From assembly GCA_004519485.1 (NCBI GenBank), contig CP038110.1:620001-684000 (forward strand): a DNA stretch of 64,000 nt. The letters run 5' to 3'. Below are positions 1 through 64,000 of this stretch, one piece after another. Made by a program: the position numbers and the translations under genes. The notes beneath the pieces were generated by a model that did not search any database, was not told the origin of the DNA, and saw nothing but the letters and a program-made list of their open reading frames with translations. This DNA is from Nannochloropsis oceanica. Taxonomy: Eukaryota > Sar > Eustigmatophyceae > Eustigmatales > Monodopsidaceae. The stretch's first letter is position 1. Each line of letters begins with the position of its first letter.

Positions 1-220
1 CCGCCCCGCGGCGTGTACAGAATTGTTGAGAGTGGTGCGGTGGGATGAGGTCGTTAATTTTTTCTTTGCTGCTGAAGCCGGATCCTCTAAAGCTAACTAC
101 TGGACCTTCGTGGGCTGCCGTTGCCATACTTTTTGTGCATCGGTCCTACGTTGATGAGGCGTGGTACTATATTGGCCTTGAGTTGTTAATGAGGGAAGGC
201 GCTTCGATGGCCTGAGGCGA

Positions 221-1820
221 ATGGTGCTCGCTTGCCATCTGAAGAGTATCCAAGTCGAGAAAAGAACAAGACATCTCATGATTCCCAAACTAAACGCTCT
301 TCTTACCGTCAGACAGGCCGCCATGTACCGTCGCTTGTTGTCTGACAACACGCGCAGGAGGATTACCGATGTCTCCCTACGCTATCGATCCGCCCCACCT
401 CCTTTGCCCCTCGTATGCTGCCGGGGCGCAGCCTCCTCCAAACCACCCCCCTCCGGCCGTCTACCCAGCACAGGCAACGGGCTGATAGGCATGCCCCCTC
501 CTCCCCGTTCCCCACCCTCTACAGTAAAGTCCAAGCCCAAGATATCCCCTCCAGCGGCGGCCGCACGCGCGCCATCAATCATCGAGGTGGACGTCAAAAA
601 TTTTGTGGCCTTACTCAACTCCCCCGTGCCCGTCATCCTGGACTGTTACGCCACTTGGTGCGACCCTTGCAAGAAGCTCACTCCGGTGCTGGAGAAAATC
701 GTGGGGAAGTATCCAGGTAGGGTTATTCTCGGAAAACTCGACGTGGACAAGCACCCAGAGCTGGCAGCGCAACTGAAAGTCAGCTCTCTCCCGGCCGTCT
801 TCGGTCTCTGCGAGGGCAAGCTAGTCGATCGATTCGTAGGCATGCCCACCGAGCCCATTCTGGCGGGATTCCTGGACAAGATGCTCTCCATCATTCCACC
901 TGCAGGCACCGATGAGGGAGTGGATGGAGCGCCTTCCGTGGCGGAGAGACAGGAGGCTGATCTGGCCATGGCCGATAGTTTGATGAAAGGAGGAAACAAT
1001 GGGGGGAAAGAGGAGAAGGACAAGGCCACCAAAGCGGGTGCGTTGTATAAACAAGTGTATGAGGAACTGGCAGCAGAGGAAACACCAGCGCCTTATTTGC
1101 AGGCGCGATGCTTGGCGGGTTTGGCGCGGTGTGCATTGATGGGAGGAGCAGCGGAGGAGGCGAGGCAAATTGTGCAACTACTGAGGACGAAGCACAAGGC
1201 GGAGATGGAGAGTATACTGGTAAGAGAAAGGAAGGGAAGGACAGGGGAAAGAAGAAGTCCTGTTGAGATGCTGATGCACGACTTCTCGTCTATATTCCGC
1301 CCTGCATTTCCCGTAACAGGAGGTTGCCAGTGCCGTCTCTTTCGCGGAAGTGGTTATGCAGGCGCCGCCAGAGGAAGGAGGGCTCTCAGTAGAGGACACA
1401 TTAAAGAAGCTGCAGGGGGATGTACTTAAGGCACCGACTGATCTGGAGGCCCGGTATCAGCTGGCGTTGAAGTGCTTCCAGCTGCAACGGTTCGAGGCAG
1501 CGATGAATGAGTGCTTGGAGGTGGGAAGTAAAAGGGAGGGATGGAGGGAGGGGGAGAGAGATGAGGATAAAAGGAGGATTTTAATAGATTATTTTCATTT
1601 AGAAACATATTTGACTGAAAATTGGACAATTTGTCATCTTGAAATATTCTCATTCTTGTCACCCTCTCCCCCTCCACCTACACAGATCATCAAGCGCGAG
1701 AAGGAGTGGAAGGAAGGGGCTGCCAAAGCCTTGCTACTCAAGATTTTTGAGGCCTTGGGCCCACAAAACGAAGTGACCAAGAAAGGACGGCAACGCATGA
1801 CGAATTACCTTTTTTTGTAG
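221..1820 (+). CDS. Thioredoxin-TPR protein (CnoX/YbbN-like), 3 coding segments
   Basis: Coding segments 221-1219, 1320-1520 and 1686-1820, all joined in phase 0 with GT-AG introns (444 aa). Residues about 115-225 are a thioredoxin fold with the redox motif WCDPCKK (Cys147, Cys150) and the cis-Pro region SSLPAV. The rest is alpha-helical and TPR-like (DLEARYQLALKCFQLQRFEAA), matching the thioredoxin-plus-TPR layout of the bacterial co-chaperone family CnoX/YbbN. The Arg/Ser-rich, acid-poor N-terminus (about residues 20-110) suggests organelle import, probably mitochondrial. Likely role: holding or redox protection of unfolded proteins. The start is uncertain: in-frame ATGs at 221, 278 and 323 are all possible. 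The second intron has a G-rich start (GGGAGGGATGGAGGGAGGG) and a C-rich end, like the introns of the 14-31 kb block. Family assignment is by motif and layout only. Confidence 0.82.
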
Positions 1821-2332
1821 ATCCGGTTATAGGTGAAGAGGATGCTTGTCCTTCCAACCCCCTCCTCCTGTCTCCTCCTTCTTTTACTCCCAGGCCTTCG
1901 CCTTTCTGCGCCGGAAGAATTTCATCAAAGAAGTATTTGCTCTTTCAAGATAACCAAGTGCGAGACATGCCTAGTACCAACAAAAATAGAAATGAAGACG
2001 ATGAGGAGAACGAGCAAGAGAGGAGAAATACAAAGAGGCCGTGGGACAAAAAGTAACAACCACATGTACAATGGAAAGAACAATGTACAAGAGAGACAAA
2101 ATTTCAGAATCATATCTCTTTTTTCTCCACGTCGTTGCCCCTCCTAGCTAGTTTCCTCTCTCGACAAGGGCAGAGACCACACAAGAATACCCGGGACACT
2201 CCTCACGACCCGTTGTCCCTTTATCATACCTTTCTAACCATAATAATACAATACCATCCACCCACCCACCCACAGACATAACTCCAGACAGACTCCTTCA
2301 TCCACTTCCTTCCTTCCGTAACGTTCCTCTCG
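1821..2332. other. Intergenic, tandem genes
   Basis: Spacer between the thioredoxin-TPR stop and the next start. It holds short non-conserved open frames and a CCACCCACCCACCCA run near 2260. I see no gene; it presumably contains a 3' UTR and the next promoter. Confidence 0.6.
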
Positions 2333-3087
2333 ATGAAAAAAATCAACGACTGCTCGGCCCAAGAGATCGTCCAGCTTCTCGGACTCCATCCACGTACGTT
2401 TGATGAAGGAAAAAAGTGATGGGGTGGGAGAGGCAAGAAAGTCGACAGGGAGGAACATCCCTATCATTGAAACATTGGATTTCTTCTATCCTTTCTTGCA
2501 TCATTCTCATCCATTCTCCTCCCTTGCCCAACGTTTGATCCCTCATCTTAGACCCTGAAGGTGGATTTTTTAAGGAAACGTACCGAAGCGGCGCCACGCC
2601 AGGAGCTTCCAAAGGCCTCACCGACGAGACGGGCACCCTCCTCCCCTCGTCCTCCATCCCTCTCTCCCCTCGTAATATCTGCACCTCCATCTTCTACCTC
2701 CTTACTAGCGAAGCTCCCATCGGGTACTGGCACATGAACAAGTCAAATATAATCCACTACTACCAAGGAGGTGATCCGCTCTCCTACTTCCTCCTTCACC
2801 CTTCGACGGGTGCGTGGGAAAAGCACGTACTAGGCCCTGATCTTGCGAAAGGACAGACATTGCAATTGATTGTGGATGGAGGAGTATGGAAGGCGACGGT
2901 GTTGGAGCAGCAGGAGGAGAGGGAGGGAGGGAAGGAGGGGGGGTGGGGATTGTTAGGGGAGGCGGTGGCACCAGGTTTTGATTACCGGGACATGAAATTT
3001 GGGAGGGAGGAGGAGATGGCGCGAGCCTTTCCGCAGCACCTCGAGAAGCTGCGGGCCTATTTGAAGCCAATGGGGACAGATGGTTGA
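2333..3087 (+). CDS. DUF985 / cupin_5 family protein, 2 coding segments
   Basis: Segments 2333-2393 and 2552-3087, joined in phase 1 (198 aa). The splice restores the family's hallmark N-terminal motif LGLHPHPEGGFFKETYRS across the junction, which strongly supports the model. Further signature stretches are the FYLLTSEAPIGYWHMNKSNIIHYYQGGDPL block and the C-terminal APGFDYRDMKFG block, spread along a single cupin barrel as in yeast YML079w-like proteins. The family binds small ligands; its biochemical function is generally unknown, so none is assigned. The loop before the last strands carries an insertion rich in Glu and Gly ([10 protein letters not shown]), encoded by a GGGA-type repeat that has spread into coding sequence. 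No targeting peptide is evident, so it is probably cytosolic. Confidence 0.88.
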
Positions 3088-3724
3088 GAGGAAGGGAAAA
3101 GAGAGGGAACGATAGAATATTTATTTATTTGGATTTCCCTCAAGTTTTGGAAGATTTGAAACCCCCGCTTGGAAGCATACAGCGAGTTTGAAGAGCGACA
3201 AAGAACATATGAAGCGTACTACAGGGGATTTTGGTCCAAAATCATATTTTCCTCGCTGTTTTTGGGGTCCTGAGAGATTGGGACGGGGAGAGAGGCGGGA
3301 TCTCGGGTCTTCGACTTCCCATTGTATTTTTGTTTTTTTTTTCTGTGGATTTCGTCCTCGTTTTAGTCGGTCATGGAAATTACAAAGGCTTGCTATTCTT
3401 CGCTTAGATGTTCATATGCTGCTGTGATCGAGCGAGCTAAGCACACAATGAATGACGGCCATCAGACAACGTGCACTGATGATACGTTTCTCCTATCCTA
3501 TGTACTATCTTCATCCTCTCTTTGCTCCCTCCCGTTTTTCTTCCCTTTCTCTTCCCCTCCTCCCGACTAGCATCGGCTAAAGCAGCATTCGTCGTCCCGA
3601 CATTTGCAGTGGTAGTAACACTTCCTTAAGTCTCAGGGTTGTTCATCTCCTCTTCCTCCCGCTCCTCTCCGTCCTCCTCGGATTCCTGCACTCGCAGCGT
3701 GAAGATCCCCTCAATTCCCGCACC
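3088..3724. other. Intergenic, convergent 3' ends
   Basis: Space between two convergent genes. It includes an AT-rich stretch (ATTTATTTATTT near 3119) and T-runs that could serve 3' end formation. No convincing reading frame. Confidence 0.55.
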
Positions 3725-6700
3725 TTACCCACCCTTCTCACCATCTTCCTCTTCCTCCCCAGCAATACATGCGGCATGAGAAGGAGCAAGCGTTGATAAC
3801 TTTATTTCAGATGAATCTAAGGGTAAGAAGGACCACGTCTTCCATAGCTGCTGCTGCTGCTGATGCTGCTGCTGATGCTGCTGCCTCTTCACCTCCTCGC
3901 TGAGCACCACGAAACGAACTTTGGGCATACGCACGTCGTGGGCGCCTTCGATCAGGTATCGGTATGAAGACTTGCTGAATTGCAGGCCGATAGAATTTAG
4001 AGGTGAAGGGGAGGGGGGGAGGAAAGCGGTGGTGGTCGTGGTGGAAAAAGGTAGACACGACCAGACAGCGGCGCGACTCGGGTCAGCATTTAATACTACG
4101 TAGGGCATGCCTCCGTGACGGTCTTCCGAGGCGTGGCTAGAGGGGCCCAGATACCAACCGTCCATTTTCTCAGACCCATCCTCCCTCCTGCTGCTTTCCA
4201 ACGCTTCATCGGAGGAAGAGGAGGACGACGAGGAGGAGAAGGGAAAGGAGGCAACCCACCGCAAACGAAAGCCCTCCCCGCCCTCGCCCTCGCTTGACAC
4301 AGCCTCCAAACACCAACACCCAGCTGCAGCCGCCGTCACTGCTTCAACCGAGCCCATGGCGACCAGACAGACATAGGCACTGGTCTTGCAGCGACGGTGG
4401 GACCCACCAGGGTGAGGGACGAGGATACCCGATTTAGAGCCCTGGCTGAGGCCTGATAGAGTGATGGAGAGGCGACCGAGAGGGGCTTGAAGTGTCCATG
4501 TTCCCCCTCTTCCTCCCTTTGCAATGACAGAAGGTCGAGGTGAGGCCACGAATTTGTGAGGGGTTGTACTGGCTTTGGCTTGCGGCATGGCCGCGGGTAA
4601 AGGGTGGTAAGAGCTAGAAGGCGCCGAAATCATGACAGTGGCCCAGTGCGCCACCCGAGATAAATATGACTCGGTGCTTCCTTTCTCCTCTTCTCGCCCA
4701 TCGCTCTCACTTTTGATATCAGCAGCAAATTGAAACCCTCGGGGAGGGGGGAGAGAGGTGTCAGGTGTCGCCCGGTCCGAAACCGCGGGTGCTTTATGCA
4801 CCTGGAGAATGTCAGTCACAAAATTATACACCCGACTCCCCGTCTTTTCTCTACCAGTATTAGTATCAACAACAGAGCTGTCCCTGCCGTTGCTACAGCT
4901 GCTCGCCACAGTCATTGCGGCCAGTGGGTCAACTACCAACAAGTCCATCTTAAATCGAGGATAGAACGCCTTCCGCAAAGTCTCCATCTCGTCATGCACA
5001 ATCAAGCCTACTTGCGCCTCGAGCGCGGGAGTTAAAACCCTTCCCTCCTCACACCGGACCGCACAACCCACCCGTGCCTGGGTCTCATCGAGAGTCAAGC
5101 TCAGAGTGTATCCATTTAACGGAATTTCCACGTGCCCTTTCGCCAGAATATCCGGTGCTCCCCACAGTCGATGCGCGAAACGGAGACCTCCAACATCGCA
5201 AAGCTGCGGGCGCATCCCCTTGAAAAGGAGGCGAGCCAGAAGTCCTTGTGGGACGCGACCTTCTCGAAAGGCATAGTAGCATAATACCTTGCTCCCACAT
5301 AGCGTCGCATATGCCTCGGGACCCTCGACATGAAAGGGGAAAAGCTCATCATTCAACGCGAGAGGAATCCCAGGGAAAAGGACCGAGGCCCCTTCCTCAG
5401 TCGGAGGGAAAGAGAAAAAAGAAGATAATGAGGACTGCGCCTGAAGATGGATACACAGGTCCCAGGCCTCGAGCGCCTGCAATATCAACGTCAATTGATG
5501 CACATTTCCTCCCGCCACCTCCCTCCCCAAAATCAATAGCAAATCTTCCACTCGTAGTTTTCCCGTCATCCGCAGCTGCTGCAACAAAGTTTTAAGCCCA
5601 ACTTTGCCCGCCCTGGGAGATCGTCGCCGGGGCGAGTGCTCCATCTCTCGGCATCGCTCAATCAGATGCTGGTACACTCTCAAAATGGCGTCTGATCGTG
5701 TGAGTAACACGTCGTTTCGAGGTAGCAAAAAGATTTCTCCCATCTCCCCCAACAGCTCAATCATCAATGAAAACATGACCGGAGCCATGGGACGATTCGT
5801 GAACTCGAGGCACACCTGATTTGCTATCTCTCGGGCTTGCTCCAGAGACATGGGACCCGCCCCTCCGCCTTCCACACTTGCTCCTACGGTTCCTCCTCCT
5901 CTAGCTGCTGAGCGGACCTTTTCCAAGAAACGCATCCACATGCCGGGACGACTCTTCCGCAGCGATCCATTCCTTACCACTGCTTTGCACAATGCCCGTC
6001 GCACTGACCCCACTCCACTCCCAGCAGCAACACTAATAGCGGCTGCAGCAGTAGTAGAAGTAGCAGCGTTAGCATCGTCGGCACCAACAGTGAAAAACAC
6101 TCGAGGTTTATGCACGGAGTGTGGCAAATGCAATCGCCCAAAGCTCTCAAACGACGCCAATCTCTGGCAAATCGCCTGATTCAAATCTTCCAACACAGCT
6201 TCTACCCGCTTTCCCTCCTTTTCTACTCCGCCGCCCTCATCGATGACCGAAGGAACGGCATCTAAGAATGTGCCAACCAATAACACATCCCTTCTGTGGA
6301 AAACACGCTGCCCTCCCTCCCCTCTTCCCCGGCCACGCGCTGGCGACACAATGCCCGCGCGTTGTGGAGCCTCAGGACGATGCTCCTGGCTGTCGAGGGC
6401 ACTAAAAAGGTAAGTTAATTCCCGCAATGTGTCTGATTGGTTCAGAATGGCCTTTACAAGGTCGAAACAGACGAGGACGACGTCCGAATGCTCGAGCAAG
6501 ACTGGTTGCAAAGGGATAGCGGCATCTGCAGTAGCAATGTCCCAACAGCTTATCGAAACATCTCCTGCATCGTCTTGTGGATAGAGGTTTGGGGAGGCCA
6601 ACGGGTGTTGTTCAAAGGCGAAGGACATTTGGCGTACGTGCTTTTGCCGCCCTTTAATCCCGAAAAGGGTCTGTATGAGCTGCACTGTGAAAGAGGAACA

Positions 6701-8401
6701 GTTGTAGTCGCTTCCACCATTGTCGTCATATTCGTTGTCATCGCTCATCTCCTCATCCCCCCTGTGATCACTGCCTGTCAAAGGGGAAACACCGCCCCTC
6801 AACAGCCTCGTGTCGCCAGAGTGAGGCGTCAGCATCCCTTCCTCCCTCAAGGCCTCCTGCGGATCCTCCACCCTTTCTAGTGCCGACAAATTTATATTGC
6901 TTATCTCATAGAGCACCGTGCGGAGCAATCGACCATTGCCATCTTTGCAGGTAAGCCCACGGAGGGCCCGCCAGAGGGCAGTCTTACCGGAGCCACTCCT
7001 GCCCAGAACGGCGAGCTTGCATGTATAGGGGGCGACGGCGCCGATTGTCATGGCTTCGTTGTAAAGGAAGGATGATTGAGCCTTGCTGAGAAGATGAACT
7101 GTTTGAATGTGCACGTTAGCCAGATAGAGAGAGTGAGGAAGATAACTGATTAATGCGGCAAGTAGTGATTAACTTCGACGAGACAACACACGCAACCAAG
7201 AGAGCTACTTTCTCCTTCGTCCGTCCCTCTCTTCCCTTCCCGGACTTACCAATCTCAGCATTCTGCTTGAAGTATGCCAAGGCTAAGGCAGTCCTCCTCG
7301 CTTTATCGACCTTCATGACATCGATTTCTTTTGTTTGGAGCAACCTCCGCACACACAGGTGTCCACTTATCACGGCTATGTGTAGCGCAGTCCTTCCCCG
7401 GCTATCAACAGCATCAACCTCCGCCCCATTCCTCAACAAAAGCGATTGCAGTACTTCAGGAAGATCAAATCGTGCAGCATAATGGAGAAGGGTGAATCCA
7501 TCGTCGTGCCAGGAAACAGACTCTCCTCCTTCCTCCACAGGTGGGTCAAGGCCAAGGGCAGACGGAGGAAAGGAAGAACTCTGTTGCTGCTGCTGCTCGA
7601 GGATCGCATCCGCTAAGTCCATATCAGCACAGGTCAATGCTACTCGTAAAGCTGTTCGTCGAACGAGGCTGTCAAAGGCCTGCTCTACATACTCTCCTGT
7701 CTCTGCCGAGGTCTCAAAGAAGGGAACCCCTAGACGATGGGCGAGACGGAGGCCCTCTGCGGAGGAGACCGCTCGTTTCTCATCTTTGTTATTGGTATTT
7801 TTGCTGTTAGCTTTCGTGGCAAGTAAGAGGCCACTGACTCGATGCACTGCTGGCCTGGTGTACTGCGCTACTAATGCATACAATCCCTCGAGGCGGGAGA
7901 AAGAGCTGCGATCCGTCGAGTCATAAATAAATACGACAGCATCTGCCTTCTTTAAGCTAGTCGGAGCGAGAGCCACCAGCTGGGCAGGATCACTGGTTAG
8001 CTCCACAAATTTTACATTCAATATCCGCGTTAAGACGCGGCCTTTCAGGGTGATATGCTTGGTGTTGCTGGCGACGCCTTGGGTCGGTTGATGGGAGGAA
8101 AGGAAGTGGGTGGAGAGGTACCTTTCAAGCAGGGTAGACTTGCCGGGGCCTTCGAGGGCATGGGCTCCTGGGGAAAGAACAAAGAAAAAAAGAGAAGGAG
8201 TATACCGATAAGGTGATTCAATGGGCACGCTTAAATGGGGCAGAGAGGTAGGACGACGAGAGGAGTTGCGCGAAGCTGTATGGCATTACAGTGAGGGGAA
8301 AATATGCTTCACGTACCTTTGGCTCCTACCACGAACACCCTCAATGGGAATGTACCCCGCGCAAATATGGCTTCTGAGGAGTGAAGAAAGGTGGACGGCA
8401 T
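3725..8401 (-). CDS. Rab-like GTPase / ankyrin / Roc-COR multidomain protein, 3 coding segments
   Basis: Segments 8401-8317, 8149-7250 and 7098-3725 (1452 aa). The two large open frames are one gene: a phase-1 intron at 7099-7249 with GTAAGT and CAG ends joins them. Order: a Ras/Rab-like domain (about 1-200) with P-loop GAKGPGKST; two or three ankyrin repeats (about 235-310; DGFTLLHYAARF, RGRTALHIAVISGHL); a second P-loop domain (GRSGSGKTALW) of Roc type; a COR-like segment (LLLILGREV...LTLILQALEAWDLCIHL); then a long divergent C-terminus with a poly-Gln stretch. No kinase follows. In the first G domain the DxxG and NKxD motifs are degenerate (TSDPAQ; TKAN) while the SA motif (ETSA) is kept, so hydrolysis may be weak. 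Known ROCO proteins have one GTPase; here two are joined. Probably cytosolic signalling or trafficking scaffold. The start has an in-frame stop nine codons upstream. Confidence 0.8.
8150..8169 (-). other. Two competing 3' splice sites, 18 nt apart
   Basis: At the first intron of the Rab/ankyrin/Roc-COR gene, a CAG with a strong pyrimidine tract (8169-8168) would add six residues inside the phosphate-binding loop. The weaker GAAG (8151-8150) gives an exact GxxxxGKS loop. Both keep the frame. The coding model uses the second because it restores the family motif. Confidence 0.6.
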
Positions 8402-9245
8402 AGCTGGCTTTCGGACGCCCTGTAGTCAGTCAAGTTGGCGTTGCCGCACAGCGTCGTGTGTGCGTCTGAAGGGAGCTTGATGAGCGCCCTGTTTGTGGGG
8501 GGTTTTGGGGGGTAGTTGAATGGCCAGGTATGAGACACCTGTGTAGCTCGCCCTCTCTTCGTGTGTTCGGGTAGGACAGACAAATAGATGCATGTGTGCA
8601 CGCACACACGGAGGCCGACGGATACGACACCTGCATGGGCGATGGGCCAGCCGTTGACAGAGAACTATGTTCCTTCGAGTGGTGCCCTCCCGGCCTCCTG
8701 GAGTCCCTCCATTTTACATTAAGACAATGAACTGAAGCACGCAATGGGAGAAAAAATGGACAACAAGGTGATCAGCAGCGTATTCTTCATGGGTTTTGCT
8801 CGTATCGTTCGCTGTAAACTCTTTTTTAGGGGCTTGTCTTCTCTTTCCTTCAATGTTGTGCATCGCATGGTCTTGCACCCCGCCCCCAGGGCCTTATCTT
8901 TTTGTCTTCTTGGTATCTCATCACGTGCTTCTTTCATCCTGTTGCCTCTATCTAGAAACGTTACCTTCGATTCTTTCTGAACATTCTTTATTGGCACCTG
9001 CATTTCTCCATATACACAAACATACACACCATCTTACTTGTACACGCACTCAGTTCGACTTTCTTTACCGACTGCAACGTACAATCACCTCCACTCCTCC
9101 TTCCTCTCTTCCTTTCATCTCAACATCCACTGTTCCTCTTCATTTGTCATCCATCCCGTCCTGCACTGTTCACTCTCTCCCTCTGCTCCTCTTCACATTC
9201 TCCATCACACCTTTGTCACATCATACCAACCGCCATCTACTCCTC
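8402..9245. other. Intergenic
   Basis: Upstream region of the minus-strand Rab/ankyrin/Roc-COR gene and downstream region of the next minus-strand gene. The plus strand is pyrimidine-rich from about 9050 to 9300. No coding model supported. Confidence 0.5.
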
Positions 9246-10525
9246 CTAATTCTCCTGCCGCTGCTCTTCTTCCTTATCAAGCTGGCTCTTCCCTGTCCCC
9301 TTCTCTTTCTGCATTGCACCGTTTCGGCTACAACCGCCAGCGACAGCACCTCCCAGAATGAGACCAATTTCTTCATTATCCTCCTCCTCTTCCGTAAATT
9401 GTAGCAACCTCCCCTTGTCCCTTTCCCCCAAGCAGATCCCTCCCATTAACTCCTCTCTCCCCTCTGCCTCCTCCTCCTCTTCCTCTTCCTCTTCCTCCTC
9501 CTTAACCGCCGCATATTTATCCCAGACTTCCGAAGAGCTCGCAGCAGACACCGTCGAAGCCGGCTGCTGCTGTTGCTGTTGTTGAAGTTGTAGTCGTTGT
9601 TGCTGGTGCGCCACCTGGTGTTGAAGAGAACGCGAAGAGGGACACTGCTGTTGGTTCTGCTGGTTTCCCTGACGGGCATGGCTGCCACCAGTCTCCATTC
9701 TGTCTCCGTCTCGATCCCGTTTCCGTCCTCCATCCCCATCTCCTCCTCCTCCAGCTCCTCCTCCTCCTCCTCCCTCATCGTCACCGCCCGGCACTGACAA
9801 ATTTGCAGCAGAGCCATTATAAGTATCACCGAATGCCCGAGACAAGGTCCGAATCGCTCCTAAGACTTCTTCCACCTTATGCTTCTTCTCCTCGATGGAG
9901 CGTCGGAGGAGAACTAGGACTTCTTCCTTGGCCCTCATTTCGGACTGGTACGTGCTCTGGAGCTGTGAAGGGAGAAGAGAGAGAGAGAGGAAGAAAGGAA
10001 GGAAGGAAGGAAAAAGGTGAGCGTTGACGCACGGGGTGTGGTAAAGACCCTGAGATGAATGGAAGGAAGGGGACAAGGAGGAAAAGCGAGAGCGAGTGGG
10101 GAGGGGGACGTCAGACGTGGTCGACTCAATACAGTTTTGTAACATACCTTGGACATGGAGGCTATAAGCATCTGCTCCACATCCTTCGCATTCTCTCGCA
10201 GCGCCTGCACATGGCTCGTGATATCAAACAAGTCCACGTCCTGCTGTGGCTGCTGCTGCACGGCGGCAGCAGCCACAGGTGTCGCTGCCAGCGCATCTGC
10301 AACTGCTTCTGCTCCTGCTCCTGCCCCTTCTTCCCCCCTTCCCCCCTCTTCTTTGCAAACCCTGGGTGCGACAGTGATAGGGATGGAAGGCGGTGGGACA
10401 GGCAACAGCGACTTCTGCTGGTTGCTACCATGCACGGGAGTAAGATGAGAGACTGCCCGTTGCTTGTGCTTAGGTTTCTTGGAGGACTGGCCGGTCAGAA
10501 CGGGTGGATTGGCAGGGGCCGTCAT
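9246..10525 (-). CDS. Coiled-coil, low-complexity protein of unknown function, at least 2 coding segments
   Basis: Segments 10525-10148 and 9962-9246 join in phase 0 across a GTATGT...CACAG intron (364 aa from the first certain Met). The splice joins two helical stretches into one coiled coil of about 90 residues (DLFDITSHVQALRENAKDVEQ through SIEEKKHKVEEVLGAIRTLSRAF). The remainder is Pro/Ala-rich at the N-terminus, then Gly/Asp-rich, poly-Gln and poly-Glu. The compact coiled coil would suit a subunit of a nuclear complex such as Mediator, but I do not recognise the family and assign none. The 5' end is open: the frame continues upstream to a strong acceptor at 10570 (CTAAC-like branch site, long pyrimidine tract, AAACAG), so a further 5' exon probably exists, possibly around 10.84-10.88 kb (MTMDVSDGED). 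Confidence 0.6.
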
Positions 10526-11192
10526 CGTTTGCTGCCCTATGACACTGGCAAAGAGGCGTGCGGCTGCGACTGTTTATGAAGAGGGAGAAGGAGGAGGAGG
10601 AGGAGGAGAGTGAGGAGAGAAGGTTAGGAAGGGCGCGAAGTGAGAGACTTAGGGGTTATTGAAGGCATAAATGGGGGAAGAGAAAAGGAAAAGAATAAGA
10701 CGAGGGAGATGGAGGGGGAGCATGAGGAGGAAGAGGAGGGGATCCACGATGGCGGTAAGTTGGGGGGGTAGGAGGTCAGTCAGGATGGCGCTTGACCTTC
10801 GTAATGACATCTTCCTCTTCAACAATCCACAGTCTTCCCCATCAGACACATCCATAGTCATGGACGCGTCCATAAAAAACTGATCAAACAATACGAGACC
10901 TTGGTAAACTTTAGGCCTAAACATGTGCCCATGACACGTCAACTTTTCGCGGAAGAAATGGATGAAATTCGAAGTGCCCCCCCTGTCACTTCTGCAATTC
11001 AAAAAAAAAAGAAATTCTGTTGTTACTGTGCCTTCGCCTTTGCACACGCACGCCCCGCGTGGTAATTGTACCTCTTGTTGGAGAGGACAATGGCATGAAA
11101 TACAAGCGAAAGCAGCACCATACCAACAACCGCTCGCCACTCCAACTCATCACATTTAAACGACCCTCTTCCTCCGCCCCAACACAGCGACC
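10526..11192. other. Divergent intergenic region with probable 5' exon of the minus-strand gene
   Basis: Lies between the coiled-coil gene and the papain-type protease, which point away from each other. It contains the acceptor-like site at 10570 and a minus-strand open stretch at about 10.65-11.14 kb that may hold the missing first exon. Promoters of both genes should be here, but no specific element is identifiable. Confidence 0.45.
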
Positions 11193-12956
11193 ATGCGTTT
11201 GCTCTCCTTCCTTCTCCTGGGCCTTGTTGCCACCACCGCCCTATCCACGACGACTACGACCACCCCCAGCACCTTCGACAATGAGAATCCGTCATCCTCT
11301 CCCCTCTTCCCTCTTTTCCGGGCCTGGATGGAGCACCACAACATCAGCATTCCCAAGGCCCATTTTGCTCATCGTCTGAGCGTCTTTGCCGCCAACCACG
11401 CCTTCATTCTCGCGCACAACGCTCAGCTGCATCCCCGGCCTTCGTACACCTTGGGACACAACCGCTTTTCTCACTTGACCTTTGAAGAGTTCCGCGCCAT
11501 GCATTTGGGTTGGACGCGTCCCACAGAGGCAGTCCCTCCCTCCTTCCAGCCCGCCTTCAACGACGATATGATCACCACCACCACCTCCACCGCCTCCCGA
11601 GCCCTTCGTGGCAGCATTGATCTTGCCAATGACACCAAGAACGAGGATACAAACAGTGTGGTGGGCCAGCATTTCCCCTCCTACATCTTCCCCTTGCCCC
11701 CGTGGATTCCCCACCCCGACCCTTCCGCTCCCACCGACGACCCCCCCCCCCCTTCCTCCCTTCCCGCCTCCGTCGACTGGGTATCCAAAGGGGCGGTGAC
11801 CCCAGTGAAAGACCAAGGGTCCTGCGGCTCCTGCTACTCGTTTTCTGCCGTAGGAGCGGTGGAAGGGGCCTACTTCCTCACCAATGGTGAATTGCTTGAA
11901 TTAAGTATGCAAGAAATCGTGGATTGTGATGATTTGGACGGAGGGTGCCAAGGTGGGGAGATGCAGCAAACTTTCAAATGGATTAATGGCAACGGTGGGC
12001 TGTGCCTCCTCTCTGACTATCCCTACGTCAGTGGTACGACTGCGGAGGAGCAGAAGGTGTGCTCGACGTGCCCAGTAGTCCCAGGCACGGCCCCCGAGAG
12101 CTGGACGACCGTCAGGCGGAACTCCATGGAGGGTTTGAAGGAGGCCGTGGCGGGAGGGCCTGTCTCGGTTGCAGTGGGTGCGTCACGAGCGTGGATGTTT
12201 TACGAGAGTGGGGTGTTTGACGGGGCGTGCGAGGGGGAGTTGAACCATGGCGTGTTGTGCGTGGGATACGGAGGGGAGGAAGCAGGGGAGTACTGGAAGG
12301 TGAAGAACAGCTGGGGCACGGGTTGGGGGATGGACGGCTATATCCTCTTGAAGCGTGACGATGGGGATAAGGAGGCCGCGTGTGGAATTCTGCAGGATGC
12401 GTCTTTTCCCATTTTGCCGCAGCCCTCCGCCTCTTCCTCCATCTCGTCTTTATCTGCGTTGCCGGCGGCGGTGGCGACCCTGGTCGAGGAAAAGGCTGAC
12501 AATAGCAGCAAGGAATGGACAGCTTTTACCTCTCCAACCCAAGTGCAAGGCTCGGCCACCGCCCGCGACTGCGGGGGTGGCACTGCTGTCTTCACTTCCA
12601 TCAACATCATCCCTTCCTCAATTGAAAAAAACCAACTCGTCACGGTCCTCGCCGAAGGCGTCCTTACGAAGCCCACCCTGAGCGGGAGCTACTATCTCTC
12701 CGTCATTTATGAAGGGGCGCAGCTCTATGCTCATTCGGGGAGTGCGTGTGGTAATGAAACGGTCTCCCTGCCGTTGAATGCAGGGATTGTTCACGTCTTT
12801 GGTTTTGCCTGTCCAGTTAATCCGGGCCCGGTGGAATATGGCTTAGATGTCACCTTGCCTTCCATTGCTCCCTTTGGAGGGTACCTGATCTCAATCAAGG
12901 GAAAGGATCAGGATGGCGCCGATTTGGTTTGCATTGAGGCGGAGCTACAGTTGTGA
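11193..12956 (+). CDS. Papain-family cysteine protease with C-terminal ML domain
   Basis: Single open frame, 587 aa. A signal peptide (MRLLSFLLLGLVATTALS) is followed by an I29 propeptide inhibitor (about 35-110; FAANHAFILAHNAQ, NRFSHLTFEEFRAMHLG) and the C1A peptidase domain starting PASVDWVSKGAVTPVKDQGSCGSCYSFS. Catalytic Cys214, His352 (LNHGVLCVGYG) and Asn372 (VKNSWGTGWG) are all present, as are the oxyanion Gln and GGCQGG. The residue after the catalytic Cys is Tyr rather than the usual Trp. From about residue 450 a second module with spaced cysteines (ARDCGGG, GSACGNETV, FACPVNPGP, LVCIEAELQL) fits the ML (MD-2/NPC2-like lipid-binding) fold. The enzyme probably acts in the secretory or vacuolar lumen, with the ML part binding lipid. 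Papain-ML fusions are known in oomycetes, which supports a stramenopile origin. Confidence 0.93.
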   Translation: MRLLSFLLLGLVATTALSTTTTTTPSTFDNENPSSSPLFPLFRAWMEHHNISIPKAHFAHRLSVFAANHAFILAHNAQLHPRPSYTLGHNRFSHLTFEEFRAMHLGWTRPTEAVPPSFQPAFNDDMITTTTSTASRALRGSIDLANDTKNEDTNSVVGQHFPSYIFPLPPWIPHPDPSAPTDDPPPPSSLPASVDWVSKGAVTPVKDQGSCGSCYSFSAVGAVEGAYFLTNGELLELSMQEIVDCDDLDGGCQGGEMQQTFKWINGNGGLCLLSDYPYVSGTTAEEQKVCSTCPVVPGTAPESWTTVRRNSMEGLKEAVAGGPVSVAVGASRAWMFYESGVFDGACEGELNHGVLCVGYGGEEAGEYWKVKNSWGTGWGMDGYILLKRDDGDKEAACGILQDASFPILPQPSASSSISSLSALPAAVATLVEEKADNSSKEWTAFTSPTQVQGSATARDCGGGTAVFTSINIIPSSIEKNQLVTVLAEGVLTKPTLSGSYYLSVIYEGAQLYAHSGSACGNETVSLPLNAGIVHVFGFACPVNPGPVEYGLDVTLPSIAPFGGYLISIKGKDQDGADLVCIEAELQL

Positions 12957-13794
12957 GGAGGAGGGAGGGAGATAGAAAGGGAGAGATGAGAGCGTTTGTG
13001 ACCCACGATGGACTTGCGTATGTGCGCTTTGTCTCCCGATGCATTCTCAGTGAATATTTTAAACAGTATTTTACGTCATTATTCGAAAAGATCATACAAA
13101 GGGTGGAGTGCAGGAGATTTTGGGGGGGAAGGAGGGAGAGAGGAAACGGGGGGTTGTACAGGGGTTGGAGCGCTTGTCCTCAAAAACATTAAAATATTAA
13201 GGCACGAAAAAGTACGAAAGGCTATGGGAAATGAACAGATTGACAGAGAGAAGGAGAGCGAAAAAAGAGAGAGTAAAGACACCTACAAAATACTGATGGA
13301 TGTACAGGTGAGGAAAGGGAAGAAAGGAGGCTGGGTTTGGGGGAGGTATGAATATGAGCCATAATTACCCAACATACCTACGACCACTAGAAGAGGAATT
13401 GGATGTCGCATAAGTAGGCGGCCTACCACTTTATTTCTTGGGCCAAAAGAAAGAAGAAAAAAATAGTCCATTAGACCGTCCTGTGGTAGCAATGGGCCGA
13501 ACCCTGGACATTTGGTCCCTAAGAACCACAAATCCTTCGTCGACTTGATATTGCTCACGGTGGTGCAACAAGATGGAGTACAGGGCCTCAAAGTTAGCCG
13601 CACGCGACTGCTTCTAAACTCGTAGTTTAATTTGCAGGCACATGTGGACAAGAAAGCAAATAAAGAAAAGAAAGGCGCGAGGAACCGTTTGTTTGTGGCT
13701 GTGGGCCAAGGGGCAAGCCCTTCCTCTCCTCTGTTTGCGAATTACGATCAAGCCATGCGCTCTCATATCAGCACGCTGACACACTGCTTTTACA
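12957..13794. other. Intergenic
   Basis: About 840 bases between two plus-strand genes. A purine-rich stretch covers 12957-13360. A minus-strand open frame at 13283-13651 shows no domain or codon pattern that I trust. Presumably a 3' UTR plus the obg promoter. Confidence 0.5.
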
Positions 13795-16700
13795 ATGCAT
13801 AAAGCAGGGACCATGGTGCCGCCGCCATCACCCGTGGCCGCCGGCCCTACAACAAGAAGAAGAAGGCATTCTGCGTCAACTTCAAAGACCTTCCACTTAC
13901 TCCTACTCCTGGCGGCAGCTAGCTATGCCCGTACCACCACTGGTTTCCTTCAGGTACCCACGCCTTCTAAGGAACTAAGTATAGTACGGCCTGGTGTTGG
14001 CATAAGGACAGTGCTTCCACAGACCAGGTACGTGAGAATTGGGTGAAAAAGGGAAGTACGACCGCAATATCTGCTGCTCCGCTGCACGTCATGTTAAGGG
14101 TTGTGCACAGAGAGAGACATACAGCTGGTGTTGCGCATCATTTCCACTGCTTCCAGTTTTGGAATGTATTATTTGACCTGTCTGTAGCGCTACTGTGCTT
14201 GCTGGATACGTATATATCAACCCTTAGACCAAATTCAACCTTGCCCATATCTCATTCCCCTCCTCCTTCCCTCCCGTCACCTCTCCATCAAAATATAGCC
14301 TCCTCATCCTCCATGCCGGCAAACGCGGCGGCGGCGGAGGAAAATACAATAGTCAGAAGAAGAAGCAAGTTCAACAAAACCCCAAAGGGCTGGGCCGCAT
14401 CGAGCCCCCTGCCACCTCTGCTCCTCCTCCCCCTTCCTCCCCTGACCCCCGCGGGATGCTCTGGGAGGGCGAGGATGAGGACGAGGACGAGGACGGAGAG
14501 GAGGAAGATTCGGAAGTATTGGAATTTCAGGGGTTGATGGACCGAGGGGCTTTTCAGTTATTGGATGAAAATGACGTGGAAATTGATGAGAAGTATGACA
14601 TGTTCGACAAGGAGGACGAGGAAGAGAGGGAGGACGAGTTGGAGGAGGAAGAGGAGGAGGAAGGGGGGGATGGAAGGCCGAAGAACGACCCAGAGTGGCA
14701 GTTTTTTGATACGGCCAAGGTGTACGTTAAAGGAGGCGACGGGGGGGATGGATGTGTGGCGTTCCGACGCGAGAAGTTCGTTGACATGGGAGGGCCGAAT
14801 GGAGGGAGCGGGGGAGCAGGAGGGAGTGTGTTTTTTCGATGCGACGAGGGATTAAACACACTGGCAGGGCTTAGATCCAAAGTGCATTGGAAGGCGCTGG
14901 GGGGAGGGCGGGGGCAGGGGAAGAGTCGGACGGGACCGTCGGCACAGGATGTGATAGTGGATGTGCCGCCGGGGACGATTGTGAGGACGTTGGACGGAAC
15001 GTTAGCTGGGCAGTTGATCGAGCACAACCAGAGGGTGTTGGTAGCGAGGGGCGGGAGGGGGGGGAGGGGAAATGAGCAGTTTAAGAGCGAGAGGAACAAT
15101 GCGCCCAAGCTGATGGAGAAAGGGGAGCCCGGGGCCGAACGGTGGCTGCAGGTGGAGTTGAAGCTGGTGAGGGACAGAGGGAGGGAGGGAGGGAGGGAGG
15201 GAGGCAAGAAAGGAAGGTAGGGCGCTCGGACGGGTATTTCGATATAATCACTTGAAATAAAGTTGCCCACCCCCGTTCCTCCCTCGCTGGATGGCGGACA
15301 AAAGAGCTGTTTGGCGTGCGGCCACGAAGAACCCCCGCTCTCCAATGACATATCTCAGGCTGTCCCTCCCTCCCTCCCTCCCTCCCCCCCTCCCTCCCTC
15401 CTGTTCCATCAGGTGGCGGACGTGGGTTTTGTGGGGGTCCCTAATGCGGGGAAGAGCACCCTCCTGGCGGCTGTGAGTAACGCCAGGCCCAAGATCGCGG
15501 ATTATCCATTTACCACCATCGTGCCCAATCTGGGAGTGTGGGACGCGTCGGAGACGGTGAAAGGTGAGGGAGGAAGGGAGGGAGGGAGGGAGGGAGGGAG
15601 GGACGAAGAGGCGTTGCTCTCTTGAGCTACCATAGCCCTATTTTTGCCCAACTCTCCAAACTGATAAACACCTCTCGCTCATTTCTTCCTCCCCCCCTCC
15701 CTCCCTCCCTTCCTCCCTCCCTGCCACACTAACTTCCCTTCCGTCTTGTTTCATTTTCGCAGGGGAGTGGGTTGAGAAGGGTATGGTCCTCGCGGACATT
15801 CCCGGGCTTCTAGAAGGAGCACATCAAGGCATCGGACTCGGCTTGGCCTTCCTGCGGTAGGTGAAGGGGCTGCGAGAGGGAGGGGAGGGAGGGAGGGTAG
15901 GGAGGGAGGGGATAGGTAGATCCAGACTTGACGAGTCAGGTGTCTGTCCCCATCTCTCTCCTCCTCCCTCCCTCCTCCTCATCATTTGCATTTCATTCTT
16001 CCCCTACCTACCTCCCTCCCTCCTCACATGCGTTTTGATCCTTTCAGCTACCTCTACCACACGCATGTGTGTCTTGTGTCCCTCTCTTTCTTCCTCCCTC
16101 CTTCTCTCCTCCTCATTTCTTACACCTCGATTTTTTTTCCACTAACACCTTACAGACATGTGCAGCGATGCCGTGTGTTGGTGCATGTCGTCAACGGAGA
16201 CAGTCCTGATCCTGTGGGGGATTTCGTGGCCATCAATCAGGTGCACCTCCTTCCCTCCCTCCCCCCCTCCCTGCCCCCCTCCCTCCCTCCATCCCTCCCT
16301 CCCTTTCTCCCTCCCATCCCCTTCCCTATGCCTTTGGTGATGTAAGCTGCGCAGGCCAAGGTTTCTTTTCGTTGTCGCCTAACGCTCTGCTTACACCGAC
16401 TCTCCCTCCTTCCCTCCCTCCTTCCCTCCCTCCTTCCCTCCCTCCTTCAGGAGCTCGCCCTCTTCAATCCGAAGCTAGCGGAGAAACCTCAGGTGGTAGT
16501 TCTTAATAAGATTGACCTAATAGAGCCTGAGAGACAAGCACACCTGGAGAAGCTTCTCAAGGAGGTACAAAGCAAGGGAGGCAGGGAGGGAGGGAGGGAG
16601 GGGGGGAGGAAGGGAGTGTGTGTGGGGGGAAAGATTTCCTCGCTGTGCATAGGCGTGCATCTCACCATCACGTCTTTATCTCTCCTCCCTCCCGCCCTCC

Positions 16701-17941
16701 TGCCCTCCCTTCTTCCCTCCTTTCCTCCTTCCCTTCCTCCCTCCCTCCTTCCCCCCCTCCATTCAGGCGATCCCCCACACTCGCTTCATGTCCATCTCCG
16801 CCATCAAGAAAACCAACACCGCCGAGCTCATGCACCGGGTAGGAAGGAGGGAGGGAGGGAGGGAGGGAAGGAGGGAGGGAGGGAGAGGAGTGAGGGCCCG
16901 TTAGAGTGAAATCTTAAGTGCTCAAAGGCTTTCCATCCCTCCCTCCCTCCCTCCCTCTCTCCTCTAATTCCAGGTGTGGAAGATGCTCAAGGTGATCAAG
17001 GACGAGGAAGAGGATTTGCTTAATGGAGAGGTCCCGATTCAATTAGACGAGCAGAGCTTTCGGATGTCCTACCAGATCATCACTGATCCCAAATACCCCG
17101 GGCAGTTCCGCGTGGTAGGGAGGGAGGAAGGGAGGGAGGGAGATGCTTAGTTCACTGTGTCCTTACTCTCATGTATCGGCCTCTTTCTCATCCTTTCTCC
17201 GTCCCTTCCTCCTTCCCTACATCGTTTTATGCTGTGATTATAGCAAGGGAAGCAGATCGAGAAGATTTGCGCCATGACCAATTGGGACTATTATGAGGCT
17301 GTGGAGCGGTGGGTGATGAGGGGGGAGGGAGGGAGGGAGGGAAGGAGGGAAAATGGGCTTGGAAAAGCACAGGCTGTCACGCTATTCGTTTGTTGTCTTC
17401 CTTATTGTTTTCCTCGCCTCGATTGTCTATGAATGGTTTCACTCATCTTGATTATCTTCTCACGCTTTCTCTCACCCTGACTGTCTCTCTTTACGTTTCG
17501 CCCCGACCTCCTCATTGCAGGTTTCAACGGATTCTGGAGGCAACGGGCATTGCCAAGACACTCAAGAAGAGGGGGGCGAAAGAAGGTGAGTCCCGTCTGT
17601 CCATCTGTCAGTGGGAGTGTGATGAGCAGGGATGGAATCAACATCGGAGGGAACAGGGAAGGGGGGTGGGAAGGTGGGGGGCATAGCAAAGACATTCTAT
17701 GAAGAAGGTGAGTCCCCTCTGACTGTCGGTCAGTGCCGAATGAGTGGGAGTGTGATGAGATGGGGTGGGATCGTTTCAATGTTCCCAGTGCTAATCCCCC
17801 TCCCTCCCTCCCTCCTCAGGCGACCTGATCATGATCGGCGATCGTGACTTTGACTATTCCCGAGAGACCAACGCATTCGCCGCTGCCGCCAACGACATAC
17901 GCACGTGGGACTCGGAGCAGCGGTATGATGAGGTGGACTAA
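13795..17941 (+). CDS. obg: Obg/CgtA-family GTPase, organelle-targeted, 11 coding segments
   Basis: Segments 13795-14027, 14299-15166, 15413-15563, 15763-15856, 16156-16240, 16451-16564, 16767-16838, 16974-17114, 17244-17308, 17521-17585 and 17820-17941 join with consistent phases into 669 aa. The N-terminus has a hydrophobic segment followed by ARTTTGFLQ, a plastid-type bipartite presequence. An acidic stretch precedes the Gly-rich Obg fold ([18 protein letters not shown]...GGPNGGSGG...[10 protein letters not shown]). The G domain has G1 GVPNAGKST, switch [11 protein letters not shown]3 DIPG, G4 NKID and G5 SAIKK. A C-terminal OCT-like domain follows ([35 protein letters not shown]) and ends [13 protein letters not shown]. 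Obg proteins act in large ribosomal subunit assembly, here probably in the plastid. Ten introns of 129-299 nt, many with GGGA and CCCT tracts. An alternative start is ATG 13813. Confidence 0.93.
15167..17819 (+). repeat. Polarised (GGGA)n / (CCCT)n intron tracts in obg
   Basis: Introns 15167-15412, 15564-15762, 16565-16766 and 16839-16973 each begin with GT followed within about 15 nt by repeated GGGA, and end with repeated CCCT close to the AG. Introns at 15857, 17115 and 17309 have the G tract with a weaker or no C tract. Intron 16241-16450 is C-rich at both ends. The first intron (14028-14298) has neither. Confidence 0.9.
17681..17761 (+). repeat. Relic duplication of obg exon 10 end plus donor
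   Basis: Inside the last obg intron, AGCAAAGACATTC...GAAGAAGGTGAGTCCC and the following GTCAGTG...GTGGGAGTGTGATGAG resemble the end of exon 10 and its donor region (about 17559-17635), offset by 122 bases. This gives a second GTGAGTCCC donor-like site at 17708. It looks like a decayed tandem duplication and is not needed for the protein. Confidence 0.65.
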
Positions 17942-18480
17942 ACAAAGGGGGAGGGAGGGAGGGAGGGAGGGAGGGAGGGAGGGAGGGAAGGACAAAGGCG
18001 CTTTCTTCAAAAACAGAAAAAAAAAAAAAAAAAAAAAAAAAAGAATAAACGACCGGCCGATATTGCGGATGGGATGAAAGCAGCGGGAGGATGATGGAAA
18101 GTAGCAGAGGAGGAGGGAGAGGACGAGGAGGGAAGTGCCTTTCCCTTCTCCTAATTTAATTTTAATTTTTAATTTTTTGTAATTTTTTAAATTTAGTTGT
18201 AATCTTGTCTTGTTTTTCTTTCTTTCTTTTTTGGAATCTCTTTTGTCCTGGGAAAGAGATATTGGTGCTCTCTTCCCCCATTTCCTCTTCCCGTGCTTCC
18301 TCTCTCTACACCTTATTACAGCTGCACCAAGGTCACCCCTCCCTCCCTCCCTCCCTCCCTCCTCCCTCCCTCCCTCCCCTATTCCGTCACGCCCTCTCGT
18401 CATTCGCCTGATAATTTTATATACACAACATACAGTAAAAACACCTTCCTCCCTCCCCCCTCCCTCCCTTCCCCCGGCTG
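17942..18480. other. Convergent intergenic region
   Basis: Lies between the 3' ends of obg (+) and the E1 beta gene (-). It contains a (GGGA)n run just after the obg stop, a 26-base A run at 18017-18042 followed by AATAAA, an AT-rich TTTAATTTTTAATTTTTTGTAATTTTTT stretch near 18155, and (CCCT)n runs at 18340-18380. No gene seen. Confidence 0.6.
18017..18042 (+). repeat. 26-base poly(A) run
   Basis: Homopolymer about 75 bases after the obg stop codon, followed immediately by GAATAAACG, which contains AATAAA. It may be a plain A-tract in the 3' flank. No target-site duplication or retroelement body accompanies it. Confidence 0.8.
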
Positions 18481-21108
18481 TCAGAAGTGAACTGCCTTCT
18501 TGATCGCCTCCAGGTTTTTGTAAGCGTCCGGAACGTAGTACTGAGGGAGGGAGGGAGGGAGGGAGGGAGGGAAGCGAAGGAAGATAGATCAGCCCACCTC
18601 AAGCTTTGAATTGAAACCCATCACTTGCTGCAGCCTCTCCTTCCCTCGCTCCCTCCCTCCCTCCCTCCCTCCCTCCCTCCCTCCCTCCCTCCCTCCCTCC
18701 CCACCTATTCGAATAGGAAAGGTGTATCGTACCCGCACACACGCCGCACCGGACCCTCCCCCCCTCCCTCCTCCCTCCCTCCCTCCCTCCCTCCCTCCCT
18801 ACCACCCTCCCTCCCTCCCCACCTTTTCGAACACCAAAGGGAAAGGCGTGTCGTACCCGCACACACGCTGCACCGGAGCCTCCAAAAAAAGAAAACATCG
18901 CTCTTGCATCTCAGCCACTACTTCAGCGGCAAAACCCCCTGTTTTCTGAGGGAGGGAGGGAGGGAGGGAGGACGAGACTGATGACCTACGTGCAGTTGTA
19001 AAAAGATGTAAGAGGGAGGGTTTATCATTCCTCAGGCTACTTCACATGAAGAGAGGGAGGGAGGGAGGCAGGGAACGTACAGGCGCCTCATGGCTAACCA
19101 CCAGCCGGCCCGTTTTGTGGACCGAGGCCATGACGGTGTCTGCGTCCCAAGGCAAGAGAGTCCGAAGATCGATGAGCTCGCAGGCTATCCCTTCATCAGC
19201 GGCCAAGTCGCAGGCCTGAGGAAGGGGAGGGGGGGAGGGAGGGAGGGCGGTGTAAACAAACCGTCAGAGTGCTGTTTGGGTCCCTCCCTCCCTCCCTCCC
19301 TCCCTCCCTCTCTCGCTCACCTTCTCCAGCACCCTCAGTTGCCCTCCCCATCCCACCACCGTGACGTCACGACCCTCCCGCAGCACGTCCGCCCGTCCGA
19401 GGGGGATGGTGTAGTCGCCTTCCGGGACCTGAGGGAGGGAGGGAGGGGGAGAAGGAGGGAGGGAGGGAGGGAGGGAGGAAGAAATGTCAACCCAAAGGTC
19501 CCACGCTACCCTCCCTTCCCTCCCCTCCTTCCCTCCCTCCCTCACCTCCTCCACCGCAGCGCGGTACAGTGCCTTTGGCTCTAGGAAAATGACGGGATCT
19601 GGCGCGCGAATAGAAGAGAGGAGGAGCCCCTTCGCCTCAGCAGGAGAACGAGGCATCACCACCTGCAGGATAAGAGGGAGGGAGGGAGGGAGGAAGGGAG
19701 GGAGGAAGGGAGGAAGGGAGGGAGGAAAAGAGGGGAAAATGAGAAGGTGAGTGAAAGAACGAAAGATTTTTCTCCACGTCTCCCTCCCTCCCTCCCTCCC
19801 TCCCTCCCTCCGTACCTTAAGGCCTGGTGTGTGGGTGAAATACGCCTCGGGCGACTGAGAGTGGTAATGCCCCCCATGACCGACGGCTCCACAGGGCGCT
19901 CGGACCGTCAGGCCCCCTGGTGAAAGGGAAGGGAGGGAGGGAGAGAGGGGAAGAAGGAGGAAGGGTGAGATGGAGGGCGGAGGAAGGGAGGAGAAAGGCA
20001 AGCTCCCCCACAGGGGGTTCGGGGCGTCAGGCCACCAATTGTAAAGGGAGGGAGGGAGGAGAAGAAGAGGGAGGGAGGGAGGGAGGGAGGTACGTACCAC
20101 AATTGAATTGATTGCCGGAGCGGTACCGAAATTTGGCGGCCTCGTTAACGAGCTGTGAATCATGGTGGAGGAAAGAATATTGAATGATAATATTTATAAG
20201 AATAATAGTAATAATAAGATATTTGAGAAGAATAAGAAGAATGAGAATAAGATGAAATAGAATAATGAGAAGAAAAAGACCAAGACAAATCTAGATGAAT
20301 TTTCACACCTGACGTGTCGTCTCCGCCCCTTCCTCCCTCCTATCCACCCATATCTTAGCTACCTGATCAAAAGCCGGGAAAATATAATCAGCAAATTGAA
20401 TCTCGGCAATTGCTGTCTTCCCCAACGAGGCATACCCGATCCCAAAGCCGGCGATCCCCTGGGAGGATGGGAGGGGGGGAGGGTGGGGGGGGGGATGGGG
20501 CTCAAGCTCCAGCTCTTGGTCAATCGCCCCCAAGAAATCCTTACTTGCTCGCACAAGGGCGTATTAAAGACCCGGCCATCTCCGAAATCTTCGCGCAAAC
20601 CCACAGTGCAACGGAATACGCCGCCAAAGGCCACGTCCTCCCCGAAAATAATCTGTGAGAGGGTGGAAGAAGGGGGGAACAAAGGGTGGATGAGAGTGGA
20701 GCCGGGATGCACAGACACATTTGAACGTAGCTCCAGTAATAAATTCAGCGAAAGTATTCTCTTCCTGTCTCTAAGCCCTCCCATTCCTTCCTCCTTTCTT
20801 GCTTCTCCTCCCCTCTCCTTGCGACATACCGCGCTCTGGTCCGTGTCCATGGCTGTGCGCAAGGCATCATTGATGGCCGTGAACAAGTTCATCCGCTTCG
20901 TCATTACACCTGCAGCCGGGGTGTAGCTGCGTGTCGTCTGCCGGTATTCGTGTTGGAGATGACAAGAATGAGGAGAAGGGAGGGGTCGAGGACATGCCCA
21001 TAAACCCCCACGTACCGTGCGGAGGCTCGAAGAAAGCAGCCGACGACGCAGGCGTCCGGGAGCCCGTGCAGTCCCTGCGACGGTAGAAAGGAACGCAATG
21101 CCTTGCAT
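18481..21108 (-). CDS. BCKDHB: Branched-chain 2-oxoacid dehydrogenase E1 beta subunit, 11 coding segments
   Basis: Segments 21108-21016, 20937-20830, 20652-20545, 20458-20363, 20152-20098, 19916-19816, 19662-19546, 19428-19321, 19215-19081, 18945-18823 and 18540-18481 join in phase into 367 aa, close to the family's usual length. An Arg/Ser-rich mitochondrial presequence comes first. Signature blocks follow: [110 protein letters not shown] and [14 protein letters not shown]. Together with E1 alpha, not in this window, it forms the thiamine-diphosphate-dependent decarboxylase of valine, leucine and isoleucine breakdown in the mitochondrial matrix. Pyruvate dehydrogenase E1 beta was considered, but the [23 protein letters not shown] block is the branched-chain type. 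Introns are 78-282 nt; several carry the GGGA/CCCT tracts. Confidence 0.95.
18541..19815 (-). repeat. Polarised (GGGA)n / (CCCT)n intron tracts in the E1 beta gene
   Basis: Read on the minus strand, introns 19663-19815, 19429-19545, 19216-19320 and 18541-18822 each start with GT followed by GGGA repeats and end with CCCT repeats before AG. Introns 19917-20097 and 18946-19080 have CCCT repeats at both ends. The introns nearest the start (20459-21015) have at most weak tracts. Confidence 0.9.
18705..18766 (-). repeat. Decayed duplicate of the 10th E1 beta exon end
   Basis: Within the last intron, a second copy of the exon end encoding [16 protein letters not shown] is followed by TAG and then the same GTGGGGAGGGAGGG donor context as the functional copy (18823-18880). 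It has lost residues in the FPLV stretch and carries an in-frame stop at its last codon. Use of this copy would truncate the C-terminus, so it looks like a pseudoexon. Confidence 0.8.
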
Positions 21109-21819
21109 AGTGCATGCACGAGCGTGGATGTAGTTCTGGATCTCGTCCACGGTGTTCCGGCAGAGGGTTTTTGTGAGACGCCTGCTTGCGTTGATGTGCT
21201 TTGTGCGACCTTCTGCTGCACTGCCCAATTTTTGCCGCTGTCGGCCTGTGGTTGGGTTTAAAAGCGCAGATAGAATGCCCGTGCATAGATTTTAGGGTGT
21301 AGGGAGATTATGTTAGGACGCTGTTGAACATAAATGTGCGTGTATTTGGCCCTGGTCCCAGCAAAGAGGCGCAGAATAGGCGGGGTTGTTGACACAGTGA
21401 CGTCGGTTATCAGACGACCTCCCCATTCCCCCCTTCACAACACCCCTTACAAAGCTACGAGTCCCTACGCTGGACCATCACTACCACCAGTGACACCAAA
21501 GCGAGAAGAGAGTTGGCACTGTCACTCTTATTGACAGCCTCCAGCCCCTCGGACTCGGATCGCTTTGCGCGTATGGACCGCCCGTAAATGTTTTAGCCTC
21601 CCCCCTCCCCAACTTGACGTCTCCTCCCTCCCCCTGTGCCATCTTGCAGGGTCACTCAAGCATCACCGGGGAAATGGAGTGAGATGAGAATTAAAATGCA
21701 AACCAAGACCTCTTCATGCCGCGCCGAGCAATTACACTTGCCAAAGACACACCTTATTCACTCGTCCTCTCCTCTCCCCTCCCACATCCCGCACATTCAT
21801 CGTCACCGCAGGCGGGTGA
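21109..21819. other. Divergent intergenic region
   Basis: Separates the starts of the E1 beta gene (-) and the 2H phosphoesterase gene (+), so it should contain both promoters. The minus-strand frame of E1 beta stays open to 21228, giving an alternative upstream start, but the presequence fits the 21108 Met better. Confidence 0.5.
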
Positions 21820-23196
21820 ATGCACCTCGAGTCCCTCTCCTCCTGTAAGGTTCCTCTTTCCTTGGTATTCCGTGCCGAGCCTAGACTCAAGCCAATAGCT
21901 CCTCGTTCTCCTCCCCTCTCCCGGACCCTGCTCGCTAGCCTTCTCATCCTCTCCTCCTCGTCGTCGTCATTGCCTTCTTCCGGCGCACCGCATTTTCGCC
22001 AATCCCCCTTTGCCGGCCCACTTTCATCTTTTATCCTCTCATTGCATCCGTGGAAAAGGACAATGCAGAATTCTATTGCCCACCTCTCTTCTTCCCCCTC
22101 GTCCTCCTGTGACTTTACCCCCTCGAAGTTCCAAAACCCCTCGTGGCACACAGAAGAGAACGTGAGCCTGCAAGACTCACAAGCACAGCAAAACATAAAT
22201 CGCCAACAGCACAAGCGCTTCCATCCTTCTCCTCCTCCTTCCCGCCCAACCCACTTCCTCGCAGTCAAGCTCTCCTCTCCCTCCCTTCATTCTAGTATTA
22301 AGTCGATCCAAGACGAAATGATAGAGATGCACGGCCCGACACTGGAGGAGGCAATGGTATCCCCATCCAAGTTGCATCTAACGTTGGCGGTCTTACACTT
22401 GGAAGACGAGGATTCCAATGAGGAGGAGGAGAAGGGAGAGGAAGAGGGAGGGTGGAAAGAAGAAGGAAGTCGAGGAAGTGCGCCAGGTTCTACCGTAACT
22501 CTACGAAGCGAAACAGCGGTAGCAGCTGCAGTACTAGCACCAGTAGGAGTAGAAGAGGGAGGAGGAGAAGAAAGAGGTGGAGCGCTGGGATCACCCCTCC
22601 TTCCCTCCCTCCCTCCCTCTTTCCCTAGGCCCACCGTCTCCCGCACCCGTGCCTTGATTTCGTCGTTAATGCAGGAAGAAGTCAGGCCATGGCTCCTTAG
22701 AGAGAATGGAGGAAAGCCTCCTTCGTTGCGGCTGGTAGGCTTAGGGTCCTTTGGTGAGAGAGTGGTGTTTGTCCGCCCTGATGAGGAAGAGGAGGAGGAG
22801 GGAGGGAAGGAAGGAGGGGCGAAGGGAGGGACGAGGTGGATGCAACAGGTGGTGATGAGGATTAGGGAGAGGCTGTTCGAGGAGGGCTTGACCAAAGAAA
22901 AGCCTCCCAAAGGAATAAAGGAAGTGTTTTTGCACGCAACAATAGCAAAAATGAGGGTGAAGGGAGGAAGAAAAGGAAGGGGAAAGAAGGGAGGGAGGGA
23001 GGCGTCGTTGTTGAGAAGAGAAGTGTGGATGGAGCATGACAAGAAGTGGGGACTGGGAGGGGAAGAGCAGGTACTAGAGACGTTACAGTTGTTAGAAATG
23101 CAAGGGGATGGCGAGGGGTACTATGAGCGCGTAGAAGAATGGCAGTTTGTGGAGAGGAAGGAGGAGCGGAGATGGGTAGGAAAGAAGGAGGGGTAG
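21820..23196 (+). CDS. 2H phosphoesterase superfamily protein (AKAP7/LigT-like)
   Basis: Single open frame, 458 aa. The domain begins at THFLAVKLSSPSLHSSIKSIQDEM, and the two catalytic HxT/S motifs are HLTL (His186) and HATI (His372). The spacing between them is widened by two low-complexity insertions rich in Glu, Gly and Lys. The segment RTRALISSLMQEEVRPWLLR...LRLVGLGSFGERVVFVRP matches the central part of the AKAP7/ASCC1-type 2'-5' RNA ligase-like domain. Members bind or hydrolyse 2',5'- or cyclic-phosphate nucleotides and oligonucleotides; the substrate here cannot be inferred. Residues 1-145 are Ser/Pro-rich and unconserved, and the true start could be a later Met such as the one at 22063. 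Lys-rich patches near the end could be nuclear localisation signals. Confidence 0.8.
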   Translation: MHLESLSSCKVPLSLVFRAEPRLKPIAPRSPPLSRTLLASLLILSSSSSSLPSSGAPHFRQSPFAGPLSSFILSLHPWKRTMQNSIAHLSSSPSSSCDFTPSKFQNPSWHTEENVSLQDSQAQQNINRQQHKRFHPSPPPSRPTHFLAVKLSSPSLHSSIKSIQDEMIEMHGPTLEEAMVSPSKLHLTLAVLHLEDEDSNEEEEKGEEEGGWKEEGSRGSAPGSTVTLRSETAVAAAVLAPVGVEEGGGEERGGALGSPLLPSLPPSFPRPTVSRTRALISSLMQEEVRPWLLRENGGKPPSLRLVGLGSFGERVVFVRPDEEEEEEGGKEGGAKGGTRWMQQVVMRIRERLFEEGLTKEKPPKGIKEVFLHATIAKMRVKGGRKGRGKKGGREASLLRREVWMEHDKKWGLGGEEQVLETLQLLEMQGDGEGYYERVEEWQFVERKEERRWVGKKEG

Positions 23197-23751
23197 AGGA
23201 AAGGTAATTGGAATGGATGGGGAAAGAGGGAGAACGCTTAGAAGATAAAGAGGAGAACTGTGCGGTAGAGGAATGAAATGTATCAGGAAATCGAAAAATT
23301 GCGCGTCCTGTACAATGAAAAGGCAAAGAATGTAAAGGAGGGGAAGCTCACGAGAGCGGGAGAGCGGAGGGTTTGGGGGAAAAAAAGAAGACCTTCAGTG
23401 TGCAAAGACTCTTCAAATCTAGCACCAAGATGCACTTGCACCTTAAAGACATGTCATGCGTCTGTTTACTGTACTTGTATGTTATTTTTTTAACTTTTTA
23501 CCCTCCCACAACCAGCGGCTCGAAGGAGCAATCATAGCCGCACGCATCATGCTCTTGCCGGCGAGGGTCCTCCAGACTGAACTTACACCTGTCCACATCA
23601 TAACATCGCCTGCGACTCCTCACACACACACTTTCAACACTCTTCTTTGCATTTTACAGGAGGCCTGACAAGCTCAAGCAAGCGGGAGCCATTTCCTAGG
23701 TCTTCCTGTCCTCCTTTCGTTTAACATCATCATCGCACGGGAGGCTTGAAC
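23197..23751. other. Intergenic, tandem plus-strand genes
   Basis: About 555 bases holding the 3' end of the 2H gene and the promoter of the next. Purine-rich to 23400, then mixed. Nothing coding recognised. Confidence 0.5.
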
Positions 23752-25842
23752 ATGAAGCAGCACTTGGGCATGGCCGCAGCAGCGGCAGCAATGCTAGCTG
23801 CCTGTCTCACGCCCACTATTACAGCCTTCATCCCTCTCTCTATGCCTTCCTCCTCCTCGTCCTTGACATGCCTGTCCCGCAGCAGCATTAGGGGAGGCGC
23901 AAACCTTGCTTCTTTTTCCCTTTCCCCCAGGAGCAGACCGTCCTCCTTCTCCTCAACCATTGCCACTGCCACCGCGACTTCCTTTTCTCAAGACCCAATA
24001 AGACCAGAGCAACAACAATCACAACAATCACGGTGGCAGAAGTCGCTTCAAAATATCCAACATAGCCTCCACACCCTCTCCCCCAAGGCCCAAGCCGTTC
24101 TAGCCACCCTCCCCATCGTCGTCCTCGCTGCCACTCTCGTATTCACTCAAGGCCCAGCCATCGCACAAGCCGCCACCAAGCGTGCCGCCGCCTCCTCCCC
24201 TCCCTCTGTTCGCACCAACAAAGTCCGCGAATATGTACTAAAACCTCTCGGAGAATCCGTGGGCAAACTAGGCGCCTTTCCCCCACTGAGAGCCTTCCGC
24301 AGCATCACACACTCCCTCTCCCACTGGGCCACCCACGGTCCCATCGCCCAATTTTTTAGCACTGCCTGGAACGAGCCGGCCGCGCGGTACATGCTCGATC
24401 CGACCACCACCCCCCTTGCCCCCAATGACATCGCCGGCCACGTGCTCGAGGCCATCCAGGCCCGCGTCCCTCCCACCTGGTCTCCCCTCGCCGTCGTCGC
24501 CCTCCTCTCCTTCCTCCCCATCTTCGAAGCGCGTGTGGGAGTCCCCTTCGGCCTAGCCTTGGGTGCGCCATGGCTAAAAGCTCTCGTGGTTGGAATGGCT
24601 GCCAATGCCCTTGTCATACCGGTGGCTGCCGGTATGGGCACGTTTTTCCGGGATGTGAATAACGCGTCTCCTTTGCTCGAGACGGCAACGGCCGCAAGGG
24701 AGAGATATCAGGATCTAGAGAGAGCTTTTCAAGAGCTGCAAGGGCGCTTGGCTCTCAAGACGCGAGTGTTGGAGGAGGAGGAGGGGAGGCTGCGGTTGAC
24801 TATTGACACGGCGATTGCGGTAGTGAGGAAGGGGGAACTGGTGATGGACTTGGCAACCAGACAGGGGCTTGTGAAAGAAATCACCGAGGCCTCCAAGGTG
24901 TTGCTTGGCCTAAGTGAAAGCGACGCGAAACAATTCAGTCAACGACTGGAGGAACAGTTTTTTGAGACGTCCGTTGGGAGCGTGATGAGCGACAGCGACG
25001 GCGCATTTGAGGATGTGTCGGTCGCGGACTTGGGACAGAGAAGGGTGGAGCTGGCATGGCACCCGGATGTGACCTTATTTCCGAAGCTTGGTCAGGCAGT
25101 TGTGAAATACCAATTGGACGAAATCGCAGGGCAGGCTCAGGCGGATTTCACGATCAGGCCGCGGGAGTTGGAGTTGTTGAGGGAGGAGGTGAAGCGGCTG
25201 AAGGAGGAGGTAGGGAGGGAGGGAGGGAAGTTGAGGAAATTGGCAAAGAAGGCTGCGGAGGTAGGGAAGGAAACCGTCCGGGTGGCGCGAGAGTTGGATG
25301 CTGGCGTGATCACGGCGGAAGATAAGGCGAAGGCCCGCAAGGAGGCAATGGCCAAAGCAAAAGAAGAAGCAGCAGCAGCAGCGGCAGCAGCAAGCCCTGC
25401 CGGCGGCCCTGGAAAATTCGTCCCCATGGCCGAAAGAGAGAAGGAGGAAGAAGCCCGCATCGCCGAGCTGCAGATGCAGGGGAAATTGATGCGCAACTAT
25501 GGATGGCCGAAAGCAGTGGTGTATGTAGGCTTGCCCTTGCCGTTCTCAGGCGTGTGGACCGCGATGTTCTGGTCAAAGTGCCTGGGGATGAAATTTGGGC
25601 CTTCGGCGACTGGAGCGTTGGTAGGCTTAATCTTATCCACATTGATAGGGCTTGGGTTGTGGTTGACGGGACCTGTTGGGGTGTTGATATACGGTCTGGT
25701 CCTGGCAGTGATGTACGGGGAGGAGAACCCGGCGATGGCCGTGGGGAAGGTGCTGGTGATGCTGAGGGAGGGGTTGGCCGGGATTTTCAAGGGAGGGGGA
25801 GGGAAGAATAGGGAGGGAGGGGGGACAATGGGAAGGAAGTAG
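23752..25842 (+). CDS. Plastid small multidrug-export-like membrane protein with coiled-coil insert
   Basis: Single open frame, 696 aa from ATG 23752. Signal-like N-terminus (MAAAAAAMLAACLTPTITAF) with Phe after the cleavage region, then a Ser-rich transit stretch: a plastid bipartite presequence. A first membrane segment lies at about 120-145. The core has WSPLAVVALLSFLPIFEARVGVPFGLALG followed by a hydrophobic helix, and near the C-terminus VVYVGLPLPFSGVWTAMF...TGALVGLILSTLIGLGLWL. These resemble the two halves of the Sm_multidrug_ex (small multidrug export, PF06695) family, in which an ExR/P motif and a PLP-GxxT motif recur. Between the halves sits an insert of about 270 residues with two long charged coiled coils (around 310-380 and 460-560). 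The prokaryotic family is about 150-200 aa, so the insert is a large elaboration. Transport substrate unknown; probably envelope or thylakoid. Confidence 0.75.
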   Translation: MKQHLGMAAAAAAMLAACLTPTITAFIPLSMPSSSSSLTCLSRSSIRGGANLASFSLSPRSRPSSFSSTIATATATSFSQDPIRPEQQQSQQSRWQKSLQNIQHSLHTLSPKAQAVLATLPIVVLAATLVFTQGPAIAQAATKRAAASSPPSVRTNKVREYVLKPLGESVGKLGAFPPLRAFRSITHSLSHWATHGPIAQFFSTAWNEPAARYMLDPTTTPLAPNDIAGHVLEAIQARVPPTWSPLAVVALLSFLPIFEARVGVPFGLALGAPWLKALVVGMAANALVIPVAAGMGTFFRDVNNASPLLETATAARERYQDLERAFQELQGRLALKTRVLEEEEGRLRLTIDTAIAVVRKGELVMDLATRQGLVKEITEASKVLLGLSESDAKQFSQRLEEQFFETSVGSVMSDSDGAFEDVSVADLGQRRVELAWHPDVTLFPKLGQAVVKYQLDEIAGQAQADFTIRPRELELLREEVKRLKEEVGREGGKLRKLAKKAAEVGKETVRVARELDAGVITAEDKAKARKEAMAKAKEEAAAAAAAASPAGGPGKFVPMAEREKEEEARIAELQMQGKLMRNYGWPKAVVYVGLPLPFSGVWTAMFWSKCLGMKFGPSATGALVGLILSTLIGLGLWLTGPVGVLIYGLVLAVMYGEENPAMAVGKVLVMLREGLAGIFKGGGGKNREGGGTMGRK

Positions 25843-26735
25843 AAAGAAAGATGCTATTTTAAATGAATGTGCGGGGGAGGCAGCGACGCCCAGTTCCTTC
25901 CTTTCCTCAACAAAGAAAGACAGGAGTTTTAAGTGAACAATACACATACCCGTGCGCGCACACACACATTCACTCACGAAGCCCGTAGAAGCAGCAGAAG
26001 CGGCAACAACAGCAGACAACAAAAAACTAAGAACAAAAAGAAACGACAGGCGAAACGCTTTGATGGAATTAAATTGTTGTGTGTTGAGGCCTTGATCTAT
26101 TGATTCGTTTGGGTGTGGCAGTCCGGGAGCTCTCCTTTTGAAGAGAATGGACGACGATGCGCATGGCCTCCTCCCTCCTCCCCCTTCCCCGCCCTGGTGA
26201 CCGCAAGAACACGTCAAGGAGGGATGCGGGGCTGAAGGAGGCGCCCGGTCCCATCCACGTGCTGAAAATCGCTCTGAAAATAACATTGATTGACTTCCTC
26301 CTCTTTTTTCTCCTCCTCCTCTTCCGCCTCTTCCTCCTTGTTTTGCTCCTCCTCTTCTTCCTTACCTTACCATCGTCCTTGTTCTCGTCCTTATTTTTCT
26401 TGTTCATATTCATGCTCTTCTCTTTCTGCTTCTTCTTCTGCTTCTTTTCTGGCTTTTGCTCTCCATGTCTATGGTTTCTAGAAGCTTTCACGTTCTTCCT
26501 TCTCAATCCTTTTTTCTTCTCTGTTGCTGCTTTTCCTGCTGCTGCTGCAACGTTTTCTGCTGCTGCTGCTGCCGCTGCTCTTTCTTAGTGTATTTTCAAG
26601 CATGCCAGGCCATGTCGTCATAGTCTCCCTCCCTCCCTCCCTCCCTCCCTCCCTCTCTCCCTCTCTCAGCCCCACGGAGGCTCTCACCGCACGGACCTTG
26701 CCCTCCCGCCCTCCCGCCCTCCCTCCTTCATCTCC
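25843..26735. other. Intergenic, with a Lys/Arg-rich open frame of doubtful status
   Basis: Lies between convergent genes. On the minus strand 26506-26069 is open and would encode a Lys/Arg-rich peptide (KKRRSKTRRKRRKRRRR type), but this follows from AAG/AGG-like triplet repeats. I see no domain, no clear splice partner and no conserved tail. (CTC/CTT)n and (CTG)n tracts cover 26290-26580 on the plus strand. Confidence 0.4.
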
Positions 26736-29700
26736 TCAGTTGCCCACCGTGATCTCGGCTACTCCCTCCGCCAAGCCATCCACCCCCTCCTCCCTCCCGC
26801 CCTCCTTCAAGCCATCCAGCAGGTCTTGCTCGATTCCGAAGCCCGGCAGCTGCAGCACGAAAGGATCGCGGGGAGGGTAATCACCCTGGAGAAAGTCCCA
26901 ACGGTTGATGGTGTTGTGGTACGCCTGGGTGAGGGAGGGAGGGAGGGAGGGAGGGAGGGAGGACGGGAATGAGCATCACGTGAAAGCTGGTGGCTGCTGC
27001 GGGTCCGGTGGACAGGAAAGGTAGGGACGGAAGGAAAGAAGGAAGGAGGGAGGAATGGAGGGACGGAGGACCTACCTCAGTAATATGCTGAATGGAATAA
27101 TTGCGGCCACTGCTCTTGTCCACCTGGTAGGGAGGTATGAGGGAAATGGCTGTCCCGGCGCGCCCGAAACGGCCGACGCGACCGATCCGTTGCATGTACC
27201 GTTGGGGGTCACACAGGTCGAAGTTGATGACGACAGAGGCCTAGAGGGAGAAAGGAAGGGAGGGAGGGAGGGAGAAAAGGAGGAGGGGGAGGGAGGGGAA
27301 ATGCATTTGTTGGAGGGAGCGATAGATGGATATACATCTCGCAAAACTGAATTTTCAAAAAAGGAAACGCCTTTCCTCCCCTCCCACTACATACCGCCTG
27401 CACGTCCAAGCCACGGGCCAGGGCATTGGTGCAGACCAACACGGTCTTGCGCCCGGCCTTGAAGTCCTCGATGTTAACGGTGTAGCGGGTCCCTGGAAGG
27501 AGGGAGGAAGGGCGGAAGGGAGGGAGGGAAGGGGGGTGGTAAGTCATCCATTTGATTTGCCCTACTTTTGTCACTTCGGATACAAGGAGGGTAGCTATAC
27601 GCTCTGTACGATTCTCCCTCCTTCCTTTCCTCCTTCCCTCCTTGATTCCTTCCCTCCCTCCCCCCCTCCTACGTACCCGGGTAGTCGTTCGCCTTCATCA
27701 CCATCTCCACTTGGTCCTGTCAAAAAAGAGGAAGGGAGGGAGGAAGGGAGGGAGGGAGGGAGGAAGGGAGGGGTTCAGGTGTCAGTTTTGTATCGCAAGT
27801 CACAGAAACATCCAAGCCCGAACGAACGAGGGAAAAAAGGAGAAAGATGGGACAATTTTTAAGTAACCTAAACGCTGCAGAGCATGTACCAACTGTCCGT
27901 CCCTCCCTCCTTCCCTCCCACCCTCCCTCCCTCCCTACCTACCTACCTTATTGGTACAAAAGCAGTAGATCTGTCCGTTGGCGAAGATGGATACCAGCTT
28001 CTCCATGGTGGAGAGCTTCAGCTGCATGAGCTCCGGCAGCCACACACGTTCGTCATTGCGATGCATCACCACATAAAACTGGAGGGAGTGAGGAAAGAAG
28101 GGAAGGAGGGAGAGAGGGATAAGACTAGATGAAATGCTGTACACTTCATGCAGAAAAATATACTTGATCCCTCATACATTATCATTTTCTTGCTCCCTCC
28201 CTCCCTCCCTCCCTACCTCCCTCCCTCCCTTCCTACCTGCTGGATGTTGGCACGGTTTAGCTCATGGTCTTGAAGGGTGATGAGGACGAACGCATCCCGG
28301 GGGAAAATCTCTTGGGCGGCTTTGGTTGTCTCGGGAGAGAAGGTGGCGGAGCACAGGGCGATCTACAGGAGGGAGGGAGGGAGGGAGGGAGGGAGGGAGG
28401 GAAGTATGAGGGTTGAGTTACGCGGTGATCAAATAAATCAACGGGTGGCAGAAAAGGGATAGAAGAAAGTGACGATAGGTGAAACGATGACAATGAGGAG
28501 AGAGAAAAGAAAAGATGCAACATAAAAAATAAATAATGTACATATATTATATTTAGACGTGATTCAAAAAGCGGGAGGGATGACGCACCTGCGTGGTGGG
28601 GCTGAGCTTGCGTGCCAATCCCTGCAGCATAACGTAGTTGGACGAGGAGTCCTTGGCGGTGCCGCCTGTAATTAATTTAATTTGATTTACATGAGTTTAA
28701 TTTGATTTATATTACAATTGAGGAGTCCTTGGCGGTGCCGCCTGTAATTAATTTAATTTGATTTACATGAGTTTAATTTGATTTATATTACAATTGAGGA
28801 GTCCTTGGCGGCGCCGCCTGTAATTAATTTAATTTGATTTACATGAGTTTAATTTGATTTATATTACAATTAGCCGGGGAGGATATTGACAAATATCAGG
28901 TTGCCTGAAATGTACTCTTGTTCGACATACGGGGATGATTGAACGATTAATGTTTCGTACAATCCAGGAGGGGATATCACAGAGTGCTTCCATTGAATTT
29001 AACAAACATCCGGAGGTGAGTTCTTCTTCTTACCATGTTCTGCCTCCCCATTGGGATTGCGGCAATCAAACAACATCTCGTCCGCCTCGTCCAGGACGAG
29101 GAACTTAGTGTTCTTCAACCAAATGACAGGCCCGAAACGATCACGGCCCTAGGGAAACGAAGGGAGGGAGGGAGGAAGGGAGGGTAGCAGGTGTGTTGAG
29201 CGATTTCATCCCTCATTTCCCTTCGTCGTCATCTTCGTCCTGTCGCTACTACTTTTATTCTGCTTCTGTTTCACCCTCTACCCACCCTCCCTCCCGCCCT
29301 CCCTCTCGCCCTCCCTCCCGTACCTCTGCCAGGTCGCAGATGCGTCCCATAGTCCCCACCAGAACATGAGGAGGGGTGGCCTTAAGGGTCTTGACCAAGG
29401 CAATACGCTCATCACGGGCCTCCTCCGTCTTGACGTGAGGCGAGCCCACGCAGCATTGGATGCGCAGCTGCAGGGAAAGAGGGAGGGAGGGAGGGAGGGA
29501 CGAAGGGAGGGACGAAGGGAAGGGGTGAATAAAATCTCGTATGAACGAGGAATCGTTTCTCCCTCGTCAATGAGGCTCACAGCACTTGTCCTCTTCCTCC
29601 CTTTCTCCCTCCAGGCGGTTCGAGGTATTCCCTTTCCCTCCCTCCCTCCCTCCCTCCCTCCCTCCCTCCCTCCCCCCCTCCCTACAGGTGGGTCCAAATA

Positions 29701-30872
29701 CTGCCCCAGCGACTCGATCTCGGCCGTTACTTGACGAGCCAAATCGCGGTTGGGCACAAGCACGATGGCTTGGATGGCCTCCTTGTCCGGCACGCCTGAG
29801 GGGAAAAAGACAGGGAAAGGGAGAGGGGCAGGGAGGGAGAAAGGAAAGGCGTAAGGAACTTGACGCATCCCACGGGTGCCTGTGCCCTCGCGCCCCTTCC
29901 CTCCCTCCTTCCCTCCCCGTCTCCCCTCTTTACCGGTGTCGATGGCGTTCAAGATGGCTGTGGCGAAGATCGCCGTCTTGCCATGCCCCGACTGGGCCTG
30001 GAGAAGCATGTTTTTCCCGTCGAGCAGGGGCTGCGGGGGAGGGAGGGAAGGAAGGAAGGAGTGAGGGGAGGCGGGTGTTGAGGTTTGATGAGTCCCTCAC
30101 ATAACACAGGAAATCTCAAGGAATCGGAACCCATTCAATCCTTGCCATCATCCCTCCCACACACCCTCCCTCCCTCCCATCCTCCCTCTCACCTTGATGC
30201 CGAGCTTCTGGCACTCAGACGGCTTTTCAAAGCCCTTGGAAAAGATACCGCGCATCACCGGTTCCTTAAAATCGAAGCCTTCCCATGTCTCGATGGGCTC
30301 AACGACATAATCCTTCTCATGGAATTCAATACGCTGCCTGGCAAACCCCCCCCCCCCCTCGCTGTCGATCCCCTCCACGTCCCCTCCCTCGTCCTCGTCC
30401 ACGGTAACCGCCTTCTCCTCCCCTCCCTCCTTCCCGGCCTCCCCCGCTTCTTCGTGACCCAAAGTTGGAAAAATCGCCCTCCCCACGTGCACCGCCACGG
30501 TCGCTAAAGTCACGAGCCGCGGCTGTAGCGCCCCCAAAGCCGCCACCGCGGGAAGGACCAGCAGCAGTACGTTGTGGGGCAGGGTAAGTCACCTCCTTTT
30601 GGGTGGTGGGTCGGACAGGCGTGAAGTCATCGTCGTCATCCGCCCATGATTTTTGAGGCGCACTGCGCACGGGTGCCTGATGTGTGGTGTGACGGAGATG
30701 GGAAGGGGAGGAGAACGGCAGTGAGGAAAGAGGAGAGGAGAGGAAAGCAAGGGTGGTAGGTAGGGGAGCAAAGTTGGTGTTATGAGAGGTCAGGCCATCC
30801 ATTCATACAGCCACATACACTGAAAAGTCTCGTCGTACGTACCTTGTCGTCGTCGTCCCAGTTGTCGGCCAT
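26736..30872 (-). CDS. eIF4A-like DEAD-box RNA helicase with RGG-rich N-terminus, 13 coding segments
   Basis: Segments 30872-30843, 30676-30193, 30030-29934, 29795-29686, 29467-29324, 29148-29034, 28665-28589, 28362-28237, 28078-27947, 27716-27677, 27492-27395, 27240-27076 and 26924-26736 (about 601 aa). The N-terminus is MADNWDDDDK, then an RG-rich stretch (GGYRGRGRGRGRGG), then the Q-motif region (IETWEGFDF...GFEKPSECQ). Motif I is AQSGHGKT, Ia PNRDLA, Ib TMGR, II DEAD, III SAT, V ARGLD and VI RIGRVGRFGRAGT. Several deviate from consensus (GTGKT, PTRELA, TPGR), and the usual HGDxxQxxR stretch between motifs IV and V is not visible. Nearest type is eIF4A/Dbp5, but it is divergent. Segment 2 has a one-base frame conflict at a 13-G run (30346-30358): the RG-rich part and the Q-motif part are in different frames. 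The other junctions agree in phase. Confidence 0.88.
26925..30192 (-). repeat. Polarised (GGGA)n / (CCCT)n intron tracts in the DEAD-box gene
   Basis: On the minus strand, introns 30031-30192, 29796-29933, 29468-29685, 29149-29323, 28079-28236, 27717-27946 and 27493-27676 begin with G-rich GGGA repeats just after the donor and end with CCCT repeats before the acceptor. Intron 27241-27394 is weaker. Intron 26925-27075 is C-rich at both ends, 28363-28588 has only the C-rich end, and 28666-29033 and the first intron lack the pattern. Confidence 0.9.
28647..28874 (-). repeat. Three 76-bp tandem copies spanning an exon-intron edge
   Basis: Units start at 28647, 28723 and 28799 and are almost identical; the third differs at one base in GGCGGYGCCGCC. 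Each contains, on the minus strand, an AT-rich intron end, the acceptor ATTAATTACAG and the first bases of exon 7 (GGCGGCACCGCCAAGGACTC). Only the copy nearest the exon body (28647-28722) continues into the coding exon; the other two create upstream decoy 3' splice sites. Confidence 0.92.
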
Positions 30873-31740
30873 GGCTCAGACGATGTTTGCTTGCTCGGAG
30901 GTAAGAGTGATGATAGGCTGATATGCTGCTCACAGATGCTTCTTTGCTGGAAATGCGCTGTTGGCAAAAGGAGAAGACCGAGGAAAAAGCTGTTGCGGTT
31001 GCGGTTGCCCTTGCCCTTTCTTGAATTTTTGCCTGTGTTGCGTACCGAGGGAATTTGTGGTGCATGGGTAAGGGCTTGGCTAGGAGGGAAAATGTGCGGC
31101 GAAGGGAGGGCGGAGAGGGAGGAACGCAGTAATGCAGCATGTCGCGCCAAGGCGCGACGCAAGCAAGCTGACATGCTGATCCCCACCGACCGCCACCGGC
31201 ACAATACCAGGCACCCATATGATGCCATTGTCCTGCAGTCGTGAAGGTGTATGGATTTGGGGAGCATGGGTGAACGAGGGATGCACGGTTTAGGGAGAGG
31301 ATTGTGGGAGCCACTTGCTTTGGCCGTCTTGCCAGTGCCCTTCGCGCCGTTTGTTGGTTCCTTACTACCACACACAAGCCACAGAACCAAACACACAAAC
31401 ACAAATACCGTGGCAAGAGCAGCAGTAACCACTGCAGCGGCCGCAGCATCATCTGCACCCAGAGTAGCAGTAGCGGCAGCAGCTGGGGCCACGCGTTGAC
31501 TTTGTAAATGTCGTGCTCCTGGTGTTCCCGTGCTTCCACCGTGTCTGTTGGGCTGTCCGATGATGATGAGGCCAAGCAACGGCGCCCTCCGCTAGGGGCT
31601 GCTGCTGCTGCCGCCGCTTGTTCTTGGAAGGGCTTCCACATGGACGGCACTTTGGCCGTCGACATAAGCATCCCACCTAGTTGAGAAAACATTACGCTCA
31701 CGTTTGCTGTACCCTGTTGCATCCTATAGGTCCGGTTCGT
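30803..31740 (-). CDS. Possible small membrane protein with two overlapping frames (uncertain)
   Basis: Between the divergent DEAD-box and Tim17-like genes, one minus-strand frame encodes FSQLGGMLMSTAKVPSMWKPF...DTVEAREHQEHDIYK (about 31720-31500). A neighbouring frame then encodes a single good membrane helix (AALATVFVFVCLVLWLVCG) and a basic tail (KEPTNGAKGTGKTAKASG), about 31500-31320. Together they would resemble a small single-pass protein, but no proper GT-AG intron clearly links the frames, so either the sequence has an indel or the gene is not real. I recognise no family. Confidence 0.25.
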
Positions 31741-31759
31741 CGCCTCTTCGCGCTTCAAG

Positions 31760-32731
31760 ATGGGGCCGCACACTCAACCCACAAAAGCACATGCGGCTAT
31801 GGGAGGGGCCGCGTCTTACTCCCCCTGTACGTGCTCCACCACCACGGTATCAAGACGGAGAAGCTCCTTCCGCCGCTCCCCTACCTTACTCTTTGTGCTT
31901 CTTGTTGCATCGCTATTCAGCGCAGCTAGTGCGATTCTCTCCGCCACTACCTACCCCCGCACCCGCGCCGCCGTATTATTCTCCCGAGGCAAGACACAAG
32001 ACGCTGCTACAAGTACCATGTCGTCAGGCACCGTGATCAAACCCTTTGTCAAGGACCAAGCTGATAGCAAATGGGATACGGGGCGTTTCTTTCGGGCCGT
32101 GGTGGACGCGCAAGTTAATCAGGTCACAGAGGAGGTCAATCGCGTTCGTGCATTTATCACCATCCCTCCCGGGGTGTTCAACGCAAACAGGCACCCGGAG
32201 GAAGTCGCGCAGCAGGTGGGTAAGTTGGCAGTGGACGTAGGATTTGGTTACTTGCAGAGTGCGGCGCTGGGGTACGCGTTCGGGTTTGGAGGGGCGTTGA
32301 TGGCAGATGACATGACCAAGAAATTGGGAGCGAGGTTTTGTGGTAAGACTTTTCCGCATAAGCGGGGATTGAAGCAGGCAAAGCAGTTTGGGGAGTTCTG
32401 TGCAGCCTTTACGGCGTTTGAGGGTTTGATGCACGTGGGTAGGGGGGTGAATGATAAGTGGAATGGGATTGTGGGGTCCACGATGGTAGGAATGTTCATG
32501 ATGCGCAACCGACCGTTACCGGCGCAGTTGAAGAATGGGTTAACGTTCGGTGGCTTCAATTATGTGATCTCGGCGTTTGGGGGGGGGAAGCCGGTGGAGG
32601 GGAAGGGTGGGAAGGACGGAGAGAAGGCGGTGAAGGGTCCTGTGTTTCAGAAAGAATTACAGGCCAAGATGAGGAAATTGGAGGCGGAGGCAGAGAGGAA
32701 GAAGAGGAGTAGCAGCCATGTGAAGAAGTAA
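31760..32731 (+). CDS. Tim17/Tim22/Tim23-family protein with signal-like presequence
   Basis: Single open frame, 323 aa. An Arg-rich start and the hydrophobic LLFVLLVASLFSAASA look like a signal sequence, followed by a basic stretch (TTYPRTRAAVLFSRGK), suggesting plastid rather than mitochondrial import. The core (about 150-275) has the Gly-rich, moderately hydrophobic helices of the Tim17/22/23-PRAT family: LQSAALGYAFGFGGALM, FGEFCAAFTAFEGLMHVGRGVNDKWNGIVGSTMVGMFMM, and a final Gly-rich helix. The C-terminus is Lys/Glu-rich. Family members form or assist protein or metabolite channels in organelle membranes. The window cannot show which membrane; without the leader it could begin at the Met of MSSGTVIKPF (32019) as a mitochondrial Tim22-like protein. 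Divergent from the helicase gene. Confidence 0.75.
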   Translation: MGPHTQPTKAHAAMGGAASYSPCTCSTTTVSRRRSSFRRSPTLLFVLLVASLFSAASAILSATTYPRTRAAVLFSRGKTQDAATSTMSSGTVIKPFVKDQADSKWDTGRFFRAVVDAQVNQVTEEVNRVRAFITIPPGVFNANRHPEEVAQQVGKLAVDVGFGYLQSAALGYAFGFGGALMADDMTKKLGARFCGKTFPHKRGLKQAKQFGEFCAAFTAFEGLMHVGRGVNDKWNGIVGSTMVGMFMMRNRPLPAQLKNGLTFGGFNYVISAFGGGKPVEGKGGKDGEKAVKGPVFQKELQAKMRKLEAEAERKKRSSSHVKK

Positions 32732-33495
32732 GGCAAGGAAGAGGGGAGGATGAAAAGGAGTGAAATGAATAGATGAGTGTCATTTTTTAGCAGGAGAGAA
32801 AGAGGGAGACAGGGAGGGAGGGAGGGAGGAATGACAGACAGCCAGGTACAATAAAGACCAAACTACCTCAGTTGTAAATATCTATCTATCCATACGAGGA
32901 TGGGGATGAAAGGAAAGGAGGTATAAAAGACGTATCTGTTCCTCTTGATACGCTTTCCGGCTGGATAGGTAAAGGTAAAGGTGGCCCATCGCCCCTCCCC
33001 TTCTTAATCTCGTTCTATGAGGATTGTTATATCGCTGCTGCTGCTGCGGGGGCGGCGGCGGCGTGTTTATTTCTCCGGGTGCAAGCACACAAAAGAAAGT
33101 ACAAGTCGTCAGCCAAGGCGTCACTTGAATTGCCGCTGGTTCTCATTCAAAATTAAACGGTCCTCAGTCAAAGTGCATTCCGCAAAGCATTAATCTAGAC
33201 GGCACCATGAGTCTTGAGAAGATCATGATGACGAAGACGAAGAAGAAAAGGAAGAAGTATAAGAGGAGGAGAAGAAAGAAGGAAAAAAGAAATACAAAGC
33301 GTTGAAGTGAAAAAATATAAAAGAAGCCTGTCAGCCCAAAGAAAACGACAACACTGTTCTTTCATCTTCTCCTAAAGTCTCTCGCCTTCCTTGTCTTCCT
33401 TTCAGTCTTATCATCGTTTATTTACTTCCTGATATATGTACACAAACATTATTCGATGTCCTCCCTCCCTTCCTCTCTCCCTCCCTCCCACCCAC
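32732..33495. other. Convergent intergenic region
   Basis: Between the Tim17-like (+) and Rab3GAP (-) stops. Contains a short (GGGA)n tract near 32815, a CTG/GGC-rich patch at 33040-33065 and a GAAGAAG-rich patch at 33230-33300. No gene recognised. Confidence 0.55.
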
Positions 33496-34045
33496 CTATA
33501 CCTCCGCTTCAGCCCAGGCCAAGGCCAACCTCACACTATCCTCCTCCCGATCCAAGCACGCATACAGCCGACTCATCACCGCCACTTCTTCCTCCCTCCC
33601 TCCCTCTCCTTCTCCCCCTCCTCCCACTATGCCTCGATGGAAAGGATTGAATGTTTTACATCGAAGGACGTACGTCTTCATGTCAGGAGGGGCAGGCATC
33701 CCTGCCTCTGTATAGGGAGGAATAGCATCCTCCTCCTCCTCCTCCTCCTCTTCTTCTTCCTCTTCTTCCTCCTCCTCTTCTTCCTTACTTTTGTTGCTGG
33801 GAAAAGCGGAGGAAGTAGAGGCCTCCTCCTCCTCCTCCTCCTCCTTCTCCTCCCTCTTTTTGCTACCATTCGTGTGAGACTGAGGAGAGGAAATATTGCC
33901 GTCATCGCGTGTATTCCGATGCTTCCCCTTCTTCCTTTCGCTGTACTCATGCAAAAGTTCATCTTCCTCGTCCTCCTCCTCCTCCTCTTCCTCTCCCTCC
34001 CTCTCTTTCTCCTTCCCTTCTGCTCCCACCACCACCACCTGCTCC

Positions 34046-34077
<32 letters not shown>

Positions 34078-37000
34078 ATCATCCTCCTCCTCCTCCTCCA
34101 ACAAAGGTCCTCCAGTCAGCTTTCCCCCCGCACTATTAAACAACCTTAAAATCGCCACTCGTTCCTCCTCCCCTTCCAAAGGCCATGGCGGCCCCTCCCT
34201 CCCTCCCCTTCTCTCTCCCCTCCCTTCGAGCAGGGCCTCAACGAGCCTGTGTTGGTTGGGTAATTTGTGTAGGAGCGATGTGGCACACCGCAGCCGGTCT
34301 TCCACAGCTGCTACCATGACGCAGACACGCTCACATGCGCTCAAACAGCCTTGGCTTACGGGACGACGGGAAGGTGGCGGGGGAGAGATGGAGAGGGAGG
34401 AGGAGGGAGGGAGGGCAAGGACGGACTCGGGGGAGGTCTGCTCTTCGTGTAGGTAAGCAATGGCGTTTTTAATGAGTGCAGAGAGATGGGAGAGGGAGGC
34501 TCGGGTACCAGGGAGGGCTACTGCAGGAGTAGGGGCTTGAGTGAGGAGGAAAAAGACGGTGCTGAATGCAGCCGCGAGGACTTGACAGAGGAGGTGGGCG
34601 GGCGGGATAGTCTCCAGGAAATGAAGGATTTTCTCCGCCTCGTGCGTTTCTTGAAACAAAGGACGTTGCTGCACCGCCGGTATGGGCCGCGCTGTCTCCC
34701 AGATGGATTTGAGCTGTTTGGATGATAGGTGCCAGTGGGAATTCAGCTTGTCCACGTCCACGCGTCCCTGCCCAGGCCAGCGGAACCGGACGGCACAGTC
34801 CTCCTCCATCTCATCCTCCCCCCCATCCTCCCCCTCGCCCTCCTCCTCGACCCAGGCATCGGGGGCTTGCCATCGGATAAAGTCCGCAAGCACGGAATGG
34901 GGATTGGCAGCTTTAAAGGCCTCCATATCTGCCATTAATTTCGGCCGGATCAATTTCGTCAACACCGTCATTAGACCCCTTCGGTCCTCCTCGTCCTCTT
35001 CCTCCTTCCCGCCCTCCTTCCCCCCCTTCCTCCCCCTCAAGGCCTGATTGAGCAACTGCCTGTGTTGCAGCACGCCATCTTCGGTCAGAGGACAGCCGTA
35101 TTGAAGCACCGGATGAACCACAACGGTGTCCCTCCTCCCCTTCCTCAGCATATACTGAAGCACCTCTTGCTCCTCCTCCTCCTCCGCCTTCTCCGCCTCC
35201 TCACCCGTCTCCGCCTCCTTCTTCCTTTTCACCATCACGGCTCCCAACGCCCCCACTCGCTCAAAAGAAAAATGGCGGTGATGGTGCCCTCTTCCGGTGG
35301 GAGGGAGAGAGAGGGGGGGAGGGAGGGAGGGAGGGAGGGTATGAACTTGATCGACAGCGCCGTCGTCGTCTTGTGCTTCGAAGAACTCGCTGTCGTCGTC
35401 GTCCTCCTCCCCTTCCTCCTCCCTTTCTTCCCCTTCCTCCTCCCTTCCCTCCTTCCCGCCCCCCCGATGCCGATGACCAACAGAAGCAGCATTAGGAAAA
35501 GCCTCCCTCCCTCCCTCCCTCTCTCCCTCCCTCCCTCCCCTCTCCGACTGGGGCGGCGTTGCGAACACACCAGCCATCTGCACCTCCAGCATCGAGGGAG
35601 GGGGGGAGGGAGGGAGGGAGTCAGGACTAACCTTTCTCACGTTCTTCGAAGTCGAAGAAGCCGCAGCAGCCGCCGCTTGGACCTTGGCATGTCGTCGCTG
35701 ACAACACAAATCGAGCACCTGCAGCTTTTGGTGCAACAGACACGCCGTCAAGTCCACCCCTCCCTCCCTCCCTACCTCCCCCTCACCCTTCATTCGGGGG
35801 ACCCGCATCCCCCTGTCCCACCTCCATCTTAGCTCCCTTACGACATTGGCCCATACACTGGCCATGCCGCGGAGAGTCTCCACACTCCCAAATGCAAGAG
35901 AAAGGACGGAGAGGAATTGAGCGACGGGAGCATTCATTACGTCGAGGGACAGAGACAGGGAGAGGGAGGGAGGGAGGGAGGGAGGGAGGGAGGGAGGGAT
36001 GCCTCCCTTCCCTCTCTTCTTCTTCTTCCTCTTCTTCTTGCACGCCACCCCCTTCTCCTTCTTTCCTCCTCTCTTCTTCTCTTCCTCCTCCTCCTCCTCC
36101 CCCGGGGGCGAGAGCACCATCGCACTCGCCTCCTCTATCTCCCGCGGCACTGGCGGCGGCCTTGAGCCCAACACCTTGACCAAATCTTTCATTCGAGGAC
36201 CGAGATAAGCCGCCATACTAACTGCCAACCGCGCGCTCTCTGCCCGATCTGCTTCCTCCTCCACCCCCCCTCCCTCCCTCCCTTCCTCCCTCGCGACTTC
36301 CAACATGATGGTGCCGGGGGAGATGGCCTGGGCAGCGATATAGGAGGCGAGGAGGGAGCGAAGGAGGGAGGAGAGGGGGGCAAGGCTGGAGGGAGGGAAA
36401 GGGGGAGGGAGGGTTTGGCTGTCGGAATTGCTCCGAGGAGGAGGGAGCAGGGAAGGAGGGAAAGAGGAAGAAGGAAGAGAGGGGATAGGGGGGGTAGGGG
36501 GAGGAAGCAGCAGTGGCAAAGGAGGAGGAGGGGGGGGAGGGGGAAGGGCGGCGTCGGGACGGAAGACTGCGGAGACGAACCAGGAGGAGGGGGGAGCAGA
36601 CATGGGATTGAGTGAGGAATAGAAGGTGTTGTCTACAAAGGACGTCCCTCCCTCACTCCCTCCTTCCCTCCCTCCCTCCAGCTCTTCCCACCTCACGTGC
36701 ACATAGAGCGCCTCCAGTGGGTCCGTCCCCGATCCCGGCAATACCACTCGTCCCTCCCTCCCTCCCTCCTTCCTTCCCTCCCTCCTTCCCTCCTCCATCT
36801 CCTCCGGGTTGGCACAAGCCGCTCGATAAAGCAGCGCCAATACCTCTTTCTTCTTCTTCGCTGCTGCCTCGCCTCCTCCCCGCCCTCCTTCCCGCCCTCC
36901 TCCTTTTGGTGATGTACGGAAAGCCCGGGCAGCATATGCCTGACTTTCCTCCATGGCTGCACTCACCCTCCACTCATTCCTCTTCAGTGCCCATCCATCT

Positions 37001-37189
37001 CTCTCCCCAACCCACGACCAGGTATGCTCCGCCCTGACCTTCACGCTCACCCGCCCCCGCCCCCTCCCTCCCTCCCTCTCTACTTTGTCCTGAAGTACCC
37101 CTACTAGCCCGTCGAGTGTCCTCCACACCTCGGGAGGATGCTTCAAACAGCTCGTTTCAAAACGCATTGTCGCGGGAGGGGGAAGCGGT

Positions 37190-37224
<35 letters not shown>

Positions 37225-38036
37225 GGTAACAGATGAAAACCTTTCGTTCGTCTCCTCTTCTTCCTCCTCCTCCTCCTCCTCCTCCTCCTCCTCCTCCTCC
37301 TCCTCTTCCTCCTCCTCCTTCTCTTCCTCCTCCTCCTCTTCCTTTCCCAGCAACAGCGAGGACGGAGGCAGCAGGGTCTCTGCAGGAGGAGGGGCATATC
37401 CCATCATCTCCTCCCCGTCCAAATACCCTCCACCCAGCGCTATCTTCGAGGACGAAAACGAGGAAGGGAGGGAGGGTGGGAGGGAGGAATAGAGGTGCTG
37501 TCGCCAACTGTAACGCCTGCTGCGCACCTCCTTCATGCTTTTGGTCTCCACCCGTAGCACCGTGGCGAAGGGGGAGGGCGAGGACGAGGAAGGGAAGGAG
37601 GGAGGGGGTGGACGTTTCCCCACAGGCACAAAAGCTGGCAAACCACACCCACAGTTGTGTAAAGCGACTGACAACGAAGACAACACCATTCCCGCCTCGC
37701 TCCTCCCCATCCCAGCTCCATCCCCCCCCCCCTCCTCCCCCTCTCCCTCTTCCTCCTCCTCTCCCTCTTCCTCCCCCTCTTCTTCCTCCTCCCCTTTCTT
37801 TCCCCCCCTCCTCCTCTCCTTCACTTTCCATACGAAAATGAAGCTCCTTACGCCGAACCACGTCTGAAGACCCTCCACCTGATATCCAAAATCCAATAAT
37901 ACATCCTCCGGCTTGGGCGCCAACATCATACATGCCGCTTCCTCCCTCCCTCTTCCTCCTCCTCCTCCACCTCCTCCATTTCCTCTGCCACTGCTTCTTC
38001 CTCCCCTCTCATCTCTTCTCCTTGTTGTTGGTGTTG

Positions 38037-38072
<36 letters not shown>

Positions 38073-38790
38073 TGTTCTTGTTGTTGTTGTTGTTGTTGTT
38101 GTTACTGCTGCTGCAGGCGTTGTTGGCGGCACCTCGACGTGTGTCCAAGTGAAACACAAAACGATACTCAGTCCCTTCATAGGTGATTGACGCCTCCTGC
38201 ACTCGCACATGCCCCTCGTCTACCTCCTTCGCCGTTACCTCTTCATTCTGGTCCGTCTTGCCGGTAGCAGGAAAGGAGGTGGAAGGGAGGGAGGAAGAGG
38301 TAGGAGGAGGGCGGACGTCATTCAGCCATTTTCGGAGCAGTTCCTCGATGTCCGATATGAAGTACTCCCAAGGTGTAGCACATGAATAATCAACATACCG
38401 GGCATGAGGGTCTTCTTCGTGGCAATCAAGGAAATCGTCTTCTTCTTCCTCCTCCTCCTCCTCCTCCTCCTCCTCCTCCTCCTCCTCCTCCTCTTCCTTT
38501 TCCTCCTCCTCCTTCTCCTCCTCCTCCTCCTCCTCATCTCCTTCTCTCTCATCACCAGCTCGGATAGAGGAGGAGTCCGAAGAAGATGGTGATGAAGGAG
38601 ACTCCCCTCCTTTCTCCAAACTCGTTTTGTCCCAACGCGCCCCCGCCAGAGCATCGACACTAGTCGTAGTGCCGGCCGCCGGGGAGGCATACAAGTCCTT
38701 CGTGGCAATTCCTCCCGTGTTTTCCTTCCCTCCCTCTCCTTCTTCCTCCTCCTCCCAAGCCCAGTCGTCCTTATCTTTGTCCTGCTCCAT
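33496..38790 (-). CDS. RAB3GAP1: Rab3 GTPase-activating protein catalytic subunit (RAB3GAP1-like)
   Basis: Single open frame, 1764 aa from ATG 38790, roughly 1.8 times the animal protein because of low-complexity insertions. Family blocks: an N-terminal VDYSCATPWEYFISDIEELLRKWLND; KYFGV-like receptor-face region LQTWFGVRSFIFVW; and the diagnostic catalytic C-terminal part GCPLTEDGVLQHRQLL, FKAANPHSVLADFIRWQAPDAWVEE, and WETARPIPAVQQRPLFQETHEAEKILHFLE. The Arg of DFIRW (about residue 1303) corresponds to the catalytic arginine of the family. With the non-catalytic subunit RAB3GAP2 the complex acts on Rab3 and as exchange factor for Rab18 in ER and lipid-droplet traffic, which may matter in an oil-rich alga. 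Insertions are poly-Glu, Pro/Ser and REGG repeats, some from GGGA-type DNA. A splice within the low-complexity parts cannot be excluded. Confidence 0.92.
37259..37345 (-). repeat. (GAG/GAA)n tract encoding poly-Glu
   Basis: Nearly pure GAG/GAA codons on the minus strand give one of several acidic runs within Rab3GAP1. Similar tracts lie at 38441-38540 and 33725-33780. They keep the frame open and are translated in this model. Confidence 0.8.
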
Positions 38791-39152
38791 CTTGTGGCGA
38801 CTGATGTGCGTTTGTCGTGATGAACTACGTGCTGCAGCCCTAGCGCTCCTCCTCGTTCTATGCCCCTGCGTCTTATCACTCGCAAGCAACCTACCCGTTC
38901 CTCACTTATGCCGCCGCCGTTCTTCCCACTACGCCTCAGAAATTAGAAAAAGCTTGTTGTCGTCGTCGCTGTGAAGGTTGTGTGTTGTTGTTGTGTAAAT
39001 GTGTGTGTGTATAGTGTGTGGGGTAGAGGTCAGATCAAGCAACGGTTTATTTTTGTTGATGACGACGACGGCGATGGCTTCTTTCTCAGCCTGCATGTTT
39101 CCTCCACCTCACGCAGACGTACAACCATACATGTAACAACAGGCAGGACAGC
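38791..39152. other. Divergent intergenic region
   Basis: Short promoter region between the Rab3GAP1 start (-) and the RS-protein start (+). TG- and GTT-rich (GTTGTTGTTGTGTAAATGTGTGTGTG near 38985). The Rab3GAP frame stays open to 38889 but only from a non-ATG codon. Confidence 0.55.
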
Positions 39153-39644
39153 ATGAACAGCAGTAGCAATGGCAGTACTGTTAAGGAGCGCCCAAGAGCG
39201 GGGGGCTGGAGCGAGGCGGAGCTTCTATCCATGGCTTTCAGGAAAAAACAGAGGGAGGAGGCGGAGGAGGCAGCACAGCAACTGGAGCGCAGGTGTACAA
39301 GCAAGAACACTAAAAAGAACAAGAAGAAGAAGACGAGGAAGCGTCGGCACTCTTTCTCCTCTTTCTCCTCCTCCTCCATGTCACGCTCTCGCTCTCCACT
39401 GCCCACCCGTCATCGTGTTGCCTCCCCTCCACCCCCAGACCCCTACTCATCCCTCCTCCGTCAGGGAGGCTCGTTTGCCCGCCATCACCGAGACCGTCCT
39501 TACCTTCCTCCGCCCACCTCGACACGTGATTGTGGCTATCACTGTAAAAGTAGGGAAGAAGACGACCGCAGAGGCCGAAGCAGGAGCAGGAGCAGGAGAA
39601 GGAGGAGTACCAGTTGGAATCGGAGGAGGAAGCAGCGGAGCAGA

Positions 39645-39684
<40 letters not shown>

Positions 39685-40379
39685 TCCGGAGCAGCAGTGA
39701 CGGTAGACGTAAGCACAAGATAGACACCGAGAAATCCGCCTCCGGCTCCCGTGAACGAAACCGTGGCACCGATGACGACGACAGCCACGGTTCAAGGAAA
39801 GGGCGGCGGCATCAGCGGAAGCATAGCAGTCAGGTGAGCATGACTAGCTCTCTCTCTACCCACCAAAGCGACGCTGCTTGGCCTTTGGGTGAGGTTGATG
39901 AATTTGGCCGCACCACCACCTTGCACAAACGTACGGTGGCCAGGCCTACCCGCAGCAGTAGCAGCAGCGCGGACAGAGGAGAGGGAGAGAGCTCGAAATG
40001 CCGTCGTTATCGCAGCAACGGGAAGAGGACGATGGCGCGAAACCGTGAGCATTCCTGGTCTCAGTCTCGCTCCCGTTCACGTTCCTGTGCCAAGAATCGC
40101 AGTCGGAGTCGGAGCCGGAGTTGTGGTAGCCAGAAGAGGAGAAGTAGGGAGAGGAGCAGGAGTAGGGAGAGGGCATGGAGTCCAGGCCCTGACAATCTAA
40201 GGCAGTGGAACCGCGATAAATTTGCAGAGGTGGTGCGGGAGGAAGAGGAGGAAGGTAGGGAGACGGGGGGGAAGGAAGGCCGGAGTCCGTATAGGAGAGT
40301 GTCGAGAGACTACGTCCCGCCATTGCCGACGTGGAAGAGCAAAGCCGGGGGGGTGTATATTCCAATAGTGCGGAAGTAA
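39153..40379 (+). CDS. Arg/Ser-rich (RS) nuclear protein, splicing-type
   Basis: Single open frame, 408 aa. The N-terminus (WSEAELLSMAFRKKQREEAEEAAQQLE) is a short charged helix. The middle consists of several RS/SR dipeptide arrays (SRSRSRSRSRSRSRSI and others) with basic Lys/Arg patches. The C-terminus is ordered-looking (DNLRQWNRDKFAEVVREE, then VPPLPTWKSKAGGVYIPIV). The closing WKSKAGGVYIP motif resembles the GGVYIPP tails of some spliceosome-associated proteins, but no RRM is present, so it is not a classical SR protein. It probably sits in the nucleus and contributes protein-protein contacts in pre-mRNA processing. The AGCAGG-type repeats at 39583-39690 are the DNA basis of one RS array. 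Confidence 0.72.
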
Positions 40380-41162
40380 GTGAGTTCGTGCAAGGGACCT
40401 TGAAATCCCTAGGACCTTTCCATCTTTCGATGACATGACCACCAAGAGAAACTCTTGGGGCTTTGTCGTGTCAGCCAGCCCCCTATTTAAAATGAAAGCC
40501 TTAGGATCGCCCATAGGGTAAAGCACGAATCACAATTATAGGAATCGTTTCCTCTCGCGCTAATTTTTTGAAGAAAATCTGTGTCTGCTTCATATGTCAT
40601 TTCTTTGATGGTTGTACTTTTTTTCCAAGGATAAGCCATACAAATCCCGCCCATGCGAAAAGTAGGAGATAATTTCCTCTCTTTACCGTTTATCTCTCGA
40701 ACACATACACACCCTCTTCCTCTGCGCCAGCTTCTCTGCGTCTCGTTTCTCTAACCTCCCGGTAATAAACACAACTGCATGGAGACATGCATATGGCAAG
40801 ACCCTTCCGTTCTTTCCTTCTTCACTTCTTCCCTCCCTCTCTCGCGCGGTCGTCCTATCTCTATTGCTTTCTGTCCCCGTTGCGTTCTACAGACTCACTC
40901 TCCTCGCAGTGACTGCACGTGCGTCAGTCTAGTGCCCTCCTCCATTTCACCACTGGCCTCCAGCCATCGGTCGATGGGGTGGGGCAAAACAACGACACAC
41001 GCGCACTCTCTCTTTCACTCTTCGTTGATTTAAATAAAATAGTGCGCTTTCTATTCTTCTTGGCCTTCTTTCCTTTTGCTTTTTCTAATTTTCATTGTCA
41101 ATGACTCATCACACATGTAAATGCACACATCCCTCCTATTTCTTTTTGGCAATTCCTCCCCT
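40380..41162. other. Convergent intergenic region
   Basis: 3' flanks of the RS gene and the trypsin-like gene. A two-part stem-loop lies at 40432-40472 just after the RS-gene stop. The remainder is T-rich with no recognisable gene. Confidence 0.55.
40432..40472 (+). other. Stem-loop in the 3' flank of the RS gene
   Basis: GACATGAC pairs with GTCGTGTC (one G-U), and inside it CCAAGAG pairs perfectly with CTCTTGG across an AAA loop. It starts 53 bases after the stop codon and is therefore probably in the 3' UTR, where it could be a processing or stability element. Confidence 0.5.
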
Positions 41163-43209
41163 TCAGGCCGAAGACGACTCCCTTTCCTCCTTTACCGCCC
41201 CCCTCAACCCTCGTCCCTTCCTTTCTACATCACCCGCCTCCCTCACTGCACTCCATCCCTTGGACGGCTTCACCGTCGTCGTCGCCGCCTTCGAAGTCAC
41301 GGTCGGGACCTGGACGAACCGTTCCATTCCTGCCTGTGCCCGTGCTCCAAACTGCACGTCCTTAACAAACGCCTTGTCTTGATATTTCCCCATGGACTTG
41401 TCCTTCACAAAGGCAAACGCCACGGTGTGCACCTCCTCCTCCCCTCCCTCGATCAGCAAACTCTTGGTCACCCACCCCGAGTCGCCGGTCAACGCATCCA
41501 CGGGCTCATTATTCAAAAACATGTAAAGCACATCATAAGTCTCCTCGCACGAACTCCTCCACTTGAAGCTTAACTCCCCCGCGCCCTTGATGTACATGAG
41601 TGCCACATTTGTCTGCTCATCCTTGGTAACCCCTGAATTGATCTCCCCCCCATCCATGACCCACGCATTTCTCCCGCTATCCGCTCCCGAGAACCAATCC
41701 CCATCAAAAGCCACCCCAAAATCCGCTGCAGGCAAAGAGAACGCAGTCAAGCCAAAGGATTGTTCACCTGCCTGCTTTCCTCCTTGTGCTACCTGCAGGA
41801 TCAGCGAAGTCGTATCTACCTGCGCCTTGTCCGAGGAGTAAGTCACCACGGCCTGACCCACCTTCCCAGCCGACGCAAGAGAAAGCTTGGACGTATCGAC
41901 ACTGAATCCTTTTGCCGCATTCTTGGCAAACCCAATAGAGACATCCAAGGCAGCAGATGCTAAGGAATTGATCAGCAGAGGCAGCGTCGCGACACGTCCC
42001 ACCCCAGCGAACAACACTGTAACGGCGCCCAGGCCCCGACCGGTGTCCGTTACCACCTCCAAAAGCATCTTGCTCGCCAGCCAATCCGCATGCGCCGAAA
42101 TTCGGGTATACACTCCCGGCACCTTGGCCCTCGCACAGCCAATGCCCCATGAAACAACACCAAACAGGTAGGTCGTCCCTCCTACCGTCGCTGTCAAGGG
42201 TCCTCCGCTATCCCCCTGGCACGAGTCTAGTCCCCCACGATCCACCCCCGCGCAGACCTCCTCGTCCAGGATCGATTCTTTGCCCGTCAACGCCCGATAT
42301 TCCGCATTACACTTTTTATTTCCTATAATCGGCAAGGTGACTGAGCGAAGGACATCTGTCCCGGAGCCCTGCACAGGGGGGGCCTCCTTCTGCTCCTTCT
42401 GCGCCCTCTCCTCCGTCAACCCCCACCCCAATACCGTCACCATCTCCCCCTCCGTCATCCCCTTCGCTTGCATCGTGGGGATTAGAGGCAAAATTGGAAT
42501 ATCAGCAGGGGCGGCAGTTTCAAGCCTCAAAATGGCAATGTCCCCGGTCATCGTATTGGGGTCGTACTCAGGGTGCATGAACGCTTCAGCCACCTTGATC
42601 ATCTCCCCCTGCGTAGAATCTGACAAGGTATACCGTCCCAGTATCGCAGACATTTCGTAGCCGGCGGCTACACAATGCGCGGCGGTGACCACGAATTTGG
42701 GTGCAACCAGAGTGCCGCCGCAGAATTGAAAGAGGCGGCCCTAGGGGTATGACGGGGGTGGGTAGGCGAGGAGGAAAGGGTGAGTGGAGGTGATCTTCGG
42801 AGGAGAGTATTTGAAGGGGTTAGAGAGATTATGACAATGAGGACATTAACAAGTAAGGGTGGAATTCAGACAAGGAAAAGGACGTGAACACGGCAAGCAG
42901 CGGTACACACAATCAGAGGAAGGGGGGAAAGGCAGGGCTAGCAATGATTTGCGCTGAGGGCTTGTGGCTTACATGCGTGTTGGTCACCAGGGCCACCGTC
43001 CACTTGGACTCGTTACTGTCTGCAAGTTCTCCACCCACGATGAAGGACGGGGCGTTGAAGGGGACTTGAGAGATGGGACGGAGGGGCAGCACGGGGCCAC
43101 GAGGCTGATTGTCCTTGAGGTCGGCTGCACTTGGCGCAGCGGATGCGCAGCCAGAGGTCATAAAGGCCAGGGCGGCCAGGAAGGCGGAAGAAGATGAAGT
43201 GAGACGCAT
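41163..43209 (-). CDS. Secreted trypsin-like serine protease with long C-terminal region, 2 coding segments
   Basis: Segments 43209-42973 and 42740-41163 join in phase 0 (604 aa). Signal peptide MRLTSSSSAFLAALAFMTSGCASA, then a short pro-region ending before IVGG (SFIVGGELAD), the usual activation site. The S1 domain has catalytic His101 (TAAHC), Asp146 (GDIAILRL) and Ser257 (CQGDSGGP), with VSWGIGCA and PGVYTRI. After about residue 300 comes a region of some 300 residues: a repeat-like beta stretch (SVDTSKLSLASAGKVGQAVVTYSSDKAQV) and a module resembling the beta-sandwich of secreted bacterial proteins (GELSFKWRSSCEETYDVLYMFLNNEPV...VHTVAFAFVKDKS). This tail may bind substrate or cell wall. 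The enzyme is expected to be extracellular or vacuolar and active. Confidence 0.92.
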
Positions 43210-45454
43210 ATTGTGGGCTATCTGGGAAATCAGAGTTCGTATGCAAAGGAAGGTCGAGCACCTGCATGGAGGGGCGAGGGTGAGGGCGCGAGTGAGTGCG
43301 ATGCTATGTGAGTCATGGCGTGAAGTTTGGTGGCGTGGGACACTAAATGTCAAAGTGCGGGGCGCGCGATTTATTTGCACAGGCATCTCGTTCATTTGTA
43401 CCTAGTGACGAGAGAAGATGGTGAAAAGTCGACACCGTTCCACCAACATGTCAGGTGTAAAGCTTTCACACGACGCACACGACGCACACGGCGGCAGGAT
43501 GCGGTGGACTCCTAGGTAGAGCGCATACTCAACCAGCAAATAGACGACAAAGACGATGGTCAGTTGTATGCTCAATAGCAACGATCGCACGCGCAACCAA
43601 CACAAAGAACAAAGCATGGTGTAGGCGAGTGCGAAACGACTTCAAAGAGTGCAACGGCTCTTACCGTCGTTTCAATTTGAACGACCCGTTAAGCTACCGA
43701 GCTCGCTGTGTCCTGGGGATGGAGACGCCAGTTTGTTATTCCGTTTCATATTTAAGACGTGACATAACGTAATAGAACCGATGGTTGACATGACCCCGAT
43801 TTTTAAAGCTTTCTCTCTAGGGAATTTGACCATGCATGCAGATAGGCACTCGCGCCAACGGAACGAAACGGCTTTAACCGAAGTGTGTCAAAACGAAACC
43901 CTTCAGCTTCTTCTAGTAGCAGCATCCTCTCACTATAACATCTTGTGTCCTGTCAGTTGCTCCATAGAGTGTGGTGATTACAATGTGTAATGTTGGCAGA
44001 TAAATGTATGGACCCAGGCCGCACTCCTTCACTTAAGTCATCTTTCTCGATCAACGTCATCTCTGTAGCAGCCGGGCAATGGTAGGGTAAACCTTCTCTT
44101 GTCCATTTTTGCCAGAAAGCCAAATTGACCATTCTATCTGCAGCTCACATATAGTGGTCTCTGCGTATGTGCTTGGTCTCGGTCAGCAAGCAACCTGGTT
44201 GCAAAGCGTCGAGCCCACCAGATCGAGGTCGTCCAATTGCCAGTCGAGGGGAGCGTGCAGAATATGAAACATCTCCTATAGGTGCGTCTCTCGAATAGTG
44301 AAATATTGTAGGAGCATAATTTCGTCTCAAAATGAGGTTCAGAGGACTTACTGGATCTGCTCTCCTTCTAGGTGCAAAACATGGGGATCTTGATGCTTCT
44401 TGCATTTCCAAAATCAACCCCACTGTCCCACACTCTTCACTTGTAGAAGGGTTGATCCACAACAGATAATTAAGCCTCTCAAATCAATTCGGAGATTTGA
44501 TCCCCTCTATTTCCAGGATATGCGGATACGATACTTGGTGTCGGTGTTCCGTTGTAAACGAATTTTCATCTCTACCTTTTGGAACCTCAGGAGACTTCTG
44601 CACCTGAGGTCGAATGCCGAATTTGCGTCGTTATCGTCAAGCAATGCGCATCCGTATTTGGCACTCTTTCCCAGTGGGACAGTGGTAGCCTGTTGCGGAA
44701 AGGAGCGAGCAGCTGCCACTTCCAGCCTTTCACCTCGCTCCTCTCTGTTAATTTCACCGCTTTCAATGCTGTCATAGTGTTATCTTTGAACAGACACAGT
44801 GTTTTCTATGAAACAGACCACATCAAATACGGGTATTCACGTTATTTGAGCGTGATTGACTATGGAAGGAACAGGATGCTCGAGCGAGGAGGATGAGAAG
44901 TGAGGGGTGGTGGCAGTCGACTGATTGTGTCGGCCTTGCCCAGTGGGCCGTCCGGGGACTTTGCCTGGTCAAAAAACCTGTCAAAGTCGCTAAAAAAAGT
45001 CGAACAAGGAAATAAGGGGTGAATTTGCAACAATTTCTTGTTGAAAGGCTCCCTCTCGTATGCAAGTCCTCGAAGATGCAGGTTGCATGCGATAGTTCTA
45101 GAGGGATGTAGCCAAAAAGAACTACATTGGTTGTGTCTTATATTTTTATATTTACTTGCACCTGTCCTGGTTTTGGCCTGCGTTCAATGTCGCTCTCCCT
45201 GCACATCCATCGCTGGGCACACCTCATCATGCTGGCGAGGATTTGTCTCGTTCTTGGCACCGGCATCGCACAAGCTAGCTGAAGTACCCCATAATTCCCT
45301 GTCCAAGATTTTGGCGATCATGCATTCATCGCTCCTCCAAGTTGCCTCCACACCCACCACGCAACAAGTCGATCCTTTCCCTCCTTTATGCCTGCGCAAG
45401 GGCTCGGTCAGACACCACCGTGATCACGCGCATATACATCATAACACAGAGACG
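43210..45454. other. Large intergenic region with no convincing gene
   Basis: About 2.2 kb, the longest gene-poor stretch of the window, between the trypsin-like gene start (-) and the USP start (+). Composition is balanced and unlike the repeat-rich introns. Several short minus-strand frames (44145-44462, 44507-44719) have ordinary codons but no recognised domain. No tRNA-like cloverleaf was found by eye. It may contain unrecognised small exons, a non-coding RNA or long UTRs. Confidence 0.4.
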
Positions 45455-48400
45455 ATGTCGGGCACAGCCATTTCGTGCACATGTCCGCACTTGGCGGCGG
45501 GCAAGTCTACCCACAAACTTCCAGCAGCCTCCCCACTCGCCCTTGCTGTTGCTGCTGTTACGACCCCTGCGTCCGCGTCCTCGTACGACACCACGCCTTC
45601 CTTCCTAGTGGAATCCCGGCCACAAAAACGTCGGGCAGTGGACAAGATGGTCTCGGTGCGCGCTCAAGCCCTGGCCAATTATCGTCGCTTCCTGGAGGAG
45701 GAAGACAAGAGGGAGCAGGCGGCGGCTGCGGGGTTGGGCGGCAGCAACGGCGGTGGAAGTTTACGTGGAGCCACGCCTGCAACGGTGCGTTTCACGCGGT
45801 AAGTTAACGTGGGAGATGGGATTGCCAACGACTTGCTTTTTCGCGTGTTGGAGGTGGCGAATCAAAAGCTCATGACAATTTTGTGGCGTGTCCGTCCCCT
45901 TCATCTCGTCCTTTTCTCCCCCCCCAAATGGGTAATCGAGCGACCCGACTTTTCACTCCTTTCATTTTTGAGTTTATGCTTGTCTATGAGTGGATGCATA
46001 AGTGGTAGAATGAATGGCCTGGATTATGTAAATGGGGTAGGTTCCTTGTTTACACAGGCAGATGGGCTGCCAAGGAAACTCACCCATTGCAAACGTGACG
46101 TGTCAAAGCCTTATAAGAGAATTTCAAGACCCAACAGGCTAAATAATGCCACCCCCTTCCTCCCCATTTTTCTATGCCTCTGAATGGTAGGCCAAATTTT
46201 GCAAAAGGTCCTCTTTTTAAGAAGGTATACTGACTTGGCATCTCTTCCACCCACCATCTAAACCACACAGATCCGCCCTCAGCACTGTGGCCGAAACGAC
46301 GTTCGAATGCCCCAGCTGTCAAAACGAGCCCTACCTCCCTCCCTCTCCGACCACTACCAACAGTAGCAGTAGCAGTAGCAGCAGTAGCAGCAGTAGTAGC
46401 AGTAATTATGACAGATCCTTGGCTGACGCCATCTTAAAGGAGAAAGAGGATATTTTAATCTGCTTGCAGTGCGGACATAAAGGATGTCGGCAACGGAGCC
46501 ATATAGACGGGCATTTTGTCAGCAGCAACCACTTTTTGGGTGTGGTGGCTCTGGTGCCGGGGAATTGCAAGGGAGAGGGGAAGGGAGAGGGAGGGGAGAT
46601 ATTTTGCTCATGGTGTGGGGATTTTGTATATGACGTGGAGTTCGATCTCTTGCGAAACGTGTGGGCCCAGGCCCGACAGGACGCCATCACCCGCGACTGT
46701 AGTAGTAAAATTGGCTATCGCAGCAGGAGCAGGAGCAGTAGAAATAGCAGTAATAGCGGCAGCCTCCTCTCCCTCCCTCCCGCTCTCCGTCCCTCCCTCT
46801 TCACCTGGTCCCACCTTTCCCAACCCACCACCCTCTCCCACGCCGTGCGGGGGCTCCGGGGATTCTATAACCTAGGGAGTACCTGTTTTATGAACTGCAT
46901 CCTCCAAGCCCTCCTCCACAACCCCGTGCTTCAACACTTCTTCCTCCGCCGATCTCACTCCCTCCGTTCCTGTTCAAAGCACCAAGCCACCACCACGGCA
47001 GCGATTGCCATCATGGTCAAGGGAAGAAAGGAAACAGGAATGGGAGTGTGGGGCGGACAGCAGCATGGAGAGGGCCAGAGGAATGATCATGGGAAAGAGG
47101 GCACCTCCTCCTCCTCCTCCTCCTCCTTCTCGCCCTCCTTCGCGACCTCCCCCTGCTTGGCCTGCGAACTGCAAGAACTCTTCCTCCTGGTCTTCAGCCG
47201 GGAGCCCACAATGCCCACGCCCGTCCTCCTCTGTCGCCCCCTCCCCCTTTCCTCCTCCTCTTCCTCCTCTACAAAAAACAAAATTTTGTCTACTTCCTCC
47301 TCCATCGACCAGTCCCAGCTCTCCGACGACCCCCCAAAGCAGCTGGAACAGCGACAACAGCAGCAGCAGCTACAGTTCATCCACGACACGTACAACAAAT
47401 CCCTCACCGCCGCCGTTGCCAATGCCACAGCTGTCGCCAACACCCCCCCCTGTGAGCCCATAGTGCCCCACCGCTTGATGCAAGCGATGTGGTCCTTGGC
47501 CTCAGTCGAGCATCTGGCGGGCTATGAACAGCAGGACGCGCACGAATTTCTGATTGCCCTCCTCGATGCCCTCCATACCGACCTCGCCCTTCCCCCCGCC
47601 CTCCCTCCTTCCATCCCAATCTCCAGGTCATCCTCTCCAACCAAACCAAATCCTGTCGGCACCTTCTTATCACCCTCGACGGTTCCAGCCCTCGGTGACA
47701 GGAAGGAGGGAGGGAGGGAGGGAGAGATTGAGCCGTCAAAGGTGATCCACAATGCGTTTCGAGGGACTTTGAGGTCTGACGTTGTATGTTCGGAATGTCA
47801 GGCCGTTTCCACCGTCTTTGAGCCCTTTTTAGATCTATCCCTCCCCTTGAAAAAAATGGCAGCAACCATACCACCACCATCGTCAGAAGCAGCACCACCA
47901 GCACAACCAGCAGCAGCACCAGCGGATGGAGGAGAAGGAGATCAAGGAAAAGGACGAGAAGGAGAGTCGACAGCAGATGCGGCGGTGATGCCATCCCCCA
48001 AGATGCCTTTGGTAAGAAAACCTAGCACGGAGAGGAATAGGAATGCGGAGGGAGGAGACGGAGAGGGAGGAGGAGGAGGTGGAGAAGGAGTAGGGGAGGG
48101 AGGGAAGCAGGGAGGGGAAGAAGGAAATGTCACACCATCGCTGCTGGCGACCAAGGGCAAAGAGGACTGCAATCATGATGATGATGCCGCCATGGTGGTG
48201 GCAAAAGAGGCAGGGAAGGAAAGCAGGCAGGGGGCACCAACCACAGTCACAATCTCTACCAGCACTGACTCTAGCATCAGTGGTTCGCCGCCTCTTCCCT
48301 CTTCTCTTTCCTCCCCCAGCACTGCTCCTATCTCGTGTCCTCCGAAAACAGCAGCGTCCTCCATCTCCTCTCCGCCCCTCCTCCCCTCCTCCGGCTCCAT

Positions 48401-49259
48401 CAGCACCCTCGACTCTCCCCCTGACGCCCTATCAACCTCCCTCCCTTCCAAACCCACCACCTCCACCTCCTCCTCCTCTACCTCTAACTCCCGCGTCCGT
48501 CGCCAGCCCGATCGCCCTCGTCCCCCTCCTGACGACCTCACCCTCTCTCATTGTCTTGAGACATACACCTCCCTCGAAACGCTCTCTTGTCCCTACCGCT
48601 GCGGCTCCTGTGGAGGTTCTTCCCCCTCCTGCTCAAAGCAGCTCACGTTGCACCGATTGCCGAACGTGCTGGTGCTTCATTTAAAGCGATTTGATGCCTC
48701 TAGCGCTCGAAAGATCGAGAAATTCGTAGGCTTCCCCCTCAAAGGCCTGGATATGGCCCCGTATGTCTACGAATGGCGAAACGCAGGTGGTGGGGGAGGA
48801 GGAGGAGGGGGGAAGGAGGAGGGAAAGGAGGATGGTGGCAAGGTGGAGAAGCCAGCGGGGTCAGAAAGAGAGGCAGCAGCAGTGGGAGGAGTGGAAGGAG
48901 AAGGAGAAGGGGACAAGAAGGCGGCGATAATGTCACAAGTCGACACCACTACCAGAAATAGCAGCGGCAGCAACAACAACAGCAGCAGCAGCAGCAGCAA
49001 CAAGAAAGCTGAGATTCCCTACGATCTGTTTGCAGTCTGTGAGCATTTAGGGACCTCCCTGCAGCAAGGCCACTACAAAGCTTACGTCCAGGAAGGAGCG
49101 GTGGAAGGGAAGGGGGGAGGGAGCGGGGGAGGGTGGACTCCGGCGTGGTATGTCTGCAATGACACATGGGTGCTGCCAGTGAGTGAAGAGGAAGTGCTGC
49201 GTGCGCAGGGTTACGTCCTCTTTTATGTTCGAAGAGGGTGGAGTCCTTACATGTGCTAG
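45455..49259 (+). CDS. Ubiquitin-specific protease with UBP zinc finger (USP22/Ubp8-like), 2 coding segments
   Basis: Segments 45455-45798 and 46271-49259 join in phase 2 (1110 aa). The UBP zinc finger starts with CPHLAAGK and, after an inserted linker crossing the intron, continues with FECPSCQ, CLQCGHKGCRQRSHIDGHFVSSNHF and FCSWCGDFVYD. The C19 catalytic domain has the Cys box RGFYNLGSTCFMNCILQALLHNP (Cys about 318), a central AGYEQQDAHEFLIALLDALH block, zinc-ribbon cysteines (VCSECQ, CPYRCGSCGG), LPNVLVLHLKRFD, and the His box LGTSLQQGHYKAYV followed by WYVCNDTWV. This is the type found in the SAGA deubiquitinating module, removing ubiquitin from histone H2B. Very long low-complexity inserts separate the motifs. 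The start is uncertain: the frame is open back to 45038 with another ATG at 45320. Confidence 0.9.
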
Positions 49260-49870
49260 GGAGGGAGGGAGGGAGGGAGGGAAAGAGGACAATCGATTGA
49301 GTTCGAAAGGGCCTGGGCATGGTGAAGGAAGGGAGAGAAGAACTAGAACGAATAGACGGTTGAAAGGAGGGAGAGAGGGAGGGGCAGATAGGAATCTACG
49401 TCGTTAAGGTGTTTGAATTTGTCTTTGTACTGTATGAATAGCAAGATAGATTATGAGTAGGCGATTGAGGGGTTAAGTGAGGGAAGTAGGGAAGAACAAA
49501 AATCAGTGGGCGGGAGATGTCGAACGTCGAAAATCAAGCTGGAAATCCGTTCTCTTATTAGCGAAGAAATGAAAAAGAAATGTTTTGGACGGCTGCAGAA
49601 AAATCAGGACGTAAAAGGGCAGGAATGGTGTACTCCTATGCACTGTTTACGTATGTGATGTGTTTTCTTTGCTTTAAGGTGGTTCCGTTGGCTCTGTAAG
49701 TCTCTCATCTATCCTTCCTGTCTCAAGCAGCATCCCACCTTCCTTAGATGTTGTTCTCGTGCCCTTTTCGTTGAAAATTTTACATGGTAGAAGATGTTCG
49801 AGACCGTGGCTGGAACCAATGACCTGGCGGGCCTCTTCCCTCCTTCGGCATCTCGCCCTCCCTTCCCGCA
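49260..49870. other. Convergent intergenic region
   Basis: Follows the USP stop with a (GGGA)n run at 49260-49285. The rest is unremarkable and ends at the RPABC4 stop codon. No gene seen. Confidence 0.55.
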
Positions 49871-50355
49871 CTACCGTGCCTCAAACTGGACCACACGCTT
49901 CGTTCGCATCTTGTACATGATACGGTGGTTGCATTGCCGGCATCGAATGGGATCTTTGTTCTTGATCACATTTTGGGCACCGCAGTCTTGGAAATGAGAG
50001 AAGGGGGGGAGGGACGGAGCGAGTGAGGGGAGGGGAGGGCAATATCAGTTATGCGCGTATAAATACAAAGCAAGGACACAACCACGTAGCACGTACATGC
50101 ACAGGCCAACTATTCACCGCCTCTATACTGTGACACTGTGTTCAGCGCCGGCGACCTCTGACCTTCCCTCCCTGTTCCCCGCCTCCCTCCACCCGCACTT
50201 TACGACGTACCCCCACACAAATAAGTCACACCCATCACTTCACTCCGCGCCATGCCTCCACCTGTCCCAGCCCCAAGGCCAAGACCCGCCTCGCCGCCTC
50301 CCGCACCTGCCCCTGCACCGTAGTTTCCGTAGACCCCGCCGCCTGCGCTCGACAT
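49871..50355 (-). CDS. RPB12: RNA polymerase I/II/III subunit RPABC4 (Rpb12), 2 coding segments
   Basis: Segments 50355-50211 and 49986-49871 join in phase 1 (86 aa). The junction restores the zinc-ribbon pair CGDC. Signature: [44 protein letters not shown], with four zinc cysteines (CxxC...CxxC) and the conserved tail [10 protein letters not shown]. This is a shared core subunit of all three nuclear polymerases. The Gly/Ala-rich N-terminal extension of about 35 residues is not part of the conserved fold, and the real start could be the internal Met of MARSEVMGV. The 224-nt intron is G-rich near its donor and C-rich near its acceptor, like the introns at 14-31 kb. Confidence 0.95.
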
Positions 50356-51861
50356 GATATATTTTGTGCTGGTCGTGCCGACGTAAGGATAGTCCTGGTG
50401 TGTTTGCCTGTGCGGAGAGGGGTGAAGGTACCGGAGGAGGGTATCGGTGTAGGAGAAAGGGTTGAGTTTGACAGTGTGTTTGTTTATGGACGCTTGTGCT
50501 GGAAGCGTAGAGGCGAAGCAAGGGAACAGGTCTAGGCGATGAAGCATAAACCCCTTGGAGGAAGCAGGTCCATTTCGTTGCGTTCCTTTCCGCTTTCCGA
50601 GTCGATTGCTGTGGGTGCTTGGTTTTCTTTTAAGAGCTCTCTTCATTTGAATGCAAGCGCATTGACTTGTGCCACAGAGAGGTAGCATACATGTATGCTG
50701 CAATGAGATTTTAAGGGGGGGGTTTACCTCCCAGCCAGCGTCCACATGCTTGCACTCCCTCCGCCGCTTCCACCAGGGGCAACAATAACAACCCTGTGGA
50801 TGTCCTTGTCAGAACTCTAAGACCTATGATCTTCCCTTTATCTACTGTGGATCTAGCCGTCAACACGAAAGACTTTCAGTTGCCCTGTCTCGACTTGTAC
50901 AGCAACGCCATGGTGCATTCTGATGTCCCAGCATCTCAAGCATGCGCATATTTTACGCACCAATAGTCCAGTGGATAGATTGAACCTTTATTCATGTATG
51001 TTTTCGTGCGAGCAATTTCAAATTATTGTCTATGATTGGTGATGAAAAATCAACAATGAGAGGGGCATGTATGCCGCACCTTCTCCCGGGGCTGAGCGTT
51101 TTGTCTGCTCATTCCAAAGAGCAGGGGCCAGGGAATGATAGAATGGACAAGGGAGGGAAATAACAAAACAGGGGAAAATGAAGTGAGAGCAACGATGGGG
51201 GACAAAAGAGGTGCCCACGTGGCCAAGCGAGGGATGAGCCACCGTAGGCGGCAAGTTTATATGTGCGCTGATGGCCATTGCTTCATCTGAATCCTTGTTA
51301 TACTCGAAGAAAACGTATACCCAGACATATCCTTCCTCACTTTTTCATAGAAGCATTGAATATTATCAATTGTGCTATTACCTCTTCTCATTTTCTTGCT
51401 GCTGCTGACTCTCTCTCTTACGACGGCTACATTTCGAGCTCTTCGTGTTCTGACTGGCTGGTTGAGCGGTTGATCGTACTGCAATAATAATGGAAACACA
51501 TATCTCCTTATTGGGACCCTATCTAGTAAATTCCCCTTCCTCATATACGTCTTTCTACTCGCCGTCTAGATTGCCTCCTGCATCCTGACGATGTTCAGTC
51601 TCGCGGCTGATTGAGCCATGGCATGCACATCATTGCCGTCAGCTGTCAGCTGCTGCTACACTGTTGCGGCGGCGGCGGCTGCTGCTGCTGTCGTTCTTTA
51701 GCTGGAGGCCGTAATATGTTTATGTATAATGATATTATTTATATTTGCCCATGTATCAGACACTCGTCAATGACACACACTCTCTAACTCCATCAGACAC
51801 CAACCCACAGACATCAAAAACGTCTATCGTCCCCTTTTCCTCATCGTCTCCTTACTTTCTG
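50356..51861. other. Intergenic
   Basis: About 1.5 kb between the RPABC4 start and the bZIP stop, both on the minus strand. Includes (CTG/CGG)n near 51670. I found no supported gene. Confidence 0.5.
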
Positions 51862-54800
51862 TCAAACCCTCCCTCCCCCCTGCTGATACCCCATCCCTCT
51901 CCCTGGTCCTCCTCCGAACAGTGCTGGTGTCTGCTTATGCTGCTGCTGCTGCTGCTGCTGTTGATGGTGATACTGTTGCTGTTGCTGTTGTTGATGCTGC
52001 TGCACCAGCTGTAATTTCTGCTGTTGCTGCTGCTGCTGCTGCTGACCAGCCGCCATAGTGGAGTACGACAAATGGGTGGCATGATGCATATCATACCCTG
52101 CTAATGGCACCTTCCGTAAGATGCCCAAAATGTGCGTCGGTGTCGGCACACTTCCCCCTCCTTCCTTCCCCCCTCCCCCCCACCCTCCACCCGCATTAGC
52201 GTGCAAAGGGAACAATTGCAGGTAGCCTGTGAACGCCTGTCGACAGGCCTTGAACACCAGCATAATGCAGCTCGCAGGTCTCCCCCCCATCACCTCACTG
52301 ACCATGAAGCCCGTCCCCGGCGCCAGCGTCGATCCCTCGAGCAAATCAAGTGGTTGCCCCTCCACGTCCACCTGTGTCTGGCCCCTCAAGCTCGTCCAAT
52401 GCTCATTCACATGCAAGACGGGGTAGGGCGCCTCCGCCTTGACCAACACACGGGCAGTAGCTGCCCTTTGGCAGGCCCCTTCCAGGGAATTGGGGACGAT
52501 GAGGAAATCGCACGAGACCCCGCTCGCACGCTGGAGCTGCTGCATGACGGTCATGACGTCGAACATGATCTCGACACTTGTCAGTCTGTCTTGGTCGTTG
52601 AAACGACAGTACAGCATCCCTTCGACCCCGAGCTCTACGATATTGCTGCTTCTGTTGTTGTTGTTGTTGTTGTTCTTGTTCTTGTTCTTGTTGTTGTTGT
52701 TGTTGTTGCTGCTGCTGCTGCAGCTGCTGTTGTCGTGAGTGGCGTGTTCGTTGTTCCACTCCTGCTGCTGCTGTTGCAGCAGCTGGGGTTGCTCATTGCG
52801 ACTTCTGTGATTGTAATTCACCATTCCACCTTCTCTCCCATCTTCTCTTTCTCCTCCCGCTCCTGTACCTCCATTGCATTTCTTCCCAGAGGAAGGATCC
52901 TTGTTGCTTCTTCCCCCTTCCCCTACGAATAAGGACCGCGCATCAGGAGAAGATGACAGGGACGACGAGGACGCATTCATATGCTGCTGCTGTTGTCCCT
53001 GATGTCGTTGTTTTTGTTGATCGGTGGGTGAAGAAGGGACTGAGGCCGGGGACGAGGTCGAGGACGGGAGGGAGGAAGGGATATAATTACTGCTTTCCGA
53101 GCGCATGGTCCAGCGGCACATAAGGGTGTCCTTCGACATAATGATGTCCTCGGGACTCACTTCGTACATTATCGTCACAGGCGCCGACATGCTCATTCCT
53201 CCTCCTTCCCCAAAGTGCACAGTCCTTCCTCCAACCCCTCCAAACCCTCCTCCATTGTTGTGCTGGCTGTGACTCTTTGCAGTCGCCGCCGAAGATGAGG
53301 ACGAGGACAAGGGCGCCAAAGGAGAAGAAGGAGCAGCACAAGAAGAAGAAGCGATGGCCAGAGAAGACCAACGCACTGCTTCCACCATCAAACGAAGAGA
53401 CGAGGCATCTGCCATGACAGCGTCAATCCCTTGGATGACCCTTAGGCCATTCTGCACCTCCCGACGGGGGAAAAAGCGATAAGGTGTTATAGGCATGGTG
53501 ACCACACACGATTCCTCGAGTACCTCGGCCCACTTCCTCCTGTCCCTCTCGTCCGTGGCGCGGTATTGTAGAAACTTTTTGACGACCGTGTTCCGGTGAT
53601 CGACTTCTTCAATCGCTTGGTTCGTCCGCAGGTCCTTGGCCTTGCTCTCCTCCTTCCGCTGTCTCTCCAAGTCCTCCACCAGCTCCTTCAACTTTTTGGT
53701 GTAAGCCTTCTTCCTCAACCGCGTGTTCCTCGCATGTTCCCGATTCCGAAATCTCGACTGAGCAGCCTTCTCTTCAGCTGACAAGAAAACCCTTTTCTTA
53801 CTCCCCCCTCCCCCTCGTCCTCCCCCTCCTCCACCACCACTGCCGCTCCCACCTCCCCCTCCTCCCCCCCCTCCATCACTGGAACCCGTGCCAAGGCCCT
53901 CCTTGCTTCCTGTCACTTTCTCCCTTACTCCTTCCCCTCCCTTCCCCCTATCCGGCACTGTCCCCGAGACGACACTCTGGGACGCAAACGAAGCAAAACT
54001 TTCTTCCGCTTCCACGCCGCCTCCTCCTCTACCTCCAACATCACCATCACCACAAATTGAGCCTCTCTCGAAACCCATACCACTCCCCGGGTTCGACCCT
54101 CCTACGCCTCCCCCCACTCTTCCATCCAAACTATTGTTCGTCGACCCCCCATGGCTACGTGCCTCCCTCTGTTCCCTCGCCCGTGTCTCGGCCACTTCTT
54201 GTGCCGCTGCCTCCCTTAACTCCTTCTCTTGGGCTCTAAAAAGAATATCCCCTCCTGCCGTCCCTTGCTGCTGCTGCTGCTGGACACCGTGCTGCCCGTG
54301 ACCGCTCCCTTTCGGTGGGTTAGGAGATCCACCTGCATCCTTTTTTAGGCCCCCTCCTCCTTCTTCTTCTCTTCTTCCTCCTCTATCTTCTCTTTCTCCA
54401 TCCTCCCACGCCTGTAAGAATACATCGTCCTGCAACTGCATGTTCGCGCGACCAATTTTCTTATCGCCTACCCTTCCTCCTCCTCCACCACCAGCACCGT
54501 TGCTGCTGCTGCCGCTGCCATTGTTGTTAAAGCTCGGTATATGTGGCTGGTGATGATGATGCTGGTGCTGCTGCCGCTGGCCCCCCTGTGCTTGCCCCTC
54601 CTCTTCCCCTCCTCTTCCTCCCCCCGCACCTAACATCATCATCTCCGCCATGTTCGTCGTGCTATTCAAACTGGTCGTATTCGACAAGGGCCCTCCTTCG
54701 CCTGCTTCTACCCCTTCTCCTCCTCCTCCTCCTCCTCCATCCACCCCTCCCAGGATCAGGCCGTCCATGAAGTCCTCCTCTGCTGACGCCTCGCCCTTCA

Positions 54801-54969
54801 GAGAGGCCCAAGGCATTAGCCCGGCGGCCCCCAAGGGCTCTTGCTGCTCCTGTTGCTGTTCCTGTCCTTGGTATTCTTCTTGTTGTTGCTGCTGCTGATG
54901 CTGGTGTTTATGCTGCTGGCTTTGTTGGTGCCCTCCTTCTCTCCAACCTCCGGTCCCATTGTTGTGCAT
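51862..54969 (-). CDS. bZIP transcription factor, stramenopile type
   Basis: Single open frame, 1035 aa. The basic region (about 395-425) reads FRNREHARNTRLRKKAYTKKLKELVEDLE, the N-x2-H-A-x-x-T/S-R-x-R-K-K form common in heterokont bZIPs, followed by a short leucine zipper. After it lie ordered blocks: KFLQYRATDERDRRKWAEVLEESCVVTMPITPYRFFPRREV, then EDIIMSKDTLMCRWTMRSES, GVEGMLYCRFNDQDRLTSVEIMFDVMTVMQQLQ, possibly one interrupted SnoaL/NTF2-like sensor fold seen next to bZIPs in algae. The last part (VLHVNEHWTSLRGQTQ, GGRPASCIMLVFKACRQAFTGYLQLFPLHA) is also ordered. The long N-terminus and the linkers are poly-Gln, poly-Asn and Gly-rich. Nuclear regulator; targets unknown. Confidence 0.85.
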   Translation of the reverse strand: MHNNGTGGWREGGHQQSQQHKHQHQQQQQQEEYQGQEQQQEQQEPLGAAGLMPWASLKGEASAEEDFMDGLILGGVDGGGGGGGEGVEAGEGGPLSNTTSLNSTTNMAEMMMLGAGGGRGGEEEGQAQGGQRQQHQHHHHQPHIPSFNNNGSGSSSNGAGGGGGGRVGDKKIGRANMQLQDDVFLQAWEDGEREDRGGRREEEGGGGLKKDAGGSPNPPKGSGHGQHGVQQQQQQGTAGGDILFRAQEKELREAAAQEVAETRAREQREARSHGGSTNNSLDGRVGGGVGGSNPGSGMGFERGSICGDGDVGGRGGGGVEAEESFASFASQSVVSGTVPDRGKGGEGVREKVTGSKEGLGTGSSDGGGGGGGGGSGSGGGGGGGRGGGGSKKRVFLSAEEKAAQSRFRNREHARNTRLRKKAYTKKLKELVEDLERQRKEESKAKDLRTNQAIEEVDHRNTVVKKFLQYRATDERDRRKWAEVLEESCVVTMPITPYRFFPRREVQNGLRVIQGIDAVMADASSLRLMVEAVRWSSLAIASSSCAAPSSPLAPLSSSSSSAATAKSHSQHNNGGGFGGVGGRTVHFGEGGGMSMSAPVTIMYEVSPEDIIMSKDTLMCRWTMRSESSNYIPSSLPSSTSSPASVPSSPTDQQKQRHQGQQQQHMNASSSSLSSSPDARSLFVGEGGRSNKDPSSGKKCNGGTGAGGEREDGREGGMVNYNHRSRNEQPQLLQQQQQEWNNEHATHDNSSCSSSSNNNNNNKNKNKNNNNNNNRSSNIVELGVEGMLYCRFNDQDRLTSVEIMFDVMTVMQQLQRASGVSCDFLIVPNSLEGACQRAATARVLVKAEAPYPVLHVNEHWTSLRGQTQVDVEGQPLDLLEGSTLAPGTGFMVSEVMGGRPASCIMLVFKACRQAFTGYLQLFPLHANAGGGWGGGGKEGGGSVPTPTHILGILRKVPLAGYDMHHATHLSYSTMAAGQQQQQQQQQKLQLVQQHQQQQQQQYHHQQQQQQQQHKQTPALFGGGPGRGMGYQQGGGRV

Positions 54970-55447
54970 TTGTGAAAATTAGCCCTGTGGTGGTCCCTCC
55001 TCCACCTCCTCCTTCCCTGCGGTCAGGCTTGGTCAAAAGAACGCAAGGCCCTTCGCTTTTCCCTATCGTGCCTCTCTTCCCTTCAAGAGCCAACAGATAT
55101 CTTGTTGGTTCTTGTTTGCTGGGTTGGCTGGTGCAGTCGCCTTCGCCCTCACAACTTGATGCCGCGATGTAAGTGTCGATGGTCTTGAGTCAGAGGACTG
55201 ATGATCGCTCAGACGACAATGCACCCAACACCACCACAGCCCGTCTATGCGCGACGTCCCTACGGTTAAGAAAGATTGTACAGATGTGTAGAGAGGTGCA
55301 TGAGTGACTGTGGGTTGGCGTGGTCGTACCAAAAGGGCGACGCCATCACATTTGTTCCTGCTCCTGGGTGACCTCGCGCCTCAAATACTAGAAGCTGTGT
55401 CTGACATGGTCGTTTCCTCTATCCTGTCCTCGCCATCAACGCGTGGG
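54970..55447. other. Intergenic
   Basis: Promoter side of the bZIP gene and 3' flank of the next minus-strand gene. Nothing recognised. Confidence 0.5.
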
Positions 55448-56191
55448 TCAAAGGAATGACGTGTAGAGCAATTCATGTGCTGTGATCAGTCCGTGCCAGG
55501 CGAAAATCACATAAAATCCTATGTTTGTTGCTGGCGTTGACGCCGTAGAGAAAAAGCAGCGGGTGGCGTGGCCGGCCGCCATCGTGAAGTCAGGGGCAAG
55601 TTGCAACATGGAGCTTGACTTGCTTGACGACATCCTTCTTCTCAGCCATTCAAAGTCTTCCCCGCCAGTTGTGTCGATGGTCACACACACGTCGTACACG
55701 CGCCCATCATAATTTCGATACACATGAGGCTCTGTAGTTAATCCGCATGAAAAGAATCGATTCAACAAACACAACTATCGATATTTATCATTCTTTTGAG
55801 GTGCATTCCTTCACAAAATAATGCGCGGCCTTCTCTTTTTCTTTTTTTGGTCGAGAGGATGGGGAGAGGAATATGGGAGGAGAGGTGAACATGCTTGTAT
55901 TTGGATTCTAGCCATGCATGCCGAAACAATAAATGAGGACAGACAAGATTCAGCCACGTGCAGAGCGGGTGGTGAGGAGGTCGACGTCGCTTGAAGCTTT
56001 CTTCTCTCACTTGTTTTTACCTGCTGATAACGCCTGCCATCAGTCACATAGCACAAAAGATAGTGATCGTCAATGTTTGCAGTCCCCACAAAAGTGGGCG
56101 GTTTTCTAGCATTCAAATGCAGCCCAGGAGTGTAGAAAGAGTAGGAATTTATCTGTTCATACCCCTCAATTCGACTTCGAATGTTCCTGAC
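55448..56191 (-). CDS. Unassigned protein, 2 coding segments, 5' end missing
   Basis: Segments 56191-56011 and 55731-55448 join in phase 1 through a GTGAGA...CTACAG intron (about 154 aa visible). The product has ordinary, non-repetitive composition: INSYSFYTPGLHLNARK, PTFVGTANIDDHYLLCYVTDGRRYQQ, HVYRNYDGRVYDVCVTIDTTGG, EDFEWLRRRM, then a Ser/Ala-rich part and a hydrophobic end (TNIGFYVIFAWHGLITAHELL). The first segment has no usable ATG and is preceded by an acceptor-like TTAACAGAATAG, so at least one short 5' exon is expected in 56192-56335, very close to the end of the neighbouring CDKAL1 gene. I do not recognise the family. Confidence 0.5.
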
Positions 56192-56335
56192 CTATTCTGT
56201 TAACAAAGCACAAGAATGAACAACCAAAGGAATTTTAAAAAAGGCCACAAAACGACACAGTTCGAAAATGCATTTTTTAGTCACCTTGTTTATTTATTTA
56301 TTTTATTTTATTTTACTTTCACCATTCCCCACCCC

Positions 56336-57033
56336 TCACTCCACGATGCCCATGCACCTCGCAAGCCACGAGACGATCAAAGACAACAAGGCCATTAAGG
56401 CCCAAAATGAGACAGAAAGTAATTCTGCCTTCGCCCCCCGCCACAACCATGAAGAAGTCGAAGACAGCTTAGACGAGGATCTGCCAAAGAACAACCGAGA
56501 GAAAAAAGTCGTGCTTCCCCCCGACATGGTAGTGGTCGAAACGGGCGACAAACTAGAGATTAAGTTCCCTCCCAAACTCCCTTCGCTGCTACCAGTATTA
56601 TGCTGCTGCTGCGGTGGCGGTGTTTGAGCAAGGGAGGAGAATGTTGGTGATGGCTCGGGGTGCGGAGAATGAAACTTCCCTCGACGGGAGTGTCTCTTCC
56701 CGTCCGAAGGCATGGAGGAGGAAAGGGGAGCCTCGAGCCGCCTCACCAAGGAGGAGGAGGAGGAAGCTGCTGAGGATTCTGATGATGGCAAGGACGATGA
56801 GGAGAAGGGAAAGGAGAGAAATGGAGCGGAATAGGCACAGTCTGCTGTATCACTTCCTTCACTTTTCTTCACGTCGGGCTTGGTGGCCGCCCCTGAACAA
56901 GCGCACGCCCCCCTTTCTGCACAGCAGAGCATGTTGCTGCTGCTGCGGCTGCTGCTGCTGCTGATTCTGCTAGCCTTAGTGTTGTTGCTGCTGCTCTTAC
57001 TGCTACAGCAGCTGTTCTTCGTCGAACACCCGG

Positions 57034-57064
<31 letters not shown>

Positions 57065-59666
57065 GGTGGCCTGCGGGGCGGGTTCGGCTGCTTTGGCTGC
57101 TCCTCCTTCTCGTTCTCGCAGACCCATACCTAGTTGACGAAAGGCTACAGCGGCGGCCGCCGCGTCCTTGCTGTTTTGGGTCAGGACTGTGTTAGCATTG
57201 TTACTGTTGCTGTTGTTAGTGGGCACCGCCGACTCCCCTTTTGAGCCCGAGGAAGTTATTGTGCTGCTGCTGCTACTGCTTGTGGTGAGGGCGAGGGGGG
57301 TTAAGAGGTCCTTCACAGTCTTCCCCAGGGCCATTATGGAGAAAAGCGAAGACTTCTCTTCCTGCCTCTCCTCAATCTTCCCTTCCTTAACACCGCCATC
57401 TGCTGCCAATGCCGCCTCCACCGCTTCTGTCCCTATCCCTGCTACTGCTCCTGCGCGCGTGACACGTGCAGTGTTCTCCTTGAGCTCCTTCCCCTCCTTC
57501 TTCGCCGCATGGTACAGCTGTGGGTTCGTCCCCCTCAGTACTCCTGGCCCCCTTCCTTCCCTCCCTCCTTCCTTCCTTATCCTCTCACAGCTCACCACCT
57601 CCCCCCACACGTGCCAGCGAGCCACTCTCGTGATTTTCACCTGAGCCACCACTCCCTCCCTCCCTTCCTCCCACGGGACCAGTACCTTGACATAGGCCTT
57701 GGTATGACCCACCGCATACCTCCCATCCTCGCTCCTCTCCCGATTTATCCACACCGTCGTCAGCCCTCCCTGCTTCCCGCCCTCCATCCCTGCGTATGGA
57801 TCGAAGGATTCAAATAGACGCGTTAGGCGGCGGGACCTGTCTTTGACGACCTGAGAAGGGACTTTGGGCATCTTGGCTGCAGGCGTGCCAGGACGGGGGT
57901 AGAACTGGATCAGGGAGAGAGAGAGGGAGGAAGGGAGGGAGGAAGGAGTCGGATAAGTTAAGTAACCAAGAATTCACACAACAGAGGAGAAGAGGGGAAG
58001 GGGGAAGCACGGGAGGAGGCACAGGCAGGGGGGGCGGGAATACCTGAGAAATGTTGCAGATGGAAATTTTGTACTTCTCTACCAAGGCCAGGGTCTCCAA
58101 GAAATCCTCCTCTGTCTCCCCCGGGAAGCCACAGATAATGTCGGTCGCGATGGTCACCCCTGGCACGGTTGCTCGTAACGTGTCGACCACCCTACAGAAT
58201 TCTTCTACGGTATACTCCCTCTTCATAGCAGCCAGAACCCGGTTAGAACCCGCCTGCACCGGGACATGCAGGAACGAAAACACGTTCGGGTGTCGCAAAC
58301 ACGCCGCCATCGCATCGAGCTGGTTAAGGATATAAGGTGGGTTTGTCATCCCTACCCTCAACATAACATTCGTCGGCAAGAGATCCGTGAGTCCTTCCAA
58401 CAACCGTGGCAGTAACGTCGCCTCCCTCCCTCCCTCCCTCCCTCCCTCCCCAATATTCACCATCAAGTCCCGTCCATACGCCCCTGTATCCTCACTCGAC
58501 AACCATATCTCCGTCACCCCTCCCTCCTTCCCTCCCTCCTCCAAGACCTGCCTGGCCCTATCCCAAATGGCCTCCAAGGCATAACTCCCTAGCTTTCCCC
58601 TCGCATGTCTCGTTTTACAGTATGTGCATGCGCCCAAACACCCCGTTGACAAGGGAATGATCTCCACCAGCGGGTTCTTCCTCACCTTCGGTATGTCCAA
58701 GCGAGGCAACGGGGCCTTGCTAAGCAGCTTAACCGTATGTCCTGCCAGTGTCTGCTCCACCACCTCCACCACCCGCTCCAACTGCGCCAATCCCAAAAGA
58801 CTACATCCCTCCAGATCCGTCAAGAATCTGTCTCCTTGAGGGACACAGCCCGCGACCACCACAGACTTGCCTTGAGAGTGAGCTTTGGTGATCAAATTCG
58901 CCATGCCCTGCTGGGAAGGGTTTTTGACAGTGCAGCTGTTGAGGAGCCAGAGGGAGGCGTCATCACGTTCAGCTTCGGGTAGGAGGGTATAGCCGTAGGA
59001 AGAGAGCATCCCTTCCATGTACTCGCTGTCACTAACGTTGTGCGAACAGCCAAAGGTCTTGACCCACAGGCGCTCCGTGCCCGGGACGGGGGGGGAGGAG
59101 GCAGAGGAGGAGGCAGAGGACGAGGCAGAGGACGAGGGCAGGGTAGAGGAAGGCGGAGCAACACCACAGCTACTAGTCATTGTTGTCGTCGTCAGTGTTT
59201 TGGTCTTGCCCACTATCTTTTCACTCTTCGTGCCCACTTCTGACACTGGAGAGAGAAGGGGCAATGCGGATACGTGCTGGAGACTTGCAGCATCATTAGC
59301 GTTGCTGCTGCTACCGCTACTGCCGCTCTTAGTGGAGATCTTGCGAGGCAGAACGACGAGCCCCACCGCCGGATGCGCGTGACGAAGAGGATCTTGACCC
59401 CATTCGTCCAAGGGGACAAGCTCCTCAATGTCATCGAGGGGAGGAGGAGGGGGAGGCTGGCGCTGCCGGTGGCGGTGATGGCGATGCTTACTGCTGCTGG
59501 AACCAGTGCTCCCGCTGCTGCTGCTCTTTATGTGCGTGGTCTTGCTGGCGGAATCCTCCATCATCATTGCTTCCCTTAAGTACCACGAGTCGCCGCCCCT
59601 ATTGGCGTATGGAAGGCGAGGCAAGGCGTCAGTTTGTTGCTTAGTCACATGCCCATTGTGTTGCAT
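56336..59666 (-). CDS. CDKAL1: tRNA ms2t6A methylthiotransferase CDKAL1 (e-MtaB type), 2 coding segments
   Basis: Segments 59666-58044 and 57904-56336 join in phase 0 (1063 aa), about twice the usual length. The N-terminal MTTase domain starts LWVKTFGCSHNVSDSEYMEGML and has the three cluster cysteines (TFGC, NSC, AGC). The radical SAM motif CLGACTYC (about residue 350) binds the second [4Fe-4S] cluster. NVFSFLHVPVQAGSNRVLAAMKREY, IATDIICGFPGETEEDF and FYPRPGTPAAKMPKVP, which crosses the splice, are family hallmarks. A TRAM-like segment follows (VKVLVPWEEGREGVVAQVKIT). It adds the 2-methylthio group to t6A37 of tRNA-Lys(UUU). A disordered Ser/Ala/Gln-rich insert of roughly 260 residues precedes a C-terminal membrane helix (FWALMALLSLIVSWLA), the tail anchor typical of the ER-bound eukaryotic form. 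Confidence 0.95.
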
Positions 59667-60219
59667 ATTGCCTGGAAGTACATTACTTAGGTTCACTCAA
59701 CCCATGCCAACGCTTAACAGTTTTATGTCGAGTTTGCATTGTTTGTGGTCAGTGGTCCCAGCTGCAGTCCTGAAGAACTATCCACGGCACGGACAAGCGC
59801 GAAAAGGCATCGCCGCCGCCCAAGCACGAAAACAAGGCAGATATTTCCTCGAGTTGAACGAAAATTCCTGATTTCAAGGTCTAATAGAAGCCTCAGACAT
59901 ACACAAAGACTACAGGCGTGGTCGCGTAATTTATACTTGCGCGCAGCGTATTGTTTATTGCTTTGATTTCCTCCCCTGTTTCAGCCTCCCGGTCCCCAAC
60001 TATATAGCATCATCTAGCATGACGTGAAACACCAACAAGGATCGACCTTAAGCCATGTCGACCTGTCTTTGCTGCTACTGCTACTAGCCAAGCTCATCTT
60101 CCTTCTCCAAACCCTTTTGAACAACTATACAGGTGCACCACGGAGGAGAGTCAGAGTGAGGTGTGCTTCCTTGTGGACGTCGTCCTCCTCCTTTTGGGCG
60201 GCCTGGAGTCCAGGCTACG
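59667..60219. other. Divergent intergenic region
   Basis: Separates the starts of CDKAL1 (-) and the PPR gene (+) and so should hold both promoters. An in-frame TGA at 60157-60159 closes the PPR frame upstream of its first ATG. Confidence 0.55.

Positions 60220-64000
<3,781 letters not shown>

Follow-up and report, generated by a model that had tools for sequence, protein, structure and literature searches.

Introns and repeat tracts in three genes

The window, a 64 000-nt stretch of Nannochloropsis oceanica DNA, contains three genes in which we delimited 29 introns: obg (9), a branched-chain E1 beta gene (BCKDHB-like; 9) and an eIF4A-like DEAD-box gene (11). A sequence-only reading of the same three genes had counted 32 introns. 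In total, 28 of the 29 junctions fall within homology matches to solved structures; obg junctions 7–9 are based on the 1udx_A row of the match table, and the last DEAD-box junction (11) lies outside the matched stretch. Spliced obg aligns to 1lnz_A and spliced E1 beta to 1dtw_B without intron-sized insertions, and the alignment of the spliced DEAD-box protein to eIF4A has several gaps. All 29 curated introns have GT-AG borders (required by construction), and only nine have a CTRAY branch-point motif close to the 3' end. The introns and the tracts that follow the stop codons are listed below.

15167..15412, plus strand: obg intron 1, GGGA start, CCCT end; junction within 1lnz_A match
15564..15762, plus strand: obg intron 2, GGGA start, CCCT end, C tract well upstream of AG; 1lnz_A match
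15857..16155, plus strand: obg intron 3, GGGA start, single CCCT in last 60 nt; 1lnz_A match
16241..16450, plus strand: obg intron 4, CCCT at both ends, without complementary partner; 1lnz_A match
16565..16766, plus strand: obg intron 5, GGGA start, CCCT end; 1lnz_A match
16839..16973, plus strand: obg intron 6, GGGA start, CCCT end; 1lnz_A match
17115..17243, plus strand: obg intron 7, GGGA start, weak CCCT end; junction within 1udx_A stretch
17309..17520, plus strand: obg intron 8, GGGA start, one CCCT near end; 1udx_A row
17586..17819, plus strand: obg intron 9, weak GGGA start, CCCT end, donor region duplicated; 1udx_A row
17947..17992, plus strand: GGGA tract directly past obg stop codon (17939-17941); sequence
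20653..20829, minus strand: E1 beta intron 1, weak GGGA start, CCCT end; 1dtw_B match
20459..20544, minus strand: E1 beta intron 2, no 5' tract, C-rich end; 1dtw_B match
20153..20362, minus strand: E1 beta intron 3, no tracts; 1dtw_B match
19917..20097, minus strand: E1 beta intron 4, CCCT at both ends; 1dtw_B match
19663..19815, minus strand: E1 beta intron 5, GGGA start, CCCT end; 1dtw_B match
19429..19545, minus strand: E1 beta intron 6, GGGA start, CCCT end; 1dtw_B match
19216..19320, minus strand: E1 beta intron 7, GGGA start, CCCT end; 1dtw_B match
18946..19080, minus strand: E1 beta intron 8, CCCT at both ends; 1dtw_B match
18541..18822, minus strand: E1 beta intron 9, GGGA start, CCCT end, contains decayed copy of preceding exon end; 1dtw_B match
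18444..18475, minus strand: GGGA-rich tract directly past E1 beta stop codon (18483-18481); sequence
30031..30192, minus strand: DEAD-box intron 1, GGGA start, CCCT end; eIF4A match
29796..29933, minus strand: DEAD-box intron 2, GGGA start, CCCT end; eIF4A match
29468..29685, minus strand: DEAD-box intron 3, GGGA start, CCCT end, highest motif copy number of the 29; eIF4A match
29149..29323, minus strand: DEAD-box intron 4, GGGA start, CCCT end; eIF4A match
28666..29033, minus strand: DEAD-box intron 5, no tracts, acceptor tandemly repeated; eIF4A match
28363..28588, minus strand: DEAD-box intron 6, CCCT end, one CCCT near start; eIF4A match
28079..28236, minus strand: DEAD-box intron 7, GGGA start, CCCT end; eIF4A match
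27717..27946, minus strand: DEAD-box intron 8, GGGA start, CCCT end; eIF4A match
27493..27676, minus strand: DEAD-box intron 9, GGGA start, CCCT end; eIF4A match
27241..27394, minus strand: DEAD-box intron 10, weak GGGA start, CCCT end; eIF4A match
26925..27075, minus strand: DEAD-box intron 11, CCCT at both ends (start weak); junction outside homology match
26701..26726, minus strand: GGGA-rich tract directly past DEAD-box stop codon (26738-26736); sequence

A tract was called when at least two motifs lay within the first or last 60 nt of an intron. By this rule 21 of the 29 curated introns start with GGGA, four start with CCCT and 25 end with CCCT (means after base shuffling within each intron: 1.1, 4.0 and 4.1, respectively), while a GGGA end (shuffle mean 0.8) and the reverse order, i.e. 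a CCCT start with a GGGA end, occur in none. Four introns, which the sequence-only reading did not mention, carry CCCT at both ends (obg 4, E1 beta 4 and 8, DEAD-box 11). The combination of a GGGA start with a CCCT end is found in 19 introns and still in 15 at a threshold of three motifs, in agreement with the original claims of at least 15 such introns and none in reverse order. As also claimed, the polarity tracks the transcribed strand, lying on the plus strand in obg and mirrored in the minus-strand E1 beta and DEAD-box genes. The oriented tracts at the intron ends are thereby confirmed as real.

Tract polarity in a wider intron sample

The wider sample comprises 132 introns from 354 kb, the non-curated ones coming from a gene finder built for this analysis; going by published gene and exon numbers, the whole genome should hold over 10,000. 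Introns called in fewer than four of five finder settings (175 of 296 distinct introns in one sample, 48 of 63 in another) and one intron longer than 1200 nt were left out. Removal of 14 near-copies in tandem paralogues from the 135 robust introns gave a set of 121, in which the 18 finder introns inside the three genes were then swapped for the 29 curated ones. In the curated loci, 13 of these 18 were exact, four had one end correct and one was wrong; 16 of the 29 curated introns had no exact call.

Among the 132 introns we counted 60 GGGA starts and 21 CCCT starts (sign test, 2e-5), 81 CCCT ends and no GGGA end; 21 introns have CCCT at both ends. The 121-intron set was compared with local length-matched pseudo-introns: GGGA starts number 51 (expected 12.9), CCCT starts 19 (11.7, sd 3.2), CCCT ends 69 (13.4) and GGGA ends 0 (14.0). 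As the CCCT starts do not fall below the pseudo-intron mean, CCCT near donors can be called 'avoided' only by comparison with GGGA. Annotation-free counts over the whole genome point the same way: at a spacing of 40–70 nt, GGGA is followed by CCCT 1867 times and the reverse order occurs 244 times. The acceptor pattern CCCT3..TNCAGG is found 2356 times (backward control 475), and GGGA3..TNCAGG 718 times (backward control 1009). Since both the polarity and the excess over nearby DNA hold, in the wider sample as in the genome-wide pattern counts, the sequence-only reading has withstood, as far as it could be run, its own proposed refutation by tracts no denser or more polarised in introns than elsewhere.

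A regional strand bias of the repeat was rejected, the two strands being close in tract-rich 20-kb bins (45/42, 19/19, 20/25 and 30/22); they differ more in bins with few tracts (2 vs 9, 6 vs 13). Neighbouring introns have matching 5' orientations in 17 cases and opposite ones in 19, which also counts against such a bias. A transcription-wide strand asymmetry was rejected because the orientation flips inside a single transcript.

Acceptors and gene ends

Introns of the U2 type have a polypyrimidine tract and an AG exclusion zone, and these account for the CCCT-only 3' ends observed here, which are likewise pyrimidine-rich and AG-poor. Unlike in textbook U2-type introns, the polypyrimidine tract is often (CCCT)n. 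In 96 introns, AG occurs at 0.013–0.015 per nt in the 60 nt before the acceptor, at about 0.05 further up and at 0.10 over the opening 60 nt. Tract-less introns show 81 C-runs vs 10 G-runs before their acceptors (51 introns). GGGA is scarce even 20–60 nt before acceptors (coverage 0.000–0.013). The 3' rule (81:0) is far stricter than the 5' rule (60:21). Counter-examples exist: three GGGA tracts are located in the 3' half of an intron, upstream of its final 60 nt, and a quadruplex motif is present in the last 70 nt of three of the 132 introns.

The polarity extends to gene ends. All three genes carry a GGGA tract directly after the stop codon, and among 60 genes predicted on contigs 13 and 1, the stop is followed by GGGA in 28 and by CCCT in six; before the ATG of the same genes the counts, which are weak, are five for GGGA and 17 for CCCT. 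Among the 38 predicted genes with a last exon of at least 300 nt, GGGA follows the stop in 15 and CCCT in two. From 34 ORF stops with strong coding signal we kept, by one rule for both motifs, the 17 located at the end of a predicted gene or outside predicted genes: eight are followed by at least two GGGA and none by CCCT. The 17 stops inside predicted genes, which were set aside, give eight and four, a point against the pattern. A first filter (34 minus seven near robust introns) had given 14 GGGA and three CCCT; the latter three lie antisense within predicted genes, and some of the 14 also lie within genes. Gaps from a CCCT tract to a GGGA tract are coding-like in 39 of 74 cases, gaps from GGGA to CCCT in nine of 49. 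Since GGGA is found past stop codons as well, coding segments form the centre of the polarity: the simple repeat prefers the C-rich orientation ahead of them and the G-rich one behind, and therefore many introns have complementary ends.

The donor side

GGGA coverage is highest at +10 to +40 from the donor. Of the 132 introns, 46 have a quadruplex motif within their first 70 nt, compared with 5.3 (sd 2.1) in pseudo-introns, and 19 have a C4 motif; there is an excess of non-template G4 motifs directly 3' of donors. Folding with G4 allowed predicts that a quadruplex is used in 12 of the 29 curated introns. Tract-less introns lean weakly in the same direction near their donors (49 G-runs vs 32 C-runs in 50 introns; more G-runs in 21 introns, more C-runs in 13). 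The data are compatible with the alternative raised in the sequence-only reading, i.e. GGG triplets or quadruplexes adjacent to the 5' splice site.

The quadruplex excess, the coverage peak and the weak lead of G-runs speak for the possibility, which we hold to be real but the lesser one, that donor GGGA tracts are positive splicing elements, kept because they recruit U1 snRNP or hnRNP H/F-like proteins or form one-base-loop G-quadruplexes, with CCCT as an ordinary polypyrimidine tract. However, GGGA also follows stop codons, where no donor exists, CCCT occupies the donor side instead in 21 of the 132 introns, and donor-side GGGA is found in only one of ten tract-poor C1 introns. Furthermore, measured against backward controls, enrichment of the donor motif CAGGTRAG is stronger before CCCT (77 genome-wide, control 4) than before GGGA (260, control 41). 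The literature cuts both ways: the available part of PMC9065059 describes G4 motifs enriched 3' of 5' splice sites in mammals and birds, on the non-template strand and most in short introns, yet restricts the association to these two groups among its species, enrichment being limited in lizard, and frog and zebrafish showing relative depletion. Going by that part, the algal pattern is alike in strand, in position directly 3' of the donor and in the short introns; it differs in being largely one tetranucleotide repeat in a single-celled stramenopile, in the opposite rule at the acceptor and in the GGGA after stop codons.

Mutational seeding is an unlikely source of the polarity. Slippage from splice signals (GTGAGGG, GTAGGG; CCCTNCAG) would copy their orientation and leave the tract unselected, as could be the case for the nine of 35 donor tracts that begin no more than 4 nt from the GT, and the exon copy in E1 beta intron 9 is indeed a local duplication adjoining tracts. 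But most donor tracts begin further in (to +60), post-stop GGGA and CCCT starts have no such seed, and the scarcity of GGGA reaches well upstream of the acceptor.

Do the two intron ends pair?

Complementary repeats at both ends are found in 19 of the 29 curated and 44 of the 132 combined introns. The sequence-only reading had proposed that they form a stem, and such a stem can form: in 17 of the 19 curated GGGA/CCCT introns, predicted folds join 21–53 of the opening 70 nt to the closing 70 (7 and 0 nt in the remaining two; the 70-nt windows overlap in five folded introns shorter than 140 nt). What is not supported is a matched stem, as own ends are predicted to pair no better than swapped ones by duplex energies (P 0.57 for the 19 curated, 0.47 for 35 robust introns). 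Over all introns, GGGA starts and CCCT ends co-occur (odds ratio 2.6, P 0.012), but the same association is found across exons (odds ratio 2.7), and within genes there is no significant bond between the two ends (44 observed vs 41.6 expected, P 0.14, with limited power at n=132). The non-complementary CCCT/CCCT combination shows a stronger within-gene excess (P 0.009). On these four grounds (swapped duplexes, within-gene permutation, exon flanks and CCCT/CCCT introns) an intron-specific stem was rejected as the cause of the polarity.

That both tracts evolved to pair, loop out the intron and join the splice sites, as in fish (AC)m-(GT)n introns, is accordingly quite improbable, even though the folds, the all-intron co-occurrence and the genome-wide GGGA..CCCT order would suit it. 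In MFE folds of the whole pre-mRNAs of the three genes, own ends are predicted to lead in obg (166 to 54 nt), but not in E1 beta or DEAD-box, and over the three genes 5' tracts would have 391 nt paired to the 3' ends of other introns, compared with 299 nt paired to their own. Internal exons (40–165 nt) are mostly shorter than introns, so that looping out an exon would be no harder than looping out an intron. A homologue of the U2AF large subunit, which also counts against pairing, is present just below the cut-off (302.5 bits vs 310.3). The fish introns are reportedly bridged by RNA structure, as Lin et al. are said to have found in 2016; the algal ones resemble them in having complementary simple repeats at opposite ends, and differ in the repeat itself, in within-gene co-occurrence and pair matching that are not significant, and in the many introns with non-complementary ends.

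An origin from introner-like elements was rejected as extremely improbable: GGGA/CCCT ends are inverted repeats, and introners often carry terminal inverted repeats according to the part of PMC9860276 available (its main text, to that extent, leaves Nannochloropsis unmentioned), but the repeats are plain microsatellite, the 135 robust introns have no interior sequence common to many loci, and their sole group of similar introns (15 of 135) sits in tandem paralogue genes and lacks tracts.

How splicing could sort one repeat by orientation

The explanation we favour, and consider probable, is that the needs of splicing sort a strand-symmetric microsatellite by orientation, rather than that a hairpin was purpose-built. 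(GGGA)n/(CCCT)n would be dense, on both strands alike, in much of the non-coding DNA, and the requirements of the RNA at each place would decide which orientation survives. Before an acceptor only CCCT would be tolerated because it is a polypyrimidine tract without AG, and GGGA would be excluded because any GGGAG unit could act as a premature AG. Downstream of a donor, GGGA would be favoured about 3:1, since it makes no decoy polypyrimidine tract and may supply G-runs, which elsewhere are bound by U1 snRNP or hnRNP H/F or fold into quadruplexes. After a stop codon GGGA would be favoured because a CCCT tract there could serve as a cryptic acceptor. With two separate orientation rules, the complementary intron ends would be a by-product. 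Selection as the cause, the avoidance of decoy acceptors and any enhancer role of G-runs are what we infer from these patterns. Positive splicing elements at the donor are compatible with sorting by orientation, as the two are not mutually exclusive.

Judged by titles and the openings of abstracts, no report of GGGA/CCCT introns in Nannochloropsis was found in the literature, and the available sections of PMC12702839, PMC6610115 and PMC3499364 contain nothing on intron tracts. The genome offers a natural orientation experiment at genome scale, in which one repeat, in either orientation and at very many sites, is filtered by positional tolerance in the transcript. This makes the roles of the polypyrimidine tract, of AG exclusion and of donor-side G-runs readable in a compact, transformable algal genome, and is relevant to gene prediction and transgene design in an oil-rich, single-celled biofuel alga. 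It also questions the published view that G-quadruplex enrichment at splice sites is confined to mammals and birds. More speculatively, the tetranucleotide repeat might mark coding segments on both flanks, with CCCT on the leading and GGGA on the trailing side both at intron borders and at the ends of genes, and its donor GGGA tracts, quadruplex-capable in about one-third of the sampled introns, might be working splicing enhancers; this would be an independent, non-vertebrate origin of microsatellite-built, G-quadruplex-assisted recognition of the 5' splice site. G-rich and C-rich intronic splicing enhancers are described, in the portion of PMC2481429 at hand, for human introns with weak polypyrimidine tracts. 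As here, G-run and C-run motifs occur in one intron; in that account both human motifs lie upstream of the weak polypyrimidine tract and are partly interchangeable, whereas in the alga they are sorted by intron end.

Polarity of the repeat in introns

By setting intron borders by eye from GT-AG and the reading frame on the transcribed strands, we delimited nine introns each in obg and the E1 beta gene and 11 in the DEAD-box gene. The best match of the E1 beta protein is the branched-chain E1 beta (BCKDHB; 1dtw_B, E 8e-147, query residues 69-393, one single-residue gap); obg matches 1lnz_A (alignment, residues 14-346) and 1udx_A (table row only, residues 14-444), and for the DEAD-box protein the match is eIF4A (residues 13-407, several gaps), which does not include its last junction. 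The introns of these genes measure 86-368 nt, and most internal exons (40-165 nt) are shorter. GGGA at the start combined with CCCT at the end occurs in 19 of these 29 introns and the reverse order in none, so that the polarity described in the sequence-only reading, including the lack of reversed introns, is borne out; as a correction, four of the introns carry a CCCT tract at both ends. In all three genes a GGGA tract also lies directly 3' of the stop codon.

For a wider sample we scanned 354 kb of contigs 13, 1 and 2 with a gene finder that gives no score to polypurine or polypyrimidine runs of at least 12, and the tracts are thus unable to pull exon borders either way. Two of its five settings ignored all intron-side splice motifs except GT and AG, and introns of up to 1200 nt called in at least four settings were taken as robust (135; 121 without near-copies). 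The sample is imperfect, as 16 of the 29 curated introns lack an exact call and five of the 18 calls in these genes are inexact (13 exact, 4 with one end right, 1 wrong). It is supported by G at position +5, which the finder does not use (84% of introns starting with GGGA, 68% of those starting with CCCT), though in the former the tract itself can provide that G. As a control, length-matched GT..AG stretches (pseudo-introns) were drawn within 15 kb of each of the 121 introns and outside called introns.

Introns with at least two GGGA or CCCT motifs in the first (start) or last (end) 60 nt, transcribed strand
Set; GGGA start; CCCT start; CCCT end; GGGA end
Curated introns (n=29); 21; 4; 25; 0
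Finder introns outside the three genes (n=103); 39; 17; 56; 0
Curated introns plus finder introns elsewhere (n=132); 60; 21; 81; 0
Robust introns without near-copies (n=121); 51; 19; 69; 0
Pseudo-introns for these 121; 12.9; 11.7; 13.4; 14.0

The polarity appears independently in the finder introns outside the three genes. In the combined set of 132, 44 introns are GGGA/CCCT, 21 CCCT/CCCT and none CCCT/GGGA. GGGA starts and CCCT ends clearly exceed the pseudo-introns, which contain coding DNA and therefore gauge local excess rather than excess over non-coding DNA alone.

Annotation-free counts over the whole genome (29,264,788 bases, 32 contigs, of which contig 13 holds the window at 620001-684000) were made as overlapping matches, and long tracts are thus counted several times. 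At 40-70 nt spacing, GGGA3 precedes CCCT3 1867 times and follows it 244 times; at 90-120 nt the counts are 4294 and 2700, a weaker bias that is expected because exon-sized spacings enter. Shortly upstream of TNCAGG, CCCT3 occurs 2356 times (backward control 475) and GGGA3 718 times (backward control 1009). On the donor side, CAGGTRAG is followed by GGGA3 in 260 cases (control 41) and by CCCT3 in 77 (control 4); the raw ratio is 3.4:1 for GGGA but the ratio to control favours CCCT, which speaks against a special bond between donor and GGGA.

Distribution of tracts

Tract density was compared across the 354 kb: contig 13 (264 kb, window included) has 298 tracts, contig 1 (50 kb) 15 and contig 2 (40 kb, near its end) 85. 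The spread among the three stretches is about sevenfold, and on contigs 1 and 2 pattern matches crowd towards the contig ends, among the matches listed; this suggests a subtelomeric gradient. CCCTAA telomere-like repeats stand at the start of contig 1. In the tract-poor stretch only 1 of 10 introns has a donor tract, hence the repeat is not needed for splicing in general, and we saw no GGGA ends when looking for them in the introns there. Three predicted multi-exon genes that resemble one another lie side by side at about 704900-724210 of contig 13 (184898-204209 of the contig 13 sample); their introns, with mutual identity of about 82-87% among the matches shown, are free of GGGA and CCCT tracts, and the locus is a tandem gene family that has stayed clear of the repeat. 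For CCMP1779, 8.7% low-complexity or simple repeats are given in a passage that does not mention introns (PMC3499364).

Polarity around coding segments

The same orientation is found at gene ends. Among 60 predicted genes on contigs 13 and 1, the 120 nt downstream of the stop contain two or more GGGA motifs in 28 genes and two or more CCCT in 6, while in the 120 nt upstream of the ATG GGGA is found in 5 and CCCT in 17. Because the gene models are incomplete, we took safer subsets for the stops, with near-copies removed and one filter applied to both orientations. In the 38 genes with a last exon of at least 300 nt, GGGA follows the stop in 15 and CCCT in 2. We also took 34 ORF stops whose coding signal is strong as far as the stop. 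The 17 of them that terminate a predicted gene or fall outside any are followed by at least two GGGA in 8 cases (at least one in 14) and by CCCT in none at either threshold; of the 17 that fall within predicted genes, in several cases antisense to the gene, 8 are followed by GGGA and 4 by CCCT. Apparent coding character (an open frame with a positive coding score) is seen in 39 of 74 stretches of 80-600 nt that run from a CCCT to the following GGGA tract and in 9 of 49 that run from GGGA to CCCT, with same-orientation gaps intermediate (19/52 and 20/44). The rule therefore centres on coding segments, with CCCT ahead of them and GGGA behind them, both at intron borders and at the ends of genes. 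Its least secure portion is that before the ATG.

Possible explanations

The 3' rule has no exception among the 132 introns by the two-motif count. The lack of GGGA before acceptors is explained by (GGGA)n being full of AG and devoid of pyrimidines; with near-copies removed, AG frequency is 0.013-0.015 in the last 60 nt versus 0.046-0.051 at 63-103 nt upstream, i.e. about threefold depleted. In our preferred reading, the microsatellite is symmetric and prone to slippage, and its orientation would be filtered by position in the transcript: CCCT, a potential acceptor signal, would be retained where an acceptor is wanted, and GGGA would be tolerated or useful elsewhere but not ahead of an acceptor. 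A literature search among open-licence papers found no published description of the orientation rule. Fish introns of the type (AC)m-(GT)n have reportedly been described (Lin et al. 2016).

At the 5' end GGGA is preferred 3:1, and its coverage is highest from +10 to +40. The proposal that GGG runs or quadruplexes act beside the donor gains from the excess of quadruplex motifs in the first 70 nt (46 of 132 introns versus 5.3 in pseudo-introns) and from a weak lean to G in 50 tract-less introns (49 G-runs versus 32 C-runs, near-copies removed), which points to a use for G-runs close to donors. However, GGGA also follows stop codons and 21 of the 132 introns start with CCCT, so a donor function does not account for everything. 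Support for this proposal and for orientation sorting overlaps, as both can be true. Human introns with weak polypyrimidine tracts are described as using G-rich and C-rich enhancers (PMC2481429); an eleven-species survey reports splice-site quadruplex motifs as enriched in mammals and birds and concludes that this extends no further (PMC9065059).

The stem proposed between the two intron ends fares less well. Folded one at a time, 17 of the 19 GGGA/CCCT introns form end-to-end stems: between 21 and 53 of their first 70 nt find partners in the last 70 nt, compared with 7 and 0 nt in the remaining two (in five introns below 140 nt the two windows overlap). The repeat itself, however, ensures such pairing. 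Own ends pair no better than ends swapped within the gene for curated introns (-77.4 versus -75.0 kcal/mol, P 0.57) or than swapped ends in the robust set (-69.8 versus -67.7 kcal/mol, P 0.47). Permuting 3' ends within genes, a test of limited power, gave no significant excess of GGGA/CCCT (44 observed, 41.6 expected, P 0.14) and a larger one of CCCT/CCCT (21 versus 17.7, P 0.009), and tracts are associated as strongly across the exon, from a 3' end to the next intron's 5' end (odds ratio 2.7), as within the intron (2.6). When whole pre-mRNAs are folded, the pairing of 5' tracts amounts to 299 nt with the 3' end of the same intron and to 391 nt with 3' ends of other introns (obg 166/54, E1 beta 40/122, DEAD-box 93/215 nt). 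Stems may still have a minor role, as co-transcriptional folding could favour own ends.

Duplications and other repeats in the window

At about 18703-18755, within the E1 beta intron at 18541-18822 (minus strand), the end of the preceding exon is repeated as a decayed tandem copy. This copy has a donor and a GGGA tract of its own, yet an in-frame TAG; it is likely a tract-mediated local duplication and possibly a decoy donor or poison exon. At the 3' end of DEAD-box intron 5 (about 28666-28840, minus strand), a unit roughly 80-90 bp long that carries the acceptor and the next exon's start is tandemly repeated, and the intron therefore offers several equivalent acceptors. In obg intron 9 (17580-17760) the donor region is duplicated within the intron, the second copy lying near 17704. 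At about 30345-30360 (minus strand) the reading frame of the DEAD-box gene is interrupted, in its upstream part, by a stretch of some ten or more G, reflecting either a homopolymer length error of the assembly or an undetected intron. A PPR protein of the window shares 60% identity with an N. gaditana PPR protein. At 62664-63167 the PPR gene contains a very long asparagine-coding repeat that reads as poly-leucine in antisense.
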